Shown here: piece by piece, positions 1 through 64,000 of the stretch
Numbering within the stretch: position 1 is the first letter of the stretch
Layout: the number at the start of each line of letters is the position of its first letter
Assembly: GCA_964017235.1 (NCBI GenBank)
Contig: OZ024934.1
Span: forward strand, 86,890,706 to 86,954,705
Direction of reading: 5' to 3'
DNA length: 64,000 nt
Source: Sabellastarte sp. h YS-2021
Taxonomy: Eukaryota; Annelida; Polychaeta; Sabellida; Sabellidae
The notes under the pieces: model-generated
The model's input: only the letters and a program-made list of their open reading frames with translations
What the model was told of the DNA's origin: nothing
The model's database searches: none
Made by a program: the position numbers and the translations under genes

Positions 1-1
1 A

Positions 2-511
2 TTCAATGGCTTAACAACTTACAATCATGAGAATCCCCCTTTCCATGAACAAATTGAAATAGATGCTTGTCTTGAAGGCATGGGAGGGGTTTGGGGCAAC
101 AAAGTATATACATCCAGTATCCCAGATTGTCTGAAAAATTCAGGTGAATTTAGTATTACACAGTATGAGATGCTAAACATGCTATTAGCTCTGAGAGTGT
201 GGGGTCATATGTGGCAACATAAAAAAATTATGTTTAAGATTGATAATTTGGCAGTTGTCACAGTATGTAATACAGGGTACACTAGGTGCAAGCATCTAGC
301 TGCAATAATTCGAAATATCTGGCTAGTTACAGCCACCTGGGATATAGAGATCAAAGTCACACATATTCCAGGGAAGTTGAATAACATAGCAGATTTATTA
401 TCTCGATGGGACAACAAAACTAACAAATGGAGTCAGTTGACTAGTCAAATAGCAAATCCTAACTGGTATGAGGTAAATAGTAGCTTATTTTATATCAATT
501 ATAATATTTAA
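2..511 (+). mobile_element. RNase H end of Ngaro-like pol (partial at window edge)
   Basis: The frame is open from base 2 and continues from outside the window. The RNase H signature is seen as DACLEGMGGVWG near the start, then DNLAVV, and HIPGKLNNIADLLSRW near the end. These match the RNase H of DIRS/Ngaro polymerases. The frame closes about 40 residues after LLSRW. The next frame starts close by, after a pyrimidine-rich stretch ending in AG (521-535). Confidence 0.8.
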
Positions 512-540
512 AGAATTATTTTTTCAATATTCCAGATACT

Positions 541-1503
541 TCTCCCCTGGTTTCTGCTCTACACAACAGAGTCTCACAAAGACTCTCTCAAGCCTACAGA
601 CCTAAAACCTGGCTTTCTTACAAAAGTATGTTTCTCACTTTTATGATGTTCTGCGAATTTGTGGGTAAAGACATTCTCACTATAGATGTCAATACTTCTC
701 TCATGTTTATAGAGTTTTTGGCCTATAATGGCCTGAAACATGTGTCTATTTTGAAATATATTTCCGCCATAAAGTCACAGCTTAAATGGCTAGAGATTCC
801 AAGTACTGTGTTTGATCACACAAAAGTAAAACTGATGCTCAAGGCGGTGGCAGTCTCCATTAGGAATCCTCCTAAATTTAAAGGAATTTTTGATATTTCT
901 ACACTTTTCCAAATTATTCTCTCTTGTTCTGCACTTCCCCATCCCTTAGTTTTTAAATCCCTTTATCTGTTGGCTTTCTTCGGTTTTCTAAGGATTTCTA
1001 ATCTTCTGCCACCTTCTCGTCTTTCATTTGATCTTAAGAAACAGCTTTGTAGAGGTGACGTCATAACAGAAGTAAATTATGCTATAATTCTAGTCAAATG
1101 GAGTAAAACACTTCAGGCTTCGAACCAGGGGTCTTTCATTATGATACCACAACTGGGCAAATCCCCCCTCTGCCCTATCAAATGCCTTTTGGAAATGCAG
1201 AAAGCTTATCCAGGTAATGACAATGACCCGTTGTTTTGCATCCAAGGTAGTCCAGTCACTCAGGTTCAAGCTCGAACCCATTTGAAAAAGATTCTCAACA
1301 TGTTACATTTAGATTTAAATTTTCATAATTTCCACACTTTTAGGAGGTCAGGGGCGACCTTGGCCTTTAATCAAAACATTGAGATTCAGAAAATCAAAAA
1401 CCATGGAACATGGTCCTCTGATTGTGTTTATACATATATCATTGCAGATCCACTCCATGCTAATGGTGTGGCTCAGACTTTCCGTCGATTATTAGCCACC
1501 TAG
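541..1503 (+). mobile_element. Tyrosine recombinase of Ngaro-like element
   Basis: The family's usual N-terminus is visible (QAYRPKTWLSYKSMF), so the protein begins upstream of the first ATG at 628. The catalytic half has LLAFFGFLRISNLL with the first arginine, HTFRRSGATLA with the H-x-x-R pair, and IKNHGTWSSDCVYTYI with the final His/Trp region and tyrosine. This is the integrase of the element. It is not a phage or bacterial gene: the residues around the motifs are those of the animal DIRS/Ngaro class. Confidence 0.85.
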
Positions 1504-1584
1504 AGTGTGAAGTTGTGTTGTACTTGTGTTTGTTTTACTCTTGTCTATCCTACATACATTACCCCTACTGGTATTTGGGTGTTT

Positions 1585-2273
1585 GGTGGGTTTTGACTGA
1601 GTAGAAATGTTCTCACCAAGTAAATGTATGTTCTTGTCACAAGTAATGGTATGTTATTTTAAAGTATTGTACCTCTTGGTCAGGGGTTAGTCAACAACCA
1701 GTATTAAAATATTATAGTTCAGCAGTAGCATGAGCAGCTTCAATAACATTTGTAAGGAGGACACTATACCTCCAGTAACATGACACCTGGAAGTGTACAT
1801 TATGTGGTTATTGGTTAATTTACTGGATTTTATGTGAAATGCATATCTTTTCATTTCTTTTAGTAGCATTATAAAAGTAACTCTGTAAATAGTTTATTAA
1901 CGATAATAACTTGTAGAAATGATTTCTCTTGTTTAACAAAGTACAAATTTTACTTATCTTATTATGTATATACTTGATACTATCTTAATGATATTACATG
2001 TGTCTTTGTAAACAGATACTTTAACAGTCTTGCAAAAATACAAAACATTGATTGATACAGTAATAATAAGACGTTGTTTCATGTGTAGTCAAGGTGACCT
2101 ACAGTTAAGGTCACCTTAAACATTACACTTTGTTATGTAGGTATAGAATTGTAACTAACAATACTAATTTTATATAATAAAATTATTTTATCCGCATTGC
2201 GGGTTATTACTTATCCACCTTGGGTCTACCATCTGTCATCTTCATCTTCCTCCTCTCTCAGGACTTGGGACTG
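1585..2273 (+). repeat. Split direct repeat B1 of the first Ngaro-like element
   Basis: This 689-base block is repeated at 2504-3192 with no length difference and about 3 base changes. It starts just after the recombinase frame and ends in a short CTG shared by both copies. Confidence 0.9.
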
Positions 2274-2503
2274 TATGCACCTTACCTAATAAAAGGGGAA
2301 GGTGATTCAGTCACTGGCCTGTGTCCCTTATTTTACTCTAGTGTGAACCAGGCACTATTTTATGCCTATTATTACGCCATTTCTTATATAATCACATTCC
2401 CACCTTCCTTTGTTCATTCAGTGGAAAATTTCTGGAAAAACAAGTGCAATTTTCCCCTTCCCTCCCTCCCATGTACTTTATCACAGATGGAAGATTTCAA
2501 CTG
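2274..2503 (+). repeat. Split direct repeat A2 of the first Ngaro-like element
   Basis: This 230-base spacer lies between the two B repeats. By the family's layout (A1-genes-B1-A2-B2) it should match the 5' end of the element, which lies outside the window, so this assignment is inferred from position. A 99-residue open frame here (2220-2519) shows no domain. Confidence 0.65.
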
Positions 2504-3192
2504 GGTGGGTTTTGACTGAGTAGAAATGTTCTCACCAAGTAAATGTATGTTCTTGTCACAAGTAATGGTATGTTATTTTAAAGTATTGTACCTCTTGGTC
2601 AGGGGTTAGTCAACAACCAGTATTAAAATATTATAGTTCAGCAGTAGCATGAGCAGCTTCAATAACATTTGTAAGGAGGACATTATACCTCCAGTAACAT
2701 GACACCTGGAAGTGTACATTATGTGGTTATTGGTTAATTTACTGGATTTTATGTGAAATGCATATCTTTTCATTTCTTTTAGTAGCATTATAAAAGTAAC
2801 TCTGTAAATAGTTTATTAACGATAATAACTTGTAGAAATGATTTCTCTTGTTTAACAAAGTACAAATTTTACTTATCTTATTATGTATATACTTGATACT
2901 ATCTTAATGATATTACATGTGTCTTTGTAAACAGATACTTTAACAGTCTTGCAAAAATACAAAACATTGATTGATACAGTAATAATAAGATGTTGTTTCA
3001 TGTGTAGTCAAGGTGACCTACAGTTAAGGTCACCTTAAACATTACACTTTGTTATGTAGGTATAGAATTGTAACTAACAATACTAATTTTATATAATAAA
3101 ATTATTTTATCCGCATTGCGGGTTATTACTTATCCACCTTGGGTCTACCATCTGTCATCTTCATCTTCCTCCTCTCTCAGGACTTGAGACTG
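2504..3192 (+). repeat. Split direct repeat B2, 3' end of the first Ngaro-like element
   Basis: Second copy of the block at 1585-2273, about 99.6 percent identical. It marks the 3' end of the element. Sequence after 3192 is unrelated. Confidence 0.9.
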
Positions 3193-4084
3193 ACATATAT
3201 TTATATGAGATATATAAAAGACGACAAGAAGCATTAAAAATCAACTACCATCTAGTGTAAGACCCTCTTGAGCAGAAATGATGGGTTGAACACCTGTAAA
3301 AGGGGGTTTTCACACTTGTCCAGATGAATGGGTGTGTTCTCAGGACTCCCCCTGGTGGAATGCGGTGTTCCAAACATTGTATTAAAATGGAAAATAAAAA
3401 AACATGTATTTTTGTCTATTTAAAGTGGTGATGTCACAATTAAAGATAGTTCTATATGATAGGAAAATAACCCGATTGATGTACACTTTAAACTTTATAT
3501 TTTGTGAAGACAGACAAAGCTCATCCAAGTGCCTTGGTTAATTATGTCACTTTTGTATTTCCATGTGATAAAATTAAATATAATTTATTACGATCCATAT
3601 TTACTTGAAATGTATTTTGATTGAATCTGTTTGTAAAGTGATCAGTTGTGAACATGGCTTTTACAAGGCGCACCGGTTAATATAACTTCTAGTTTACAAT
3701 CTTCAAGAGATTTATGGTTGACCACCTGAGTTCTAGGATAGGTATGGAATGTATCTGCACTCGTGATTTGTTTTTGTCAATAGACTTTTATAAATTCTAT
3801 TGCTCTACTCCTTTCTCTGATGGCGTTGCAGCTCACGCATGTAGACCAAAACGCTTGTCGGCCCTGTTTTCAAGCTGGAAATTGGCTCAAAATGAAGTGA
3901 CACATGCTGCTTTCAAAACTGATCCAAATGGTTAATATCCACATCTTGGGTGAGATATTCAGAGCTGTAAATCACATATCCATCTTGTGCCTTTCTGCAT
4001 TTGTCCACAAGATAAGATGTATTAACGCAACAGAAGTTTAAATAAGTAAAATAATTTTTATAACTTAATACCTTACCTAGTTGA

Positions 4085-4385
4085 AAAAGGGATTGGGTCA
4101 TGGTTAACACATTCACCTCCGATCCCTCAGTCCTTGGTTCGATCCTCGGCCCGATCTAAAGTGGGAAGGTTGGTAGCCACTCTCTGGTGCCAGGTGATAT
4201 TCAATGGAGAATTTTAACCAAATAGTATGCACTGGTTCCCTCCACCCCTATTTGCACTACCCATCACGACATGATCTACACAATGTGTTGAAAGCGATGT
4301 TGCACCCAATCAATTCAGCGAAATCCTAATACCTCTGTTCAACAGGTATGGGTTTGTGTCCTGACCACCAGGATAACAATAATAT
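4085..4385 (+). mobile_element. tRNA-derived SINE
   Basis: A pol III B-box-like GGTTCGATCC lies near 4136, with an A-box-like TGGTTAACACATTC about 35 bases upstream. The tRNA-like head runs into about 230 bases of unrelated body. The head lacks a full cloverleaf, so this is a SINE and not a tRNA gene. Confidence 0.6.
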
Positions 4386-4666
4386 CGAGTGTAATCTTTT
4401 TGATCGTATGACTACAATGTTTTCATTGATAAATGTAGGAGTGCAACTGTAGACACTAGTAGAAAATATTAAACCTATTTTACTGCTGACATGTATCCTT
4501 TGTTAAGTTCATTTTATCTTGTCCAAAGACTAATTTAAGGAGGTGTCCCATATATATTTTTCTCTATTTTAAGACATTTCAAATTTTGATGTGAAAAAAA
4601 TTTAATTTAAGGCGGCTCATTTTAACTCTTTGTTTACAAAAGATAGACTTAGCCAAAACGTAGAGT

Positions 4667-4774
4667 TACCAGCTTAGTGAAACCCTCTAAGATCACAGAC
4701 TTAGTCTGTGTTTAAGACAAAGCCTTATCTTTAATTCTAAGTCTGGACTAAGATCTTTTGTGACACCAGCTCTA
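4667..4774. mobile_element. Short foldback element (MITE-like)
   Basis: The left end reads ACCAGCTTAGTGAAACCC and the right end, on the other strand, AGAGCTGGTGTCACAAAAG. The two ends and the CTTAGTC/GACTAAG interior pair imperfectly. Length is about 108 bases with no coding capacity. Confidence 0.45.
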
Positions 4775-5780
4775 GGACTTCGGGATGGGAGGATAGGCAA
4801 ACGAAACAGTGAGAAAGGGCTCTCTGCTGAAGTGTTTATTAGTTAGGTCTACATCACAGTATTTTTCACGTGTTACTGCTGGTCTGTAATAACTGGTGTA
4901 ATGCAAACGATCAAGTAAAAACTATATTGGGATACAAAACGCTATATGCATATGTCTTCTTTGCTAAATATTTTATCCCCATCCAAAATTATGCACCCAT
5001 GGGGACAAAGAAATAATGTTTTCCCTGACTATATTGCTTGTAATACCCCTTTCACACTTCAGGCAGTATCACCAAGGGTAACGTGTGTTTGTTGAAATGT
5101 CCCTGTCCTTGGTTCACCGTCTGACGTCCGTGTGCGACCTTGCGAGTCAGAGGCCAACTGTTCATTACCTTGCACATCCTATGGAAGTGTTTCCGGGCAG
5201 TGTTCAAGGCATTGGCCCAGTCAGTCCTCCTCCAACTGATTTGAGTTTAGGGTACCAGTCTTATTACCAAAATGTACATTCTAGGTCACTAAGGAGTTTA
5301 CTATGGTAAAACAGGGAGACTTTTTCCCACCAAATTCTGGGAACAGATTCGTTACTGAGAAGTGGAATCTGAAGACTCTTGAAGGACTTTTTGCTCCCAC
5401 TCACACTTGCCCCTTCTTAACCTGGAGTGTTTTTTGAAGGGTGGTCTGGTTCTCTAGCTTGACACCCCCTTTGCACAGGGGGGTTTGGTTCAGCAGCGTG
5501 CGTCGAGGCTGGTTTTCAATGGTGTTCATGTTCTTGCACTCATTACGCTCTAGGTTGCTCTCCACTGGCCTCCAGGTTATACTAAACAATCTTACTACAA
5601 TTTTATGGTAATTATTACACACTTGGTGCAAATATTGTATCATCTTTGGCCTGCTAAGGGTTGTAGAATAAAATGGGGCCATTATATATATGCTAAATCA
5701 TATCAGAGCTACATTTTCTTTTTACAACAACTTTAATTCTAACCTGCCTATTAGGAAGAATCAACTTCTTACATTAATAG

Positions 5781-5965
5781 GTGACCTTTTAAGGTCAAGT
5801 AGTAATATGACCTCTCAAGGTCAAGACAAAATCATACTTAAGCTTCATTTGACATCAAGGTCACTTGCATGACCTCTTGTCAAAGGTAAATACACGGGTT
5901 TAGCTGCAATGGTCTGACCTTCAGGGGTCAAGCAATGACCTGCCAGGTCACTACCCAGTAGGCAT
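5781..5965. repeat. Cluster of AGGTCA/TGACCT half-sites
   Basis: About eight AGGTCA-like hexamers in both orientations fall within 185 bases (for example TGACCTCTCAAGGTCA and GACCTGCCAGGTCA). This is the nuclear-receptor half-site, but similar hexamers recur in other repeats of this window (such as 63880-64000). A repeat origin is therefore at least as likely as a regulatory one. Confidence 0.35.
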
Positions 5966-6258
5966 TTAAATATTCTAGTCAGTAACTTTCTGTGTTAATG
6001 TAACGATATTTTAATAATTTTTATGTCTTATATACATTGTTTTATATTATATGTAACTTGTATATATTTATTAGATAGATTATGTATATCATATACAGAA
6101 TTAATGAATTTATATAATAAAAAATTTCATTGTGATAATTTTATTCTATGACAGTGAGTTTAGTTTTTAAAACAATAAATATGAATTTAGAATGCACATA
6201 ACATTTAAAAAGGAATTAAATACATGTAACCATGCAATATTTTAATAATATTTTTGAA

Positions 6259-6476
6259 AATGTGTGATTGCACATGTGGGTGTGCAAACTCTCATTCCTG
6301 CCTCCCACCTTAAATCGTATTGATCTCAGATGTTTTAACTTTCTGTAGGTGACATAATTGTTGACCTTTAATTTCATTGGTTGCAGGTTCCTGTCCTTCC
6401 CTCCAGTGATTCACCTCTGCCATTTTGTCATTGAACATGCAACAGAACAGACCTTTGGAAGAAAAATTTATTTTCT
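6259..6476 (+). repeat. Split direct repeat A1 of the second Ngaro-like element
   Basis: This block of about 218 bases starts AATGTGTGATTGCAC. It recurs at 11147-11366 with about three base changes and a small length difference at the far end. It marks the element's 5' end, and the first coding region follows about 50 bases later. Confidence 0.85.
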
Positions 6477-6525
6477 TTTATTTAATTTTATTTTAGTTGT
6501 TTTTAGTTCTTGACTATTTGTTGAT

Positions 6526-7770
6526 ATGGAACACAAACAATATAATCTGAGGTCAAAGAAGAAAGAATGCAGCATTCCTATACAGCTCCAGCTTGCTAGT
6601 GATGAGGACTTCATGGCAACGCTTAGACCTTCAACTTCTGGGCAAGTTTTTGAATCTGATCATACTGATTCGAGTGATTCAGACATTGATGTTTCTGATT
6701 TAATTAATCATTCAGATCAAAATTTATCGGATCCGGTTAGTAGGGACACAGAGGCTTTCCCTGGGGGTGGACAGGGCCCCGCAAATCAAGAGGTTTCAAA
6801 TGATTTTATTTCCCAAAATGATATCAACAGGCAAATTTTGCAACAACTCAGTAATCTGGGGGATCGTTTGGCTGTTATTGAAGGTACTAGAGGACACAAA
6901 CCTTATAAAAAGACTACTGATGCGAAACAAATCAAAACATCAAATAAGGTCAAGCGTTCTAAAGGGGCTGTCGCACAGTCTAGTCCAAGTCATCAGCAAG
7001 GGGAGATGGGTGTAGGTTTGGCAAGCAATAGAATCCCAACCCCCGATAAGCTTAGACAAGAAGCATATATACAAAAGGAAGTGCAGGCAAGACTACTACA
7101 TCTGGCGGATAGGGCGAAAGCAGGTACAGTCAAAATTAAGTCTCAAAGAGGTGGTTCTGTGGATGTGTTCGTTTCAAAAAGAGTGAAATGGCCTCATGAG
7201 TATGTGTTGGCAGGCCAGACCAAAGACCGGATTTGATACAATCAACTGTCTCCCATTCAATGGATGTTTGGCTTTTGCAGAAGTATCAAGGAGGAATCTG
7301 ATAGCAAGATTAGAGAAAATATGTTAGATTATTGCATTAATTTATTAGAAGATGCTACAGATTTCTCATGGTCCTCTGCAAAGGCCAGCGATGCTGTCTT
7401 GCTATGCCATATGGAACAGGGTAAAATTTCCAGTTGGTCGGATACGGAAAAAATTGACAGGGTCAGAAGGGCCCATGCACAGAGACATGTAGGTAATCAC
7501 AATGCCTCAGCCAGGTCAGATAAAAGTCAAAGTACTGGTAAAAGTACCCCCTGTGTGTTTATTACAACAAAGGTACTTGCGTACAAAAGGCTACTCATGA
7601 AACCAAAGAAGTTTTATATAAGCATATATGTGCTTCTTGTTGGTCAAAAGATGGAAAGCACTTTGCACACCCACAATCTGAGTGTAGGAAATGCCAAAGC
7701 CAATCAAACAACGAGTAAAGATGGGTATGCCAAGGTCGAGACATGCCCATCATTCTCGACTTTTTGTTAA
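6526..7770 (+). mobile_element. gag-like region of the second Ngaro-like element
   Basis: The region begins MEHKQYNLRSKKKE, a basic start common in first frames of this class. An acidic Ser/Asp-rich stretch follows, then a Lys-rich part. It has no clear zinc knuckle. The assignment as gag-like rests mainly on its position before the RT region. The copy is broken. Confidence 0.55.
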
Positions 7771-10420
7771 CACAAATTGGAATCCTAATTTGGACCATGG
7801 TCCTTTTTCTTCACCAGGTAATATGAAATCAGTTTTTCAAAGGGCCATGGCCTTTTGCAACAAACAAGACGGCAGATCGTATGCACAGGCATTGTCCTCT
7901 AAATGTGACAGCCCCCTTCACAAGAGTGATAAATGGTCAGCCAGTACTGGCAATAGTTACTGTACAAACAGTACTTTTGCCTTTGGTGGTCAGTATTCTA
8001 GTAGGAAACACGAGTTTGATGGTAGCAAACATAAAGTGTCACATAAAAACAGTAAGCAGGTTTCTTTCGCCCACAGTGAATCGGATCTGGGTGGTAAGGT
8101 ATGTACTAAAATAAAATACAATGATTGTATTTCGGATAATGTGAATGCACAAACTCTGGCTACTTCAAGTGAACAACTTCGAAGTTCGGATATCAGGAAG
8201 CTTCTTAAGAGTCCTGTAACTTCAAACAATAAAACAGTGACTACATATATCAATGAATTGCCCCTTTCTAACAAGTTTGAAGTATTGGCAGAAAATTCCG
8301 TTGATGAAAATTCCGTTGTTGTTCAAGATGCCCCAATTTCAGTTTCTAATCAGTTACCTTTCAGTCATGACCTTCAGAGGTCTGAATGTTCGGATGACAG
8401 AAGTTTTACAATTAAGAAACCAAATACTGCTAGGAATATACTTGTGCAGGAACATTGTCATGGCCAGAACTCAGTTAATGCTAATATGGCTATTGAAATA
8501 CACAAAAATCTCAACAGTGGCAATACAATGAGGCGTGCTGATGATGTGAATTCGTTGGGTAGTTCGGATAATACGGATCCGGTTTCACAAGCAAGTCACA
8601 TAGACACTATGGCTTTCTTACCTGTTTGGTGTACGGAATTTGAAAAATGCAAACAACAGATAGGTCTCAGGTTTGGCTGTATACCTCTTAGTCCGATAAC
8701 CACTTATTCGGGTCCGGATATTCAATGGCTAAAGGTTCCAAGCATCATCGAAGCCCATACTTTGGTGAAAGCTAGTGGCAAACCCAATTTTCTGGGTACG
8801 AGGATTCCAGTTCAGAATAGTTTGAAGGCAGATAAGTGGAGGCAGTATCTGGTGAACTACTTTGATCAGCAGCTTCCGGATTTAATTGAATTTGGGTTTC
8901 CCCTTTCTTTTGATAGGAGACTGGATCTTACTAGTACTTTGCATAACCATCCTTCTGCCATTCAATTTATAGATCATGTGGATAAATATATTCAGGAGGA
9001 GTTATCTCATCAAGCTATTATTGGGCCTTTTAATGAGATGCCATTTAAAATGCATGTATCCCCTTTCATGACTAGGGACAAAGCAGGCTCTAATACTAGG
9101 CGTACTATTATAGACTTAAGCTGGCCTAAAGGTGATTCAGTGAATGATGGAGTCTTAAAGGATTCTTATCTAGGAACAGATTTTCGAATGCATTATCCAT
9201 CTGTGGATACTATTATTCAACAGGTTATTGAAACTGGACCTGCAGCCAGGATTTTTAAAGTCGATATTAGTCGAGCTTTTAGACATATTCGTATAGATCC
9301 TGGAGATATTGACCTTTTGGGACTCACATATAGGGATCAGCTGTATCTGGATCTGAGTCTGCCATTTGGATTTCGCTTGGGAGCTTTTTTCTTTATGAAA
9401 ATAAGCGATGCCATTCATTATATTATGCAACAAAAAGGTTATCCTTATCTCCAGAATTATTTAGATGATTTAATCTATATTGGTTTGCCCTCTTCTGTAG
9501 ATAAAGCATATCAATCTTTATTGAGCTTGCTCGAGGAATTAGGACTAGAAAGCAGTAGGAAGAAACTCCACCCCCCCCCCACCCCCCACCCCCCCCCCCC
9601 ACCCCCCACCCCCCACCCCCCGACACTAAAGCCGTTTGCTTGGGGATACTAATTGATACTATCCATAGAACTATGTCCATTCCTACTGATAAACTTGCAC
9701 AGATTATGCAAGTATGTGCAGAATGGTCGGATAAACGAATCTGTACTAAGAATCAACTCCAATCTCTTTTAGGTCTGCTTTTATATGTAAGTAAATGTGT
9801 TAAGCCATCCAGATATTTTTTGAATCGTATGCTCCAACTTCTCAGAGATAACTTTGATAAAAATAGAATAAAGGTTACCTCTGAATTTGCTAAGGATCTT
9901 ACTTGGTTTAAAACCTTCCTTGCTTCTTATAACAGAGTTACTTTTTATGATATTAGACCCCTTCAGGATCAGATCCATTTAGAAGCCTGTTTGACAAACG
10001 GGTGTGGCGTTTAATAATATGGTTTATTCCATCCCTATTCCAAAAGGCTATATGGATTACAATATTGCCCATCTGGAAATGGTTAATGTTGTGGTGGCCC
10101 TCAAAATTTGGGGCCAATGTTGGGCCAACAAACGAATCAAAATTCATTGTGATAATAAAGCTGTGGTGGATATTCTTACATATGGCAGAGCTAGAGATGC
10201 CATTATGGCTACATGTGCTCGTAATATCTGGCTGTTAACAGCATTGTATAATATTTCATTGAGTGTGGTTCATATAGAAGGTGAGAATAATTCCATAGCT
10301 GACCTTCTGTCAAGATGGAATTATTCTGAAGATAATATTAAAACTTTGCATACTTTTATACCTCAAGCCATTTGGATGAATACTCACATTGATTTAATGT
10401 TGTTAAATCATAATTTGTAG
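7691..10420 (+). mobile_element. RT-RNase H region of the second Ngaro-like element
   Basis: Reverse transcriptase blocks are plain: TRRTIIDLSWPKGDSVNDG, FKVDISRAFRHI, LPFGFRLGAFFFMKI and the catalytic YLDD. An RNase H part follows with CDNKAVVDIL and HIEGENNSIADLLSRW. The same RNase H ending is seen in the first element (2-511). The region is broken. Confidence 0.8.
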
Positions 10421-10449
10421 TACTCTTATTTTATGTTTTAGATCCTGGG

Positions 10450-10878
10450 GTGGCGACAGCTTCCTTGGCCAACAGGGCAGTGAATAGACTTTGGCAGGGC
10501 TTTCGACCAGCTACTTTGGTGGCATATAAGCAGATGTTTGCACTCTTTTTAGGCTTCTTGGTGGCCATGGGCCTGTCATTATCCCAGGTCTCTACCATGG
10601 ATGTCTTGGCATTCATGGAGTATTTACTGGAATCTGGTATGTCAGCTGCAAATATTACAAATCATCTTACTGCTATTAGATCAATGTTAATAATTTATAA
10701 TTGTGATGCCTCGGCTTTCAGGGATCATAGGATCTCCTTGTTTATTAAATCTATAAAAATTAACAGATGTCTGAAGCCTGTTTTTAACACTGTCATAGAT
10801 GAGAACATTCTATTATCTATGATTTCGGCACGTGATCACTTTTCACATCCAATAATATTTAAAGCATTAATATTATGA
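10450..10878 (+). mobile_element. Tyrosine recombinase region of the second Ngaro-like element (incomplete)
   Basis: The N-terminal part of the recombinase is recognisable by NRLWQGFRPATLVAYKQMF, the equivalent of the start at 541 in the first element. The catalytic part is not recognisable here. As in the first element, a pyrimidine-rich stretch ending in AG precedes the region. Confidence 0.65.
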
Positions 10879-11150
10879 CCTTGGGTTTTAAGTGAACTTT
10901 TACTTATATATATTTTCACCTGGTCTGGTTGGCTTGTTGTGTAATTATTTTGATAGTACTGGGCCTCGTGATTTACTTTATCTTTTAGTATAACTGTCTT
11001 ATTATTAATGGTTACTTAAATATTTTATGTTGACAAATACTGTACATTAGTACATTATGATGTAGCCATACAAACATTTTAGTAGTAACATGTTATTGAA
11101 TGTAATAAAAATATAATCCCATTGTTGTTTTTGGTGGGGGGTTGGGAATG
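10863..11150 (+). repeat. Direct repeat B1 of the second Ngaro-like element
   Basis: About 288 bases matching 13004-13292 with some three substitutions and a one-base length difference. It ends GGGTTGGGAATG and runs straight into A2. Confidence 0.85.
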
Positions 11151-11366
11151 TGTGATTGCACATGTGGGTGTGCAAGCTCTCATTCCTGCCTCCCACCTTA
11201 AATCGTATTTATCTCAGATGTTTTAACTTTCTGTAGGTGACATAATTGTTGACCTTTAATTTCATTGGTTGCAGGGTCCTGTCCTTCCCTCCAGTGATTC
11301 ACCTCTGCCATTTTGTCATTGAACATGCAACAGAACAGACCTTTGGAAGAAAAAAATTATTTTTCC
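11147..11366 (+). repeat. Direct repeat A2 of the second Ngaro-like element
   Basis: Second copy of A1 (6259-6476). It overlaps B1 by the shared AATG core. The 1.6 kb that follow, to 13003, are non-coding terminal sequence containing a short internal duplication around 11571-11660 (CTCTACTGGGGGCTGA twice). Confidence 0.85.
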
Positions 11367-13003
11367 ACCCTTCCCCCCCTGCTTAGGGGCTTTCCTCTGT
11401 TATCAATGTCGTACTCGTTGTTGGTATGTTTGGTTTCAGAGCTGCTTGGTGGTGGAGGGATGGTGCTCTCTGTACCCTCTCCTAGGGTGATGCCTCGCTG
11501 TTGATGTGCAGTCTTCAATGAAGAGTCTCCATGCCTGGGCCTTGTCTATTGGACTAGTCGCTAATTGTTGTTGCCCTGCTCTACTGGGGGCTGAACGGCT
11601 TGGGCCACTATCGACTGCTTGGATGTCATTGCCCCGCTCTACTGGGGGCTGATAGTGTAGACTGGCCCCACTATCGAACTTTTGCATGTTCCTGCTAACC
11701 ACTGGTAGTGCATTCATTCAGGATTACATCTGAACTTCAGCAAGTGGTCATATAATTACTGAGATGCTACATGTTTCACGTGTCATGGCTAACTGTCTAC
11801 ATGGACTTCCTCTTCTATGTCTGGGAACTGTCTACCTGTTTAGAACCTGCCTCTTCTATGATCGAAGTCAGCTTCTGTGGATGCCCTGCCTTTGCAGCAT
11901 GACTACCACCTGCTGCTGATGCTTGTAATTCCTAGCTGGCCGTGGACACAATAATTCTATGAAATTTGTTAATAATAATTCTGGGACCCCCAGTCATGGA
12001 ATTGGTGGATGTTTGTGTGCCTTAAGTGCTTCAACTTAGGAACCTTGTTACTAACAGTTTGACTACCTTATTGATAGGAAGTTAATGAACTTTTAGGAAC
12101 TAAGTCATCAGTATTGCTCCTCTAAGATGTTGCTCATCTTTATGTGCTTAACATATCTGACCTGTGTAATGCCTATGATTCTAGACTTTCTTATGGACAT
12201 TTCAATGGATGCCTACAGGATGATGAACTGTCGTTGTTGGGATGCGCTATGGACTGTTGAATTAATATTTTGCTTGTGATGAACTTTTGGGACTGCTCAT
12301 TAAACACTCGGGACTTTAAGTAAATGATTAATTTGATTCTTTGTTCAATTTGTTATTACTTTATGGCTACATCTGTGTTGAATTCTTCTTGGTAATTCAT
12401 TCAGTTGTTTAGTATTTGTCATGAACTTTAACTTAAACTCATGCTTTCGACTTAGCCACCTGGCCACTCTCATTAATTTTTCTTTTAATTCTTGTTACTA
12501 ACTTAAAGTGTATTTTTATTCTTTCTAATTACACATCTGTAATTTATTATGTTATATCTTCTTATGTAACTTCTGTAATGTGATGAGAATTCTGGTTTAC
12601 TAATGAAATGGGGAGTGCCTTTCTCCTCTTACCGGTATCAACCATTAGTTTGTTACATTTACAAGCTATTCTATTATATATACTATGGTACACTTCTTCA
12701 TATCGGGGGTTGGGGACATATGTACATATATATTCATAGATATATTGTTATAGTTCTTATTGCTTGCTGGGCCATTTACTTCCCCTTACAGTGCACACAG
12801 GTTGTCCTTTGTCACTTGATCTCATTAGTTTTACGGGCTCCCGGTTATTGGTGTGACCTTGGAGCCTCATATTTGACCTTTGGGTTTATATTGTCTTGGT
12901 TCACTCAGATGCAGCTGGTTGGCCTTTGGCCATTGGTGGGATAGGCTTGTGATTTTGCTGCACCTAGTGAACTAAGTTGTTCTTTGGACCTTTGGTGTCC
13001 CTT

Positions 13004-13292
13004 AGCATTAATATTATGACCTTGGGTTTTATAGTGAACTTTTACTTATATATATTTTCACCTGGTCTGGTTGGCTTGTTGTGTAATTATTTTGATAGTA
13101 CTGGGCCTCGTGATTTACTTTATCTTTTAGTATAACTGTCTTATTATTAATGGTTACTTAAATATTTTATGTTGACCAATACTGTATATTAGTACATTTT
13201 GATGTAGCCATACAAACATTTTAGTAGTAACATGTTATTGAATGTAATAAAAATATAATCCCATTGTTGTTTTTGGTGGGGGGTTGGGAATG
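13004..13292 (+). repeat. Direct repeat B2, 3' end of the second Ngaro-like element
   Basis: Second copy of the block at 10863-11150. It ends at the AATG core at 13289-13292, after which unrelated sequence begins. Confidence 0.85.
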
Positions 13293-13522
13293 ACAATAGA
13301 GTCTATTACAAAAGTCTGAGTTTAGGTTTGAAAATCCTGACTATAAATTCAGGAAGCATGTGAGAATTTCAAAGTTATTTATTTGATTGAAAAAGTTTAA
13401 TGTTTAATACCCTTCATAACAGTTCTCTGGCACAAAAATATTCATAATGCAGGGGAACAATGAACAAAGGTTTTGAAATAAAAAAAACAAAGGGTGTGAT
13501 GAAAAACAACTCTAAAACAAAT

Positions 13523-13559
13523 ACACAGATTGACTGAAATCTATTCAGTCAATCTGTGT
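13523..13559. repeat. Perfect 16-base inverted repeat
   Basis: The arms ACACAGATTGACTGAA and TTCAGTCAATCTGTGT are separated by 5 bases, so a perfect hairpin can form. It lies in repeat-rich intergenic DNA. It has no T-tract typical of a terminator and is probably the tip of a small foldback element. Confidence 0.6.
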
Positions 13560-14163
13560 AAACATGAACCATATATTTCAGTCATTACGTAAAATGATTG
13601 AACATTTTAGTCATTAGGCATAATGCAAATCTCTACTACGCCACTACCAGGCTACCCTCATATTTTTCAACAAGGTTTATTTTTTCAACAAGAGTGTTAT
13701 TACTTGAATATCAAAGACCAGTCTGATACTGGCCATAGGCTGTACAGTGGGTGTATACACATGCAAGGTACATGTGAGTGTATCTTACAGCACATGCAAA
13801 CCCAGGTCTCTCGTAAATTCCCTTTGAGATATAGATGAATTTGTAGCTATGCTGCCAGCGCGCAGAGAACATTTTCATTGTGGGATCTCTGCAACCTGAA
13901 AATTCTGTTATAAAATTGCATGTGTAACTTAACTGTGCCTAGCAAATTAGCAGATTTTTCTCTTCTCTGTAACCAGGACGTATGAGCATGTACGGTGTTG
14001 AAACTTTACAACAATAAGTCTTAAGCCTCTCTTACATCCCATCATACATGCACATAAATCCTGGTAACAGAGAAAAATCAGCTAATTTGCAAGCGACACT
14101 TAAGCTATACTTGCGGTTTTATAACAGAATATCAAGGTCACACTGACCCCCCAATGAAAATGT

Positions 14164-14520
14164 ACATTTTCTCTGCGTGCACACAGTATGGCTACAAACG
14201 CATTCATATCTCAAGGGAAACTTACAAGAGACTTGCTAGTGTTGCAAGATCTCACCTTTCACTTGCAGGGTTTGCACGTGCCGTATATTACACTCACGTT
14301 TACCTTGCATCCATATTAATCCACTGTGGGGCCACATTTTCTCTGCGTGCACACAGTATGGCTACAAACACATCCATATCTCAAACACATCCATATCTCA
14401 AGGGTAACTTACAAGAGACTTGCTAGTGTTGCAAGATCTCACCATTCACTTGCAGGGTTAGCACATTCCGTATATTACACCCACGTTTACCTTGCATCCA
14501 TATTAATCCACTGTGGGGCC
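14164..14520 (+). repeat. Tandem duplication, 170-base unit
   Basis: Unit 1 (14164-14333) and unit 2 (14334-14520) both start ACATTTTCTCTGCGTGCACA and end CCACTGTGGGGCC. Unit 2 is 17 bases longer because ACACATCCATATCTCAA is itself duplicated. Confidence 0.85.
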
Positions 14521-14650
14521 TGTAGCTAGTCGCAGACTCTTCTTTGAACTTAAAGTTGTGACACTCTTGTTGGGAGAATACACCTTGTTTACACGTGCTA
14601 ATCTCTGCTACCCCATAGCCAGGCCACACTCATATTTTTCAACAATATCT

Positions 14651-15238
14651 GGGGCGGATTTCACGAAAGGTCTTAACCCGGTCTCAGACTCAAACTTGAG
14701 ACTTTTGTCTCAAATTATTGGAATATTTTACTTGAGCCCATGGACTCAGCCTTAATTGATTTCACAAAAGGACTCAGTCTCAGCTTTGGCTGAGCCACTG
14801 GCTCAAGTGTTGAGACTGGTAGAAAGTGGGCTTAAGTTTTGTAAACAAAGGCTCAAATATGGCCGCCATAATTCTTTCTTCGCTTCAAAATTTGAAATGG
14901 CTGAAAATAGGGTACAAGTACATAAAACAACCCCCTGAAGTAGTCTTTGGGTGTTTTTACATGTTTACAAGGTTTCCCATTGCAAAATGGTATTTACCCA
15001 GAGATACTATGTGTCAAACAAGGAACATATATGTCATCAGTAGAATATTTTGACTACAAAAAATGGTCACATGACACAGAAAACCACTGTAGTTATTTGA
15101 TAAGCTTGGTCTCAACTGAGACCCCTTCTGTGAAAACCATTTGAGACAAAGACTTAGCTGAGCCAAAAGGCTCAAATTTGAGCCAGTGGCTCAGCCTGAG
15201 ACTGGGCTAAGTCTGAGACCTTTCATGAAATCCGCCCC
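14651..15238. mobile_element. MITE with terminal inverted repeats
   Basis: The left end is GGGGCGGATTTCACGAAAGG and the right end, on the other strand, GGGGCGGATTTCATGAAAGG, one mismatch in 20. The subterminal GGTCTCAGACTC... sequences also pair. It is about 588 bases long with no transposase. The transposon class is not certain because no clear target duplication was found. Confidence 0.75.
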
Positions 15239-15477
15239 TGCAGCACACTTATGTGTGTATACATGTATGATGGGATGTAAGAGAAGCTCTTGTTTTGGGT
15301 GTTTGAGTTGTGATGCAAAGCAGTTCATTGATATGTTTTCTGCTTTCTCTTTATCACCGAGATCTTCACCAATCAATAATATTATAGAACAGCAATTTTT
15401 CCCCATAGCACAGGCCTTCTGTTGTAGACTATCTTCCTGTATGTCAGTAACTATTTATATCTCCCTCCTGCGGCCGA

Positions 15478-16560
15478 AGGCCGTGGTCGGGAGATTATAA
15501 AAAGCCTTCCTTACGTGTGCGTCCATCTGTCCATCTGTTTGTCACATTTTTACATAAACCTTAATATATCATTCATTTATAAAATGATCTTCACCAAATT
15601 TGAAAAACAAAATGGCCGCCATAGCCAATTGTTTGAAAATCATAAAGGGGCTATAAAATCTTGAAATATTCCAGTTAGTTTCATCAAATTTGCACAAAAG
15701 CTATATGGCTAGAAAAGCTAGCCTGATAGTAATTTTGGCCTAGTTCAAAAACAAAATGGCCGCCATATCAAATGTTTAATATCAAATGGGGTTATCCTAT
15801 TAAAAAGGCCTTGTATCTCCCCTAATGTTGCTCCTAGAGGTTCGAAATGTGAAAACAACTTGTAGGAAGTAATGGCCTGGAAATCGTTTCCAGGTGTTGA
15901 GTTTGATCTTTGACCCCTGCCACAAAGTTGAATGGAGTCGTCACACTAAAACATTCTTGTTTCTCCCTTGTTATTGGTGCTGTGGTTTCAGAATGTAAAG
16001 ACAGACCACAAAAAGTGAATGCTGTGGTCGGGAGATTTAAAAACACCTTCCATATATGCATCCGTTTTTGCATCCGTCCATGTGCCCATTGGTGATGTTT
16101 TACATAAACCATAACATCTCATGCATTTATAAAGATAAGTTCACCAAATTTTCAGGGAATGCTTATGGCTATAAAAACCTGTCTGCAAAATTTTGGCCTC
16201 ATTTTTGAAAAACAAAATGGCCGCCATAGCCAATTGTTTGAAAATCACAAGGTGCTCTATATCTCGAAATATTCCAGCTAGCTTCTTTAAATTTGCACAA
16301 AAGATATATGTCTAGAAAAGCTAGCCTGATAGTAATTTTGGCCTAGTTCTAAAAACAAAATGGCCGTCATATCACATGTTTAATGTCAAACTGGGTCATC
16401 CTATTAAATAGGTCTTGTATCTCCCCTAATATTGCTCCTTGAGGTTCGGAATGTGAAAACAACTCATAGGAAGTCATGGCCTGAGAATCTTTTTCCAGGT
16501 GTTGAATTTGACCTTTGACCCCTGCTTCAAGGTTAAATGGGGTCATCACACTACAACGTC
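15478..16560 (+). repeat. 0.54-kb tandem duplication
   Basis: Two head-to-tail copies start at 15478 and about 16021, each opening GTGGTCGGGAGATT. Both carry AAACAAAATGGCCGCCATAG, then TTTGCACAAAAG and GAAAAGCTAGCCTGATAGTA in the same order. The copies are clearly diverged. No open frame spans them, so this looks like a dispersed non-coding repeat. Confidence 0.75.
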
Positions 16561-17713
16561 CTTATTTCTCCCTTATTATTTTCTAAATGTGTAACTCTTC
16601 CCTCCAGAATTCTCTTTTTATTCTGTGAGGCTTGTCATTTGGGCTTCAACTGACCTACTCTTTGGTCTTTGGCTTTAACCACCTTGCCACATCACTCAAC
16701 CTTCTCAATATTACCGTTGCCTTTTGACCCTGAGATTATGAGGTAGTTATAAGTTGCATTTTTTCTCCTTGAAATTTACAAATTCTTTTGTAAAGCATGT
16801 CATTCACTCTGTAATTGCAGTTACTGTATCGTCCCATGCCTTTTTGCATGTATTCAGAATTTTCTTTGACCTACTTAATTTTCCTGACATTACTGTATCA
16901 CTCTGTTGAGGTAGAAGTCTTGGTAGGGATATTGGTTGGGGTTGTAGGTGTGCTACATGATGATGACCTTATTGTAGTGACCTTGACTTGTTCAAGCTAA
17001 ACTTCAGAAAATGTAAGGTAGAAATCGATACTTGTTAGGGACATTGGTTGTAGGGGTGCAACTTCATGGTATGACCTTGGTGTAACTTTTGACCTTGGGT
17101 CTGCCAAAAATGTTCTACTGCCATGCTTGAGACATATTTCTCCTGTCACAAAGATATATAGATTGCAGCAACTGATTATTGTATGTTCTTTCACGTTATT
17201 GTTCTTTTACCTCATGTCCATCGGTAGCTATATTTCAGTTAATAAATTTTACAGGTTGATATATTCAATATAATTATTAATGCTGTCATTTTCTCCAGAA
17301 CTGTTTTGTTTTGATAGTTTGTCCTTGCACACATTTTGCCTCTGTCAAGTGTTGTTGCTCTTGTACCTTTGCATAACTTAATTTGTAAGTTCTACATGTA
17401 ATGGTGTCTTCATGCTATTTCCTTATGCTGTGGGGTACAGGCATCCCTTATGCTCTTTTCACCTCTTCTATATCTCGTGTCCAATGCTAATTCCGTAGAC
17501 TGTGTGGTACAACTTTACTTTGTTGATGAAATGAGTCACAGTTGATACATTTAATTTAATTTTATGCTGTCATTTTCTGTGATATGATTGCAGGTAACAC
17601 TTAATTCAAATCTACTCTCTCTACTCAAAATTTCAAAATCGTTTTACTGTTTGAGGAAAACTAAACATTGAATTATGGATGCAAGACAACACGAGATTAT
17701 GACTGTAGAAATA

Positions 17714-17719
17714 TTTATT
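17714..17719 (-). promoter_or_regulatory. Candidate polyadenylation signal
   Basis: TTTATT on the plus strand reads AATAAA on the gene strand, about 1 kb after the stop codon. A closer variant, ATTAAA, lies at 18194-18199. I cannot tell which, if either, is used. Confidence 0.25.
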
Positions 17720-18118
17720 CCAAATGGTAACAATAAACAATTATTTACATGCAAAAATTATCTCAAATGATAGAAATAAGTTTGTATTAACGCTGTCACT
17801 TTTTAAAAGACATCGTCAAACACTGTTGTTTACTAAATTTCTATAATTTTACCAGGTTAAGCTGACCCCTTCTAGATAAGATCACATCTAATTAACTTGT
17901 TTTTAAGTGTTACTTACGCTGTATCTGTATGACCAAGTCAATTTACAAAGTACATGGGAAGAGTATATTTAAACCTGTCACAATGGTACTTTGTGACCAA
18001 AAAAATTAACAGTAGGCAAACCTTATTAAAACTCCCTGCAAAGTCAAATACTTGGGCACATAATACGTGAAACATTTTGACACTGACTGTGGTGGAAATT
18101 AAAGTTAGCATCTTATGT

Positions 18119-18195
18119 CCTGTTCAATATCCTGGGTCACATTGGGACAGATCCTCAGCACTGTTTCTCGTCAGACTTGAACACACACAGAGCTT
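18119..18195 (-). mobile_element. SINE tail fragment
   Basis: On the minus strand it carries the family core TGTCCCAATGTGACCCAGGA followed by ATTGAACAGGACATAAG. This core is shared with copies near 24470, 26530, 36090, 36300 and 44930. Confidence 0.5.
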
Positions 18196-18715
18196 TAATA
18201 GTGGTGCAATTACAAGAACTAGTTCAATGAGAAAATAAGATATAACAGGATGCATATTGCAGCCTTATTTCACATTATACGTCAATGTGAATAAAAATCC
18301 AAGGTCATAGGTTGTTTCTCAAGTTAATGGTTTGTAAATACATTCTTATATAATATAATTTAGGTTGCAATTCAATGCTTCTACCAAACATAGTTAATAT
18401 ATCCAGCAATTTTGGCTGCTGTTTAAATACTAATAACTACAAATATAGAGGATTAGATGTAGCTATGTTAATACTGACTGTTAATACCACAGATGTACAG
18501 AGACATAAATCAGACGAGTTTGCAAATTTAAAACACTCACTCCTGAAAAAGAAAACATTTAAAGGAAGTAAATAATTATTAATAAAACTGTACACATTTG
18601 CAAACAAATACACAATTATGTATACTAACCAAATATATACATATATCAAGAGTATAACATTAGTGTCACAATTCACACTTTCTATTTAAAACCCCCAAGC
18701 ACAATTGTAAACTTT

Positions 18716-18839
18716 TCAGAAGTTTCCCATTTCAAATGGTTTGTACCATGTATGAGGTCTGAAGATTATTCGCTTAGGAGCTGTTTTCTTCACTACTATA
18801 TCATCTGGCATCTTCTTTTCTGGAAGTTTCTTGAATCCC
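18716..18839 (-). CDS. Exon 52: cytoplasmic tail and stop
   Basis: 124 bases starting in phase 2, then TGA at 18716-18718. The tail is short and basic (GFKKLPEKKM, VVKKTAPKR) and ends RPHTWYKPFEMGNF. YKPF fits the Y-x-x-hydrophobic form of an endocytic sorting signal, which is an inference from pattern only. No kinase or other domain is present. Confidence 0.88.
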
Positions 18840-21800
18840 CTGTAAAATAGAACACCAGCATATATATAAGCTTACATTCTTTTCCTTATTTTCCTTATCT
18901 CTCAAATTTTACCAAGAATAGTTTAATTCCTGAATACATTTTAAAATTTTACAGTAATGTATTTCAAGCTAGATGTAATAGCTATGCAGAGAAACAGGCA
19001 GTATAAATATTTTAGTTGTTGAGTTAGAATATCCAAAGGGTATTTAATTCCTGAAAATCTTTTAAATAGAATATTACAGAAATTAACTGTAAAGGGAACA
19101 CAACAGCTGTGCTGAACACAGGCAGCATTTATATTTTAGTGGGTGATCAGCATCAATTTTTTTTGTGAAAAACTACATAGAATATACACTTTTATTGCAG
19201 TTTTCAAAATTTTATTCTTAAAAATGTGTCCTTTCTTCCTCAATTGTTTCTCTGCACAAACCTTTAACTTACAGGTAAAAGAAAATTATTTCTCGTTTTT
19301 GTTGTTGTGGACTAACATGAAGGTATTGTTTGTAATTTTTAAAAATAAATTTCTTTGGCAAATCTAAAAAATAATTTGAAATTAATAGGAGGATAAGAAT
19401 TATGGGAAAATGCATATTAAATTCTGCATCATTTGTTTTCTGTTAACTCTTAATGAATTCAAGCCAAATTTTATTGTCTACATGTGTTATACATTTCACC
19501 TGGTTAGCGTATTATCAAACCAGTACTTACCTTGGTCTAATGCACAAAAGAAATGAAAATAAGAGACCAATGAAAAACACAGGAACGCCAATTCCAAGAA
19601 TAATGATTGCATTTCTCGTAGGCGAGGGATCTGAAATGCAAGAGGTACAGGAGATTAAGATTTGTGTGTATGCAGTGTAGGGATTACTCCATATTAATAT
19701 CTCCTGACTCAGCTTTGTATATTGATCAGTTTTGAAACATCATTACTACAATAAAATACACCATATGTCAGTTACAGGAGGTCTTGTTGTAGTTATATAA
19801 AACACATGTACAGTTAAATGTTTTCAACTAGAACTCAAGGAGAATTTCCGATTTCCTGGAATCCCAAGCCTAAACCGTCGTATACACCAATGAAGTTGAT
19901 CTAATCTGATCAGATAACAAAGCTGGAATTGTCATGACATATCATGTCTTTATGTACTGGAAAACAATACTTTGTAGTTCTTGTATATCTATACTCAGTG
20001 CAATATCTCCCTTGCAATCTGACTTAAAGCACTATTAGATGTATCCCAATTGCCTAAGTACAGCCCAACCTCTGGTAACTAACACTAATGCTAAATGAGT
20101 CTAGCGGATGACCGTTTGTCATTGTCCCTGGGGTTCTCTAGCCTGCCACTGGGGATAGTACCCAATGACAGAGGCCTGAAGTTTCTAGTGGTCATCCGAG
20201 TCACTATGCATCTGCATGTACCAGGTATTGAATGCAGATGCACTCCTAGGAGAGTGTGTTAAAGACTAGGCCACAGTGGCAGATACAATACAAGAAAGTA
20301 CATACATAATAAATTTTATTTGAAAGAATTCTCCAACTTTTATTGACAGCTAGCTTTAGGATATAGTAAAGCCCACAAGTCAAAATGAACAGAAGTTCCT
20401 TATTTCTGCTCTGAATTTAAAATGTTTCAATATTTCCTTCAGTTTGAAAAGTTCTTCTATCAGCGCACATTGCAACAGAACAGGGGCCATATTCAAGAAC
20501 AATACTTAGGGACCATTCCTAACATAGAGTTTCAGTATTATCTGACCAAGCAGATAACCAGATGAACGATAACAAATCTTTGTTTACAAAAAATAATCTG
20601 AGGAATGTTTCATGAATACCGATTAACAGGAAAACCTTCCGTTACTCATATCTAAGGTCACCTTTTCTAAGTACTGTTGATGAATACGGCCTCAGATTAG
20701 TGGACCCAGACCTTAAGAAGACATCTTGTTCTTTGTCCTCAATATTTTACTTCACAGGGTTTAATATTAATGGCCATGAAAAAGCACTGGACAGATTAAG
20801 CTGAGAATTTAGTCATTAAAGATGTTACCTTGATCTTTGCAGACAACTGACTCCACTCCACAGGTGGCTTCCTTCTCAGTAACTTTACCAGGAGGACATG
20901 GCCAGCAAAGTTCTCTTAACCCTGTTAATAAATTGTATCATATTAATCAATATTCAATTCTTCAATGCACATTGTATTGATGAACAAATTATTTTTTATA
21001 AGACTTCATGGAATTGGCCATTTCTGGTATGGCTTTTTCAGTTGCTAAAACAAAGGCAACAGTATATTTTATTGGAATTGTGTCAACAAAATTGTCTAAC
21101 CATACCAAGCAAAATGCTACTCTAAGAGAATAAAATTTCAAATCAATTTCAATTGCTAGGTAACAAATAAGATTAATTATGCTAAAAATCATTTTCAGTA
21201 GAATGAAGGGTTTATCAATCATCAAAGCACCCCAAAGTAAATTGAAATCCTGCAGTCTGCACCTTGTATTTTTTGTTCATCAGTTGAAATACCTGGAGAA
21301 CAAGACCCTGTCACACCAACAGAATATGGACCAAGCAATATACTGTGTAAGAGGATCAAATTTAAACTGAATTACTGCTTTCTAAAGATAAAAATATGAT
21401 GAAGTACACTTAAAATTTGCTTTCAATAGAATGAGGGATTTATTAATCAACAAAGTATCCCAATGTAAATTAAATTTTCGCTCCACTGTTGTCCTATACG
21501 AAACATTTTGAGTCATGTTTAGCTTTCATGTCTAAGGTGCTTATATATTTCCTGCTGAGTATAAAAGAAATGGAACCATACAGACTTTATTATCCTTGAA
21601 CCCCCCCCCCCCCCCCCCCCCAAAGGGGAGGAGCAAGGGTATTGTAAGTGGGTCTGTTACTCTGTTTGTGTGTATAAATAAAAACTGTACATCACATTGG
21701 GATCCACATTTTCAAACAAAGTGGGACCTACCTATGGTTCAGTACTTCTCAAATTTGACCAGGGTATTTATGTGGGTCGAATCTCCAGAATTTATTTTGC

Positions 21801-24800
21801 ATATTTTTTTTAATACTACACTTGGGTGAGGTTTAGTGCATTATCAGGCACCACTCATTTGTAATTAAAAGCTTACATTTTGACTTATATAAAAAAAATT
21901 ACCTCATGTCTAGCTTATATTTTGTAATTTATAAAACCAAATATGCAAATAAGACATTGTCAGGGACACCTGATGCCTTATATATACCAGTATTTCCTTT
22001 ATTCCCCAGTGTACACATGTTTTTTTTTATTTTCACAGTTTTAGATGTAACCTAAACACAAGGCTAAAGGATTTTATGGTGGTATTGAACAATTGTTACT
22101 GATTTACTAAAACATATTATTACTTTAGTATCACAAATCTTGACTGACCAGCAAGACTCCTTTATATGCATAAAAAAGTATTCCTTTGGGCATTTAATTT
22201 AATCTTATCAAACTTTTATTACAAATAATACCTTTACTAGCATAATCTAAGGAATTTAAGTAGCTTTTTAGTAGCAAAATAGTCAAGGAATCGGGACAAA
22301 ATATCGAATAATGGTGTGAAAAATTAGCCGAATATTGAATTACTGAAGAGAGTATATAAACAGTGTTTAAGGTACAGTGCATAAACAGACTTTCAAGTGG
22401 GGAGGATGAATAATGAAATAATTTTGTGGTGCAGGACACCGTCAAATATTTTATTTTTGTATTAATATTATGGCAGACATATCATCATGCATACAGGGCT
22501 AGTCACAATGGGGTTATATAAGTAGATTAACAAAAATCAAGGTTTTTTTCTAATCGTTTGTGATATAATCTTACACAAACTATTGCATATTATAAGTTAC
22601 CTACACAAAATCAACCAACTAGCAGCTTTATACATAAATTTATATTATTTGTCTGTATATACTGGACATGTAATATAAATAATAACATATTCAAACTCAC
22701 CTTCTGGTTGATAAGTATGCTTTGGGCACGGAACACAGCTTCTGTTGTTTATGTTCAGAAAATAACCAGGGATACAGTTATATTCTGAAATGTAAGTACA
22801 GGTATATATAACTTGCTGTTTAATAAAAATCTTCATAAAATATCAGCATTGGGTATATATAATGGCCATATTTTGTGCAATTACAGAGCACTTAACACCC
22901 ATATATATATATATTAGGTTTAGAGTGAAGCACAATACTTTGTTAACCACAACTAATTTTCTTGTGATCAACAGATCATCTTATCATAATATCATTCGAT
23001 GTTCACCAAATGATGTGATCATCACATCATCCAGTTATAATGATGAAATAAGTTGTGTTAATGAGATTTGCTGATCAAAAGACAATAAGTTGCTCTCATA
23101 AGATATTGTCAAGTTCACAAGAACTTCCCGTTATCCAAACTTGGTGATTGCTAAAATACAATTTATAATGTCCTTATTGGGACTCCATAAAGAGTTAAGT
23201 CAGTTGTTGATGCATGTATATTTTGGTACACTAGTATTGCTTCTATTATTCTTTGCTTTTATCAAGAGGGGTACATTTTTAACAGCTTCTATTGATTTGT
23301 TTGTCTGTTAAAAGAAATACTTGACATAATACTTTAAACTAAATCAGCATACAGTACAATCTATACAACTGGAACCTGAACTATCCATAGTAATTAGTGG
23401 TTTTTAAGCCAAACTTATACTTTTTCCTGAAAGAAAGACTCTGTTTTCTGACATTGGAACCTTAAACTTGATTCCACTTATAGAGTCTACTGTATTGAGA
23501 TCAGCACTTATAAAGCATTAAGACAGCAGTAAGACTATGAAATATTTTAAGCACTCATCAGACAAAATGCGAGGGCAATCATCTAATGAACTTCAGTATA
23601 CACACTTTTTATGTACTTATTCTTTGCATACTAAAAACATGGTACTAAAATTACAATCATAATTCAAAAACATATACCAGGAAAAGATGAGGGTTGTTAC
23701 TAAATTGGAGAACTGACAGATCAGGGTGATGTGCTGGAAAAGAAAAGTCAAATAGGTAAGTTTTGAGGTGTGTAAAAAATAAGATGAGTGAAGAAGCACA
23801 TCTAACGTGTTCACCTAAGGAATTTAAAAGTTTAGGACCAGAACAGCAGAAAATATTGTTAAAGTGAGTAGTAGAACTGAACTTTAAGCGGTCAATGTAG
23901 GGGTGTGAAAAAGTGTCTTGTTAAAAGTGGCACTTACGATAATCCCATGCTGTATTTGTATTGGTAATTGAAGTGTCTATTCTTGTTCCATTGTTGTATA
24001 TGGCAGTGAAAGTTTCATTTGAAATAGCCTCCATGACTCCATTTAGGGCCACAAGAGTGTCATTATAGGTCTCCACATTATCCAGAAGTATACTGACTAT
24101 GAAAGACAGAGGACTGTTACATCTGAAATGCACAAATACATCAAGCATTTATCATAAAAATTAATTTTGGGTTAATAGTAGCATAGAGCATATATTTTTT
24201 TGCCCTTACCCAAGGACCTTATTAGATATAGTGATTAAACTATTAAAATTACTGGGTTCTCACCTTAATGGTCCTGTGTTCAAACCCAGCTCATGACAAT
24301 ATCTTAGATTCACTCTGTAAACTGTACTTATATAGACCTTAGCTGCTGAACAGGATTGAGAAGGTCCTCAGGTGCCTAGTGGATTACCTGGTTGGGCATC
24401 TAATAACAGGCTGTCAGATATGTGTGGGTTAAAGTCCCAAGAGTTAAAATGCTAGGGACCTGTCCCAATATGACCCTTTGCTGTTGAACAGGATGTAAAA
24501 CACCAACTTTGACCTTTGAATGGGATTGAAACCTCCAGTATTGTTGTTATATGGTAGTCCAGCTTAAGAAATGATTTAAAAACCTTTAGCATTATCAACT
24601 TGTGCTGTCTTGTAATTTATGTGGAGTTTGAAATGTTATCTGTGTTATGCTGGTGTTCCACTGGAGCCGACCCTGTATCCGACTCTACAACTCTAGGGTC
24701 GGTTGTGAAAGTCTTGGGATCATAGAAAGAAAGACATGAAAATGCTGAGTTGGTTAAGAAATCCCAAACAGGACAGTACACTTACAGACAGGATGTGATG

Positions 24801-27800
24801 ACTACCCCAACAAGACGTAGGGTCGGGGACGTTTATTGCACGACCAGTCATAGAAGCACTATGACAAGCCCTAAACCCCTAACAGACAAGCCGAGACCAC
24901 CTTCCCGACCCTTGCCGACAGGACTGATTGTTTTTGTGGGTCGGTATCAATAGTTGGGATCCAGAATTGGGATCCATATCACACTATATAAACCCCTGTC
25001 ACTAGGGATGCCACACTCATTTCACACTTCAAAGATGACAGCAACACATCAAGCCACAGAATCCATGGGTTATGCCCTGGATGCTGCAGAGTGAGGAGAG
25101 AGGTTGCTACAGAACATTCTTGGATGAACTAATCACAAGTGACATACCAGGCTACAGAAACTTCACCAGGATGGAACAAGCATTTTCTGTATTTAATGGA
25201 AGAAAGAATTTCCCCTCATCTGAGGAAGTCAAACTACAGCTTCAGTAAGCCACTGGAAGTCGGATTGAAACTGGAAGTTACATTGAGGCACTTATCCACA
25301 GGAGAAACATACACTTCACTGCAATACCAATGGAGGGTTGGAAGAACGACCATCTGCAAATTTGTTCCCCAGGTCTGCAAAGCCATTTTACAGGAATTTC
25401 AACACGAATATTTGACTTGTCCAACTGATTCAGAAGACTGGAAGAAAATTGAACAGAGATTTAGAAACAGATGGAATGTCCCCCATGCAGTCAGTGCATT
25501 AGATGGCAAACACATTGCTATAAAGAAGCCCAAGAAGTCCGGCAGTGAATATTTCAAATACACAGGGTACTTCTCCCTGGTACTTTTGGCTTTAGTAGAT
25601 GTGGAGTACAAGTTCCTGTGACTCAACGTGGGGGCCAGTGGGTCATCATCTGATGCTCACATATTCAACTGCAGCAAACTGAAGAGAAGAAGTGAGAATG
25701 GAACTTTGGGACTACTGCCACCTGAACCACTTGGACCTGGGGGGCCAAATCTACACTACTTCCTGTTGGGGGACGATGCCTTTGCCCATATGCCTTGACT
25801 GGTCAAGCCATACAGCAGATGACAACTGACAAGAGAGGAGAGAATAGCTAACTACAGGATATCCAGGGGGAGGAGGGTGGTCGAGAACTCATTTGGTATA
25901 ATAGTAAGAAGATTCAGGGTGCTGCTGACCACCATGGAGCAGAGGCCTAAAGTTGTCAGAGACATTGTGTTAACATGTGTGGTGCTATATAACATGCTGA
26001 GAAGCCATCAGGTGGGAGCAGACATACCACCCACTCCAGCAAACAACATACAACCACCACAGAATAACCAGGGCGAACAGGCACAGCATGAAAATGTCAG
26101 AAATCCATCAAGGGAGGCCAAACATCAATGAAACCTACTGAAAGACTACTTCAACAACCTTGGGGCACTGGCTGGGCAGGGGGACAGAATTTAAGAAGAC
26201 TGAGGGGAGACCAAGCTGTCATCAATCAGTCCTTTAAGTATTACCCAAATAATCCAAGAACTTTTATTGAGAAAGTGTTACACAAACATTAAACCCAGTG
26301 GAAACTACAACCAACCCTAACAGACATTGTAAACATTGGTCCCGACTCTCAAAAATTACATAGTTACCAACCGGTCGGCTCCAGTGGAACATCAGAATAA
26401 CATAGCTATCCAATGGAACCTTAAATTTAACCTTTGTCTTAAAGAACAGGACATTCCTCAAATTATCCATGATGTAATTCTAAGTATTAATTTTTCACCC
26501 CAGGAACAAAGTCAAACAGAGTTTTACATCTTCTACAGAGCCTACAGTCATATTGGGACAGGCTGTCAGCTTTGCTATTTGTGAGATTCCAACACCCTAA
26601 CCTGCAAACTGTATCCCAATCTGTTGCACGTTTACCTTCCCAACTAATGCTGGTTCCCAGAGTCTGGCTAAACACTGACACATACATATAAAGTATCTTC
26701 TCTGTGGATCTATTCCATGTACGAAGACTGAACCCTAGAACTTCAGCCACAAAGTTCAACACCCAAACCATTTGGGTCATTGGGATCACAGTGTGTTATA
26801 GGATACCTGATCAACCTTACAACAAAATAACCAACCTGATGCCAATCACAATGACTGTTATGTTTTCCCTATAACTCTCTTCCATCTCATTCAGCAGTTT
26901 AATGAAAAGGTCTTTCACTTCACTTTCACTTTCAGCCAGGAGATTTTCCAAAGCCAGTGCACCATCAAAGTCATTGCAGTCCAGGGTAGTTGTGAGACCA
27001 GTGAGAAAGGTATGCTGAGTCAGCACTACACAGACAAAAAGTAAACAAAGGAATCCTTAAACATTGATGAATTCATGGTGCACAGCCCCTCCCCCTATCA
27101 TCAGTTTCAGAGGGCAACTAGATTGCACTGACTCAGTGCCCACATATCCCCAGACTGGCCATCTCTCATGCCACAGGCATTCACTAGGTATTTGTTGTAG
27201 TACTCATTTTTATGATTCACAATGATTAGAAATGTTTTTTGTCTTTTTTTTGTCAAACCACTTTTTTCATTTTTTGGGTAAATTTTAAAAGAAGTACTCG
27301 GCATAGATTGTTCATAGGCCTCATATAAAGGTTAAATGTCTACTTAAAGCCTTGATATTTAGCACATGAAAAAAAGAACATACTAATGTATTCCCAGATG
27401 AGATTAAAGCAGTATCAGTCACATAGTATGACAGTTATAGGGTTTAAAATGGCAAAAAGTCAATAAATTGGGTGTCTGTTGGCATTTTAGAGACCTTAAG
27501 GAGACCTTAAAATTAAAGTTACAGACTTACAATTGTTCACAGTCATAGATTACATGTAGAAGTTACATGTACCACAGTTAGAGACTTGTCAGACTTACCA
27601 TTTCCAGGTTACAGGACCAAATATGTGGAAAATGTTGATAAAAGGTCGTTGGATGGGTGTTTATGGCCTCATATATAGGTTAAACATCTATTTAAAGCCT
27701 TGATTTTTAGCACATGTAAACACAACATACTAATATATTTCCAGATGAGATCTCAGCTGTATCACTCACATTGTTTGACAGCTATAGGGCTAAAAAAGGC

Positions 27801-30800
27801 AAAAAGTCCATAAATCGGGTCTCTTTGGCATTTTAGAGACTTTAAGGTGACCTTAAAATTAAAGTTACAGACTTAAAATTGTACAGACAAAGATTATATG
27901 TAGAAGTTACATCTATTACAGTTAGAGACTTGTAAGATTTACCATTTTACGTTATATGGCAGAATCTGTGAAAAATGTCAAGAAAATGTCTAAGTATGGT
28001 CTTTTACTTTAACCTTAACATAAGGTCTTGAATTTTGGCAAATGTAAGGAGAATATAATAATGTGTTCCCAGGTAAAATTTGACCCAGATGAGCCACATA
28101 GTTTGTAACCTAGAGGGCATTAAGTGGATAAAAGTCAAATTTCACACCTTAAGGTCACCAGACAATAATTTCTTTATTATTGGGAATTTAAGGTCACCTT
28201 AAAGTAGGGTTCCTTTCCTGACCCAAATACATGTGTGTGCTAAGTTTGAATGAAATCTGTGAAAGCATTTTTGTGACGGATGTGAAACCAATACATCCCT
28301 GACTTTTGTCTGGGGACAAAATAAACATTTGTATGATTCAATACTGATTAGTAGGTTAATCTATAAGATTTTGTCATCAGCTGTAGTTAAAATATGACTA
28401 ATTTAGCTTGATTAAAATGATGACATTAGAGACTCCGTAACATCTAATGTACTCATACCTTGGCATTCACTTAGGGATGACCAATTGCCATAGACAGTAC
28501 AGGTTATTTCCTTTGAAGTTTCACCATCAATTATATAACCTTTGTTACAAGTAATTGTTGCTGTGTTGGGTGCAGTTGTACCCTGTGGGGCCCCAAAAGA
28601 TCCATTGTCAATGTTAATATCCCCACAGTCAATTACTGCAAAAATACAAAAACATTGTTTTGGCAATGTGTTTGTTTTACATGAAAAAAAATTTCTCAAA
28701 AGATTAATAATATTGCTTTCTGTTATTTGGAAGCGTTTCTCCACAATACTTTACTTTTTACTTCAAATAGATATTTTAGAATACTTTTCAATTTTTAAAC
28801 TAAGAAATCATGTCTGATTTCCTACATAAATTGTGAAATCTATCCATCAAAAATCTGTAACATAACCGAAAAATTATGATATAAGCACAACATATGAGAA
28901 CAGACTGAGACAAGTTTTTGGCTTTTTGCAAAACAAATGTTCCATCTTTACATATCGAACCTTATCGTTTCACTTGCTAGTGCTGTTGCTACATATGCTC
29001 ATAATTATACACATAAACATACCTTCACAGCCAGTATTATCATCCTTTAATTTTTTAAATTCCTCGCAAGCTTTACACTCATTGTATGCAGAGCAGGTGG
29101 TACATCCTGGCATTGCTTCTGAGCAGCCTGGAAAAAAAAATAAACCTTTCAATATTAATATGTATGAACAATATGCATATAACAATCAGGAACACTAATT
29201 ATTTCTCACAATGCAATTGTTTCTGTATCAGTGTTTTCTATGTTAACCCAGTTTAATAGTCTGTTTGCTGAGATTGTCAAAATATGCTGAACCAAGGAAT
29301 AGGGATTATCATTAAACTATACAGTTATTTCAGAACTGATTCCTTGGACTTAACTTGTATTAAATTGAAATTCCTTGATAAAACTACAAATATCTGTACA
29401 GTAGTGTTTCATACTTTAATTTTGATACTGCAATATAAGTATGTTACCAATAGTAATAACTGGTAATATGAGAACATTCTAATGTAAAATAAAACAATTG
29501 GAGATATTTCAGTCTCTACTCTCTGTTTTATAATAAACCAGCATCAAATGCCATAAATCTTAGCGACTAGCAAGAAGAGAAAATCAAGGACAATTCAGTG
29601 CACAAAAAAGGCAGTAGCCTCTGAAAGGTAGGAGACTGCAAGCATAGAAACCTTTATTATTTCATAGATTTGGGGCAATTTTTTATTTTTACCATCAATA
29701 ACACATCCAGATGTTCAGGTTGTGGACTGTGCCTTTTTGGATTCCAGTACTTTAGAGGATTTTTATTAATTTATGCTGTATAAATGTTTTTATTATACTG
29801 TATTATTTTATATTTATATCCAGTATTTGTTTTGATATTTGGTATGCAGTATTTATTATATTTTGAATATAAATGTGTCAAATAATAGGTGTGATTCCCA
29901 TTACGAATGAATCAGATTTATTGCCAAAATTGCTTTGGTCATATCATAAACATTCCTTTTCTAAACTGATAAATGCTTCTGTGAGATTTGTGTGGTTATA
30001 CCTTACCTATGCATGTGTCACCTGTGGCACTGACAACAAAGTATTGAACACATTCTGTGCATAAATTATATGCTGAACATTCCACACATCTCGGCATGGC
30101 TTCCTCACATTCTGCAACATTAACAAGGATATTTAGACGTTGCTAAGTAGTTAAAACCATGTAATCTCATTATGATACAGTTGAATTGAAATGTAAGAAA
30201 AAATACATTAGTTCAATAAGAGAGGTGTTAACAGAGTCAGTCAGACTTTTTAGGTGCTTGAAAGTATTTTTGTATTGAAATATTTTATTTTTACTGAAGC
30301 AAGTAAACTTACTCAAGCAACAAAAACTGAAATGCTGGCATGGTTAACCAAGCTTTAAAAAGACAATGTGACAAAGTTTTAATTCAGAGGGGAAAAAAAC
30401 ACATGTTAACTTGCACATGTGCATGTCTAAGAAAATCCTTTGTGCTTGTCCCAAGGGGTACGTTTAAATGCCAGCACAGACAAAATATAATGTTCATTTC
30501 TTCACATCTTTCATACTTCACACACTAACTAACACCCCATGGTACAAGTATCGGGCTTTAATTAATTGTCTGTTAGATTTATCTTATTTCTACATTTGTC
30601 ACCAATTTTAATGCCACATAAATTACCCAAGTTTCTCTAACTTTTTATAAACAATTGTGTATGCTTGTGATATATCTCACCTGTGCATCCATCACCTGTA
30701 CCATTGACAACAAAATCTCCATTACAAAGTGTGCAATGATTGAAGGCTGAACACTCCAAACAGTTAAGCATTGCATCTTGACATTCTAAAATATCAATCA

Positions 30801-33800
30801 GGTTATATCATTTTGCAATAATACAATTTTTAATCAGACTTACACAACTTCAAAAAATGGAAAAGGAAAGTAAAGTTCTGGTCTAATTTAGTGAAATATG
30901 AACCATTAATATCTTGTAGCAATGGAGAAAGCGAAAGCGTTTATGTCGATTATAGTAAACACTCCTTTATATTTTTGAAGATATTTCTTACCTGTGCATC
31001 CATCACCTGTAACATTGACTACCAGGTCGCCATCACATGCAGTGCAGTGGTTAAATGCTGAACATTCTATACAGTTACGCATCACATCCCCACATTCTAA
31101 AATATCAATAATTGTCTTGTCAATTATTTCAACACAGCATGCATAACAGGAACATAGACATGAGTGCTGTAGCATTCAATGCATAATAGATAAGCATCTG
31201 AAGGTAAAATCACGGAGTCACAGAGTGCAAAAAAAACCACAAAATAGAGTACTTGCATGGATTCAACTTGTAAAAAATAATGTAGCAATAATCAATATTA
31301 TCTGATTGCAGCATATCTTGACATTTGATTATGATTAGTAAACAATAATTTGTGTTTTGTGGTAATGTATCTTACCTATGCATCCATCACCTGTCTCATT
31401 GACTACAAAGTCCCCATCACATGCTGTGCAAATATTATATGCTGAACATTCTATACAATTAGACATCACCTCCCCACATTCTGAAATAATAACAAGGTGG
31501 TTCCATTTTATAATAGTGCAATAATACCAATGAGACCTATACAAAAAGGAAAACAGAGCTGACCAAAGTGATCACTTTAATGCAAACTGAATCAGCATTA
31601 TGATACCACAACTGCTAAAAAGTTAGTGTTCTCAAGTACAGTTCAGTTACAGATGCAAAAGCAATCAGATACCAATGTTTTTTACCTCATGCTAGATATA
31701 ATTTAACCATTTCCTCTGGATTTGATTAACAATTGTACATGTTTCCAATTAAAGATCTTACCTGTACATCCATCACCTGCTGTATTGACCACAAGGTCGC
31801 CATCACATACTGTACAATGGTCAAATGCCAAACATTCCAGACAGTTAGGCATTGCATCCGGACATTCTGAAATAACAATGAAGTAATTTTAAGCAAACAT
31901 AATACAATCACATACATAATAATTTTTAACTTCCTTACAACACATTTATATTTTTCAGACATTAAGAGGAAGGCAAATCACAATTATACTTAATTTTTGA
32001 TGGAAAACTATTTATATATGCTTATCAAAAGTGCAAATAACCAAGCCAAAATGTGCAAAGCAAACCAAGAGTCATCATTTGCCCTTATTATGCCAACCCT
32101 AAAATGATCAGGCCTCAATTAATATAAGTCAACATTCTCTTGGGGACTTATGGTGAAAAAGAGAAAGCTTAAATATTCCAAGCAATGAATCTTCAGGTGA
32201 CTTCTAGACTTGATAGAATACAAATTTGCAAAGTGGTTTAGTTTGATATCTAAAACAGGAGGCTGTATTTAAAAGTATGCATTGTTCAGGGGTAGTTAGG
32301 TTTGAAGATAAAGTGAAACACGACATAACCAATCTAGCTGTTTTACTTTAATGAAAATATCTATAAGCTGATCAATTTGCTGTACTACTTCTTTCTTGTT
32401 TCCCTAAAAATTAATTCTACTTTGCACTAGCCTTAGACACTGATCTGTTGTTTCTAAAATTATTTTGTCAAAGATGGACTCTTTATAAGAGTCATGGGCA
32501 GTATTGATGTAGGACTGAAAACTTACTTCCTGAAGAGTGAGATTAACCAGGTTTGCAATGGGTTTAATAAGAATGTCCATACATTCTAAATCAGGGATAT
32601 TGGAATTGAATCCAAATATTGGAACTATTTAGTGAGTATATAATAAATTAAGGCCCTCATCATTTGACATGAAGAAGACGGTAAAGAGGAAAGTATATTG
32701 AAACTATTATTGTGGGGTGACAGATGAATATAAATTTTACCAAAGTTTGGTAATTGTGTCAAAGAAAATGATGGGCCGAATGTGTTTATTGAATCTTTTA
32801 TGGAACATTTTTTTTAGCTATTTCCACATATCATTTAATTCATAGTGTTGTTTTCACACTGTTGATGTAGTAGCTGCCTTTTGATAAATCTAGCAAGTGG
32901 TTGTAGCCATTCACCACTGCATGGTATTTGTTGTGGTCGATGGTCATATCTAGATGACATCTGTGTATCTTGACATTTAATGTACTCAGACTACCACCCT
33001 CACAATTAATCCTATACTATATATTGTCTAACTAAACCTTACAGTAAAGCATTGTTGTGATAATAGATCTTACCTGTGCATCCATCACCTGTACCATTAA
33101 CCACAAAGTCACCATCACACGCTGTGCAGATATTATATGCTGAGCATTGTGAACAATTTGGCATTGCTACCTGACATTCTGAAATGTTAATGAGTTATTT
33201 ATTTATTTATGTACCTATTATTTATTTACAATAAAACTACATAAATAAAACAACAATTACAGGATGATGAGAAAGGAAAACACAACCAAATTTTTAAATT
33301 TTGAAAAAAACTTGCATTTAAGGTAATTATCGAAAATTGAAACTCAAAAATTGTCAAGTATCATGATGACAATATGGCAGTAAAAGAACATAAAGGAATA
33401 AAAAGCTAATTACAATGTTTATTCAAGGATTAGGAAATCACACATCAACCAATCTCTTTAATTCATTTCCTGTTGTTTGGTTAAATAATTCTACATGTTT
33501 GTGGCAATCCTACCTGTACACCCATCTGTAGTAGCATTAACCACAAGGTCACCATCACATGCTATGCAAAGGTTATATGATGAACATTCTGTACAGTTAA
33601 GCATTGCATCCCTACATTCTGAAACAACAAAAACGTGATGTTATTGGTTTCTTTATGAAAAAAAAGAAACCTGTATTAAAATTTTGCTGAAAATTTGTAC
33701 TCTGTGTATCTTCTGTGGTGTAAAACTGTTGAGTATCAAAATCAAAATAAAGAAGAAAAAGTACAAACAACTTTGATTTGCACTCTTCATTGAAGGTAAA

Positions 33801-36800
33801 GACAATCAGAAATTATCTGAGCTCTCTATTAGTCACGGGTCGAAGTAACTACATAATTTTAATTTTCTGTCATTTTGTTAAATAACCTTGCATGTCTGAT
33901 ATTCAATCTAATCTAATTTGATACTGTTCACTTGAAATATGATTCCCACATGGGGCAACTCTTTATGCTTAACTAACACAAGAATTGACAAAGACAATCA
34001 TAGTCTTTGGACTTCTGAGGTCAATTGTGGATGTTAAACAAATGGAAAATATTATGTAGGGAAGCTTGAGTTGAAGAGGCAGGTCTTAAGATGTAACCCA
34101 GATGATATAACTGAGAGACTGGCCCTTATATGTAAAGACTTCTTACCTGTACATCCATTACGTGTAGCATTAACCACAAGGTCACCATCACATGCTGTGC
34201 AATGGTTATATGCTGAACATTCTGTACAGTTGAGCATTGCATCTGAACACTCTGAAATAGCAAAATGTTTGATGTTATATCTGTACAACACACATTTATC
34301 AATAAGACATCCATTAAATATACACAAAGACCAAAAAACACAACACAAACAAACCACAACACAAAATTTTGGTGCAAACTTGCACTTAGACTATTTCTCT
34401 CCTAACATACCATTGAACCCAATTCCTGTGATTTTGACAAACACTTTCAATGTTTATGGCTGAGCATATTACCTGTGCATCCATCACCCGCAGCATTAAC
34501 CACAAGGTCATCGTCACACGTTGTACAAAGATTATATGCTGAACATTGCACACAGTTAGCCATTGCAACCTCACATTCTACAAAAAAACATTAATATCAG
34601 ATAATTCATGCACTGAAGTATCAAGACTTACTGATAATTTAACTGAATAGAGCTGCAGTAGTTGCTTTTTGATAGTTAAAGTATGTGGTACATTGTAGTG
34701 ATTCACTGTAGCAAGGTATCTGATGCACTTTATGTTGAACATGGTGAGGACCGGACACCAAATGTAGTAAATCTTAGCATTCAATGCGCTTGAAGTAATA
34801 GATTCACAAAGTGTCATGTAGTTTAATTTGTCTGATTTTGGTTAATATCTCTTTGATTTTACACTAAAGCATCTTACCTGTGCATCCATCACCTGCCGCA
34901 TTGACTACAAAGTCCCCATCACATGCTGTGCAAATATCATATGCTGAACATTCTACACAATTAGGCATTGCTTCCTGACATTCTGAAATATTAAAAACTT
35001 TAACACAATCAGGAAACAACCATTTTTATTGTCTTAAAAAGACTGTTACTCAGAATGACATTATGGTTCAAACCTGTTGGTATCAAATTCCAAGATGTGA
35101 TGAAAAATTAAACAAAATAAAACTGTAATGTGTATTCAAGGTTAAAAGAACTGTACATTAACCAAGCTTTATATTTGACCACATATATTGATACATATAT
35201 AAACACATTGTAAAACTCATTTCCCATCATTTTGTTAAATACTTTTGAATGTTTACAGGAATCTTACCTGTGCATCCATTACTTGTAGCATTAACCACAA
35301 GGTCCCCATCACATGCTGTGCAAAGGTTATACGCTGAACATTCTGTGCAGTTAAGCATAGCATCCCCACATTCTGAAAGAACAAAGGACTTTGCGTTATT
35401 TCTTTCTAATAAATACAATCACATTGAAATTTGATGCAAACTTCTACTCAGCCTGTTTCTGTCATATAGTATCATTAAACCAATTTTGTTTGATTCGGGC
35501 AAACAACTTCAAGTTTGTAGGTTTTCATATTACCTGTGCATCCATCACCCACAGCATTAACCACAAGGTTTCCATCACATGTTGTACAAAGATTATGTGC
35601 TGAACATTCCATGCAGTTAGGCATTGCATCCTCACATTCTAAAACAACAACAGAAACATTAAGTCAGAACCTTACACGACTTACAACTAATATATAACTT
35701 TAGTATTTCCACTATTAACCCATACAACTTGTTTGTGTAATAGTTCTACATAAAGCTCCCATGATGCAAGGAATTTTCAACTATAGGTGAAAAACGGATT
35801 TAAATTAATAAATAAAAGTGATGAAGTTGAAAAAGGAGCCAAAAATGTGAGATAAATGAAAGGAAATAGTATGAGGATATCAGCTAAATAATATCACCAA
35901 CACGAAATGAATTTACAGAGCTTCAATTCTAACTGGAAGATAGAACATCAAAACTCAAAGATTTACAATACAATTGTCATCTCTCTCCTTCTCTGAAATG
36001 TTATACACAGCAATAGCAGATGACGAAAGAAACATTTCAAAGGAAATTCTTCGACATTCTCATTAATTTTTAATTTAGGGTTTTACATCCTGTTCTCAAC
36101 AGCCAGAGTCATATTGGGACAGACCCTCAGTATTGCCACTTGTGGGAGTCAAACCCACACAGAGGTGACATCTGATTAGATGTCCAACCTCTAACCCACA
36201 AGGCTATTGAGGATCACACTTGCTTACCACCAGGCATCTAATCACAGGCTGTCACCTCTGTGTGGTTTGAATCCCACAAGTGGCAATGCTGAGAACCTGT
36301 CCCAATATGACCCTGGGTGTTGAACGGGACATAAAACCCCAACTTTGACCTTTGCTTACCACCATTGAGAACCTGCATGCTTCATAAGAGGCAAAGGCTT
36401 ATTACCCTAGAAAATGCTGACACTACAAAATGGCAAACGTATTTCTTGAACCTGGGACCATTCTGACTATTTTTTAACATTACCACACACCCTGCAGTTT
36501 TTTATGTTTTCACTGGCAATATTGGCTCAGTAGCTGCATTTTCTGGGTTCAGTAATACAGCTGGAATGAGTTCAAATTAAGTCTGCTAATCTGCTATAGT
36601 TGATGTTGCTAATGTTTACATGAAAGCTGCATGCTTATGTTTAAATGTATTGTACCCAGGACAACTCCTGTGCAAAGAATCATTGAATCATTTTTATCTG
36701 ACTTATATTTTCAGCAGAGGATTTTACCTGTACATCCATCACCTGTAGCATTAACCACAAGGTCCCCACTACATGCAGTGCAAAGATCATATGCTGAACA

Positions 36801-39800
36801 CTCCAAACAATTAACCATTGCTTCCTGGCATTCTGAAGTATATATGAGTTTATGTTATCTATTTACAACAAACATTTTATCCATAAAGCCTAAACTAGGC
36901 TTACACAACTGTGGAAAATACAATCACATGAACATTTTGGATAAACCCTGTACTTTGGGTATAACCTTTGGTATAAACCTTTCAAAATAAAAAAAAAATA
37001 ATCAAGCAATGAAAACACTGAAGTGGCATTTTACTTCGAGGGTTAAAGCAACAATACATCAATCAAGCTTTTTATTTGTAGGTATATTGTGACATTCAAA
37101 ATACCTACATCAGTTAACTCATTTCCTGTAATTTTATTAAATAAATGATGATGTTTGTGGCAATCTTACCTGTACATCCATCTCTTGTAGCATTAACCAC
37201 CAGGTCACCATCACATGCTGTGCAAAGGTTATACGCTGAACATTCTGTACAGTTGAGCATTGCATCTCCGCACTCTGAAACAGCAAAATGTGTGGGGTTC
37301 TTCTGTACAATACACTATTGTCAATAAAACATCCGATAAACCTACACAAGTGAGGAAAAAAACATAGCCAGATAAAACTTTTGGGGCTAGCTCACATTCA
37401 GACAATCTCCCTCAGAAGTATCATTCAACCCATTTCCTGTTGTTTTGTTAAACACTTCTGATATTTTAGCTATGCATATTAATAATATTGTAAACATGGC
37501 AAGGTCTCAAATCTTACTCCCCTGCAAAAAAAAAATTAGCTATGCATATTACCTGAGCATTAATCCATTAACTATTTTCTTTCATATATCTACACAGTTA
37601 GGCAATGCATCCTGACATTCTAAAGACTGTGTTACTCTTTTATATTGCAGTCACATAACTTAGAGCTGAAGGATATATTTTGTACTCTACTTATATGAGC
37701 ACACATCTGCACACTTATTTCTATCAAAAGAATTTGTTACATTGCCTGACCCTGCAAAATGTATAAAACCTTTCTACAAAGTTTAACCTCCATAGTTCAA
37801 GAAAAATTTACAATTAGAAATGATAAAACCAGAGATGTGTTGCTTAAAAGAAGTGACGAAATTTAAAAATGTCACTTGCAAGAAACACTGGCCTTACTGC
37901 AAATAAGTAAGATACATCAGAAGGATTAAATAATACACAATGCAAATGATGTACATGTTACCCTGTGGTACACAACCACACTGGCAGATTGAAAATGGCA
38001 TCTCATAGGAAATGGTTCCGCAGGTTATTTAAGATCTGCCATTCTATTACTATCAAAAATAACTCAGAAATGAAAATATATAAAATATTAACACCAATGA
38101 CACTCGGAAAATGCTAATAGATAATACACATTCTGGTGGGGAGAGACAAACCCAACATCTCCACAGTGGCCCTGATATGGGTACCAAAACTGGAAGACTG
38201 AGATGCACCAGCAGATGGACAAACAATGAGAGAGAGTAGAAAGTTTAAGATACAAGTGCCCTTGACAATATATGTGTGGTAAACTAAACACATAACATCA
38301 TCTTTCTCTCTTTGTCAATGTTTAGAACTTTAAACTACAAGTATAGACCGTGAAAAAGTTATTTTAGACCTTGCTAGAAAATGTGTATTTCATCTTGAAG
38401 TTTCGGAGTTAAAACTCTGAAATATTATAAACCATGCATCGCGTTCATATGTAGGTTTTTTTCTCTCCATAAATACCATTTGGTTTCTTTGATCACATAG
38501 TACTTGTATCCTCAACAGAAAATGCAAACATAAAAAAGCAGACAGGTACTTGTTTTGTTTGCAGTGTAAATATTTACCATAACGGGAATCTTAAACTCTC
38601 TAGTAGTTCAGATAATCTTGTTGGAAAAGGTATGAAGCATCAACAAAGAAGAGACTTGGATATATAAGTTCTGTGCAAACTTGTACATCTGATCAAACGG
38701 GATAAGTATGTAGCTCCACAAAACTTCATTCTGTGGCAATACATCTGCCGCACCAGCAAATTTTTCATGTGAAAATTATCTAGGAATGTGACTAAAATTT
38801 GAGCAATTTAGCAATTTCAACTGATCGGAAAAATAGTACCTGGCTTCAGATCTCTACAGGCAAGGATTGGACATTGTACATTTTGCAACAGACTAATTTG
38901 CAAATTAAATAAAAAAAATTATATTTTTATAAGTTGAAACCCTTTCCAATAGACAATTGGTAATCCAGTCAGTACAGACCAGCCCGCCAAATAACAGAAA
39001 AAGCTGTCCTGCATTTCCACAGGCAGGGTGGGTCTAGTTGCATGTGGCACATGGTACTTCCTTCCTCTCTAGACAGAATGAGGTCACAGCATCTTTTTTG
39101 GCATGTGTACTGTGCAGACAGATTTTTAGAACTTCTCAGAAGTTGAAGTTCTTGTGGTTTTATTGCAAATTTGAACTTTAATTTCTTATTGGCTTGATAT
39201 TGGGAGTTTGTGCAACAACATGGAATCACCTGGACAGAAGTGAGGGGCCTGTGGCCAATTAATGGCAGGCTTTGATGTGCATACACATTGTGCATGTTGT
39301 TGTGATAAGAGCAAAGGGAGAGATCCTTGTGTGGCTAAACAGGACTGTCCAACTGTAACATGTTGACCACTGACCAGCAAGCCCAGCTTTTCTGTTGCTT
39401 GGAAGGCCGGTCTGTGCTGACTGGATTAGCAATTGTCCATTGGGTAGGATGTATTAGCACAATAAGAATGGCTGTTTACAGGGTTCTAAGGAGATTTTGA
39501 TCAACTTCTCTGGACGAGTACCTTTGTCACTTTACTTTCCAGTGTGGTATCGTCACAATATTTTGATTAGATTATTAAACATGACACTTATACTGATATT
39601 TTTGTGTATTTTTACTGTTGTAAATGTTCAGAATTTACCTTGATCTATGCAAACGACTGATTCATTGCCATAAGTAGCTTCTCCTTCAGTAACTTTACCA
39701 AGAGGGCATGGATAGCATAGTTCTCTTAACCCTGCAATCAAAACACAGGAGTATCACATTGAAATGTAATTCTTCATACATAAAGGTGAATATAATAATA

Positions 39801-42800
39801 CATAAATGTAGCTTTAATATCTGGATATTGCTCAATGGAACCCTTATCATAAATGAACTTCTACAAATATGTCAGTATCATATTCAACAAACTGAATCAA
39901 GTGATATTTAAGAACAATCCATTCCCTGTCAAAACAATTATTATTTGTTTATTCAGCAGGTAAAAGAAGTAATAACTATAGTACTGAATGTGAAGAATCA
40001 AACTCACGTTATCAGGAGTAATGCTTTTTATAGTTTATCTTTTCTCTTTGATATTGAATAATATTACTTGATGGCAGGCTATAAGTAAACCGTCAGGTCA
40101 GAGCCATACATGTATCTTAATGCATAGAGGTACTTGAATTTAAAAAAATGATGGCAACAAAAAAAGAAATGATGACAGGAAAGGTTTAACTCACCTTCTG
40201 GTTGATAAGTATTCTTTCGGCAAGCTGTACAACTTTTGTTTTTTATGTCAACAAAATATCCAGGGGTGCATTCATATACTGAAATGTTCATACAGATATG
40301 CATATAAACTGTTATGACCATAATGTATTCCATATCACCTGTAATATAATATAATCTCTGTTCATATCTTTGCACCTTAGAGTCCCCTTTGAATAGGGGA
40401 GATGAAGAACTATAAAAGTCAAATTAGAATTGTAAATTACTCATAAACTTTTAGCCTTCTTTTTAACTTGTATAATGTGACACACATAGGTAGATATACA
40501 AAATTATCTAAGACATTATGGTTGATTTCTGAACACAATTTCAAGTGAAAAAAAAACAATCAGGATGTGCTCATGTTTTCCTGTTTCTGTAGTATAAACT
40601 ATGCTGTTGATGATACAAAGTGGAGTTCTTCCTAATGTTTTTTTTGTAAAAAAAAAAAAAAAAAAATGGAAGAATTTTTTAAATTTGGTTATAACTGTGC
40701 TAATTTAAACCCGCCAATAGAATTTCAAAGTAAATAAACTGACATGGACTAAAGAGAACAGGCTCTCTCTCTCTCTACATATATATAGAAAATAGAACCT
40801 TTATGTCAGCACCTTTTGTGGTGGATGGTTTATGTAACATGCAAAAATGGGAGGTCCCAAATGTCATGCAATATGAGCAAAATCTTGATAAATTCTTGCG
40901 AAGTAAATATATTGTGAATATGTTATTTATACTATCATTCTGAGTGAACTCTGAGATTTGACCAAACATTTTGAATATACATTGTGTATATATTACACAA
41001 TTGTTGCCTCTAAATATATTCTAACCTCTGTGGTTGCTTTGGATTTAAGATTCTTATGGTTTGAAATAGCTTTGAAAACTTTGTAGACCCCTATGCTATG
41101 GTCATAAATTTCAAAGATAAAAAACAGTGCAATTGACTCAACACTCCATTCTGATAATAGGATGGGGGAGTGTGTTTTCCAATATGTCTTGGAGCCATGC
41201 TCACTGGTGAGATTGTTAATTAAACTCTATACCAATGAGGTATTGCCACCATACTAGATAAATAGCAGATAAGAAGTCACATTCTTTGTTCCTGTATCAA
41301 ATTTTACTGTCCATTGTGATTTTATGGGTGTGTGGGGATGACAAACCTGATACAATTCTCACAACAGCAGTGTCATTCAACAAAACAGTGACCTCACAAA
41401 CTTGATTTTTAGTGATGGGCAGATATTGGTTTATTCGTTTTCATGTACTTATTTTTACAGGTTCAGTCAAAATAGCATAAATTGGATGTCAAAATATATT
41501 GAAAATTCCATTATGCATACACTACATTGTATCCAGGGTGTGTTTTGGAAGATTTGCATAAATTGTCATTGGATGTTTCACAAAAGTAACCTAGAGAATC
41601 TTCACTTTATAATATCATATATAATGGAATGTACACTGGACGAAAAGGTAAAGTAACAGCACTGAGAAGTGTCTCTTTGGGACTAAATAAGAATATGGAG
41701 TGTATAGAATAAATGTAATGAAACATGGAAATATATTTCAAAAATATTTTGACCACATCAGTACCTCTTAGTGCAGGTTGAGGAATATACTGTCAAAAAT
41801 TTCTTATTGAAGTTTCACATTATTGTTTAACAATACACATTAATCAAATGTCTGAATATTGAGGTATAGATACTTACAATAATCCCCTGCTGTATTTGTA
41901 GTAGTAACTGCAACATTTATTGTTTTATTGTCATATGTAGCAGTGAAGGTTTCATTGGAAAGAGCTTCAATTAGTTTATTCAGTGCAATCAGGGTGTCAT
42001 TGTAGCTTTCCAGATTATCTAGCTCTATGCTGATTATGAAAGACAGGGGACTGTTACATCTAAAAGAACAAATATATCATGCACTAATGTAGTTAATTGT
42101 AGATATACAACACATAAATCTTCTCCATTTATCTCACATGTATGAAACTTAGTCTGAGTTATAACTTTTTACTTGAAATCAAATTATACACTATCAGGTT
42201 CTTAATTGATGAACATTTAATTTGTGATAAATTGAATAATATTTTCTATTAACAGAGGAAATGCAACAATAGTTTTGAAAACTGAGTTTTTACTTCAATA
42301 ATGTTGATAATTAATCTTTCTGGTCATGTATTTATTCATGATGATAGTAACTATAAATTGCAAATTAAATATAAGGTAAAAATTCAGGATGTCTTTACAT
42401 CACACAGATAGTCATTTTAGTAGGATTTCTTCAACATTTGACATTTAGTTAAAAATATTTGATTGGATAACCACACCTGATGCCAATAACAGTGATGGTA
42501 ACATTTTCCCTGTAACTTTCTGCCAACTCATTCAAAAATCTCATGAAAAGCTCTTTCACTTCGCTGGAGCTTCCAGCCAGCAGCTCCTCCAAAGCCAGCG
42601 ACCCATCAAAGTCATCACAGTCCAGTGTGGTTGTGAATCCAGTGACAAATGTATGCTGATTCAGAGCTAAATAGAAAGATAACTTTAAGATAGTTATACG
42701 CAAGTGAGATAAAATTTTAGCTTGTAAAATTCTACATGATATATTAAGAGATAATTACTTTCACAAAAATGTAAATTACATAGCAAAGCAAGTCATGACC

Positions 42801-45800
42801 TCCATCAGGAGATAATGCTTTCGTGTGTGCTTGTTTGTCTCTCTGTTTGTCAATCTATGTTTGAAAATCACTCCAAAAGTAACAAGCATATCTTTTTGAA
42901 AATTTTTATATGGGTAAAACCTAACTGAAAGAAAGTACTGGTTATATTTTGGAATAGGATCCCAAATTTTCAAAGGTCTCATTTTCAATATCTTTTCAAT
43001 GTCACTTTGACTTTCTGCATGACAATCTTTTTATGCAGGGCCTGGCAAAGGTGAAACAAGTTATCAGTGCCTGTGAACCAGCTTTGTGTCAGCTGACTGT
43101 GTGTTTTGAGTTTCAGAGTAGAAGTGACAAGGTGAAGCACAAAAGTTGTGCCCTGCAAATGGTATTCAGAAGGAAAGCAACAAGGTAACTGTTTAGGTGT
43201 AGAAGGTTAAAAACATATTTAAAGAAAATAAAATACTCTGAATGCAACAGTTGTAAAGTTAGAACTGATTTACTCAACAGAGAAAAACCTCAAAGTAGCT
43301 ATTCTTCAGCTATGCAATGAGGTACAGGTCTGCAATTTCACTATGTTATAGCTGACCCAAAAGTAGGTGAATAACATATTTTAAAAAAATTCTCTAAATG
43401 CAATACTTTTCAAAATACAACTGATTTACTCAAAAGTGATAACCTGAATGTAGCTATTACTCAGCTATGCAATGACATACAGGTCTACAATTTCACTATG
43501 TTACAGCTGACCCAAAAGTAGATGAATAACATATCTAAAGAAAATACTGTAAATGCAATAGTTTTCAAGTTACAACTGATTTACTAAACAGTGAAAACCT
43601 GAAAGTACCTATTACTCAGCTATACCATGACCTACAGGTGCAATGAGCTACGGGTCTGAAATTTTACGATGTTATAGCTGACCCAAAAGTAGCTGAATAA
43701 CATATTTTAACAAAATGCTCTAAATGCAATATTTTTCAAGTTATAGGTGATTAAGTGCATGATTTTATGAATTCTAATTCATTAAAAATTATTTTAAAAA
43801 TTCATAAAAAAATAATTTAAAAAGATTTAGGCCTGATACTTACACAAGGCAATCATACTAGTGGCCTAGCACATATAAGCAAGATAAGAGAGAAATCCCT
43901 GCAATAGTCAATGAGAAAATAATTGATTTAGTGCATGACTTCATGATATTTTTGCAATATTTTTCAAGTTATAGGTGATTAAGTGCATGATTTTATGAAT
44001 TCATTAAAAATTATTATAAAAATTCATAAAAAAGATTAAGACAGATCCAGATCTGATACTCACATAAGGGAATCTACTTTTGGCCTAGTACATATATGCA
44101 AGATATGAGAGAAATCCCTGCAATAGTCACTGAGAAATTGTGATAAAGTGTTGAAATTTTCAAACTTTTGGTGGGAGTACCTCCCTTGTAATGTCTCTTG
44201 CAAACAGACAAACAGACAGATTTGCATGCCTTGAACAATTTTTCATCCTCGATAGATAAAGTATCTTTTAAAAAAGCAGCATGTTTCTAGGCCTTGTAGA
44301 TTTGGAGGAGAAGTTGTTCATGTGGACACAGACGCGGACGCATATGCGGATGCCGTAGAGTGACGAAATAATGTCAGCTTACTCACTAATCAGCTGACAT
44401 AAAAAGTGATGACATTTTCAGAAAGATTTCAATCACATTCAATATACAAAGAAGTCCTGACTGTTTAGAAATATCCCCTAGTAATAGAATGTGCTCTACA
44501 AGTGACTCCTACTTGATATATCAATCTTAGGTAGATATTGTTAAATTACCATCTAATATTGCAGATTTTAGTTACAATAATCATTCCTTTTGGCCACAAT
44601 TGTCAATGGACTGAAAACAATTCTAAACAGAAGCATCCGTGAAACATTTCCAGCTGTATGACATAGCACCTCACACAGTGTCTTGTGATCTGTGAATGGA
44701 AACGTTTTCTCTGTAATTTCACAGACTTTGTACTTATTAATAATGATGAACAGTCTATTGTTTACAAAGATTGATTATGGCCTCCTCCTCAAATATGTAC
44801 CATTTATTTTTGCAACAAAAAGTTTTCATTTATTCAGATGATGTTAATAATATGATTTGACATTATACTTTTGATTGTCAACCACTAAAAACATCAGAGT
44901 TGGCGGTTATAGTCTGTTGAACAGTCGGGTTCATATTTGGACAGCATTGTCACTTGTGGGAGTTGAATCCCCACAGAAGAAAACTCATAATTAAATGCCA
45001 AACAAGTGAAACCCCAGGCATCAAGGATAAGAGTGGCACCTGAGAAGATATTTTTTTACTTTAAGTAGCCTTGATGTCAATATTACATCAACTAGGTTTC
45101 AATTCAAAATTTTATATTGGTATAATTTAGCATGAATTTGCTATTTTGTCTTGCAAATGTTTTTGTGACAGCTTTATAAAGAGTTAATTTATTCTCATGG
45201 TCTCTCAAGAAAAAACATTGTTTGATCTATTTCTAGCTTAGATATAAAAATGTCACACTTCAACATGGGTTTTCTCCCATCTTTGCAAAATCCTATACTA
45301 TATCTCACATGGAAGAGACATTCTCCAAAATAATGGTACTCTTACCTGTGCAATGAACTGTGGATGACCAATTTCCTGAAACGGTACAATTTATCTCCTT
45401 TGAAGTTTCTCCATCTATTATGTACCCTGCATTGCATCTAACTGTTGCTGTGTTGGGTGCTGTTGTACCCTGTGGGGCACTAAATGTTCCATTGATGACA
45501 TTAATAATGCCGCAATCAATGTCTACAATTGAAATTTAAAAAGAAGACATATTTCTGATTGATGACATTGATAAAATAGTACTCAGCAATTATTAGCTCA
45601 TAAAATTTACAAAAAAATATTTGTGATTGAGTAAAGCAACAGCAAGGCAAGATGTCAATTTTATGTCCAAGTTAAAATACCCGATGATGCATTATCAATT
45701 ATTTTTGGTAATGGGATGTCATTCTTTCAAATATTCAAATACATTCTTAAACCTCAATTATTTTTGGCAATGGGATGTTATTCTTCCATATAATCAAATA

Positions 45801-48800
45801 CATTCTTAAACATCAAGCAGATAACCGCGAATATATTATCAGTCATTATATGAATCTATCAATTCCAGTTATTTTCATAAGTTATAAAATAACAAATCAT
45901 ACATATAATCACTTGCAGCAGCCAATAGTTATCTTAAGATATTATGCTAACAGATGGTTCTAAGATTGATCATCTTGTCTTTAACATGGCATTTCTCATA
46001 TTCATCATCAAAATTCATGTATACCTTCACAGCCAGTGTTATCCTCCTTCAGGTTTTTGAATTCCTCGCATACTTTACACTCATTGTATGCAGAACAGTT
46101 GGTACATCCTGGCATTGCTTCTGAGCAACCTGAATAAATATAAATTATGTAACACTCCCCATCAATCATTCTCTCCCATTGTACATTTTGACATTTAATT
46201 CATACACTTATAAATTTACTGAATCTTCATGTAACTTGTTTCTCCTGAAATCTGTAAACAATCTCATATGTTTGTGGTAATACACCCATGCATCCATCAA
46301 TTATAATTCTAAATAAACTTATATAATGCCTAATCTCTGCAAGCTGCAGATTTTAAGATGCAACATATGCATTAGCCAAAGTTAAAAAAATTGAAGATCA
46401 GGGGTTATACCATGGCGACACCAGAAATGGAAAACTATGGTGCAAAAGCTTTGAAGAACGGGTAAGATTTTAATTTTGATCTGAAGGATGTAATTGAGGT
46501 AGAAAATTGGATGTCACCAGGCAACTCATTCCATGGGTATGCGTATATTATAGGTAAAGTTATGGTTATAATGTTTCTCTTATCAGTGGAGGGATGAACA
46601 AACTGTTGCAACCCATTTTAACAATCTGTCAGGTCCTCTGGAGAACATGATGCATATCATTTACCAAAAAGTACCCAAAACCTGCAATATTATAGACTGA
46701 ACATTGTAAACTATTAAGCATTCCTTCTTGACATTCTAAAAAAGCAATGACGTGGCTGACTGTAAATTCCTTAAAATACAGTTTTGTGTATGAACATATT
46801 GAAAAAAACAACACAACCAGATCAATGCCAGTAAGTGTTGACATATTTTGATGTTAACTTAGTCTTAGTAACACTCAGAATAAGTCCCTTACTGCACATG
46901 ATTTAGTTTAATTCCTCTAAATTATAGTAAAATAATTTTGTAACATTGTGGTAAGGACCGTTACCTGTGCATCCATCACCTGTACCATTCACCACAAAGC
47001 CCCCATCACATACTGTGCAAACATTGTATGCTGAACAATTCACACAGTTAGGCATTGCATCCCCACATTCTGAAATATAAATGAGATTATTTTTTAAGTT
47101 TAATTATATTGCTCTTTGAGTTGCACCTTTGTCATAAGTACTCTATTTTTCCTCAAAACCAATAATGTGATATCTAATCTTGATAAAACTTTATCATCCA
47201 AAAATAAATCGGCTGCCAGAATACATTTTATCAAGTATTTTTCTTTAATTATCAGTTGCTGCTTCTAAAATTTCACTTATAGATTTTTTTCAGAAAATGA
47301 CAGCAGGGACTGAAGGGACATCGTTGATTGTGCATTAAAATTTTTTAACTAATTGTTTGTGATATGACTTTCACAATATACTGAAGCCAAATTAAAACTT
47401 TGATTTTGATTGCTGTATTGTATGCTTTAATTTCTTTCAATAATTTATTTATTTATTTATTAATAACATATTTCATGTACAATGATGCAAAGAAAGTACA
47501 GCATAATATATGTAGTACTGTAAGTTTTGTATATCCCAGTACTTTTTCTGAATGTTTAGTTTAACTTATCAATATATTTAGCCGCAATTTTGAAAACTAT
47601 TACCGTATCCTTGTAGGGCTCACTGCTGATGTTTTATGTAAAATATACACACAAATTAAGCTTTGAATTGACTACAAAATATAGACAGTCACCTTGATCT
47701 ATGCACACAATTGATTCATTACCACAAGTAGCTTCTCCTTCAGTAACTTTGCCCGGAGGACATGGCCAGCAAAGTTCTCTCAACCCTGTCATCAAAATAC
47801 ATTTGTTTGTAAATGCACTAATGTTTACAGTATTCTTAACAAAAACAAATCAAAGTAAGACTTCATTTAGTGTTGGTTTATATCATAATATTTCTTATAT
47901 GTCTGTGCACAGTGCACCAAAGACATGGTTATTTTTATAACATTCTACGATATCTCCCACATGTAATAAAATAAATTGCCCTTAAATTACCTGCTTACTG
48001 AACAAGATTTTTTTATAAAACTGAAACAAGAAATATGTTTGATTTGTAATAAATAATATTTCAATAGATCTGGAAAAATGTAGTCTTTATCAGAATGAGA
48101 GTTTAACATTGCAGATGAGAGCCTGTGTTCTAGTGTTGTATATTTCTTAGAAGAACTGAAAAAAACTACATGACTTGTATACAGAATTTGTAAAAGAAAA
48201 GAAAAAATAGAGGTATAACATGATACAAGAAACACACCAGAAATCAGTTATCTTAACTCAATAAATTCATTTTCCTGCAAGTATAATGCGTGTAAATACA
48301 AAATGTAATACAAACTAGTGAATGAAAGGTTAAACTCACCTTCAGGTTGAAAAGTATTCACTGGGCAAGGTACACAGCTTTTGTTGTTTATGTTTACAAA
48401 ATAACCTGGTTCACACTGATACACTGAAATGCCAAATAAAAAATTGTTTTTAAAACTTAGTTATATTAGCAACACTAATAGAATACCTAAACATTAATGA
48501 CCATATGTTACAGAGTTTTAGAACTGGCTTTTTGATATGTAGTAAACAAAATTGTGATGCAAATACATGTGTACCGTAGTTTAAACTGGTGCTAGGCCAC
48601 GCATCTGGTTAAATTTTGGGATAGTTTCCATTCCAAAAAATAGTTCCAATAGTAGTACAATATAGTACAACATAACATACTAGTATTACATTTATGTGTA
48701 AAAGTGTTATAATATTCTCATTAGATTAGATTTTTCTCTTTCATTGACTTCAAGTAAAAAAGAATTGATGGACACTTACAATAGTCTCCAGCTGTATTTG

Positions 48801-49116
48801 CAGTTGAAACTGCAACATCTAATGTTCTATTGTCATACTGGGCAGTGAAGGTTTCATTGGATATAGCTTCAACTGCCTTATTGACTGCCATTAGTGTGTT
48901 ATTATAGCTTTCCATATTATCAAGTTCTATACTGACTATGAAGGACAAGGGGCTGTTACATCTGGAAGAAAGAAAAATACAAAAAAGTGCTAGTGCAATA
49001 TATATAAAGAAAATTCATCATTACGGTAAAACAGATAAATAAAATTAATGTATTTGTTACTAGCCTGCACTGTGTCACAATTATAATATTGTCTAGTTGT
49101 CAAAGAATTTGTAATT

Positions 49117-49150
<34 letters not shown>

Positions 49151-52100
49151 TTGAAAATATAGCTGGTAAAGTGGTAATCACAAAAAGTCTCCAAAATTAA
49201 TCTCAAATATACTATTTATAGCTTAGGGTTTAAAACTAAATTTGAATTAAACTCAAACTCAGATATAATACATATTGTCAAGAAGGCATACAGTTAAACT
49301 CAGGGTCAAAACTACTTTAGCTCAACATATTTAGGGACTACATTTAAGTTTTCATGTAAGGAGACTATAATTTTTGATATTATGGCAGCATTAATTTGAT
49401 TGACCTTGTTTTTAATTTGATTTAAAGCACAAGCTACTTTGGAAGGATTTCATTGGAGAATATTAAGTATGGTTATGTAGGACTGAGTTTGAATTTGAAA
49501 CTGTAAGTGAGTTTGAGATTTTTGAGGAATATCGGCCCTAGTCAAATAGTTTTTTTACAACAGTTATAGTTGAAATCTCAAATCAGTAAAAGCCCTGATT
49601 ATTTCACTAATTTGACAAAGTATCACCATACAATAACTACTGAGTGACAAAGTTTGTTATGCTAAGGATTTACAACATTACCAACAGCTAGAGTGACACC
49701 GGCATAGAAACTCAAAGTATCCAATATCTTGTCATAAGATGAACTTGAAAGAACAACAACAATGGTCAGAACCAAGCAATTACAATGATAAACTTTCTAA
49801 GTGCTTGGTCACTGAGGCATTTAGTAATACTTAGTAATGGTGAATGTGGACCAGGTAGATTAAACATGTGACACTTTAACAAGTCTTAATCAAATTGACC
49901 AACACTCAATTAAACCTGACTATTCTTCTGTCTATTTATTATGTTTACCCCAAATTATGCTGATATCAGACATGAGAAAATGTAGATCATTTGAATAACA
50001 AACAAAATATGTGTAGTCCCTTTTTAAATTTTAATTGAGGTTGTTATTGGACAACTAACCTGATGCCGATAACGGTGACTGTTATGTTCTGTCTAAAAGA
50101 CGCTTCTAATTCATTCAGCAATTTCAAGAAAAGGTCTTTCACTTCACTTTCGCTTTCAGCCAGGAGATTCTCCAAAGCCAGTGCACCATCAAAGTCATTG
50201 CAGTCCAGTGTAGTTGTGAGACCAGTGAGAAAGGTATGCTGAGTCAGAGCTAAATAGAAAATAACTGATCAGAAATCAAAATATATTTGATTTTCTGAAT
50301 CGATTTTAATCCATTAAAGGAAAAGTACTTTGGAGAAAACATCAACAGAAAAAAGAGGACAACTATTGAGCTGGACATATCAGTTTAGTATATACTACTA
50401 TCTAATGTTATTTTTAATCTGTTTATCTGTTATAAGTTGTTATAGTAATCTGGTTAGGCTATAAAATAAGCATATGTCTGTAATCAATTGTAAACATCAA
50501 GATTTAGATTTCAAATTTCACATTATCCCAGAAAATATTTTTGAGTTTTGCAAACATTTAAAAGGAAATGTTTGGCGAAGGTTAAAAAATTATGGGTACA
50601 AAAACCATTTATAAAATAATGTTTTCAAAATGTTTTATGTACATCGTTTATTAAATGTTTAATGACAAATGTTTGAAAAAAGTTAAAAATGAACATAATA
50701 ATGTCTCAAAAATATTACCTTAATTGGAGTCAGAGGTCAATTTCAATATCTTTTTAGGTTGCTCACTAATGAAATATTATTTGATGTCTAAAATTGTGAA
50801 ATAGTGGCTTATAAATTGTGCCCCCATTCAATTCATAATTTGGATTGAATCTGGGGCAAGTTTTGACAAAGTCCTCTAAAATCCCCTATTATTGCTCACT
50901 GCCATCTTTGTTTGGAAATGTTTGAAGGTAAACCTTTAACAAGCATTCTGATATATGGGGATAAAAAAATGTTTGTGATAGAATGTTTTTAAAAAAATTT
51001 AATAGAAAACATTTCAAAAAGATTTTAAAATGATGGGCATGAAAACCAGTTGCTATTAAACATTTGTAAAACATTTTCAGAGCAAACATTAACAAAATAT
51101 TGTGAAAGAAATGTTTTTTAAATGTTCAATGTATGCTGATTATCAAACATTTCATGATGAACATTTGAAAAATATTTCCAGCATAACCTTCAAGTCTTTA
51201 GCTATTTAATAAATGTTTTTAAAATATTTCCAGTCACACCTGGTTTCTTGAGTTATTTTATCAATGTAAGTTTTCATCAAAAACGTTTGTATAGAGAATG
51301 TTTATAAAATGTTTTTAAGCATTACAATGTAATATTTATTTATTAATATTTATTAACCCAAAACATAGGGTTTAAATAGGTTTTAAAAACGTTTTGTAAA
51401 CATTTAAACCATTTTAATATGTTTTTAATGTTTACTGGATTATAATCAGGAATTTATTCAATATCAATCAAACATAGTCTTGACCTGTAAATTCCTAACT
51501 GATATATGTCACAATAAAACATGCCCAATCCTACTTGATTAAAAAGTGCCTTCAAATTGGAAAAAAATAAAATGATAATTACACGCTTTGTATAAATGTT
51601 TATTAATATACAGCAAATATCATAGATATTTGGATGACACACATATTTCTGTATTAATAATAATGAAGCTTTTGCTCTTATTTTCACTCTGAATGAATAG
51701 ATTAATTGGTTGATTTCCTAGACATTATGTGATAATGCATACTAACTATAATATATACATGTATGTTATACCCAATCCATGAAATTGCCCATTTCATGAA
51801 ATAGGCAACTGTTTACTCACTTCTGTACATCATTTCACTATTCATTTTCACATACTTATGGTTGTTATACTTTTTGAAAATGAATTACTCTGTGACATCA
51901 AAAAACTAACATCGTGATTTAAAAACATGATTATAATATATTTATAGTTAGGTTGCCCTTACCTGTGCAATAATCTGTGGATGACCAATTTCCTGAAATA
52001 GTACAATTTATCTCCTTTGAAGTTTTTCCATCTATTATGTAGCCTTCATTGCATCTAATTGTTGCTGTGTTGGGTGCTGTTGTACCCTGTGGGGCACTAA

Positions 52101-55100
52101 ATGTTCCATTGATGACGCTAATAATGCCACAATCAATGTCTACAATTGAAATTAAAAAAGAAAACATTATACTTTCTGATTGATGACACTGATTAAACAA
52201 TCCTTTGCAATTAATGGCTAATAAAATTTACAATCAATCAATGTCTACAAGAATAAACTCCACATATTATCAGTGATAGCAGCTGCACATTTCATTTCAG
52301 TTCTGTGTTACTCACTTTTTCGAATGACAACATAAAAAAATACATCAAAAGCATCGAAAAACTCTGTATTTGGCACTATTTGCATGGAGGAATGAAGAAG
52401 TTTCTCCACAAATTTGATAACACAGATTTATATCTTAGTATTTTTTTACACATCGTACCTTCACAGCCAGTATTGTCCTCCTTTAGTTTACTAAATGTAG
52501 CACAAGCTTCACAGTTGTTGAATGCAGAACAGCTGATACAGTCTGGCATTGCATCTGAGCATCCTAAGTAAACAAATATGAAGTAACTTGAAGTAACATA
52601 TCTTAAGAAATGTAACAATTGCCAGCAATCAATAATTGCAGTTACATTTTTCTAAATATGATTTATAAGAGTAATGCTTATCCACTGACTTTCATTTAAC
52701 ACGTTTCCCCAGATTTTAGCTATTCTCATATATTGACGAGGCCTATGTGTGTATATAGTAATTACATTTGATAACAAACAACTGAAGGATATCATTGCAA
52801 ACACATCACCTTTGTTTTATGTTTTATACATATGAAACATCAAATTTGAAGAAAGCAAGCTCTTATGCACATTCAACCTGTACATGCCAAATCTATCATA
52901 CAGTACATGGAGCTCTCATAAAGTCAAGTTGAATGTTGTACAGCTGCATTCACTTGGTCCATATTTAGGAATTTGAAAAGTAGATTTGTAGGAGACAAAG
53001 TATATCCACAACAGAGCATTCAAACTGCACAGTTTGAATGAAAAAAGTTCAATGTCTGTAACTTTCAAGAAAGTTTGATACTTACTGTCATCAGAATTAG
53101 CCCATTACTAATAATAGTAAACTTATTCATTAATCTGAGGTTAACAACTCTGCATTTCTATTGCAAAAAATCTTATCTGCACAACCATCCCCTTTAGCAT
53201 TTACCACAAGGTCTCCATCACAGGCTGAGCAAATATTATATGCAGAACATTGTGAGCAATTAACCATTGCATCTGCACATTCTGAAAAGATTGTGAAGTT
53301 ATATTATTTTCAAAACAATGTAATTACATTATTTAGAGCACAAAAGTGCCATATAATAGTTCATCTTACCTGTACATCCATCACCTGTACCATTCACGAC
53401 AAGGTCCCCATCACATGCTGTGCAAAGGTTATATGCTGAACATTGGGAACAATTGTGCATTGCATTCACACATTCTGAAAAAAATGAGTATAACAGTGCA
53501 ATCACAATAAACATATTTACTAAACTGAGAAATGGATCTCAGTTTAGTAAATATGTTATAATTTGCATGTAACATAAAAATGTGGAAAACATGGAGTTAA
53601 AACAACAGAAACCCTCATGTACATTCAAGCTGCAAAGAATACAACAGATATCTAAATGTCTAGAAATTATTTATACTGTGAGAACAACTGAACTCAGAAT
53701 AACCAACTTACAAAATAAAATGATCGTGTTGATATTATTTAAACGTAGTTTAACATATATTCTAATTTATTTCATAACCCATTGCTGTCATACAGGAATC
53801 CGACTCTTTGTTCTTATGTTGTATATCTTTATATCAAACTCTACATTACATATTTATCGGCCTCATTTAAAGTACATGGAGGATATATTTTAGACAAATT
53901 CAGATGAATGATTAAAATCTTTAATAAGAACATGGTGCATACTAACTTATTGTAATGCAATGTATGAGTATATTTTAAATCAGAATGTCACACAAAGTAT
54001 CACTTCAACATAAATTACTTGACGTGCAGTTAACAATTTTGTATTTTTGTGGTGATATATCTTACCTGTACATCCATCATCTGTAGCATTAACCACAAGG
54101 TCCCCATCACATGCTGTACAAATATTATATGCTGAACACTGCGAACAATTAAGCATTGCATCAGAACATTCTGAAATAACGATAAGATCATTTAGTTTTC
54201 TTTAACCATTTATCTGTAGAAGACCAAAAATCAAATCACAACAAAATATTTTGGATTCAAATTCAAATACGACAATGTGTAGACGACAAAAGCTCCAAGT
54301 AATTACAGCTTTCATGTGGATTGAAACTGTAAACAATAAAGAAATTTGATCAAATGTCTGCAATTGCTGATATATCAGTACATTATTGATATCAGTTACC
54401 TCAGTTAATATAAGTTATACTTAGCAATACTGCATTTTGTGGTAATATATCTTACCTGTACATCCATCACCTGTACCATTAACCACAAGGTCCCCATCAC
54501 ATGCTGTGCAAACATTATATGCTGAACATTGTGAACAATTGAACATTGCATCTGCACATTCTAAAATAACAATGAAACAATGCCATTTATGCTACATTAT
54601 TTGAAAAATGATTGATATCATTGCCTTGGGCATTTTGCAATGCAATTACACCATTTGAATTTAGTAAATTGAAAACTGACACACAGCATAGCATTTGTTG
54701 CACATTGTATGAGAGCTCTCGTGTGCATTCAAGTTCCGAAGAATAAAATAGGCATTAATGTAATTTTTAAGTGTAGTAAGCAAGTCTGCATTTTGATCTA
54801 TGGCATCTTACCTGTACATCCATCACCTGTAGCATTAACCACACGGTCCCCATCACATGCTGTGCAAACATTATATGCTGAACATTGTGAACAATTAAGC
54901 ATTGCTGCCTGACATTCTGAAATGACAATGAGGCTATGTTATTTTACCTATAATATAATTACACCATTCATTTGTATGGAACTGAAAACAGAAGAATAAC
55001 ATTTTGCAGGTACATAAGATATAATAATTCATGCCTTAACACATCAAAACAACTAAAGCTCTTATGTGTAATGAAGTTGAAAACATTGAAACAATTACAC

Positions 55101-58100
55101 GAACATGGCTGTAACGGCTTATTTATGACTAGATGTACCCAGGGTAAGTCCATGATAGAGTATCATTTAACCCAGTTCATCTGAATTGTATTAAATAATT
55201 ATGTATCCTTACTATTATAATTCATCTTACCTATGCAACCATCACCTGTAGCATTAACCACAAGGTCCCGATCACATGCTGTGCAAATATTGTATGCTGA
55301 ACATTGTGAACAATTCAGCATTGCATCTGCACATCCTAAAATAGTCATATAGTAATGTTACTTCCTAAAAACCTAAATGAAAGATGAACCTACTACACAA
55401 AGCACAAGCTGATAAATTTCTGCACAAACTAACTGTAGCAATTAAAGCCAACTAAAGGCAAACAGCAATAAATAAAAATATAACACAAGGTTGCGATTCT
55501 TGAATGATTAATGCCACCAGCCAACCAGTTCTGTGCTTATTTATTTTAACCATCATATCATGTTTCATTTGTGAATATTTCATTCAGCAAAAGGACTTAA
55601 TATAATTGTACCTTTACAATTGTTTTCCAATTGCGAATAAACATGTTGAAATATAAAAAAGATTGCTACAAATGTGCATTTGATTTAGATTCAATAAGCA
55701 ATCACACATCATTGTCTGTAATTAACATATACTTAGGAACTGCACTCAAATCATATCTTTACTGAGCACCATTAACCCAATTCTGCTGAATTGTGGTAAA
55801 TAATTCCATGTTGTTGTGGTTCTACATCTCACCTGTACATCCATCACCTGTAGTATTTACCACAAGGTCCCCATCACATACTGTGCAAACATTATATGCT
55901 GAACATTGGGAACAATTGAGCATTGCATCTCCACATTCTGAAATGACAATGATATTATGCTGTGTTTTACCCACAATGAATCACAAAATTCAGATGTACA
56001 AACTAAACACACATGCACAGCATCGGGTCCTTTTAAATGCATACAAATGTTAACATCAATATCAATTGCCACTTCTATGCAGATGACACCCAGTTGTTTA
56101 TTCATGTCTCAAAAAATGCAGCCCTGGCTTTTGACAAACTGAATTCATGCATCATAGACTTTCAAGCATGGATGTTGTCAAGTAGGCTCAAATTAAACCC
56201 TGATAAAACAGAGTTTATCATCTCTGGATCTCATGCTCTGCTCAAGAAATTAGATTCCCACCTCCCTGTCAGGATATTTGGTAATTTCATGCATCCAGCA
56301 GTTGTGATAAAGGACCTTGGTGTCTGGTTTGATGCTAATTTCTCTTTCACTGATTGTGTCCGCAATATTTGTAAGACATATTCATTCAAATGCTTGATCT
56401 CAGGCGGATTTGACAGTATCTGACAGATGAGGCTGCTATTCTGGCAGCCAATGCCTTGGTGAGTATTCGCCTTAATTACTGCAACTCTCTCTTCAGGAGT
56501 CTGTCCAGTGTCAACATGCACAAAATGCAGTGTATTCAAAACACACTTGCTAGGATTCTCACAAACTGTAATAAATACACACGGCCATCTCCTGTTCTCA
56601 AACGACTCTATTGGCTACCAGTTGAATTTTGCCGTACCTTTAAAACTGATACTCTAGTTTACAAGTTTCTTCACAGTGGACATCTCAATTGCATTTAAGT
56701 TACAAGAATGAACCAATCAAGCTTCACTAACTCTGATTCTTCATATATTTTGACATTTATTCACTGAGATTAAATTCATTACAATTTTTTAGTCCAGTCC
56801 CTGTAAATTGTAGGAAATGATTCAGCAATATAATGGTAATGTATCTTACCTGTACATCCATCACCTGTACCATTCACCACTAGGTTCCCATCACATGTTG
56901 TGCAAACATTATATGCTGAACAATCTGAACAACCAAGCATTGCATTAGCACATTCTGAAATAACAATGACCTTACTTTATTTTCAATACAAAGTTGAGGC
57001 TTTACTCCCGTTCAGAAGACATCATACTGGGAAAGGTCCCTGGCATTGTTGGAATTGAACATATACAGATGTGACGGCAAGTGATTACATGGCAAATCTG
57101 CTAAACACTAGGCCAGTGAGGACCTATTTTGCTTAAAATGTAATTAGATCATTCAGATGTACAGGGTGGTACACAGAAGCACCACTTAACATTTGATGCA
57201 TTTTGTATGAATATAAAAGGTAAGAATGTAGGATTTCTTGTGTGAATTCAAGTTGCAAAGTATAAAGTAATCAAAAAGTAATGGCTGAAACTGTTGAGAT
57301 TTGTTTGACCATCTGAATTGAAAATAACCAGAAGAATTGAATTTGAGCAAAGCTATCCATTAAGATCAATGTAAGGTTTCAAAACAATGATGACCTCTTT
57401 CCAGAAATAATTGTTGCAGGACATAGCCAAAACAAATGCTCAAGAGTTTCATTTCATTTCATCATTTATTTTACAAATGTTTAAAAGACTCGTTGGTTGT
57501 CAAAACATGTTGCAGTATTTTGTCCTGGACGCTCCTATATTTGCTCTTAACAGTGCGCTGGAAATTGATAGAGTAATATTCTGACATAACCTCTTCAGAA
57601 ATGAGGCTTTTGTATATTTTCTGACCATTTGGATCTGTGATTTGGTTTTACATTGTTTCAATATTTTTCCAATATATCCCATAGCAATAATTCTTCAATT
57701 GGAGGAAATCTGTTATAACTGGCTGACTAATATAACTACCTCTTAATTCAGCTGGATCTCTTAGAATATCCCCATTCTATGACTTTGGAAGACAATGTGT
57801 AAGGAAATAAAAATCTACAAAGTTTATATTTAAGCCATATGTTGACTCAAAGTCCTCAAAGCCACCAGTCCACCAGATTGATGCAGTAAATCATTCAACA
57901 TATTAATAGTTTTACCTTGGAATTCTGTTTTCTTGATAGTTATGTTTGTATTTAACAAAAGTGATGTGTCGCATAATGGATATGTTCTAACATTTATATT
58001 ATTTTCAAAGTAAATCTCATATGACATCCATGCTTTTAACACATTGCCCCAAAAGGACTTATTAACTCTAGACAGAAATTTTTGTAGGGAACAAGTATCT

Positions 58101-61100
58101 TGAAACCATACAGATGGATTGTAATTAACAGTACTCTCAACTATATATCAATATATTGTTTCTGTTTATTATCTCTGGGATCTTTTGAGAGCTTTATTTA
58201 AAAAGCTTGTGTTCATTAATCTTAGTCCTCCATTAAAAATATCTTGCTCTAGTTGTGAAAATATAATTCTTGGTTTATTTTCCTTCTAAAAAATCATTTA
58301 AAGAGTTTAAGAGTTCATTAAGTTTATTCCTTACTTTGTGATGGGAGAACTTTCATTGCATTAACTAATTTTGGAATAACAAGTGTTTTTTTTTTTACTT
58401 TGATTTCTCCAATAACTGACAGTCTATGTTTTCTATAACTTTGAAAATAAATTTTCAATTGATATAACCTTTGCATTATAATTTAATTCTGTCATTGTCT
58501 CAAGGTCTGTGTGAAAAGAGATTCCCAATAATATAAATAAATTGTCCAAGAAAGATTAACTTCAGGGCAAATAATGTTTTTAGCCTTTTATTGACCCAAG
58601 CCAAACTGCTGAGGTTTTATCAAAATCTAAGTTTAGGCCCCAACTCTGATAAAAGCCACTCAATATGTTTAAATTAGAACTCAGTGATTTAATACTTCAT
58701 TTTATGTTATTCCTCTAACCTTTGCATCTACTAAAGCTTTCAGGTGCATTCAAGGTGCAAACAATAGGCACCTGACTTAAACATTTGTAGGTATTGTAAG
58801 TATTGATAAATTTTGGGGCTAACTGCATTCAAAATAAGCACCTACTGAGTCTAATCTACCCAGATTCTCTAAACTATAGTGAACAATTTTGTATTTAGTG
58901 GTAATACATCTTACCTGTACATCCATCACCTGTAGCATTAACCACAAGGTCACCATCACATGCTGTGCAGATATTATATGCTGAGCATTGTGAACAATTT
59001 GACATTGCTACCTGACATTCTGAAATGTTATTGAGTTTGTTATTTATTTATTTATAATAAAGCTACATAAATAAAACAACAATCACATGATGGCGACAAA
59101 GGAAAACACAATCAAATTTTTAAATTTTGATGAAAACTTGCATTCAAAATAATCAACTTGATGCAAATTTGTTAAGTATCATAAAGAAAATATGGAAGCA
59201 AAACAACATAATGGAATAAAAAGCTAATTTCAACGTTTATTCAAAGATTAAGAAATCACACATCGACCAATCTCTTTAATTCATATGTCCTACTGTTTTG
59301 TTCAATAATTCTACAAGTTTGTGATAATCCTACCTGTACATCCATCACTTGTAGCATTAACCACAAGATCCCCATCACAGGCTGTACACACATTATATGC
59401 TGAGCATTGTGAACAATTAGGCATTGCAGCTGCACATTCTAAAAGATAAGGATATACCATAATTTTACACCAGGGTAATAACTACATTTGGTTATACAAA
59501 ACTAAAGTAAAAACATAATATTTTGTATTATTTTATATGAAATTTAAGAAGCTTTTATGTGTGTGCAAGTTGCCAAAAACAATCAAAAACGATCAAAAAC
59601 ATCAGTACCTGTAATTGATTTATTGAAATAACTGCATAGAGTATAATCTATATCACTTAACCCAGTTCCTCTTAGCTGTGATAAACAATTGTGTATTTTG
59701 ACAATAATACGTCTTACCTGTGCATCCATCACCTGCACTGTTAATCACAAGATCCCCATCACATGCTGTACAATTATTAAATGCTGAACATTCTAAGCAA
59801 TTGGGCATTGCATTTGTACATTCTGAAATAAAAATTAGGTTATGCTATTTCCTCTGCATTGATTGACTGGAGTTTAACGTGACTTTCAACACATTATGGT
59901 AATAATTAACAATATTCACACTTACTCAACTGTAAAATCTATGAATAATATAAGCGTTGTTACAATTTTCATGCATCAAAATCAAAAGGTAGAAAACATG
60001 GAATTAAATCAACAGAAACCCTCATGTACTTGCCAGTTAACCTTACTAAACAATATTTTACCCCATATGACTCTGAAAAGTCATAAATGATTCTTCATTT
60101 TTGTGGTAATTCACCTTACCTGTACATCCATCACCTGTACCATTAACTACAAGATCCCCATCACATACTGCACAAATATTATATGCTGAACATTGTGAAC
60201 AATTAGGCATTGCAGCTGCACATTCTGAAATAACAATAATGCCATATGATTTTTGTTTCAGTGCAATCAAACAATGTATGTGTATAGAACCGAAAATCAA
60301 AACACAACATAACATTTAGAACATTTGGTATTGATATACAATTTTCAAATATGGACAATGATAAAAAATAATTACAGCTTTCATGTGAATTAAAACTGTA
60401 AACACTCAAACAATTTGAATCAAATGTCTGTATTTTTTAATAAATTTACTCTACTTAGAATTAGCTCATTACTGAGTATGAATTATCCCAGATAATTTTT
60501 TGTGATATTATATTATAGGGTTTTAGAGTGTGCCAACCGGAAGATAAATAATGCTTGTCATAACCTTTTGATCTTCTGTATATCTGTATCCATATAATAT
60601 CTGGGTCCAATCCGGACATCAAACTACTACATAATCTAAATTATACCAAGCAATGCCACATTTTGTGGTAATATATTTTACCTGTACAACCATCTCCTGC
60701 ACCATTAACCACAAGGTCCCCATCACATGCTGTGCAAACATTATATGCTGAACATTGTGAACAATTCAGCATTGCATCTGCACATTCTGAAAAAAAGAAT
60801 GAAATAATGCAATTTATTCTACATCAATTGGTCAGTAGTCATCTGGATTTTTTGTAGATCTCTGGTTCATAGCTTGTTATCTGAAAATATCACCAGGCTG
60901 CGATATATCCAAAATTGTTTGCCATGCTATAACCAGTGCTTCAAGAGTGACTCACATTACTCCAATCCATAAATCTCGTGACTGGCTTCCTGTGAAACAA
61001 CAAATCATTTTCCAAACCTTGGTATTTGTATACAAGTACCTAACCACTGGAAACCCAAAATATATTGCCCATATTTGACTCTATACATCTGCTGTTAAGA

Positions 61101-63184
61101 CAAGACATAGCAATCCAGAGAAGATGATCCTTAAGGTTCATCATTACAGTTCCTCAATTCATAAATCAAAAGTTCATTTCAACAAATGTTTCTCATAGGA
61201 TGCTCAAAAACTTTGGAATAATTCAGCACTGGAAATTTGAACTGCTCCTATTCTTTCGTGTTTCCAAAGACAACTTAAACCCTATCTATTTCAGATGTAT
61301 TTCCCTCTGTAGGTGGTTGTGGTGGTACCAGCAGCAGTGGTGGTGATTGTACCATTTTGACATCACTTATAACATGTTGTAATACAAATACACCATTTAG
61401 ATTTATCAAGTTGCAAACTGAAGCACAACCATAGCATTTTTGTTACACTTTGTATGCTAGCTCTCATGTGAATTCAAATTCTGAATCTAAGTAATTTTTT
61501 AAACATTTTGCCAGTAATTGCACAAAATAGTAAATAAGTATCACTTAATGTGATTTCTCTACAATATTATGAACTACATCTTACCTATGCATCCATCACC
61601 TGTAGCATTAACCACAAGGTCCCCATCACATACTGTGCAAACATTATATGCTGAACATTGTGAACAATTAAGCATTGCATCTCCACATTCTGAAATGACA
61701 ATGTGACTTTGTTATTGTGACTACAATTACAAGTTTATCTGTATGGAACTCAAAACAACAGAATAGCATTCTGTAGGTACATAAGATACAAGGATTTGTG
61801 CCTTAATATATCAAAGCAACTAAATCTCTGATATATATTGAATTTGAAAACATTTAAACAATTAAACAAACATGGCTGTAACTGTTGATTTATGTTGAGG
61901 CTAAATGCACCCAGGCTAAGTCCATTACTGAGTATCATTTAACACCCAGTTCATCTAATTGTATTAAATAATTCTGTATTCTTGTCTTTCTTGTAATTTA
62001 TCTTACCCATGCAACCATAACCTGTAACATTAACCACTAGGTCACTTGTGAACAATTGCATGCAGTAATACCAATTCCTCAAATTCCCTGATTTAAAGAT
62101 GAACCTATTGAAAAAAGCACAGAATCTGGCACATTTTTTGTGCAAACTAAATTGCTCAACTAATATAAGTTTGTTATAACAGTGCATTGAATTTTAATGA
62201 ATAAGCCAATCACAGATCAGTGTCTCTAATTGTTATACTGGTATATTTGGGAACAAACTGCACTCCAATTATACCCTAAATTGTGGTTATTAATTCTATA
62301 TTGATGTTGTAATGCCTCTTACCTGTACATCCATCACCTGTAACATTAACCACAAGGTCCCCGTCACACACTGTGCAGATATTATATGCTGAACACTCTG
62401 AGCAATTGACCATTGCATCTGCACATTCTGAAAATAACAATGAAGTTTTATTTTTTTTCTCTATGACGTAATTATCTCAATTAGCTGTACAGCACTGAAA
62501 AGAAGACTTCAACATAACATTTAGTGCATTTTGTGGCCATTTAAAAAGTAAGAAAACAGAAGACGAAAGAGTTAAATCAACTTGAACAGTACTATTATTT
62601 GTCTTGAGATTGTAAAATTAAACAACCCTAACATAAATCTCTGTAATAGTTAATGCATTTTGAGACTGTTCTTCAGTAATCAATTTTGTTTGAAATAATT
62701 TAACTACAAGTGCAATTCCTTATTTCTAATAGTATTTCATTTTACCTATGCATCCATCACCTGTACCATTCACCACAAGGTCCCAATCACATGCTGTGCA
62801 AAGGTTGTATGCTGAACATTGTGAACAATTAAGCATTGCATCTGCACATTCTGAAATGACAATGATATTTCGGTATTTTAATACAATGCAATTATATCTT
62901 TCAGACTGACTGAACTTTGTACAATCACTGGTGAATTTTGCATACAAATAAAATTTAAGCATCAAGAAACAAACAGTTCAATAAACTGCACTTAAAATTA
63001 GCCTCTTTCTGGATATAAATCAAACTAGTTCCTTCGAATTGCAGGAAACATTTCTGCATTGTTCTGTATTGCATCTTACCTGTACATCCATCATTTGTAC
63101 TATTAACCACTAGGTCTCCATCACATGCTGTGCAAATATTATATGCTGAACATTCCGAGCAATTAAGAATTACATCTGCACATT
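18716..63184 (-). CDS. Giant modular single-pass membrane protein gene, 3' part (52 exons seen)
   Basis: The 52 exons placed here keep one frame and sum to 6080 coding bases (2026 residues and stop, after one base from the preceding exon). Order of the protein: array of 17 six-cysteine repeats, cap repeat, CCP, SEA-like, GCC2/GCC3; then 1 repeat, cap, CCP, SEA-like, GCC2/GCC3; then 14 repeats, cap, CCP, SEA-like, GCC2/GCC3; then one membrane span and a 41-residue tail. Each small repeat has spacing C-x6-C-x2-C-x5-C-x2-C-x12-C, akin to growth-factor-receptor or furin-like repeats. Repeat, cap, CCP and GCC exons are phase 1-1. The domains are all extracellular types, so I infer a large glycosylated cell-surface protein. 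The signal peptide and N-terminus lie beyond the right edge. I do not recognise a named family, and a role in adhesion or recognition is only a guess. Confidence 0.85.
19531..19630 (-). CDS. Exon 51: transmembrane exon
   Basis: 100 bases, phase 1 to 2. It encodes DPSPTRN, then about 24 hydrophobic residues running from AIIILGIG to FSFLLCI, then RPR. Only one span is seen, with positive residues on the 3' side, so the repeats lie outside and the C-terminus inside (type I). Confidence 0.88.
20005..20275 (-). mobile_element. Possible tRNA-derived SINE
   Basis: On the minus strand the head reads GGCCTAGTCTTTAACACACTC (A-box-like) and GCATTCAATACC (weak B box). The body has no match to the other SINEs here. 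Confidence 0.35.
20483..20693. mobile_element. MITE, 211 bases
   Basis: The left end is GGGGCCATATTCAAGAACAA and the right end, on the other strand, GAGGCCGTATTCATCAACAG. Pairing continues into TACTTAG. Non-coding, in the intron between exons 50 and 51. Confidence 0.7.
20829..20921 (-). CDS. Exon 50: GCC2/GCC3 domain, second half (module C)
   Basis: 93 bases, phase 1-1. GLRELCWPCPPGKVTEKEAT, then CGVESVVC. Last ectodomain exon, joined directly to the membrane-span exon. Confidence 0.85.
20922..22700 (-). other. Intron between exons 49 and 50
   Basis: 1.8 kb. It holds a 22-base C run (21601-21622). Two related stretches (AGTAGAATGAAGGGTTTATC near 21197 and ATAGAATGAGGGATTTATT near 21426) suggest an old local duplication. 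I see no exon. Confidence 0.45.
22701..22784 (-). CDS. Exon 49: GCC2/GCC3 domain, first half (module C)
   Basis: 84 bases, phase 1-1. YNCIPGYFLNINNRSCVPC, then KHTYQPEG. Confidence 0.85.
22785..23937 (-). other. Intron between exons 48 and 49
   Basis: 1.15 kb of AT-rich sequence. I see no exon and no clear element apart from a short AT run near 22903. Confidence 0.45.
23938..24122 (-). CDS. Exon 48: second half of SEA-like domain (module C)
   Basis: 185 bases, phase 2 to 1, one codon longer than exons 21 and 28. RCNSPLSFIVSILLDNVE, MEAISNETFTAIYNNGT and NTAWDY. Confidence 0.75.
24377..24525 (+). mobile_element. tRNA-derived SINE
   Basis: A-box-like TGCCTAGTGGATTACCTGG, B-box-like GGGTTAAAGTCCC, then the core CTGTCCCAATATGACCC and TTGAACAGGATGTAAAACAC. 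Same family as 36238-36355. A further tRNA-like B box (GTGTTCAAACCCAGC) lies at 24280. Confidence 0.6.
24643..26402 (+). mobile_element. PIF/Harbinger DNA transposon, decayed copy
   Basis: The terminal inverted repeats are left GGTGTTCCACTGGAGCCGAC and right, on the other strand, TGATGTTCCACTGGAGCCGA (28 bases pair, with few mismatches). The element is about 1.76 kb and carries one transposase relic. No second, Myb-like gene is seen. It sits in the intron between exons 47 and 48, opposite to the host gene. I could not settle the 3-base target duplication. Confidence 0.8.
25139..26131 (+). pseudogene. Harbinger (HARBI1-like) transposase relic
   Basis: DDE_Tnp_4-type nuclease. The first catalytic Asp is in SALDGKHIAIKKPKKSG, the second in SGSSSDAHIFN, and the Glu in VVENSFGIIVRRFRVLL. 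The frame has a TGA at 25619-25621 just before LNVGASGSSSDA, where the family has Trp. It has a second TGA at 25796-25798, in the place of Trp in MPWLVKPYS, and a one-base frameshift between about 25810 and 25870. It is dead but recent enough to align easily. Confidence 0.8.
26508..26590 (-). mobile_element. SINE fragment
   Basis: On the minus strand: CCTGTCCCAATATGACTGTA and GAAGATGTAAAACTC, the core and tail of the tRNA-derived SINE family seen at 36076-36355. Confidence 0.5.
26836..27025 (-). CDS. Exon 47: first half of SEA-like domain (module C)
   Basis: 190 bases, phase 1 to 2. HTFLTGLTTTLDCNDFDGAL, ESESEVKDLFIKLLNEM, NITVIVIGI. Closer to exon 20 (module A) than to exon 27. Confidence 0.75.
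27313..28300. repeat. Tandem repeat, unit about 348 bases
   Basis: GGCCTCATAT starts units at 27317 and 27665. A third, more diverged unit starts near 28005. Shared landmarks are GCCTTGAT.TTTAGCACATG, TTTAGAGAC, and AAAATTAAAGTTACAGACTT. It lies in the intron between exons 46 and 47. Confidence 0.8.
28459..28635 (-). CDS. Exon 46: CCP/sushi domain (module C)
   Basis: 177 bases, phase 1-1. IDCGDINIDNGSFGAPQGTT, ITCNKGYIIDG, ITCTVYGNWSS and EC. More diverged than the CCPs of modules A and B are from each other. Confidence 0.9.
29023..29127 (-). CDS. Exon 45: cap repeat closing array C
   Basis: 105 bases, phase 1-1. GCSEAMPGCTTCSAYNEC and CEEFKKLKDDNTGC. Confidence 0.85.
30007..30111 (-). CDS. 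Exon 44: last six-cysteine repeat of array C, divergent
   Basis: 105 bases, phase 1-1. ECEEAMPRCVECSAYNLC, then TECVQYFVVSATGDTC. The VVN sequon is replaced by VVSAT, and DGD by VQY. All six cysteines stay. Confidence 0.85.
   Translation of the reverse strand, partial: NVRKPCRDVWNVQHIIYAQNVFNTLLSVPQVTHA
30681..30785 (-). CDS. Exon 43: six-cysteine repeat (array C)
   Basis: 105 bases, phase 1-1. ECQDAMLNCLECSAFNHC, TLCNGDFVVNGTGDGC. Confidence 0.85.
30992..31096 (-). CDS. Exon 42: six-cysteine repeat (array C)
   Basis: 105 bases, phase 1-1. ECGDVMRNCIECSAFNHC and VVNVTGDGC. NCIEC links it to exon 41. Confidence 0.85.
31376..31480 (-). CDS. Exon 41: six-cysteine repeat (array C)
   Basis: 105 bases, phase 1-1. 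ECGEVMSNCIECSAYNIC and DGDFVVNETGDGC. Sequon NET. Confidence 0.85.
31762..31866 (-). CDS. Exon 40: six-cysteine repeat (array C)
   Basis: 105 bases, phase 1-1. ECPDAMPNCLECLAFDHC and DGDLVVNTAGDGC. No sequon. Confidence 0.85.
31867..33073 (-). other. Intron between exons 39 and 40
   Basis: 1.2 kb of AT-rich sequence in which I see no exon, decayed exon or recognisable repeat. Confidence 0.45.
33074..33178 (-). CDS. Exon 39: six-cysteine repeat of array A type inside array C
   Basis: 105 bases, phase 1-1. ECQVAMPNCSQCSAYNIC and VVNGTGDGC. NCSQC is typical of array A. Here it is the only such copy in array C, and its flanking intron also matches array A. Confidence 0.85.
33514..33618 (-). CDS. 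Exon 38: six-cysteine repeat (array C)
   Basis: 105 bases, phase 1-1. NCTECSSYNLCIAC and VVNATTDGC. The intron that follows, to exon 39, is homologous to the one between exons 8 and 9. Confidence 0.85.
34147..34251 (-). CDS. Exon 37: six-cysteine repeat (array C)
   Basis: 105 bases, phase 1-1. ECSDAMLNCTECSAYNHC and VVNATRNGC. Confidence 0.85.
34473..34577 (-). CDS. Exon 36: six-cysteine repeat (array C)
   Basis: 105 bases, phase 1-1. NCVQCSAYNLCTTC and DDDLVVNAAGDGC. The TTC variant is shared with exon 33, its counterpart in the two-exon unit. Confidence 0.85.
34878..34982 (-). CDS. Exon 35: six-cysteine repeat (array C)
   Basis: 105 bases, phase 1-1. ECQEAMPNCVECSAYDIC and DGDFVVNAAGDGC. 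No sequon. Confidence 0.85.
35268..35372 (-). CDS. Exon 34: six-cysteine repeat (array C)
   Basis: 105 bases, phase 1-1. ECGDAMLNCTECSAYNLC and VVNATSNGC. Confidence 0.85.
35534..35638 (-). CDS. Exon 33: six-cysteine repeat (array C)
   Basis: 105 bases, phase 1-1. NCMECSAHNLCTTC and DGNLVVNAVGDGC. No sequon. It pairs with exon 34 as a duplicated two-exon unit (compare exons 36-37). Confidence 0.85.
36076..36213 (-). mobile_element. tRNA-derived SINE, minus-oriented
   Basis: On the minus strand it has an A-box-like TAGCCTTGTGGGTTAGAGG, B-box-like GGGTTTGACTCCC, the core CTGTCCCAATATGACTCTGG and the tail GAACAGGATGTAAAACCC. It faces the plus copy at 36238-36355. Confidence 0.65.
36238..36355 (+). 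mobile_element. tRNA-derived SINE, plus-oriented
   Basis: The B-box-like GGTTTGAATCCC is followed by the family core CTGTCCCAATATGACCCTGG and TTGAACGGGACATAAAACCC. It lies back to back with a minus-oriented copy, in the intron between exons 32 and 33. Confidence 0.65.
36728..36832 (-). CDS. Exon 32: six-cysteine repeat (array C)
   Basis: 105 bases, phase 1-1. NCLECSAYDLCTAC and SGDLVVNATGDGC, with sequon NAT. Confidence 0.85.
37170..37274 (-). CDS. Exon 31: six-cysteine repeat (array C)
   Basis: 105 bases, phase 1-1. ECGDAMLNCTECSAYNLC and VVNATRDGC. First intact repeat of array C. Nearly the same as exons 34 and 37. Confidence 0.85.
37554..37619 (-). pseudogene. Decayed six-cysteine repeat exon at the start of array C
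   Basis: ECQDALPNCVDI is readable next to an AG acceptor and is then followed by a stop. The other end keeps a GT donor context (ATTACCTGAGCATTAATCC on the plus strand). By intron similarity it corresponds to the second exon of the units 34147-34577 and 35268-35638. Confidence 0.65.
38945..39443. mobile_element. MITE with long terminal inverted repeats
   Basis: The left end is CCAATAGACAATTGGTAATC and the right end, on the other strand, CCAATGGACAATTGCTAATC. Pairing continues for about 60 bases (CAGTCAGTACAGACC / CAGTCAGCACAGACC). It is about 500 bases, non-coding, inside the intron between exons 30 and 31. Confidence 0.75.
39639..39731 (-). CDS. Exon 30: GCC2/GCC3 domain, second half (module B)
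   Basis: 93 bases, phase 1-1. GLRELCYPCPLGKVTEGEAT, then YGNESVVC, where modules A and C have CG. One cysteine of a likely disulfide pair is therefore replaced by Tyr in this module only. Confidence 0.85.
40195..40278 (-). CDS. Exon 29: GCC2/GCC3 domain, first half (module B)
   Basis: 84 bases, phase 1-1. YECTPGYFVDIKNKSCTAC, then KNTYQPEG. Full motif. Confidence 0.85.
40279..41877 (-). other. Intron between exons 28 and 29
   Basis: Holds an A-run (40648-40666) and a short CT run (40762-40777). I see no exon or recognisable element. Confidence 0.5.
41878..42059 (-). CDS. Exon 28: second half of SEA-like domain (module B)
   Basis: 182 bases, phase 2 to 1. RCNSPLSFIISIELDNLES, LIEALSNETFTATYDNKT and TNTAGDY. 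Confidence 0.75.
42477..42666 (-). CDS. Exon 27: first half of SEA-like domain (module B)
   Basis: 190 bases, phase 1 to 2. HTFVTGFTTTLDCDDFDGSL, SSSEVKELFMRFLNEL and NVTITVIGI. Aligns without gaps to exons 20 and 47. Confidence 0.75.
43200..43760. repeat. Tandem repeat, unit about 155 bases
   Basis: ACTGATTTACT recurs at 43264, 43420 and 43575, each time followed by CAGCTAT, then GTTATAGCTGACCCAAAAG or a close variant. About 3.5 diverged units, in the intron between exons 26 and 27. Confidence 0.85.
43735..44145. repeat. Tandem duplication, unit about 230 bases
   Basis: TTATAGGTGATTAAGTGCAT and GAGAGAAATCCCTGCAATAG each occur twice in the same order (43740/43970 and 43888/44108). It follows directly on the 155-base repeats. 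Both lie in a dispersed-repeat-like stretch (42770-44400) with fragments such as AAACAGACAAACAGACAGA. Confidence 0.75.
44905..44990 (-). mobile_element. SINE fragment
   Basis: On the minus strand, GGGGATTCAACTCCCACAAG (B-box-like GATTCAACTCC) is followed by GTCCAAATATGAACCCGACT and TTGAACAG. Same family as the copies at 36076-36355. It lies in the intron between exons 26 and 27. Confidence 0.5.
45346..45522 (-). CDS. Exon 26: CCP/sushi domain (module B)
   Basis: 177 bases, phase 1-1. IDCGIINVINGTFSAPQGTT, VRCNAGYIIDG, INCTVSGNWSS and HC. Four cysteines and the Trp are kept. Confidence 0.9.
46025..46129 (-). CDS. Exon 25: cap repeat closing array B
   Basis: 105 bases, phase 1-1. GCSEAMPGCTNCSAYNEC and CEEFKNLKEDNTGC. 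Very close to exon 45 of module C. Confidence 0.85.
46284..46325 (-). pseudogene. Remnant of the 3' end of a repeat exon in array B
   Basis: CATGCATCCATCA next to CACC on the plus strand reads DGCMG|GTG on the gene strand, as at the end of repeat exons. Nothing recognisable precedes it. A weak remnant. Confidence 0.4.
46640..46735 (-). pseudogene. Decayed six-cysteine repeat exon in array B
   Basis: ECQEGMLNSLQCSVYNI is recognisable next to an AG acceptor, but the second cysteine is Ser. The following CxxC is gone (IAGFGYFLVND) and no donor is found. Probably a dead exon. Confidence 0.65.
46965..47069 (-). CDS. Exon 24: the only intact six-cysteine repeat of array B
   Basis: 105 bases, phase 1-1. 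ECGDAMPNCVNCSAYNVC and DGGFVVNGTGDGC. Array B has shrunk to this one usable repeat plus two decayed ones downstream. Confidence 0.85.
47693..47785 (-). CDS. Exon 23: GCC2/GCC3 domain, second half (module A)
   Basis: 93 bases, phase 1-1. GLRELCWPCPPGKVTEGEAT, then CGNESIVC and IDQG. It completes the GCC2/GCC3 pattern and closes module A. Confidence 0.85.
48340..48423 (-). CDS. Exon 22: GCC2/GCC3 domain, first half (module A)
   Basis: 84 bases, phase 1-1. YQCEPGYFVNINNKSCVPC, then NTFQPEG, the usual CxPGYF...CxxCPxxTYQPxxG opening of a GCC2/GCC3 (ephrin-receptor-like) domain. Confidence 0.85.
48780..48961 (-). CDS. Exon 21: second half of SEA-like domain (module A)
   Basis: 182 bases, phase 2 to phase 1. 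RCNSPLSFIVSIELDN, then VEAISNETFTAQYDNRT. Where a cleaving SEA domain has G-S-V-V-V, this has C-N-S-P-L, so self-cleavage is not expected. NRT and NET sequons are present. Confidence 0.75.
48962..50059 (-). other. Intron between exons 20 and 21
   Basis: It holds a run of 32 T (49118-49149) and otherwise unremarkable AT-rich sequence. I see no exon or mobile element. Confidence 0.5.
50060..50249 (-). CDS. Exon 20: first half of SEA-like domain (module A)
   Basis: 190 bases, starting in phase 1 and ending in phase 2 (the Arg codon is split). It carries HTFLTGLTTTLDCNDFDGAL, an acidic stretch ESESEVKDLFLKLLNEL, and NITVTVIGI. The predicted helix and strand order resembles a SEA domain, but the match is by eye only. 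Confidence 0.75.
50560..51430. repeat. AT-rich region of degenerate AATGTTT repeats
   Basis: The intron between exons 19 and 20 has many imperfect copies of AAATGTTT/AAACATTT with no fixed period. I see no exon in it. It could be a decayed tandem repeat. Confidence 0.45.
51963..52139 (-). CDS. Exon 19: CCP/sushi domain (module A)
   Basis: 177 bases, phase 1-1, encoding one full CCP. It has four cysteines (IDCGIISVINGTF, ATIRCNEGYIIDG, EINCTISGNWSS, YC) and the invariant Trp before the last Cys. It is nearly identical to exon 26. Confidence 0.9.
52459..52563 (-). CDS. Exon 18: divergent cap repeat closing array A
   Basis: Also 105 bases, phase 1-1, with the same six-cysteine spacing. Its second half is different: CEACATFSKLKEDNTGC, without VVN. 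The same cap type closes arrays B and C (exons 25 and 45), always directly before a CCP exon. Confidence 0.85.
53177..53281 (-). CDS. Exon 17: six-cysteine repeat with AT in place of the GT donor
   Basis: The reading frame is intact (NCSQCSAYNICSAC, then VVNAKGDGC), but the base after the exon is changed, so the junction reads GTGCAG|ATAAGA instead of CAG|GTAAGA. The site does not look like a U12 AT-AC intron. The exon is probably skipped. Because it is 105 bases and phase 1-1, skipping removes 35 residues without a frame change. The sequon is also lost (NAK). Confidence 0.7.
53370..53474 (-). CDS. Exon 16: six-cysteine repeat (array A)
   Basis: 105 bases, phase 1-1. It starts ECVNAMHNCSQC and has VVNGTGDGC. 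Only 88 bases of intron separate it from exon 17. Confidence 0.85.
53511..53556. repeat. Perfect 20-base inverted repeat in an intron
   Basis: The arm ACATATTTACTAAACTGAGA is followed, after 6 bases, by its exact reverse complement (53537-53556). It lies 37 bases upstream of exon 16 on the gene strand. The rest of the intron to 54065 shows only an unrecognised 103-residue open frame (53582-53893), which I do not call as a gene. Confidence 0.7.
54066..54170 (-). CDS. Exon 15: six-cysteine repeat (array A)
   Basis: 105 bases, phase 1-1. It starts ECSDAMLNCSQC and has VVNATDDGC. Sequon kept. Confidence 0.85.
54456..54560 (-). CDS. Exon 14: six-cysteine repeat (array A)
   Basis: 105 bases, phase 1-1. 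Core NCSQCSAYNVCTAC and DGDLVVNGTGDGC, with a full set of cysteines and canonical splice sites. Confidence 0.85.
54812..54916 (-). CDS. Exon 13: six-cysteine repeat (array A)
   Basis: 105 bases, phase 1-1. ECQAAMLNCSQCSAYNVC and DGDRVVNATGDGC, where Leu is replaced by Arg before VVN. Confidence 0.85.
55231..55335 (-). CDS. Exon 12: six-cysteine repeat (array A)
   Basis: 105 bases, phase 1-1. The first residue is Gly instead of Glu (GCADAMLNCSQC) because the acceptor-side base differs. CDRDLVVNATGDGC keeps the sequon. The intron upstream (55336-55832) shows no other feature. Confidence 0.85.
55833..55937 (-). CDS. Exon 11: six-cysteine repeat (array A)
   Basis: 105 bases, phase 1-1. Core NCSQCSAYNVCTVC and DGDLVVNTTGDGC, with an NTT sequon. 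The plus-strand LINE piece lies directly upstream. Confidence 0.85.
56037..56700 (+). mobile_element. CR1/Jockey-like LINE fragment (RT), decayed
   Basis: The plus-strand frame carries the RT catalytic YADDTQLFIHV, then SSRLKLNPDKTEFIISG and IKDLGVWFDANFSF. After a frameshift near 56380-56420 it continues with IRLNYCNSLF and RLYWLPVEF. It is 5' truncated just before the YADD block, as is usual for LINE copies. It lies in the intron between exons 10 and 11, opposite to the host gene. Confidence 0.8.
56850..56954 (-). CDS. Exon 10: six-cysteine repeat (array A)
   Basis: 105 bases, phase 1-1. It is a divergent copy, with core GCSDCSAYNVCTTC and DGNLVVNGTGDGC. Six cysteines and the sequon are kept. 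Confidence 0.85.
57447..58690 (-). mobile_element. L1/Tx1-like LINE relic
   Basis: On the minus strand, spread over different frames, I read KTSAVWLGSIKGLKN, DIFNGGLRLMNTSFLNKALK, FLSRVNKSFWGNVLKAWMSY, then TYPLCDTSLLLNTNITIKK. These follow the order of the region after the RT active site in L1/Tx1-type LINEs. Stops and frameshifts are frequent. The 3' end has an ATGAAATGAAATGAAA tail at 57447-57470. It lies in the intron between exons 9 and 10. Confidence 0.65.
58915..59019 (-). CDS. Exon 9: six-cysteine repeat (array A)
   Basis: 105 bases, phase 1-1. It begins ECQVAMSNCSQCSAYNIC, nearly the same as exon 39 (ECQVAMPNCSQC), 26 kb away. Sequon NAT. Confidence 0.85.
59334..59438 (-). CDS. Exon 8: six-cysteine repeat (array A)
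   Basis: 105 bases, phase 1-1. Core NCSQCSAYNVCTAC, sequon NAT. With exon 9 and the intron between them it forms a block closely related to exons 38-39 of array C. Confidence 0.85.
59718..59822 (-). CDS. Exon 7: six-cysteine repeat (array A)
   Basis: 105 bases, phase 1-1. Core NCLECSAFNNCTAC and DGDLVINSAGDGC, unlike its NCSQC neighbours and closer to the array C type. The sequon is lost (NSA). Confidence 0.85.
60120..60224 (-). CDS. Exon 6: six-cysteine repeat (array A)
   Basis: 105 bases, phase 1-1. Core NCSQCSAYNICAVC and DGDLVVNGTGDGC. It starts ECAAAMP, a variant shared with exon 8. Confidence 0.85.
60682..60786 (-). CDS. Exon 5: six-cysteine repeat (array A)
   Basis: 105 bases, phase 1-1. 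Core NCSQCSAYNVCTAC and DGDLVVNGAGDGC. The usual sequon is lost (NGA). Confidence 0.85.
60890..61320 (+). mobile_element. CR1-like LINE fragment (RT C-terminus), decayed
   Basis: On the plus strand, against the host gene, it reads THITPIHKSRDWLPVKQQI, then TLVFVYKYLTTGNPKYIA and LKPYLFQMYFPL. This is the end of a CR1-type LINE polymerase. Several in-frame stops are present (after YIAHI, after NKCFS and after NSALEI), so it is dead. It lies in the intron upstream of exon 5's neighbour and ends in a GGTGGTGGT-type simple repeat. Confidence 0.75.
61585..61689 (-). CDS. Exon 4: six-cysteine repeat (array A)
   Basis: 105 bases, phase 1-1. Core NCSQCSAYNVCTVC and DGDLVVNATGDGC, with the NAT sequon. 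Splice sites are canonical. Confidence 0.85.
   Translation of the reverse strand, partial: NVEMQCLIVHNVQHIMFAQYVMGTLWLMLQVMDA
62000..62075 (-). pseudogene. Decayed six-cysteine repeat exon between exons 3 and 4
   Basis: The end of a repeat exon is recognisable as SDLVVNVTGYGCMG next to a GT donor. The middle, with the CxxC motifs, is gone, and what precedes it resembles the other end of the exon (ACAATTGCATGC). It is a host exon relic with an internal deletion and is not counted in the reading frame. Confidence 0.65.
62323..62427 (-). CDS. Exon 3: six-cysteine repeat (array A)
   Basis: 105 bases, phase 1-1. Core NCSECSAYNICTVC and DGDLVVNVTGDGC, with a sequon at NVT. All six cysteines are present. 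Confidence 0.85.
62746..62850 (-). CDS. Exon 2: six-cysteine repeat (array A)
   Basis: 105 bases, phase 1-1, GT donor and AG acceptor. Core NCSQCSAYNLCTAC, followed by DWDLVVNGTGDGC, where the usual Gly is Trp. The NGT sequon is kept. Confidence 0.85.
63080..63184 (-). CDS. Exon 1 in window: six-cysteine repeat (array A)
   Basis: This is the most upstream exon visible, of 105 bases and phase 1-1. Core NCSECSAYNICTAC, then the sequon NST. The earlier part of the gene lies beyond the window, and I see no further exon between here and 64000. Confidence 0.85.
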
Positions 63185-63699
63185 CTAAAATCACAATAAA
63201 CATTGACATGCAATTACATTATTTATACATATATTGAATTTAAAACAAAGCTACAAGTTGATATATGTTTCATTTTGTTTAATGTATAATGTAGGAATTT
63301 TGAGACAAGGGATAAAAATAGCATCAGAGATGCCCATACCCCACAGCCTGGGGAAAGAGTTTTCAACACCAGGACATAGAAGTAGTAAAACAGTACAAAG
63401 ACCAGAATACTTTTAACTCAGTGTCACTTATATAAAGGTCTAAATAATGTTTAAGTAGAGAAAATAACATCTAAGAGAAAGAAAATGTATGTAAAGATAA
63501 AGTACTAAAACAAGACAATTCAATAGCAAGATGACAGCATTAATCAGTAAACTAAAAAATATGAAGCTGTAAAATTTATTAATTGGAGAATAGCTGTCAA
63601 TGGAAATAGCATAATTATGTAAAAGTGCATATAATAATTAGTTGCAGCAATCCATATATCCTTGTCATAAGAGAAAGATGTCTCAAATACGGCAGATGA

Positions 63700-64000
63700 A
63701 CACACTTTAGCAGATCAAAAAGGTCACACCGTGATGCACACATACATTTACATACACCCCCTAACCAATGTCCCTACCAAGTGTCAACCTTCTACACATT
63801 ATGGAATCCAAGAAATAGCCCAGACAAGATTTTTTATGTCAAGATCACTACGGCAAGGTCAAAGGTCAAATCAAGGTCACATCATGACGAGGCACACCTA
63901 CACCTCCTAACCTGTGTTCCTACCAAGTATCAACTTCCCACACCTTATGGTTTCCGAGATATAGCCCGGACAAGATTTTATAGGTCAAGGTCACTACAGC
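63700..64000. repeat. Satellite-like tandem repeat, unit about 146 bases
   Basis: CTAACC starts units at 63761 and 63907. Both have CCTACCAAGT.TCAACTTC, then AGATATAGCCCGGACAAGAT or a close variant, then AGGTCA-rich sequence. It continues past the window edge. Probably in the intron upstream of exon 1. No exon is seen in 63185-64000. Confidence 0.75.

Follow-up and report, generated by a model that had tools for sequence, protein, structure and literature searches.

The GCC2/GCC3 module is carried by the animal extracellular proteins SVEP1 and SCUBE, and the CCP module is also present in SVEP1. These proteins carry other domains as well, namely VWA, EGF, pentraxin and CUB, and we know of no triplicated block in either of them. 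CCP domains are, in addition, typical of complement-related proteins. Here, we describe a locus within a 64,000-nucleotide stretch of DNA, referred to below as the window (C8:86890706-86954705), from a genome of 1.786 Gb in 647 contigs. Its COX1 sequence, on C647, presumably resembles those of bivalves, which makes a mollusc as the source plausible at most. The reading that we prefer, and to which we assign a probability of about 0.6, is that this locus is one functional gene, of which about 64 kb is known, and that its product crosses the membrane once and has a very long extracellular part that would act as an adhesion or recognition stalk. Most of its parts are of known kinds; their arrangement is not one that we recognise, and none of the titles found in a narrow literature search describes this combination of modules.

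We rebuilt the exons independently from their splice sites rather than taking them from the list in a preliminary description of this DNA, and window-relative coordinates are used for all of them, including those beyond the window end. The gene, with every exon given below, lies on the minus strand. When 51 exons were joined, we obtained one open frame of 5,975 nt whose sole stop is at its end, with GT after and AG before the exons at every junction checked. The tally in the window is 31 six-Cys exons of 105 nt, three cap exons of 105 nt, three CCP exons of 177 nt, three exons of 190 nt (X1) and three of 182, 182 and 185 nt (X2) that encode the two halves of an unnamed domain, and three each of the first (G1, 84 nt) and second (G2, 93 nt) GCC2/GCC3 exons, followed at the 3' end by one membrane-span exon of 100 nt and one tail exon of 124 nt. 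The order (six-Cys)n - cap - CCP - X1-X2 - GCC2/GCC3 is used three times, in modules A, B and C, before the membrane span and short tail, and n is 29, 1 and 14, respectively, when the module A exons beyond the window are counted. A super-module used three times, with a single membrane span and short tail after the third, had been proposed in the preliminary description, and the splice-site rebuild bears out both features.

That description counted 52 exons in one frame and 6,080 bases. We reproduce these figures exactly once a further six-Cys exon, at 53177-53281, is added to the 51. This exon is open in frame and has the donor ATAAGA, where its sister exons mostly have GTAAGA or a near variant, and we infer that it is the one that had been counted as the 52nd. 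It may be skipped in splicing, judging from its donor, and since it is symmetrical its loss would leave the frame unharmed. The six-Cys exons are all of phase 1-1 and 105 nt. Most exons of the gene have phase 1-1, so that the frame survives the omission of any of them, and the exact frame closure that had been put forward is correct as a sum but is weaker evidence than was claimed. The span given in that description is 18716-63184, but the gene neither starts at 63184 nor is complete in the window: 13 further intact six-Cys exons continue upstream, to 82583, and the window therefore cuts the gene. In its known part, which covers 63.9 kb, the gene has at least 64 exons; these add up to 7,340 nt and encode 2,446 residues, among them 321 Cys, with 96 N-x-S/T sequons. 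When the 81 kb upstream were searched in a simple way for a signal peptide exon, three rows from two ATGs were returned, none convincing. No further CCP, X1, X2 or G2 exon was found at E ≤0.05 in 100 kb upstream and 30 kb downstream; within the window, the stretch 45641-45691 resembles G1 weakly (E 0.029).

Between the exons, we observed tandem repeats of 155 nt (43230-43743), 347 nt (27377-27999) and 59 nt (45694-45816). An open stretch on the plus strand at 56414-56695 lies inside an intron and presumably resembles a fragment of a LINE reverse transcriptase. Rfam gave no match over the window at gathering scores, and a bacterial promoter scan of 18000-19000 was discarded as meaningless for an animal gene.

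The 3' end of the gene consists of the membrane-span exon (19531-19630), whose hydrophobic stretch was read directly rather than with a dedicated predictor, and the exon for a short basic tail (18716-18839), with the stop TGA at 18716 and a poly-A-type hexamer at 18199. A profile of the membrane span, made from one sequence, finds one match in the 194-kb region and also a related exon (E 2e-4) in L038, a stretch elsewhere in the genome that is described below. This profile bears on whether modules A, B and C might instead belong to two or three neighbouring genes, each with its own membrane span, the likeliest split being between B and C. The 2,364-nt gap between B and C does contain open stretches that are hydrophobic and might in principle serve as a membrane-span or signal exon. 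Four candidate acceptors (38189, 38171, 38132 and 37410) precede such a stretch, the ATG at 38293 is weakly signal-like, and the relative in L038 has one block with a membrane span of its own. However, the profile that finds the L038 exon matches nothing in either intermodule gap, scans of the A-to-B gap of just 623 nt revealed no membrane-span-like stretch and no signal-peptide candidate, and the phases run on in frame. We therefore regard a division into several genes as unlikely, and a single gene is favoured on the sequence evidence, given the A-to-B gap without candidates and the one membrane-span profile match in 194 kb.

The six-Cys repeats make up the arrays of the gene. Module A has 16 intact 105-nt exons in the window (53370-63184), with the 13 upstream exons before them and the exon with the unusual donor after them; module B has a sole intact exon (46965-47069), and module C has 14 (30007-37274). 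The caps, which are a six-Cys variant, lie at 52459-52563, 46025-46129 and 29023-29127 in A, B and C, respectively. In an alignment of 34 window rows, the three caps included, all 34 have Cys at columns 1, 8, 11, 17, 20 and 33. Sequons recur at repeat position 27 (34 of 44 repeats) and at position 7 (31 of 44). For the window exons, profile E-values of 3e-19 to 3e-44 are strong by design, as these exons themselves supplied the profiles. Partial or decayed copies are found in the window at 37588-37617, 46640-46760 (in module B) and 61980-62120, and upstream of it at 65540-65660, 68330-68434, 69744-69776 and 76412-76468. Four of these seven score just E 0.009-0.023, and some of the seven may be chance matches.

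No credible Pfam or PDB match was found for the window six-Cys repeats. A match of strung repeats to the Staphylocoagulase repeat of Pfam (1.2e-7, 31.5 bits, cut-off 19.7), a family that we take to be bacterial, was set aside because its best stretch is 15 residues and the query is an artificial string of five repeats. The A2L zinc ribbon (1.9e-4 with the strung repeats) falls below its cut-off, and sequestosome, as a PDB match of the six-Cys profile, has a best E of 0.22. A link to a described family is provided by six-Cys exons on C14 (L040 and L041), several of them 105 nt long, which are related to the window repeats; in a pairwise comparison, the profile of the window repeats and one C14 repeat match at 2.4e-8. 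A string of three C14 repeats matches Furin-like_2 at 3.4e-4 (21.2 bits, under the curated cut-off of 28) and R-spondin-1 at 0.0047, and a single C14 repeat matches Furin-like_2 at 0.0012. An AlphaFold model of the 34-residue repeat has a pLDDT of 87.3, and a Foldseek search with it places chains of R-spondin-1 complexes at ranks 1, 2, 3 and 5 of 34 matches, with TM 0.62-0.64 by query and E 3.9 to 6.4, which is not significant. A genome scan with Furin-like_2 (PF15913) gave five matches, on C3 and C11 only, and found neither six-Cys array. With the C14 exons as the link, we regard the window repeat as a probable, divergent member of the furin-like repeats of the R-spondin type.

The C14 exons form a second six-Cys array (85.83-85.93 Mb), with matches over about 100 kb, that is nearer to furin-like repeats. 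Downstream of it, CCP, X1-X2 and GCC2/GCC3 have no match at E ≤0.5 in L041 and only weak matches, at E ≥0.95, in L043. Further six-Cys repeat matches were found on C1 and C19, one on each.

The CCP and GCC2/GCC3 modules can be identified directly. The CCP exons of module C (28459-28635) and module B (45346-45522) match Pfam Sushi at 2.6e-6 (28.2 bits) and 2e-5 (25.4 bits), respectively, with a cut-off of 20.7. The module A CCP exon (51963-52139), which was recognised by profile and splice sites, the Pfam Sushi scan having covered modules B and C, is 94% identical in DNA to that of module B. Likewise, the first GCC2/GCC3 exons of module C (22701-22784) and module B (40195-40278) match Ephrin_rec_like (PF07699) at 1e-5 (25.6 bits) and 4.5e-5 (23.6 bits), and the first (48340-48423) and second (47693-47785) exons of module A, when joined, do so at 1.4e-8 and 34.8 bits (cut-off 23.1). 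The second exons of modules B and C lie at 39639-39731 and 20829-20921. With Pfam matches above the cut-offs, the earlier naming of CCP and GCC2/GCC3 as known extracellular modules is upheld. The nearest solved structure to the GCC2/GCC3 part is ELAPOR1 (3.3e-4). An exon-wise genome scan with Ephrin_rec_like, with scoring confined to the best 150 of 319 candidates, gave at least 116 matches, and the window exons are absent among the matches listed. GCC2/GCC3 clusters apart from the window gene were seen at C5:81.42-81.68, C5:13.35-13.93, C6:127.5-127.64 and C1:50.47-50.51 Mb.

Between CCP and GCC2/GCC3 lies the X1-X2 domain, encoded by X1 exons at 50060-50249 (A), 42477-42666 (B) and 26836-27025 (C) and by X2 exons at 48780-48961, 41878-42059 and 23938-24122 in the same order. 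It had been called SEA-like, a name that finds no support from Pfam, the PDB or profile-profile comparison, and we treat the SEA-like identity as a guess. Pfam SEA gives no match in six X1-X2 sequences, and none in the window by an exon-wise search, which has little power when a domain is divided between two exons; elsewhere in the genome it finds six places at E ≤1, two of them above the cut-off. The PDB profile search with X1-X2 returned no match better than E 0.42 and no SEA chain. Against one MUC1 SEA segment, the X1-X2 profile has a probability of 0.1% (E 0.41), and the short alignment coincides with the SEA cleavage site. At the place of the G-S-V-V-V autoproteolysis motif, the six sequences contain no G-S and read RCNSPLSF in four cases, RCNSPLLF in one and RCASPLSI in one. 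The X1 half alone, modelled from three rows, has the order strand-helix-helix-strand at a pLDDT of 54, to be set beside the beta-alpha-beta-beta-alpha-beta order of the complete SEA fold, and a fold search with this low-scoring model gave three matches, none useful. No credible match of X1-X2 to any Pfam family was found; DUF5834, DUF5482, WGG and others, at E 0.017 to 0.1, are below their cut-offs. If its fold proves new, X1-X2 deserves a name of its own.

These results also bear on the idea that the protein is a glycocalyx or mucin-like surface coat, with X1-X2 as a genuine SEA module. The many N-glycan sequons, the strand-helix-helix-strand model of X1 and the one profile alignment to MUC1 SEA, landing as it does on the cleavage site, would fit such a coat. 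Nevertheless, a Pfam family able to find SEA at six other places in this genome finds none here, the MUC1 comparison stands at 0.1% with no G-S cleavage motif, the model has a pLDDT of 54, and the translation, as judged by eye, has no Ser/Thr-rich tract. We consider a coat protein of this type improbable, and an adhesion or recognition stalk remains the preferred reading.

Comparison of the modules with one another revealed that the module exons are constrained coding sequence under purifying selection. Taken across every module exon that the three have in common, dN/dS is 0.26 for A-B, 0.26 for A-C and 0.23 for B-C, with dS of 0.51-0.68; among the six-Cys repeats, the mean dS is 0.59 and the mean dN 0.16 (946 pairs of 44 repeats, with pairs of undefined dS omitted). 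A cluster of pseudogenes or of chance open frames could be suspected from the seven partial or decayed repeat copies and the one broken donor, but 51 intact in-frame exons with GT-AG junctions and a dN/dS near 0.25 make it highly improbable, and the independent Pfam matches, together with a dN/dS well below 1, render chance an unlikely explanation.

Divergence between the modules is uneven, which suggests that sequence has been exchanged among them. For CCP, pS is 0.10 for A-B, compared with 0.44 and 0.50 for the comparisons with C, and for X1 it is 0.25 for A-C, compared with 0.46 to 0.48 for those with B. The repeat exons 58915-59019 of module A and 33074-33178 of module C pair in the tree (97/70), and beside them two stretches of 110 and 120 nt match at 88%. 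Overall, the repeats group by module, with five label changes where shuffling gives 13.0 on average and a value as low in 0 of 200 shuffles, in a tree whose bootstrap is unsettled and most of whose forks are weak. Beyond the window end, the exon pairs 64860/67682 and 65282/68103 have a pS of 0.00, and this suggests a recent block duplication in the array, within 64860-68207.

The X1-X2 domain is present at ten places outside the window, on C5, C7 and C14. Four of the C5 places are at 141.68-141.80 Mb, two at 124.08 and 124.18 and two at 91.84 and 91.92; the others are at 109.38 Mb on C7 and at 96.26 Mb on C14, the latter with stops in one match. Window-type CCP exons occur near the C5 places. 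Several such exons adjoin X1-X2 places at C5:91.84-91.85 and 91.92-91.94 Mb. Three of the ten places were read, L037 on C7 and L038 and L039 on C5, and all three have the order X1, X2, G1, G2 in common with the window. Their X1-X2 sequences are 32-34% identical to that of module A, with invariant DC.DF and GIRC.SPL, and L038 has exon lengths equal to those of the window for CCP (177 nt) and G1 (84 nt), with a membrane-span exon after its CCP, X1-X2, GCC2/GCC3 block. Upstream in L038 there are additional CCP exons, 177 and 180 nt long, which may or may not belong to its gene, and a search there for a tail exon gave many chance candidates. In contrast to the three blocks of the window gene, each of these stretches has one X1-X2-GCC2/GCC3 block.

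A paralogue tree of six rows, which has one long branch, groups the three window modules as a clade apart from L037, L038 and L039 (support 96/99), from which it follows that the triplication was local. As far as the sequences indicate, the window gene belongs to a family with other members in this genome, and it differs from them by local triplication and by expansion of its repeats. No six-Cys matches were reported near the X1-X2 places of the relatives, and the six-Cys array may have been either gained in the window gene or lost in the relatives. A wider proposal, which we put forward tentatively, takes X1-X2 to be a new extracellular domain and the hallmark of a lineage family of membrane proteins built as CCP - X - GCC2/GCC3. 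The window gene would then be the extreme form of this family, a triple-headed stalk with a gained furin-like array. That array has at least 44 one-exon units, and their number may differ from one individual to another and determine reach or glycan coat.

The CCP domains, the clustering of relatives on C5 and the record of repeat gain and loss, with decayed copies and two near-identical exon pairs, would also be expected of a pattern-recognition or opsonin-binding immune receptor of blood cells whose repeat number varies between individuals. The selection data run the other way, as we observed constraint and homogenisation rather than diversification, and we find an immune receptor of this kind doubtful.

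Under the preferred reading of an adhesion or recognition stalk, each six-Cys repeat would be a small furin-like disulfide unit, so that the arrays would form stiff, N-glycosylated spacers, and the three CCP - X1-X2 - GCC2/GCC3 blocks, each placed after an array of one-exon repeats, would be the contact units. Tripling the blocks on one stalk would give more reach and avidity. The protein is most likely a cell-surface stalk of this sort and not a signalling receptor of its own, given that its short basic tail has no signalling motif visible by eye. Such a gene could have originated from a smaller CCPn - X1-X2 - GCC2/GCC3 - membrane-span family by local triplication and gain of the furin-like array. 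The locus illustrates cleanly how a giant extracellular protein grows exon by exon, with one repeat per symmetrical 105-nt exon; copy gain and decay are visible in it alongside signs of exchange among three constrained super-modules. Variation of the arrays between individuals, should it occur, could give the gene a part in surface recognition in this lineage.

When the window gene is set beside described proteins, the VWA, EGF, pentraxin and CUB domains of SVEP1 and SCUBE are not seen in it, and the likeness to ELAPOR1 concerns the GCC2/GCC3 part, which is the part compared; the rest is not known to correspond. With the R-spondin/furin-like repeats of Furin-like_2, the window repeats share a common Cys order with two CxxC pairs, yet they fall short of the Furin-like_2 profile. 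They differ as well in forming a membrane-anchored array of 44 copies with 35 residues per 105-nt exon, fixed spacing and sequons.
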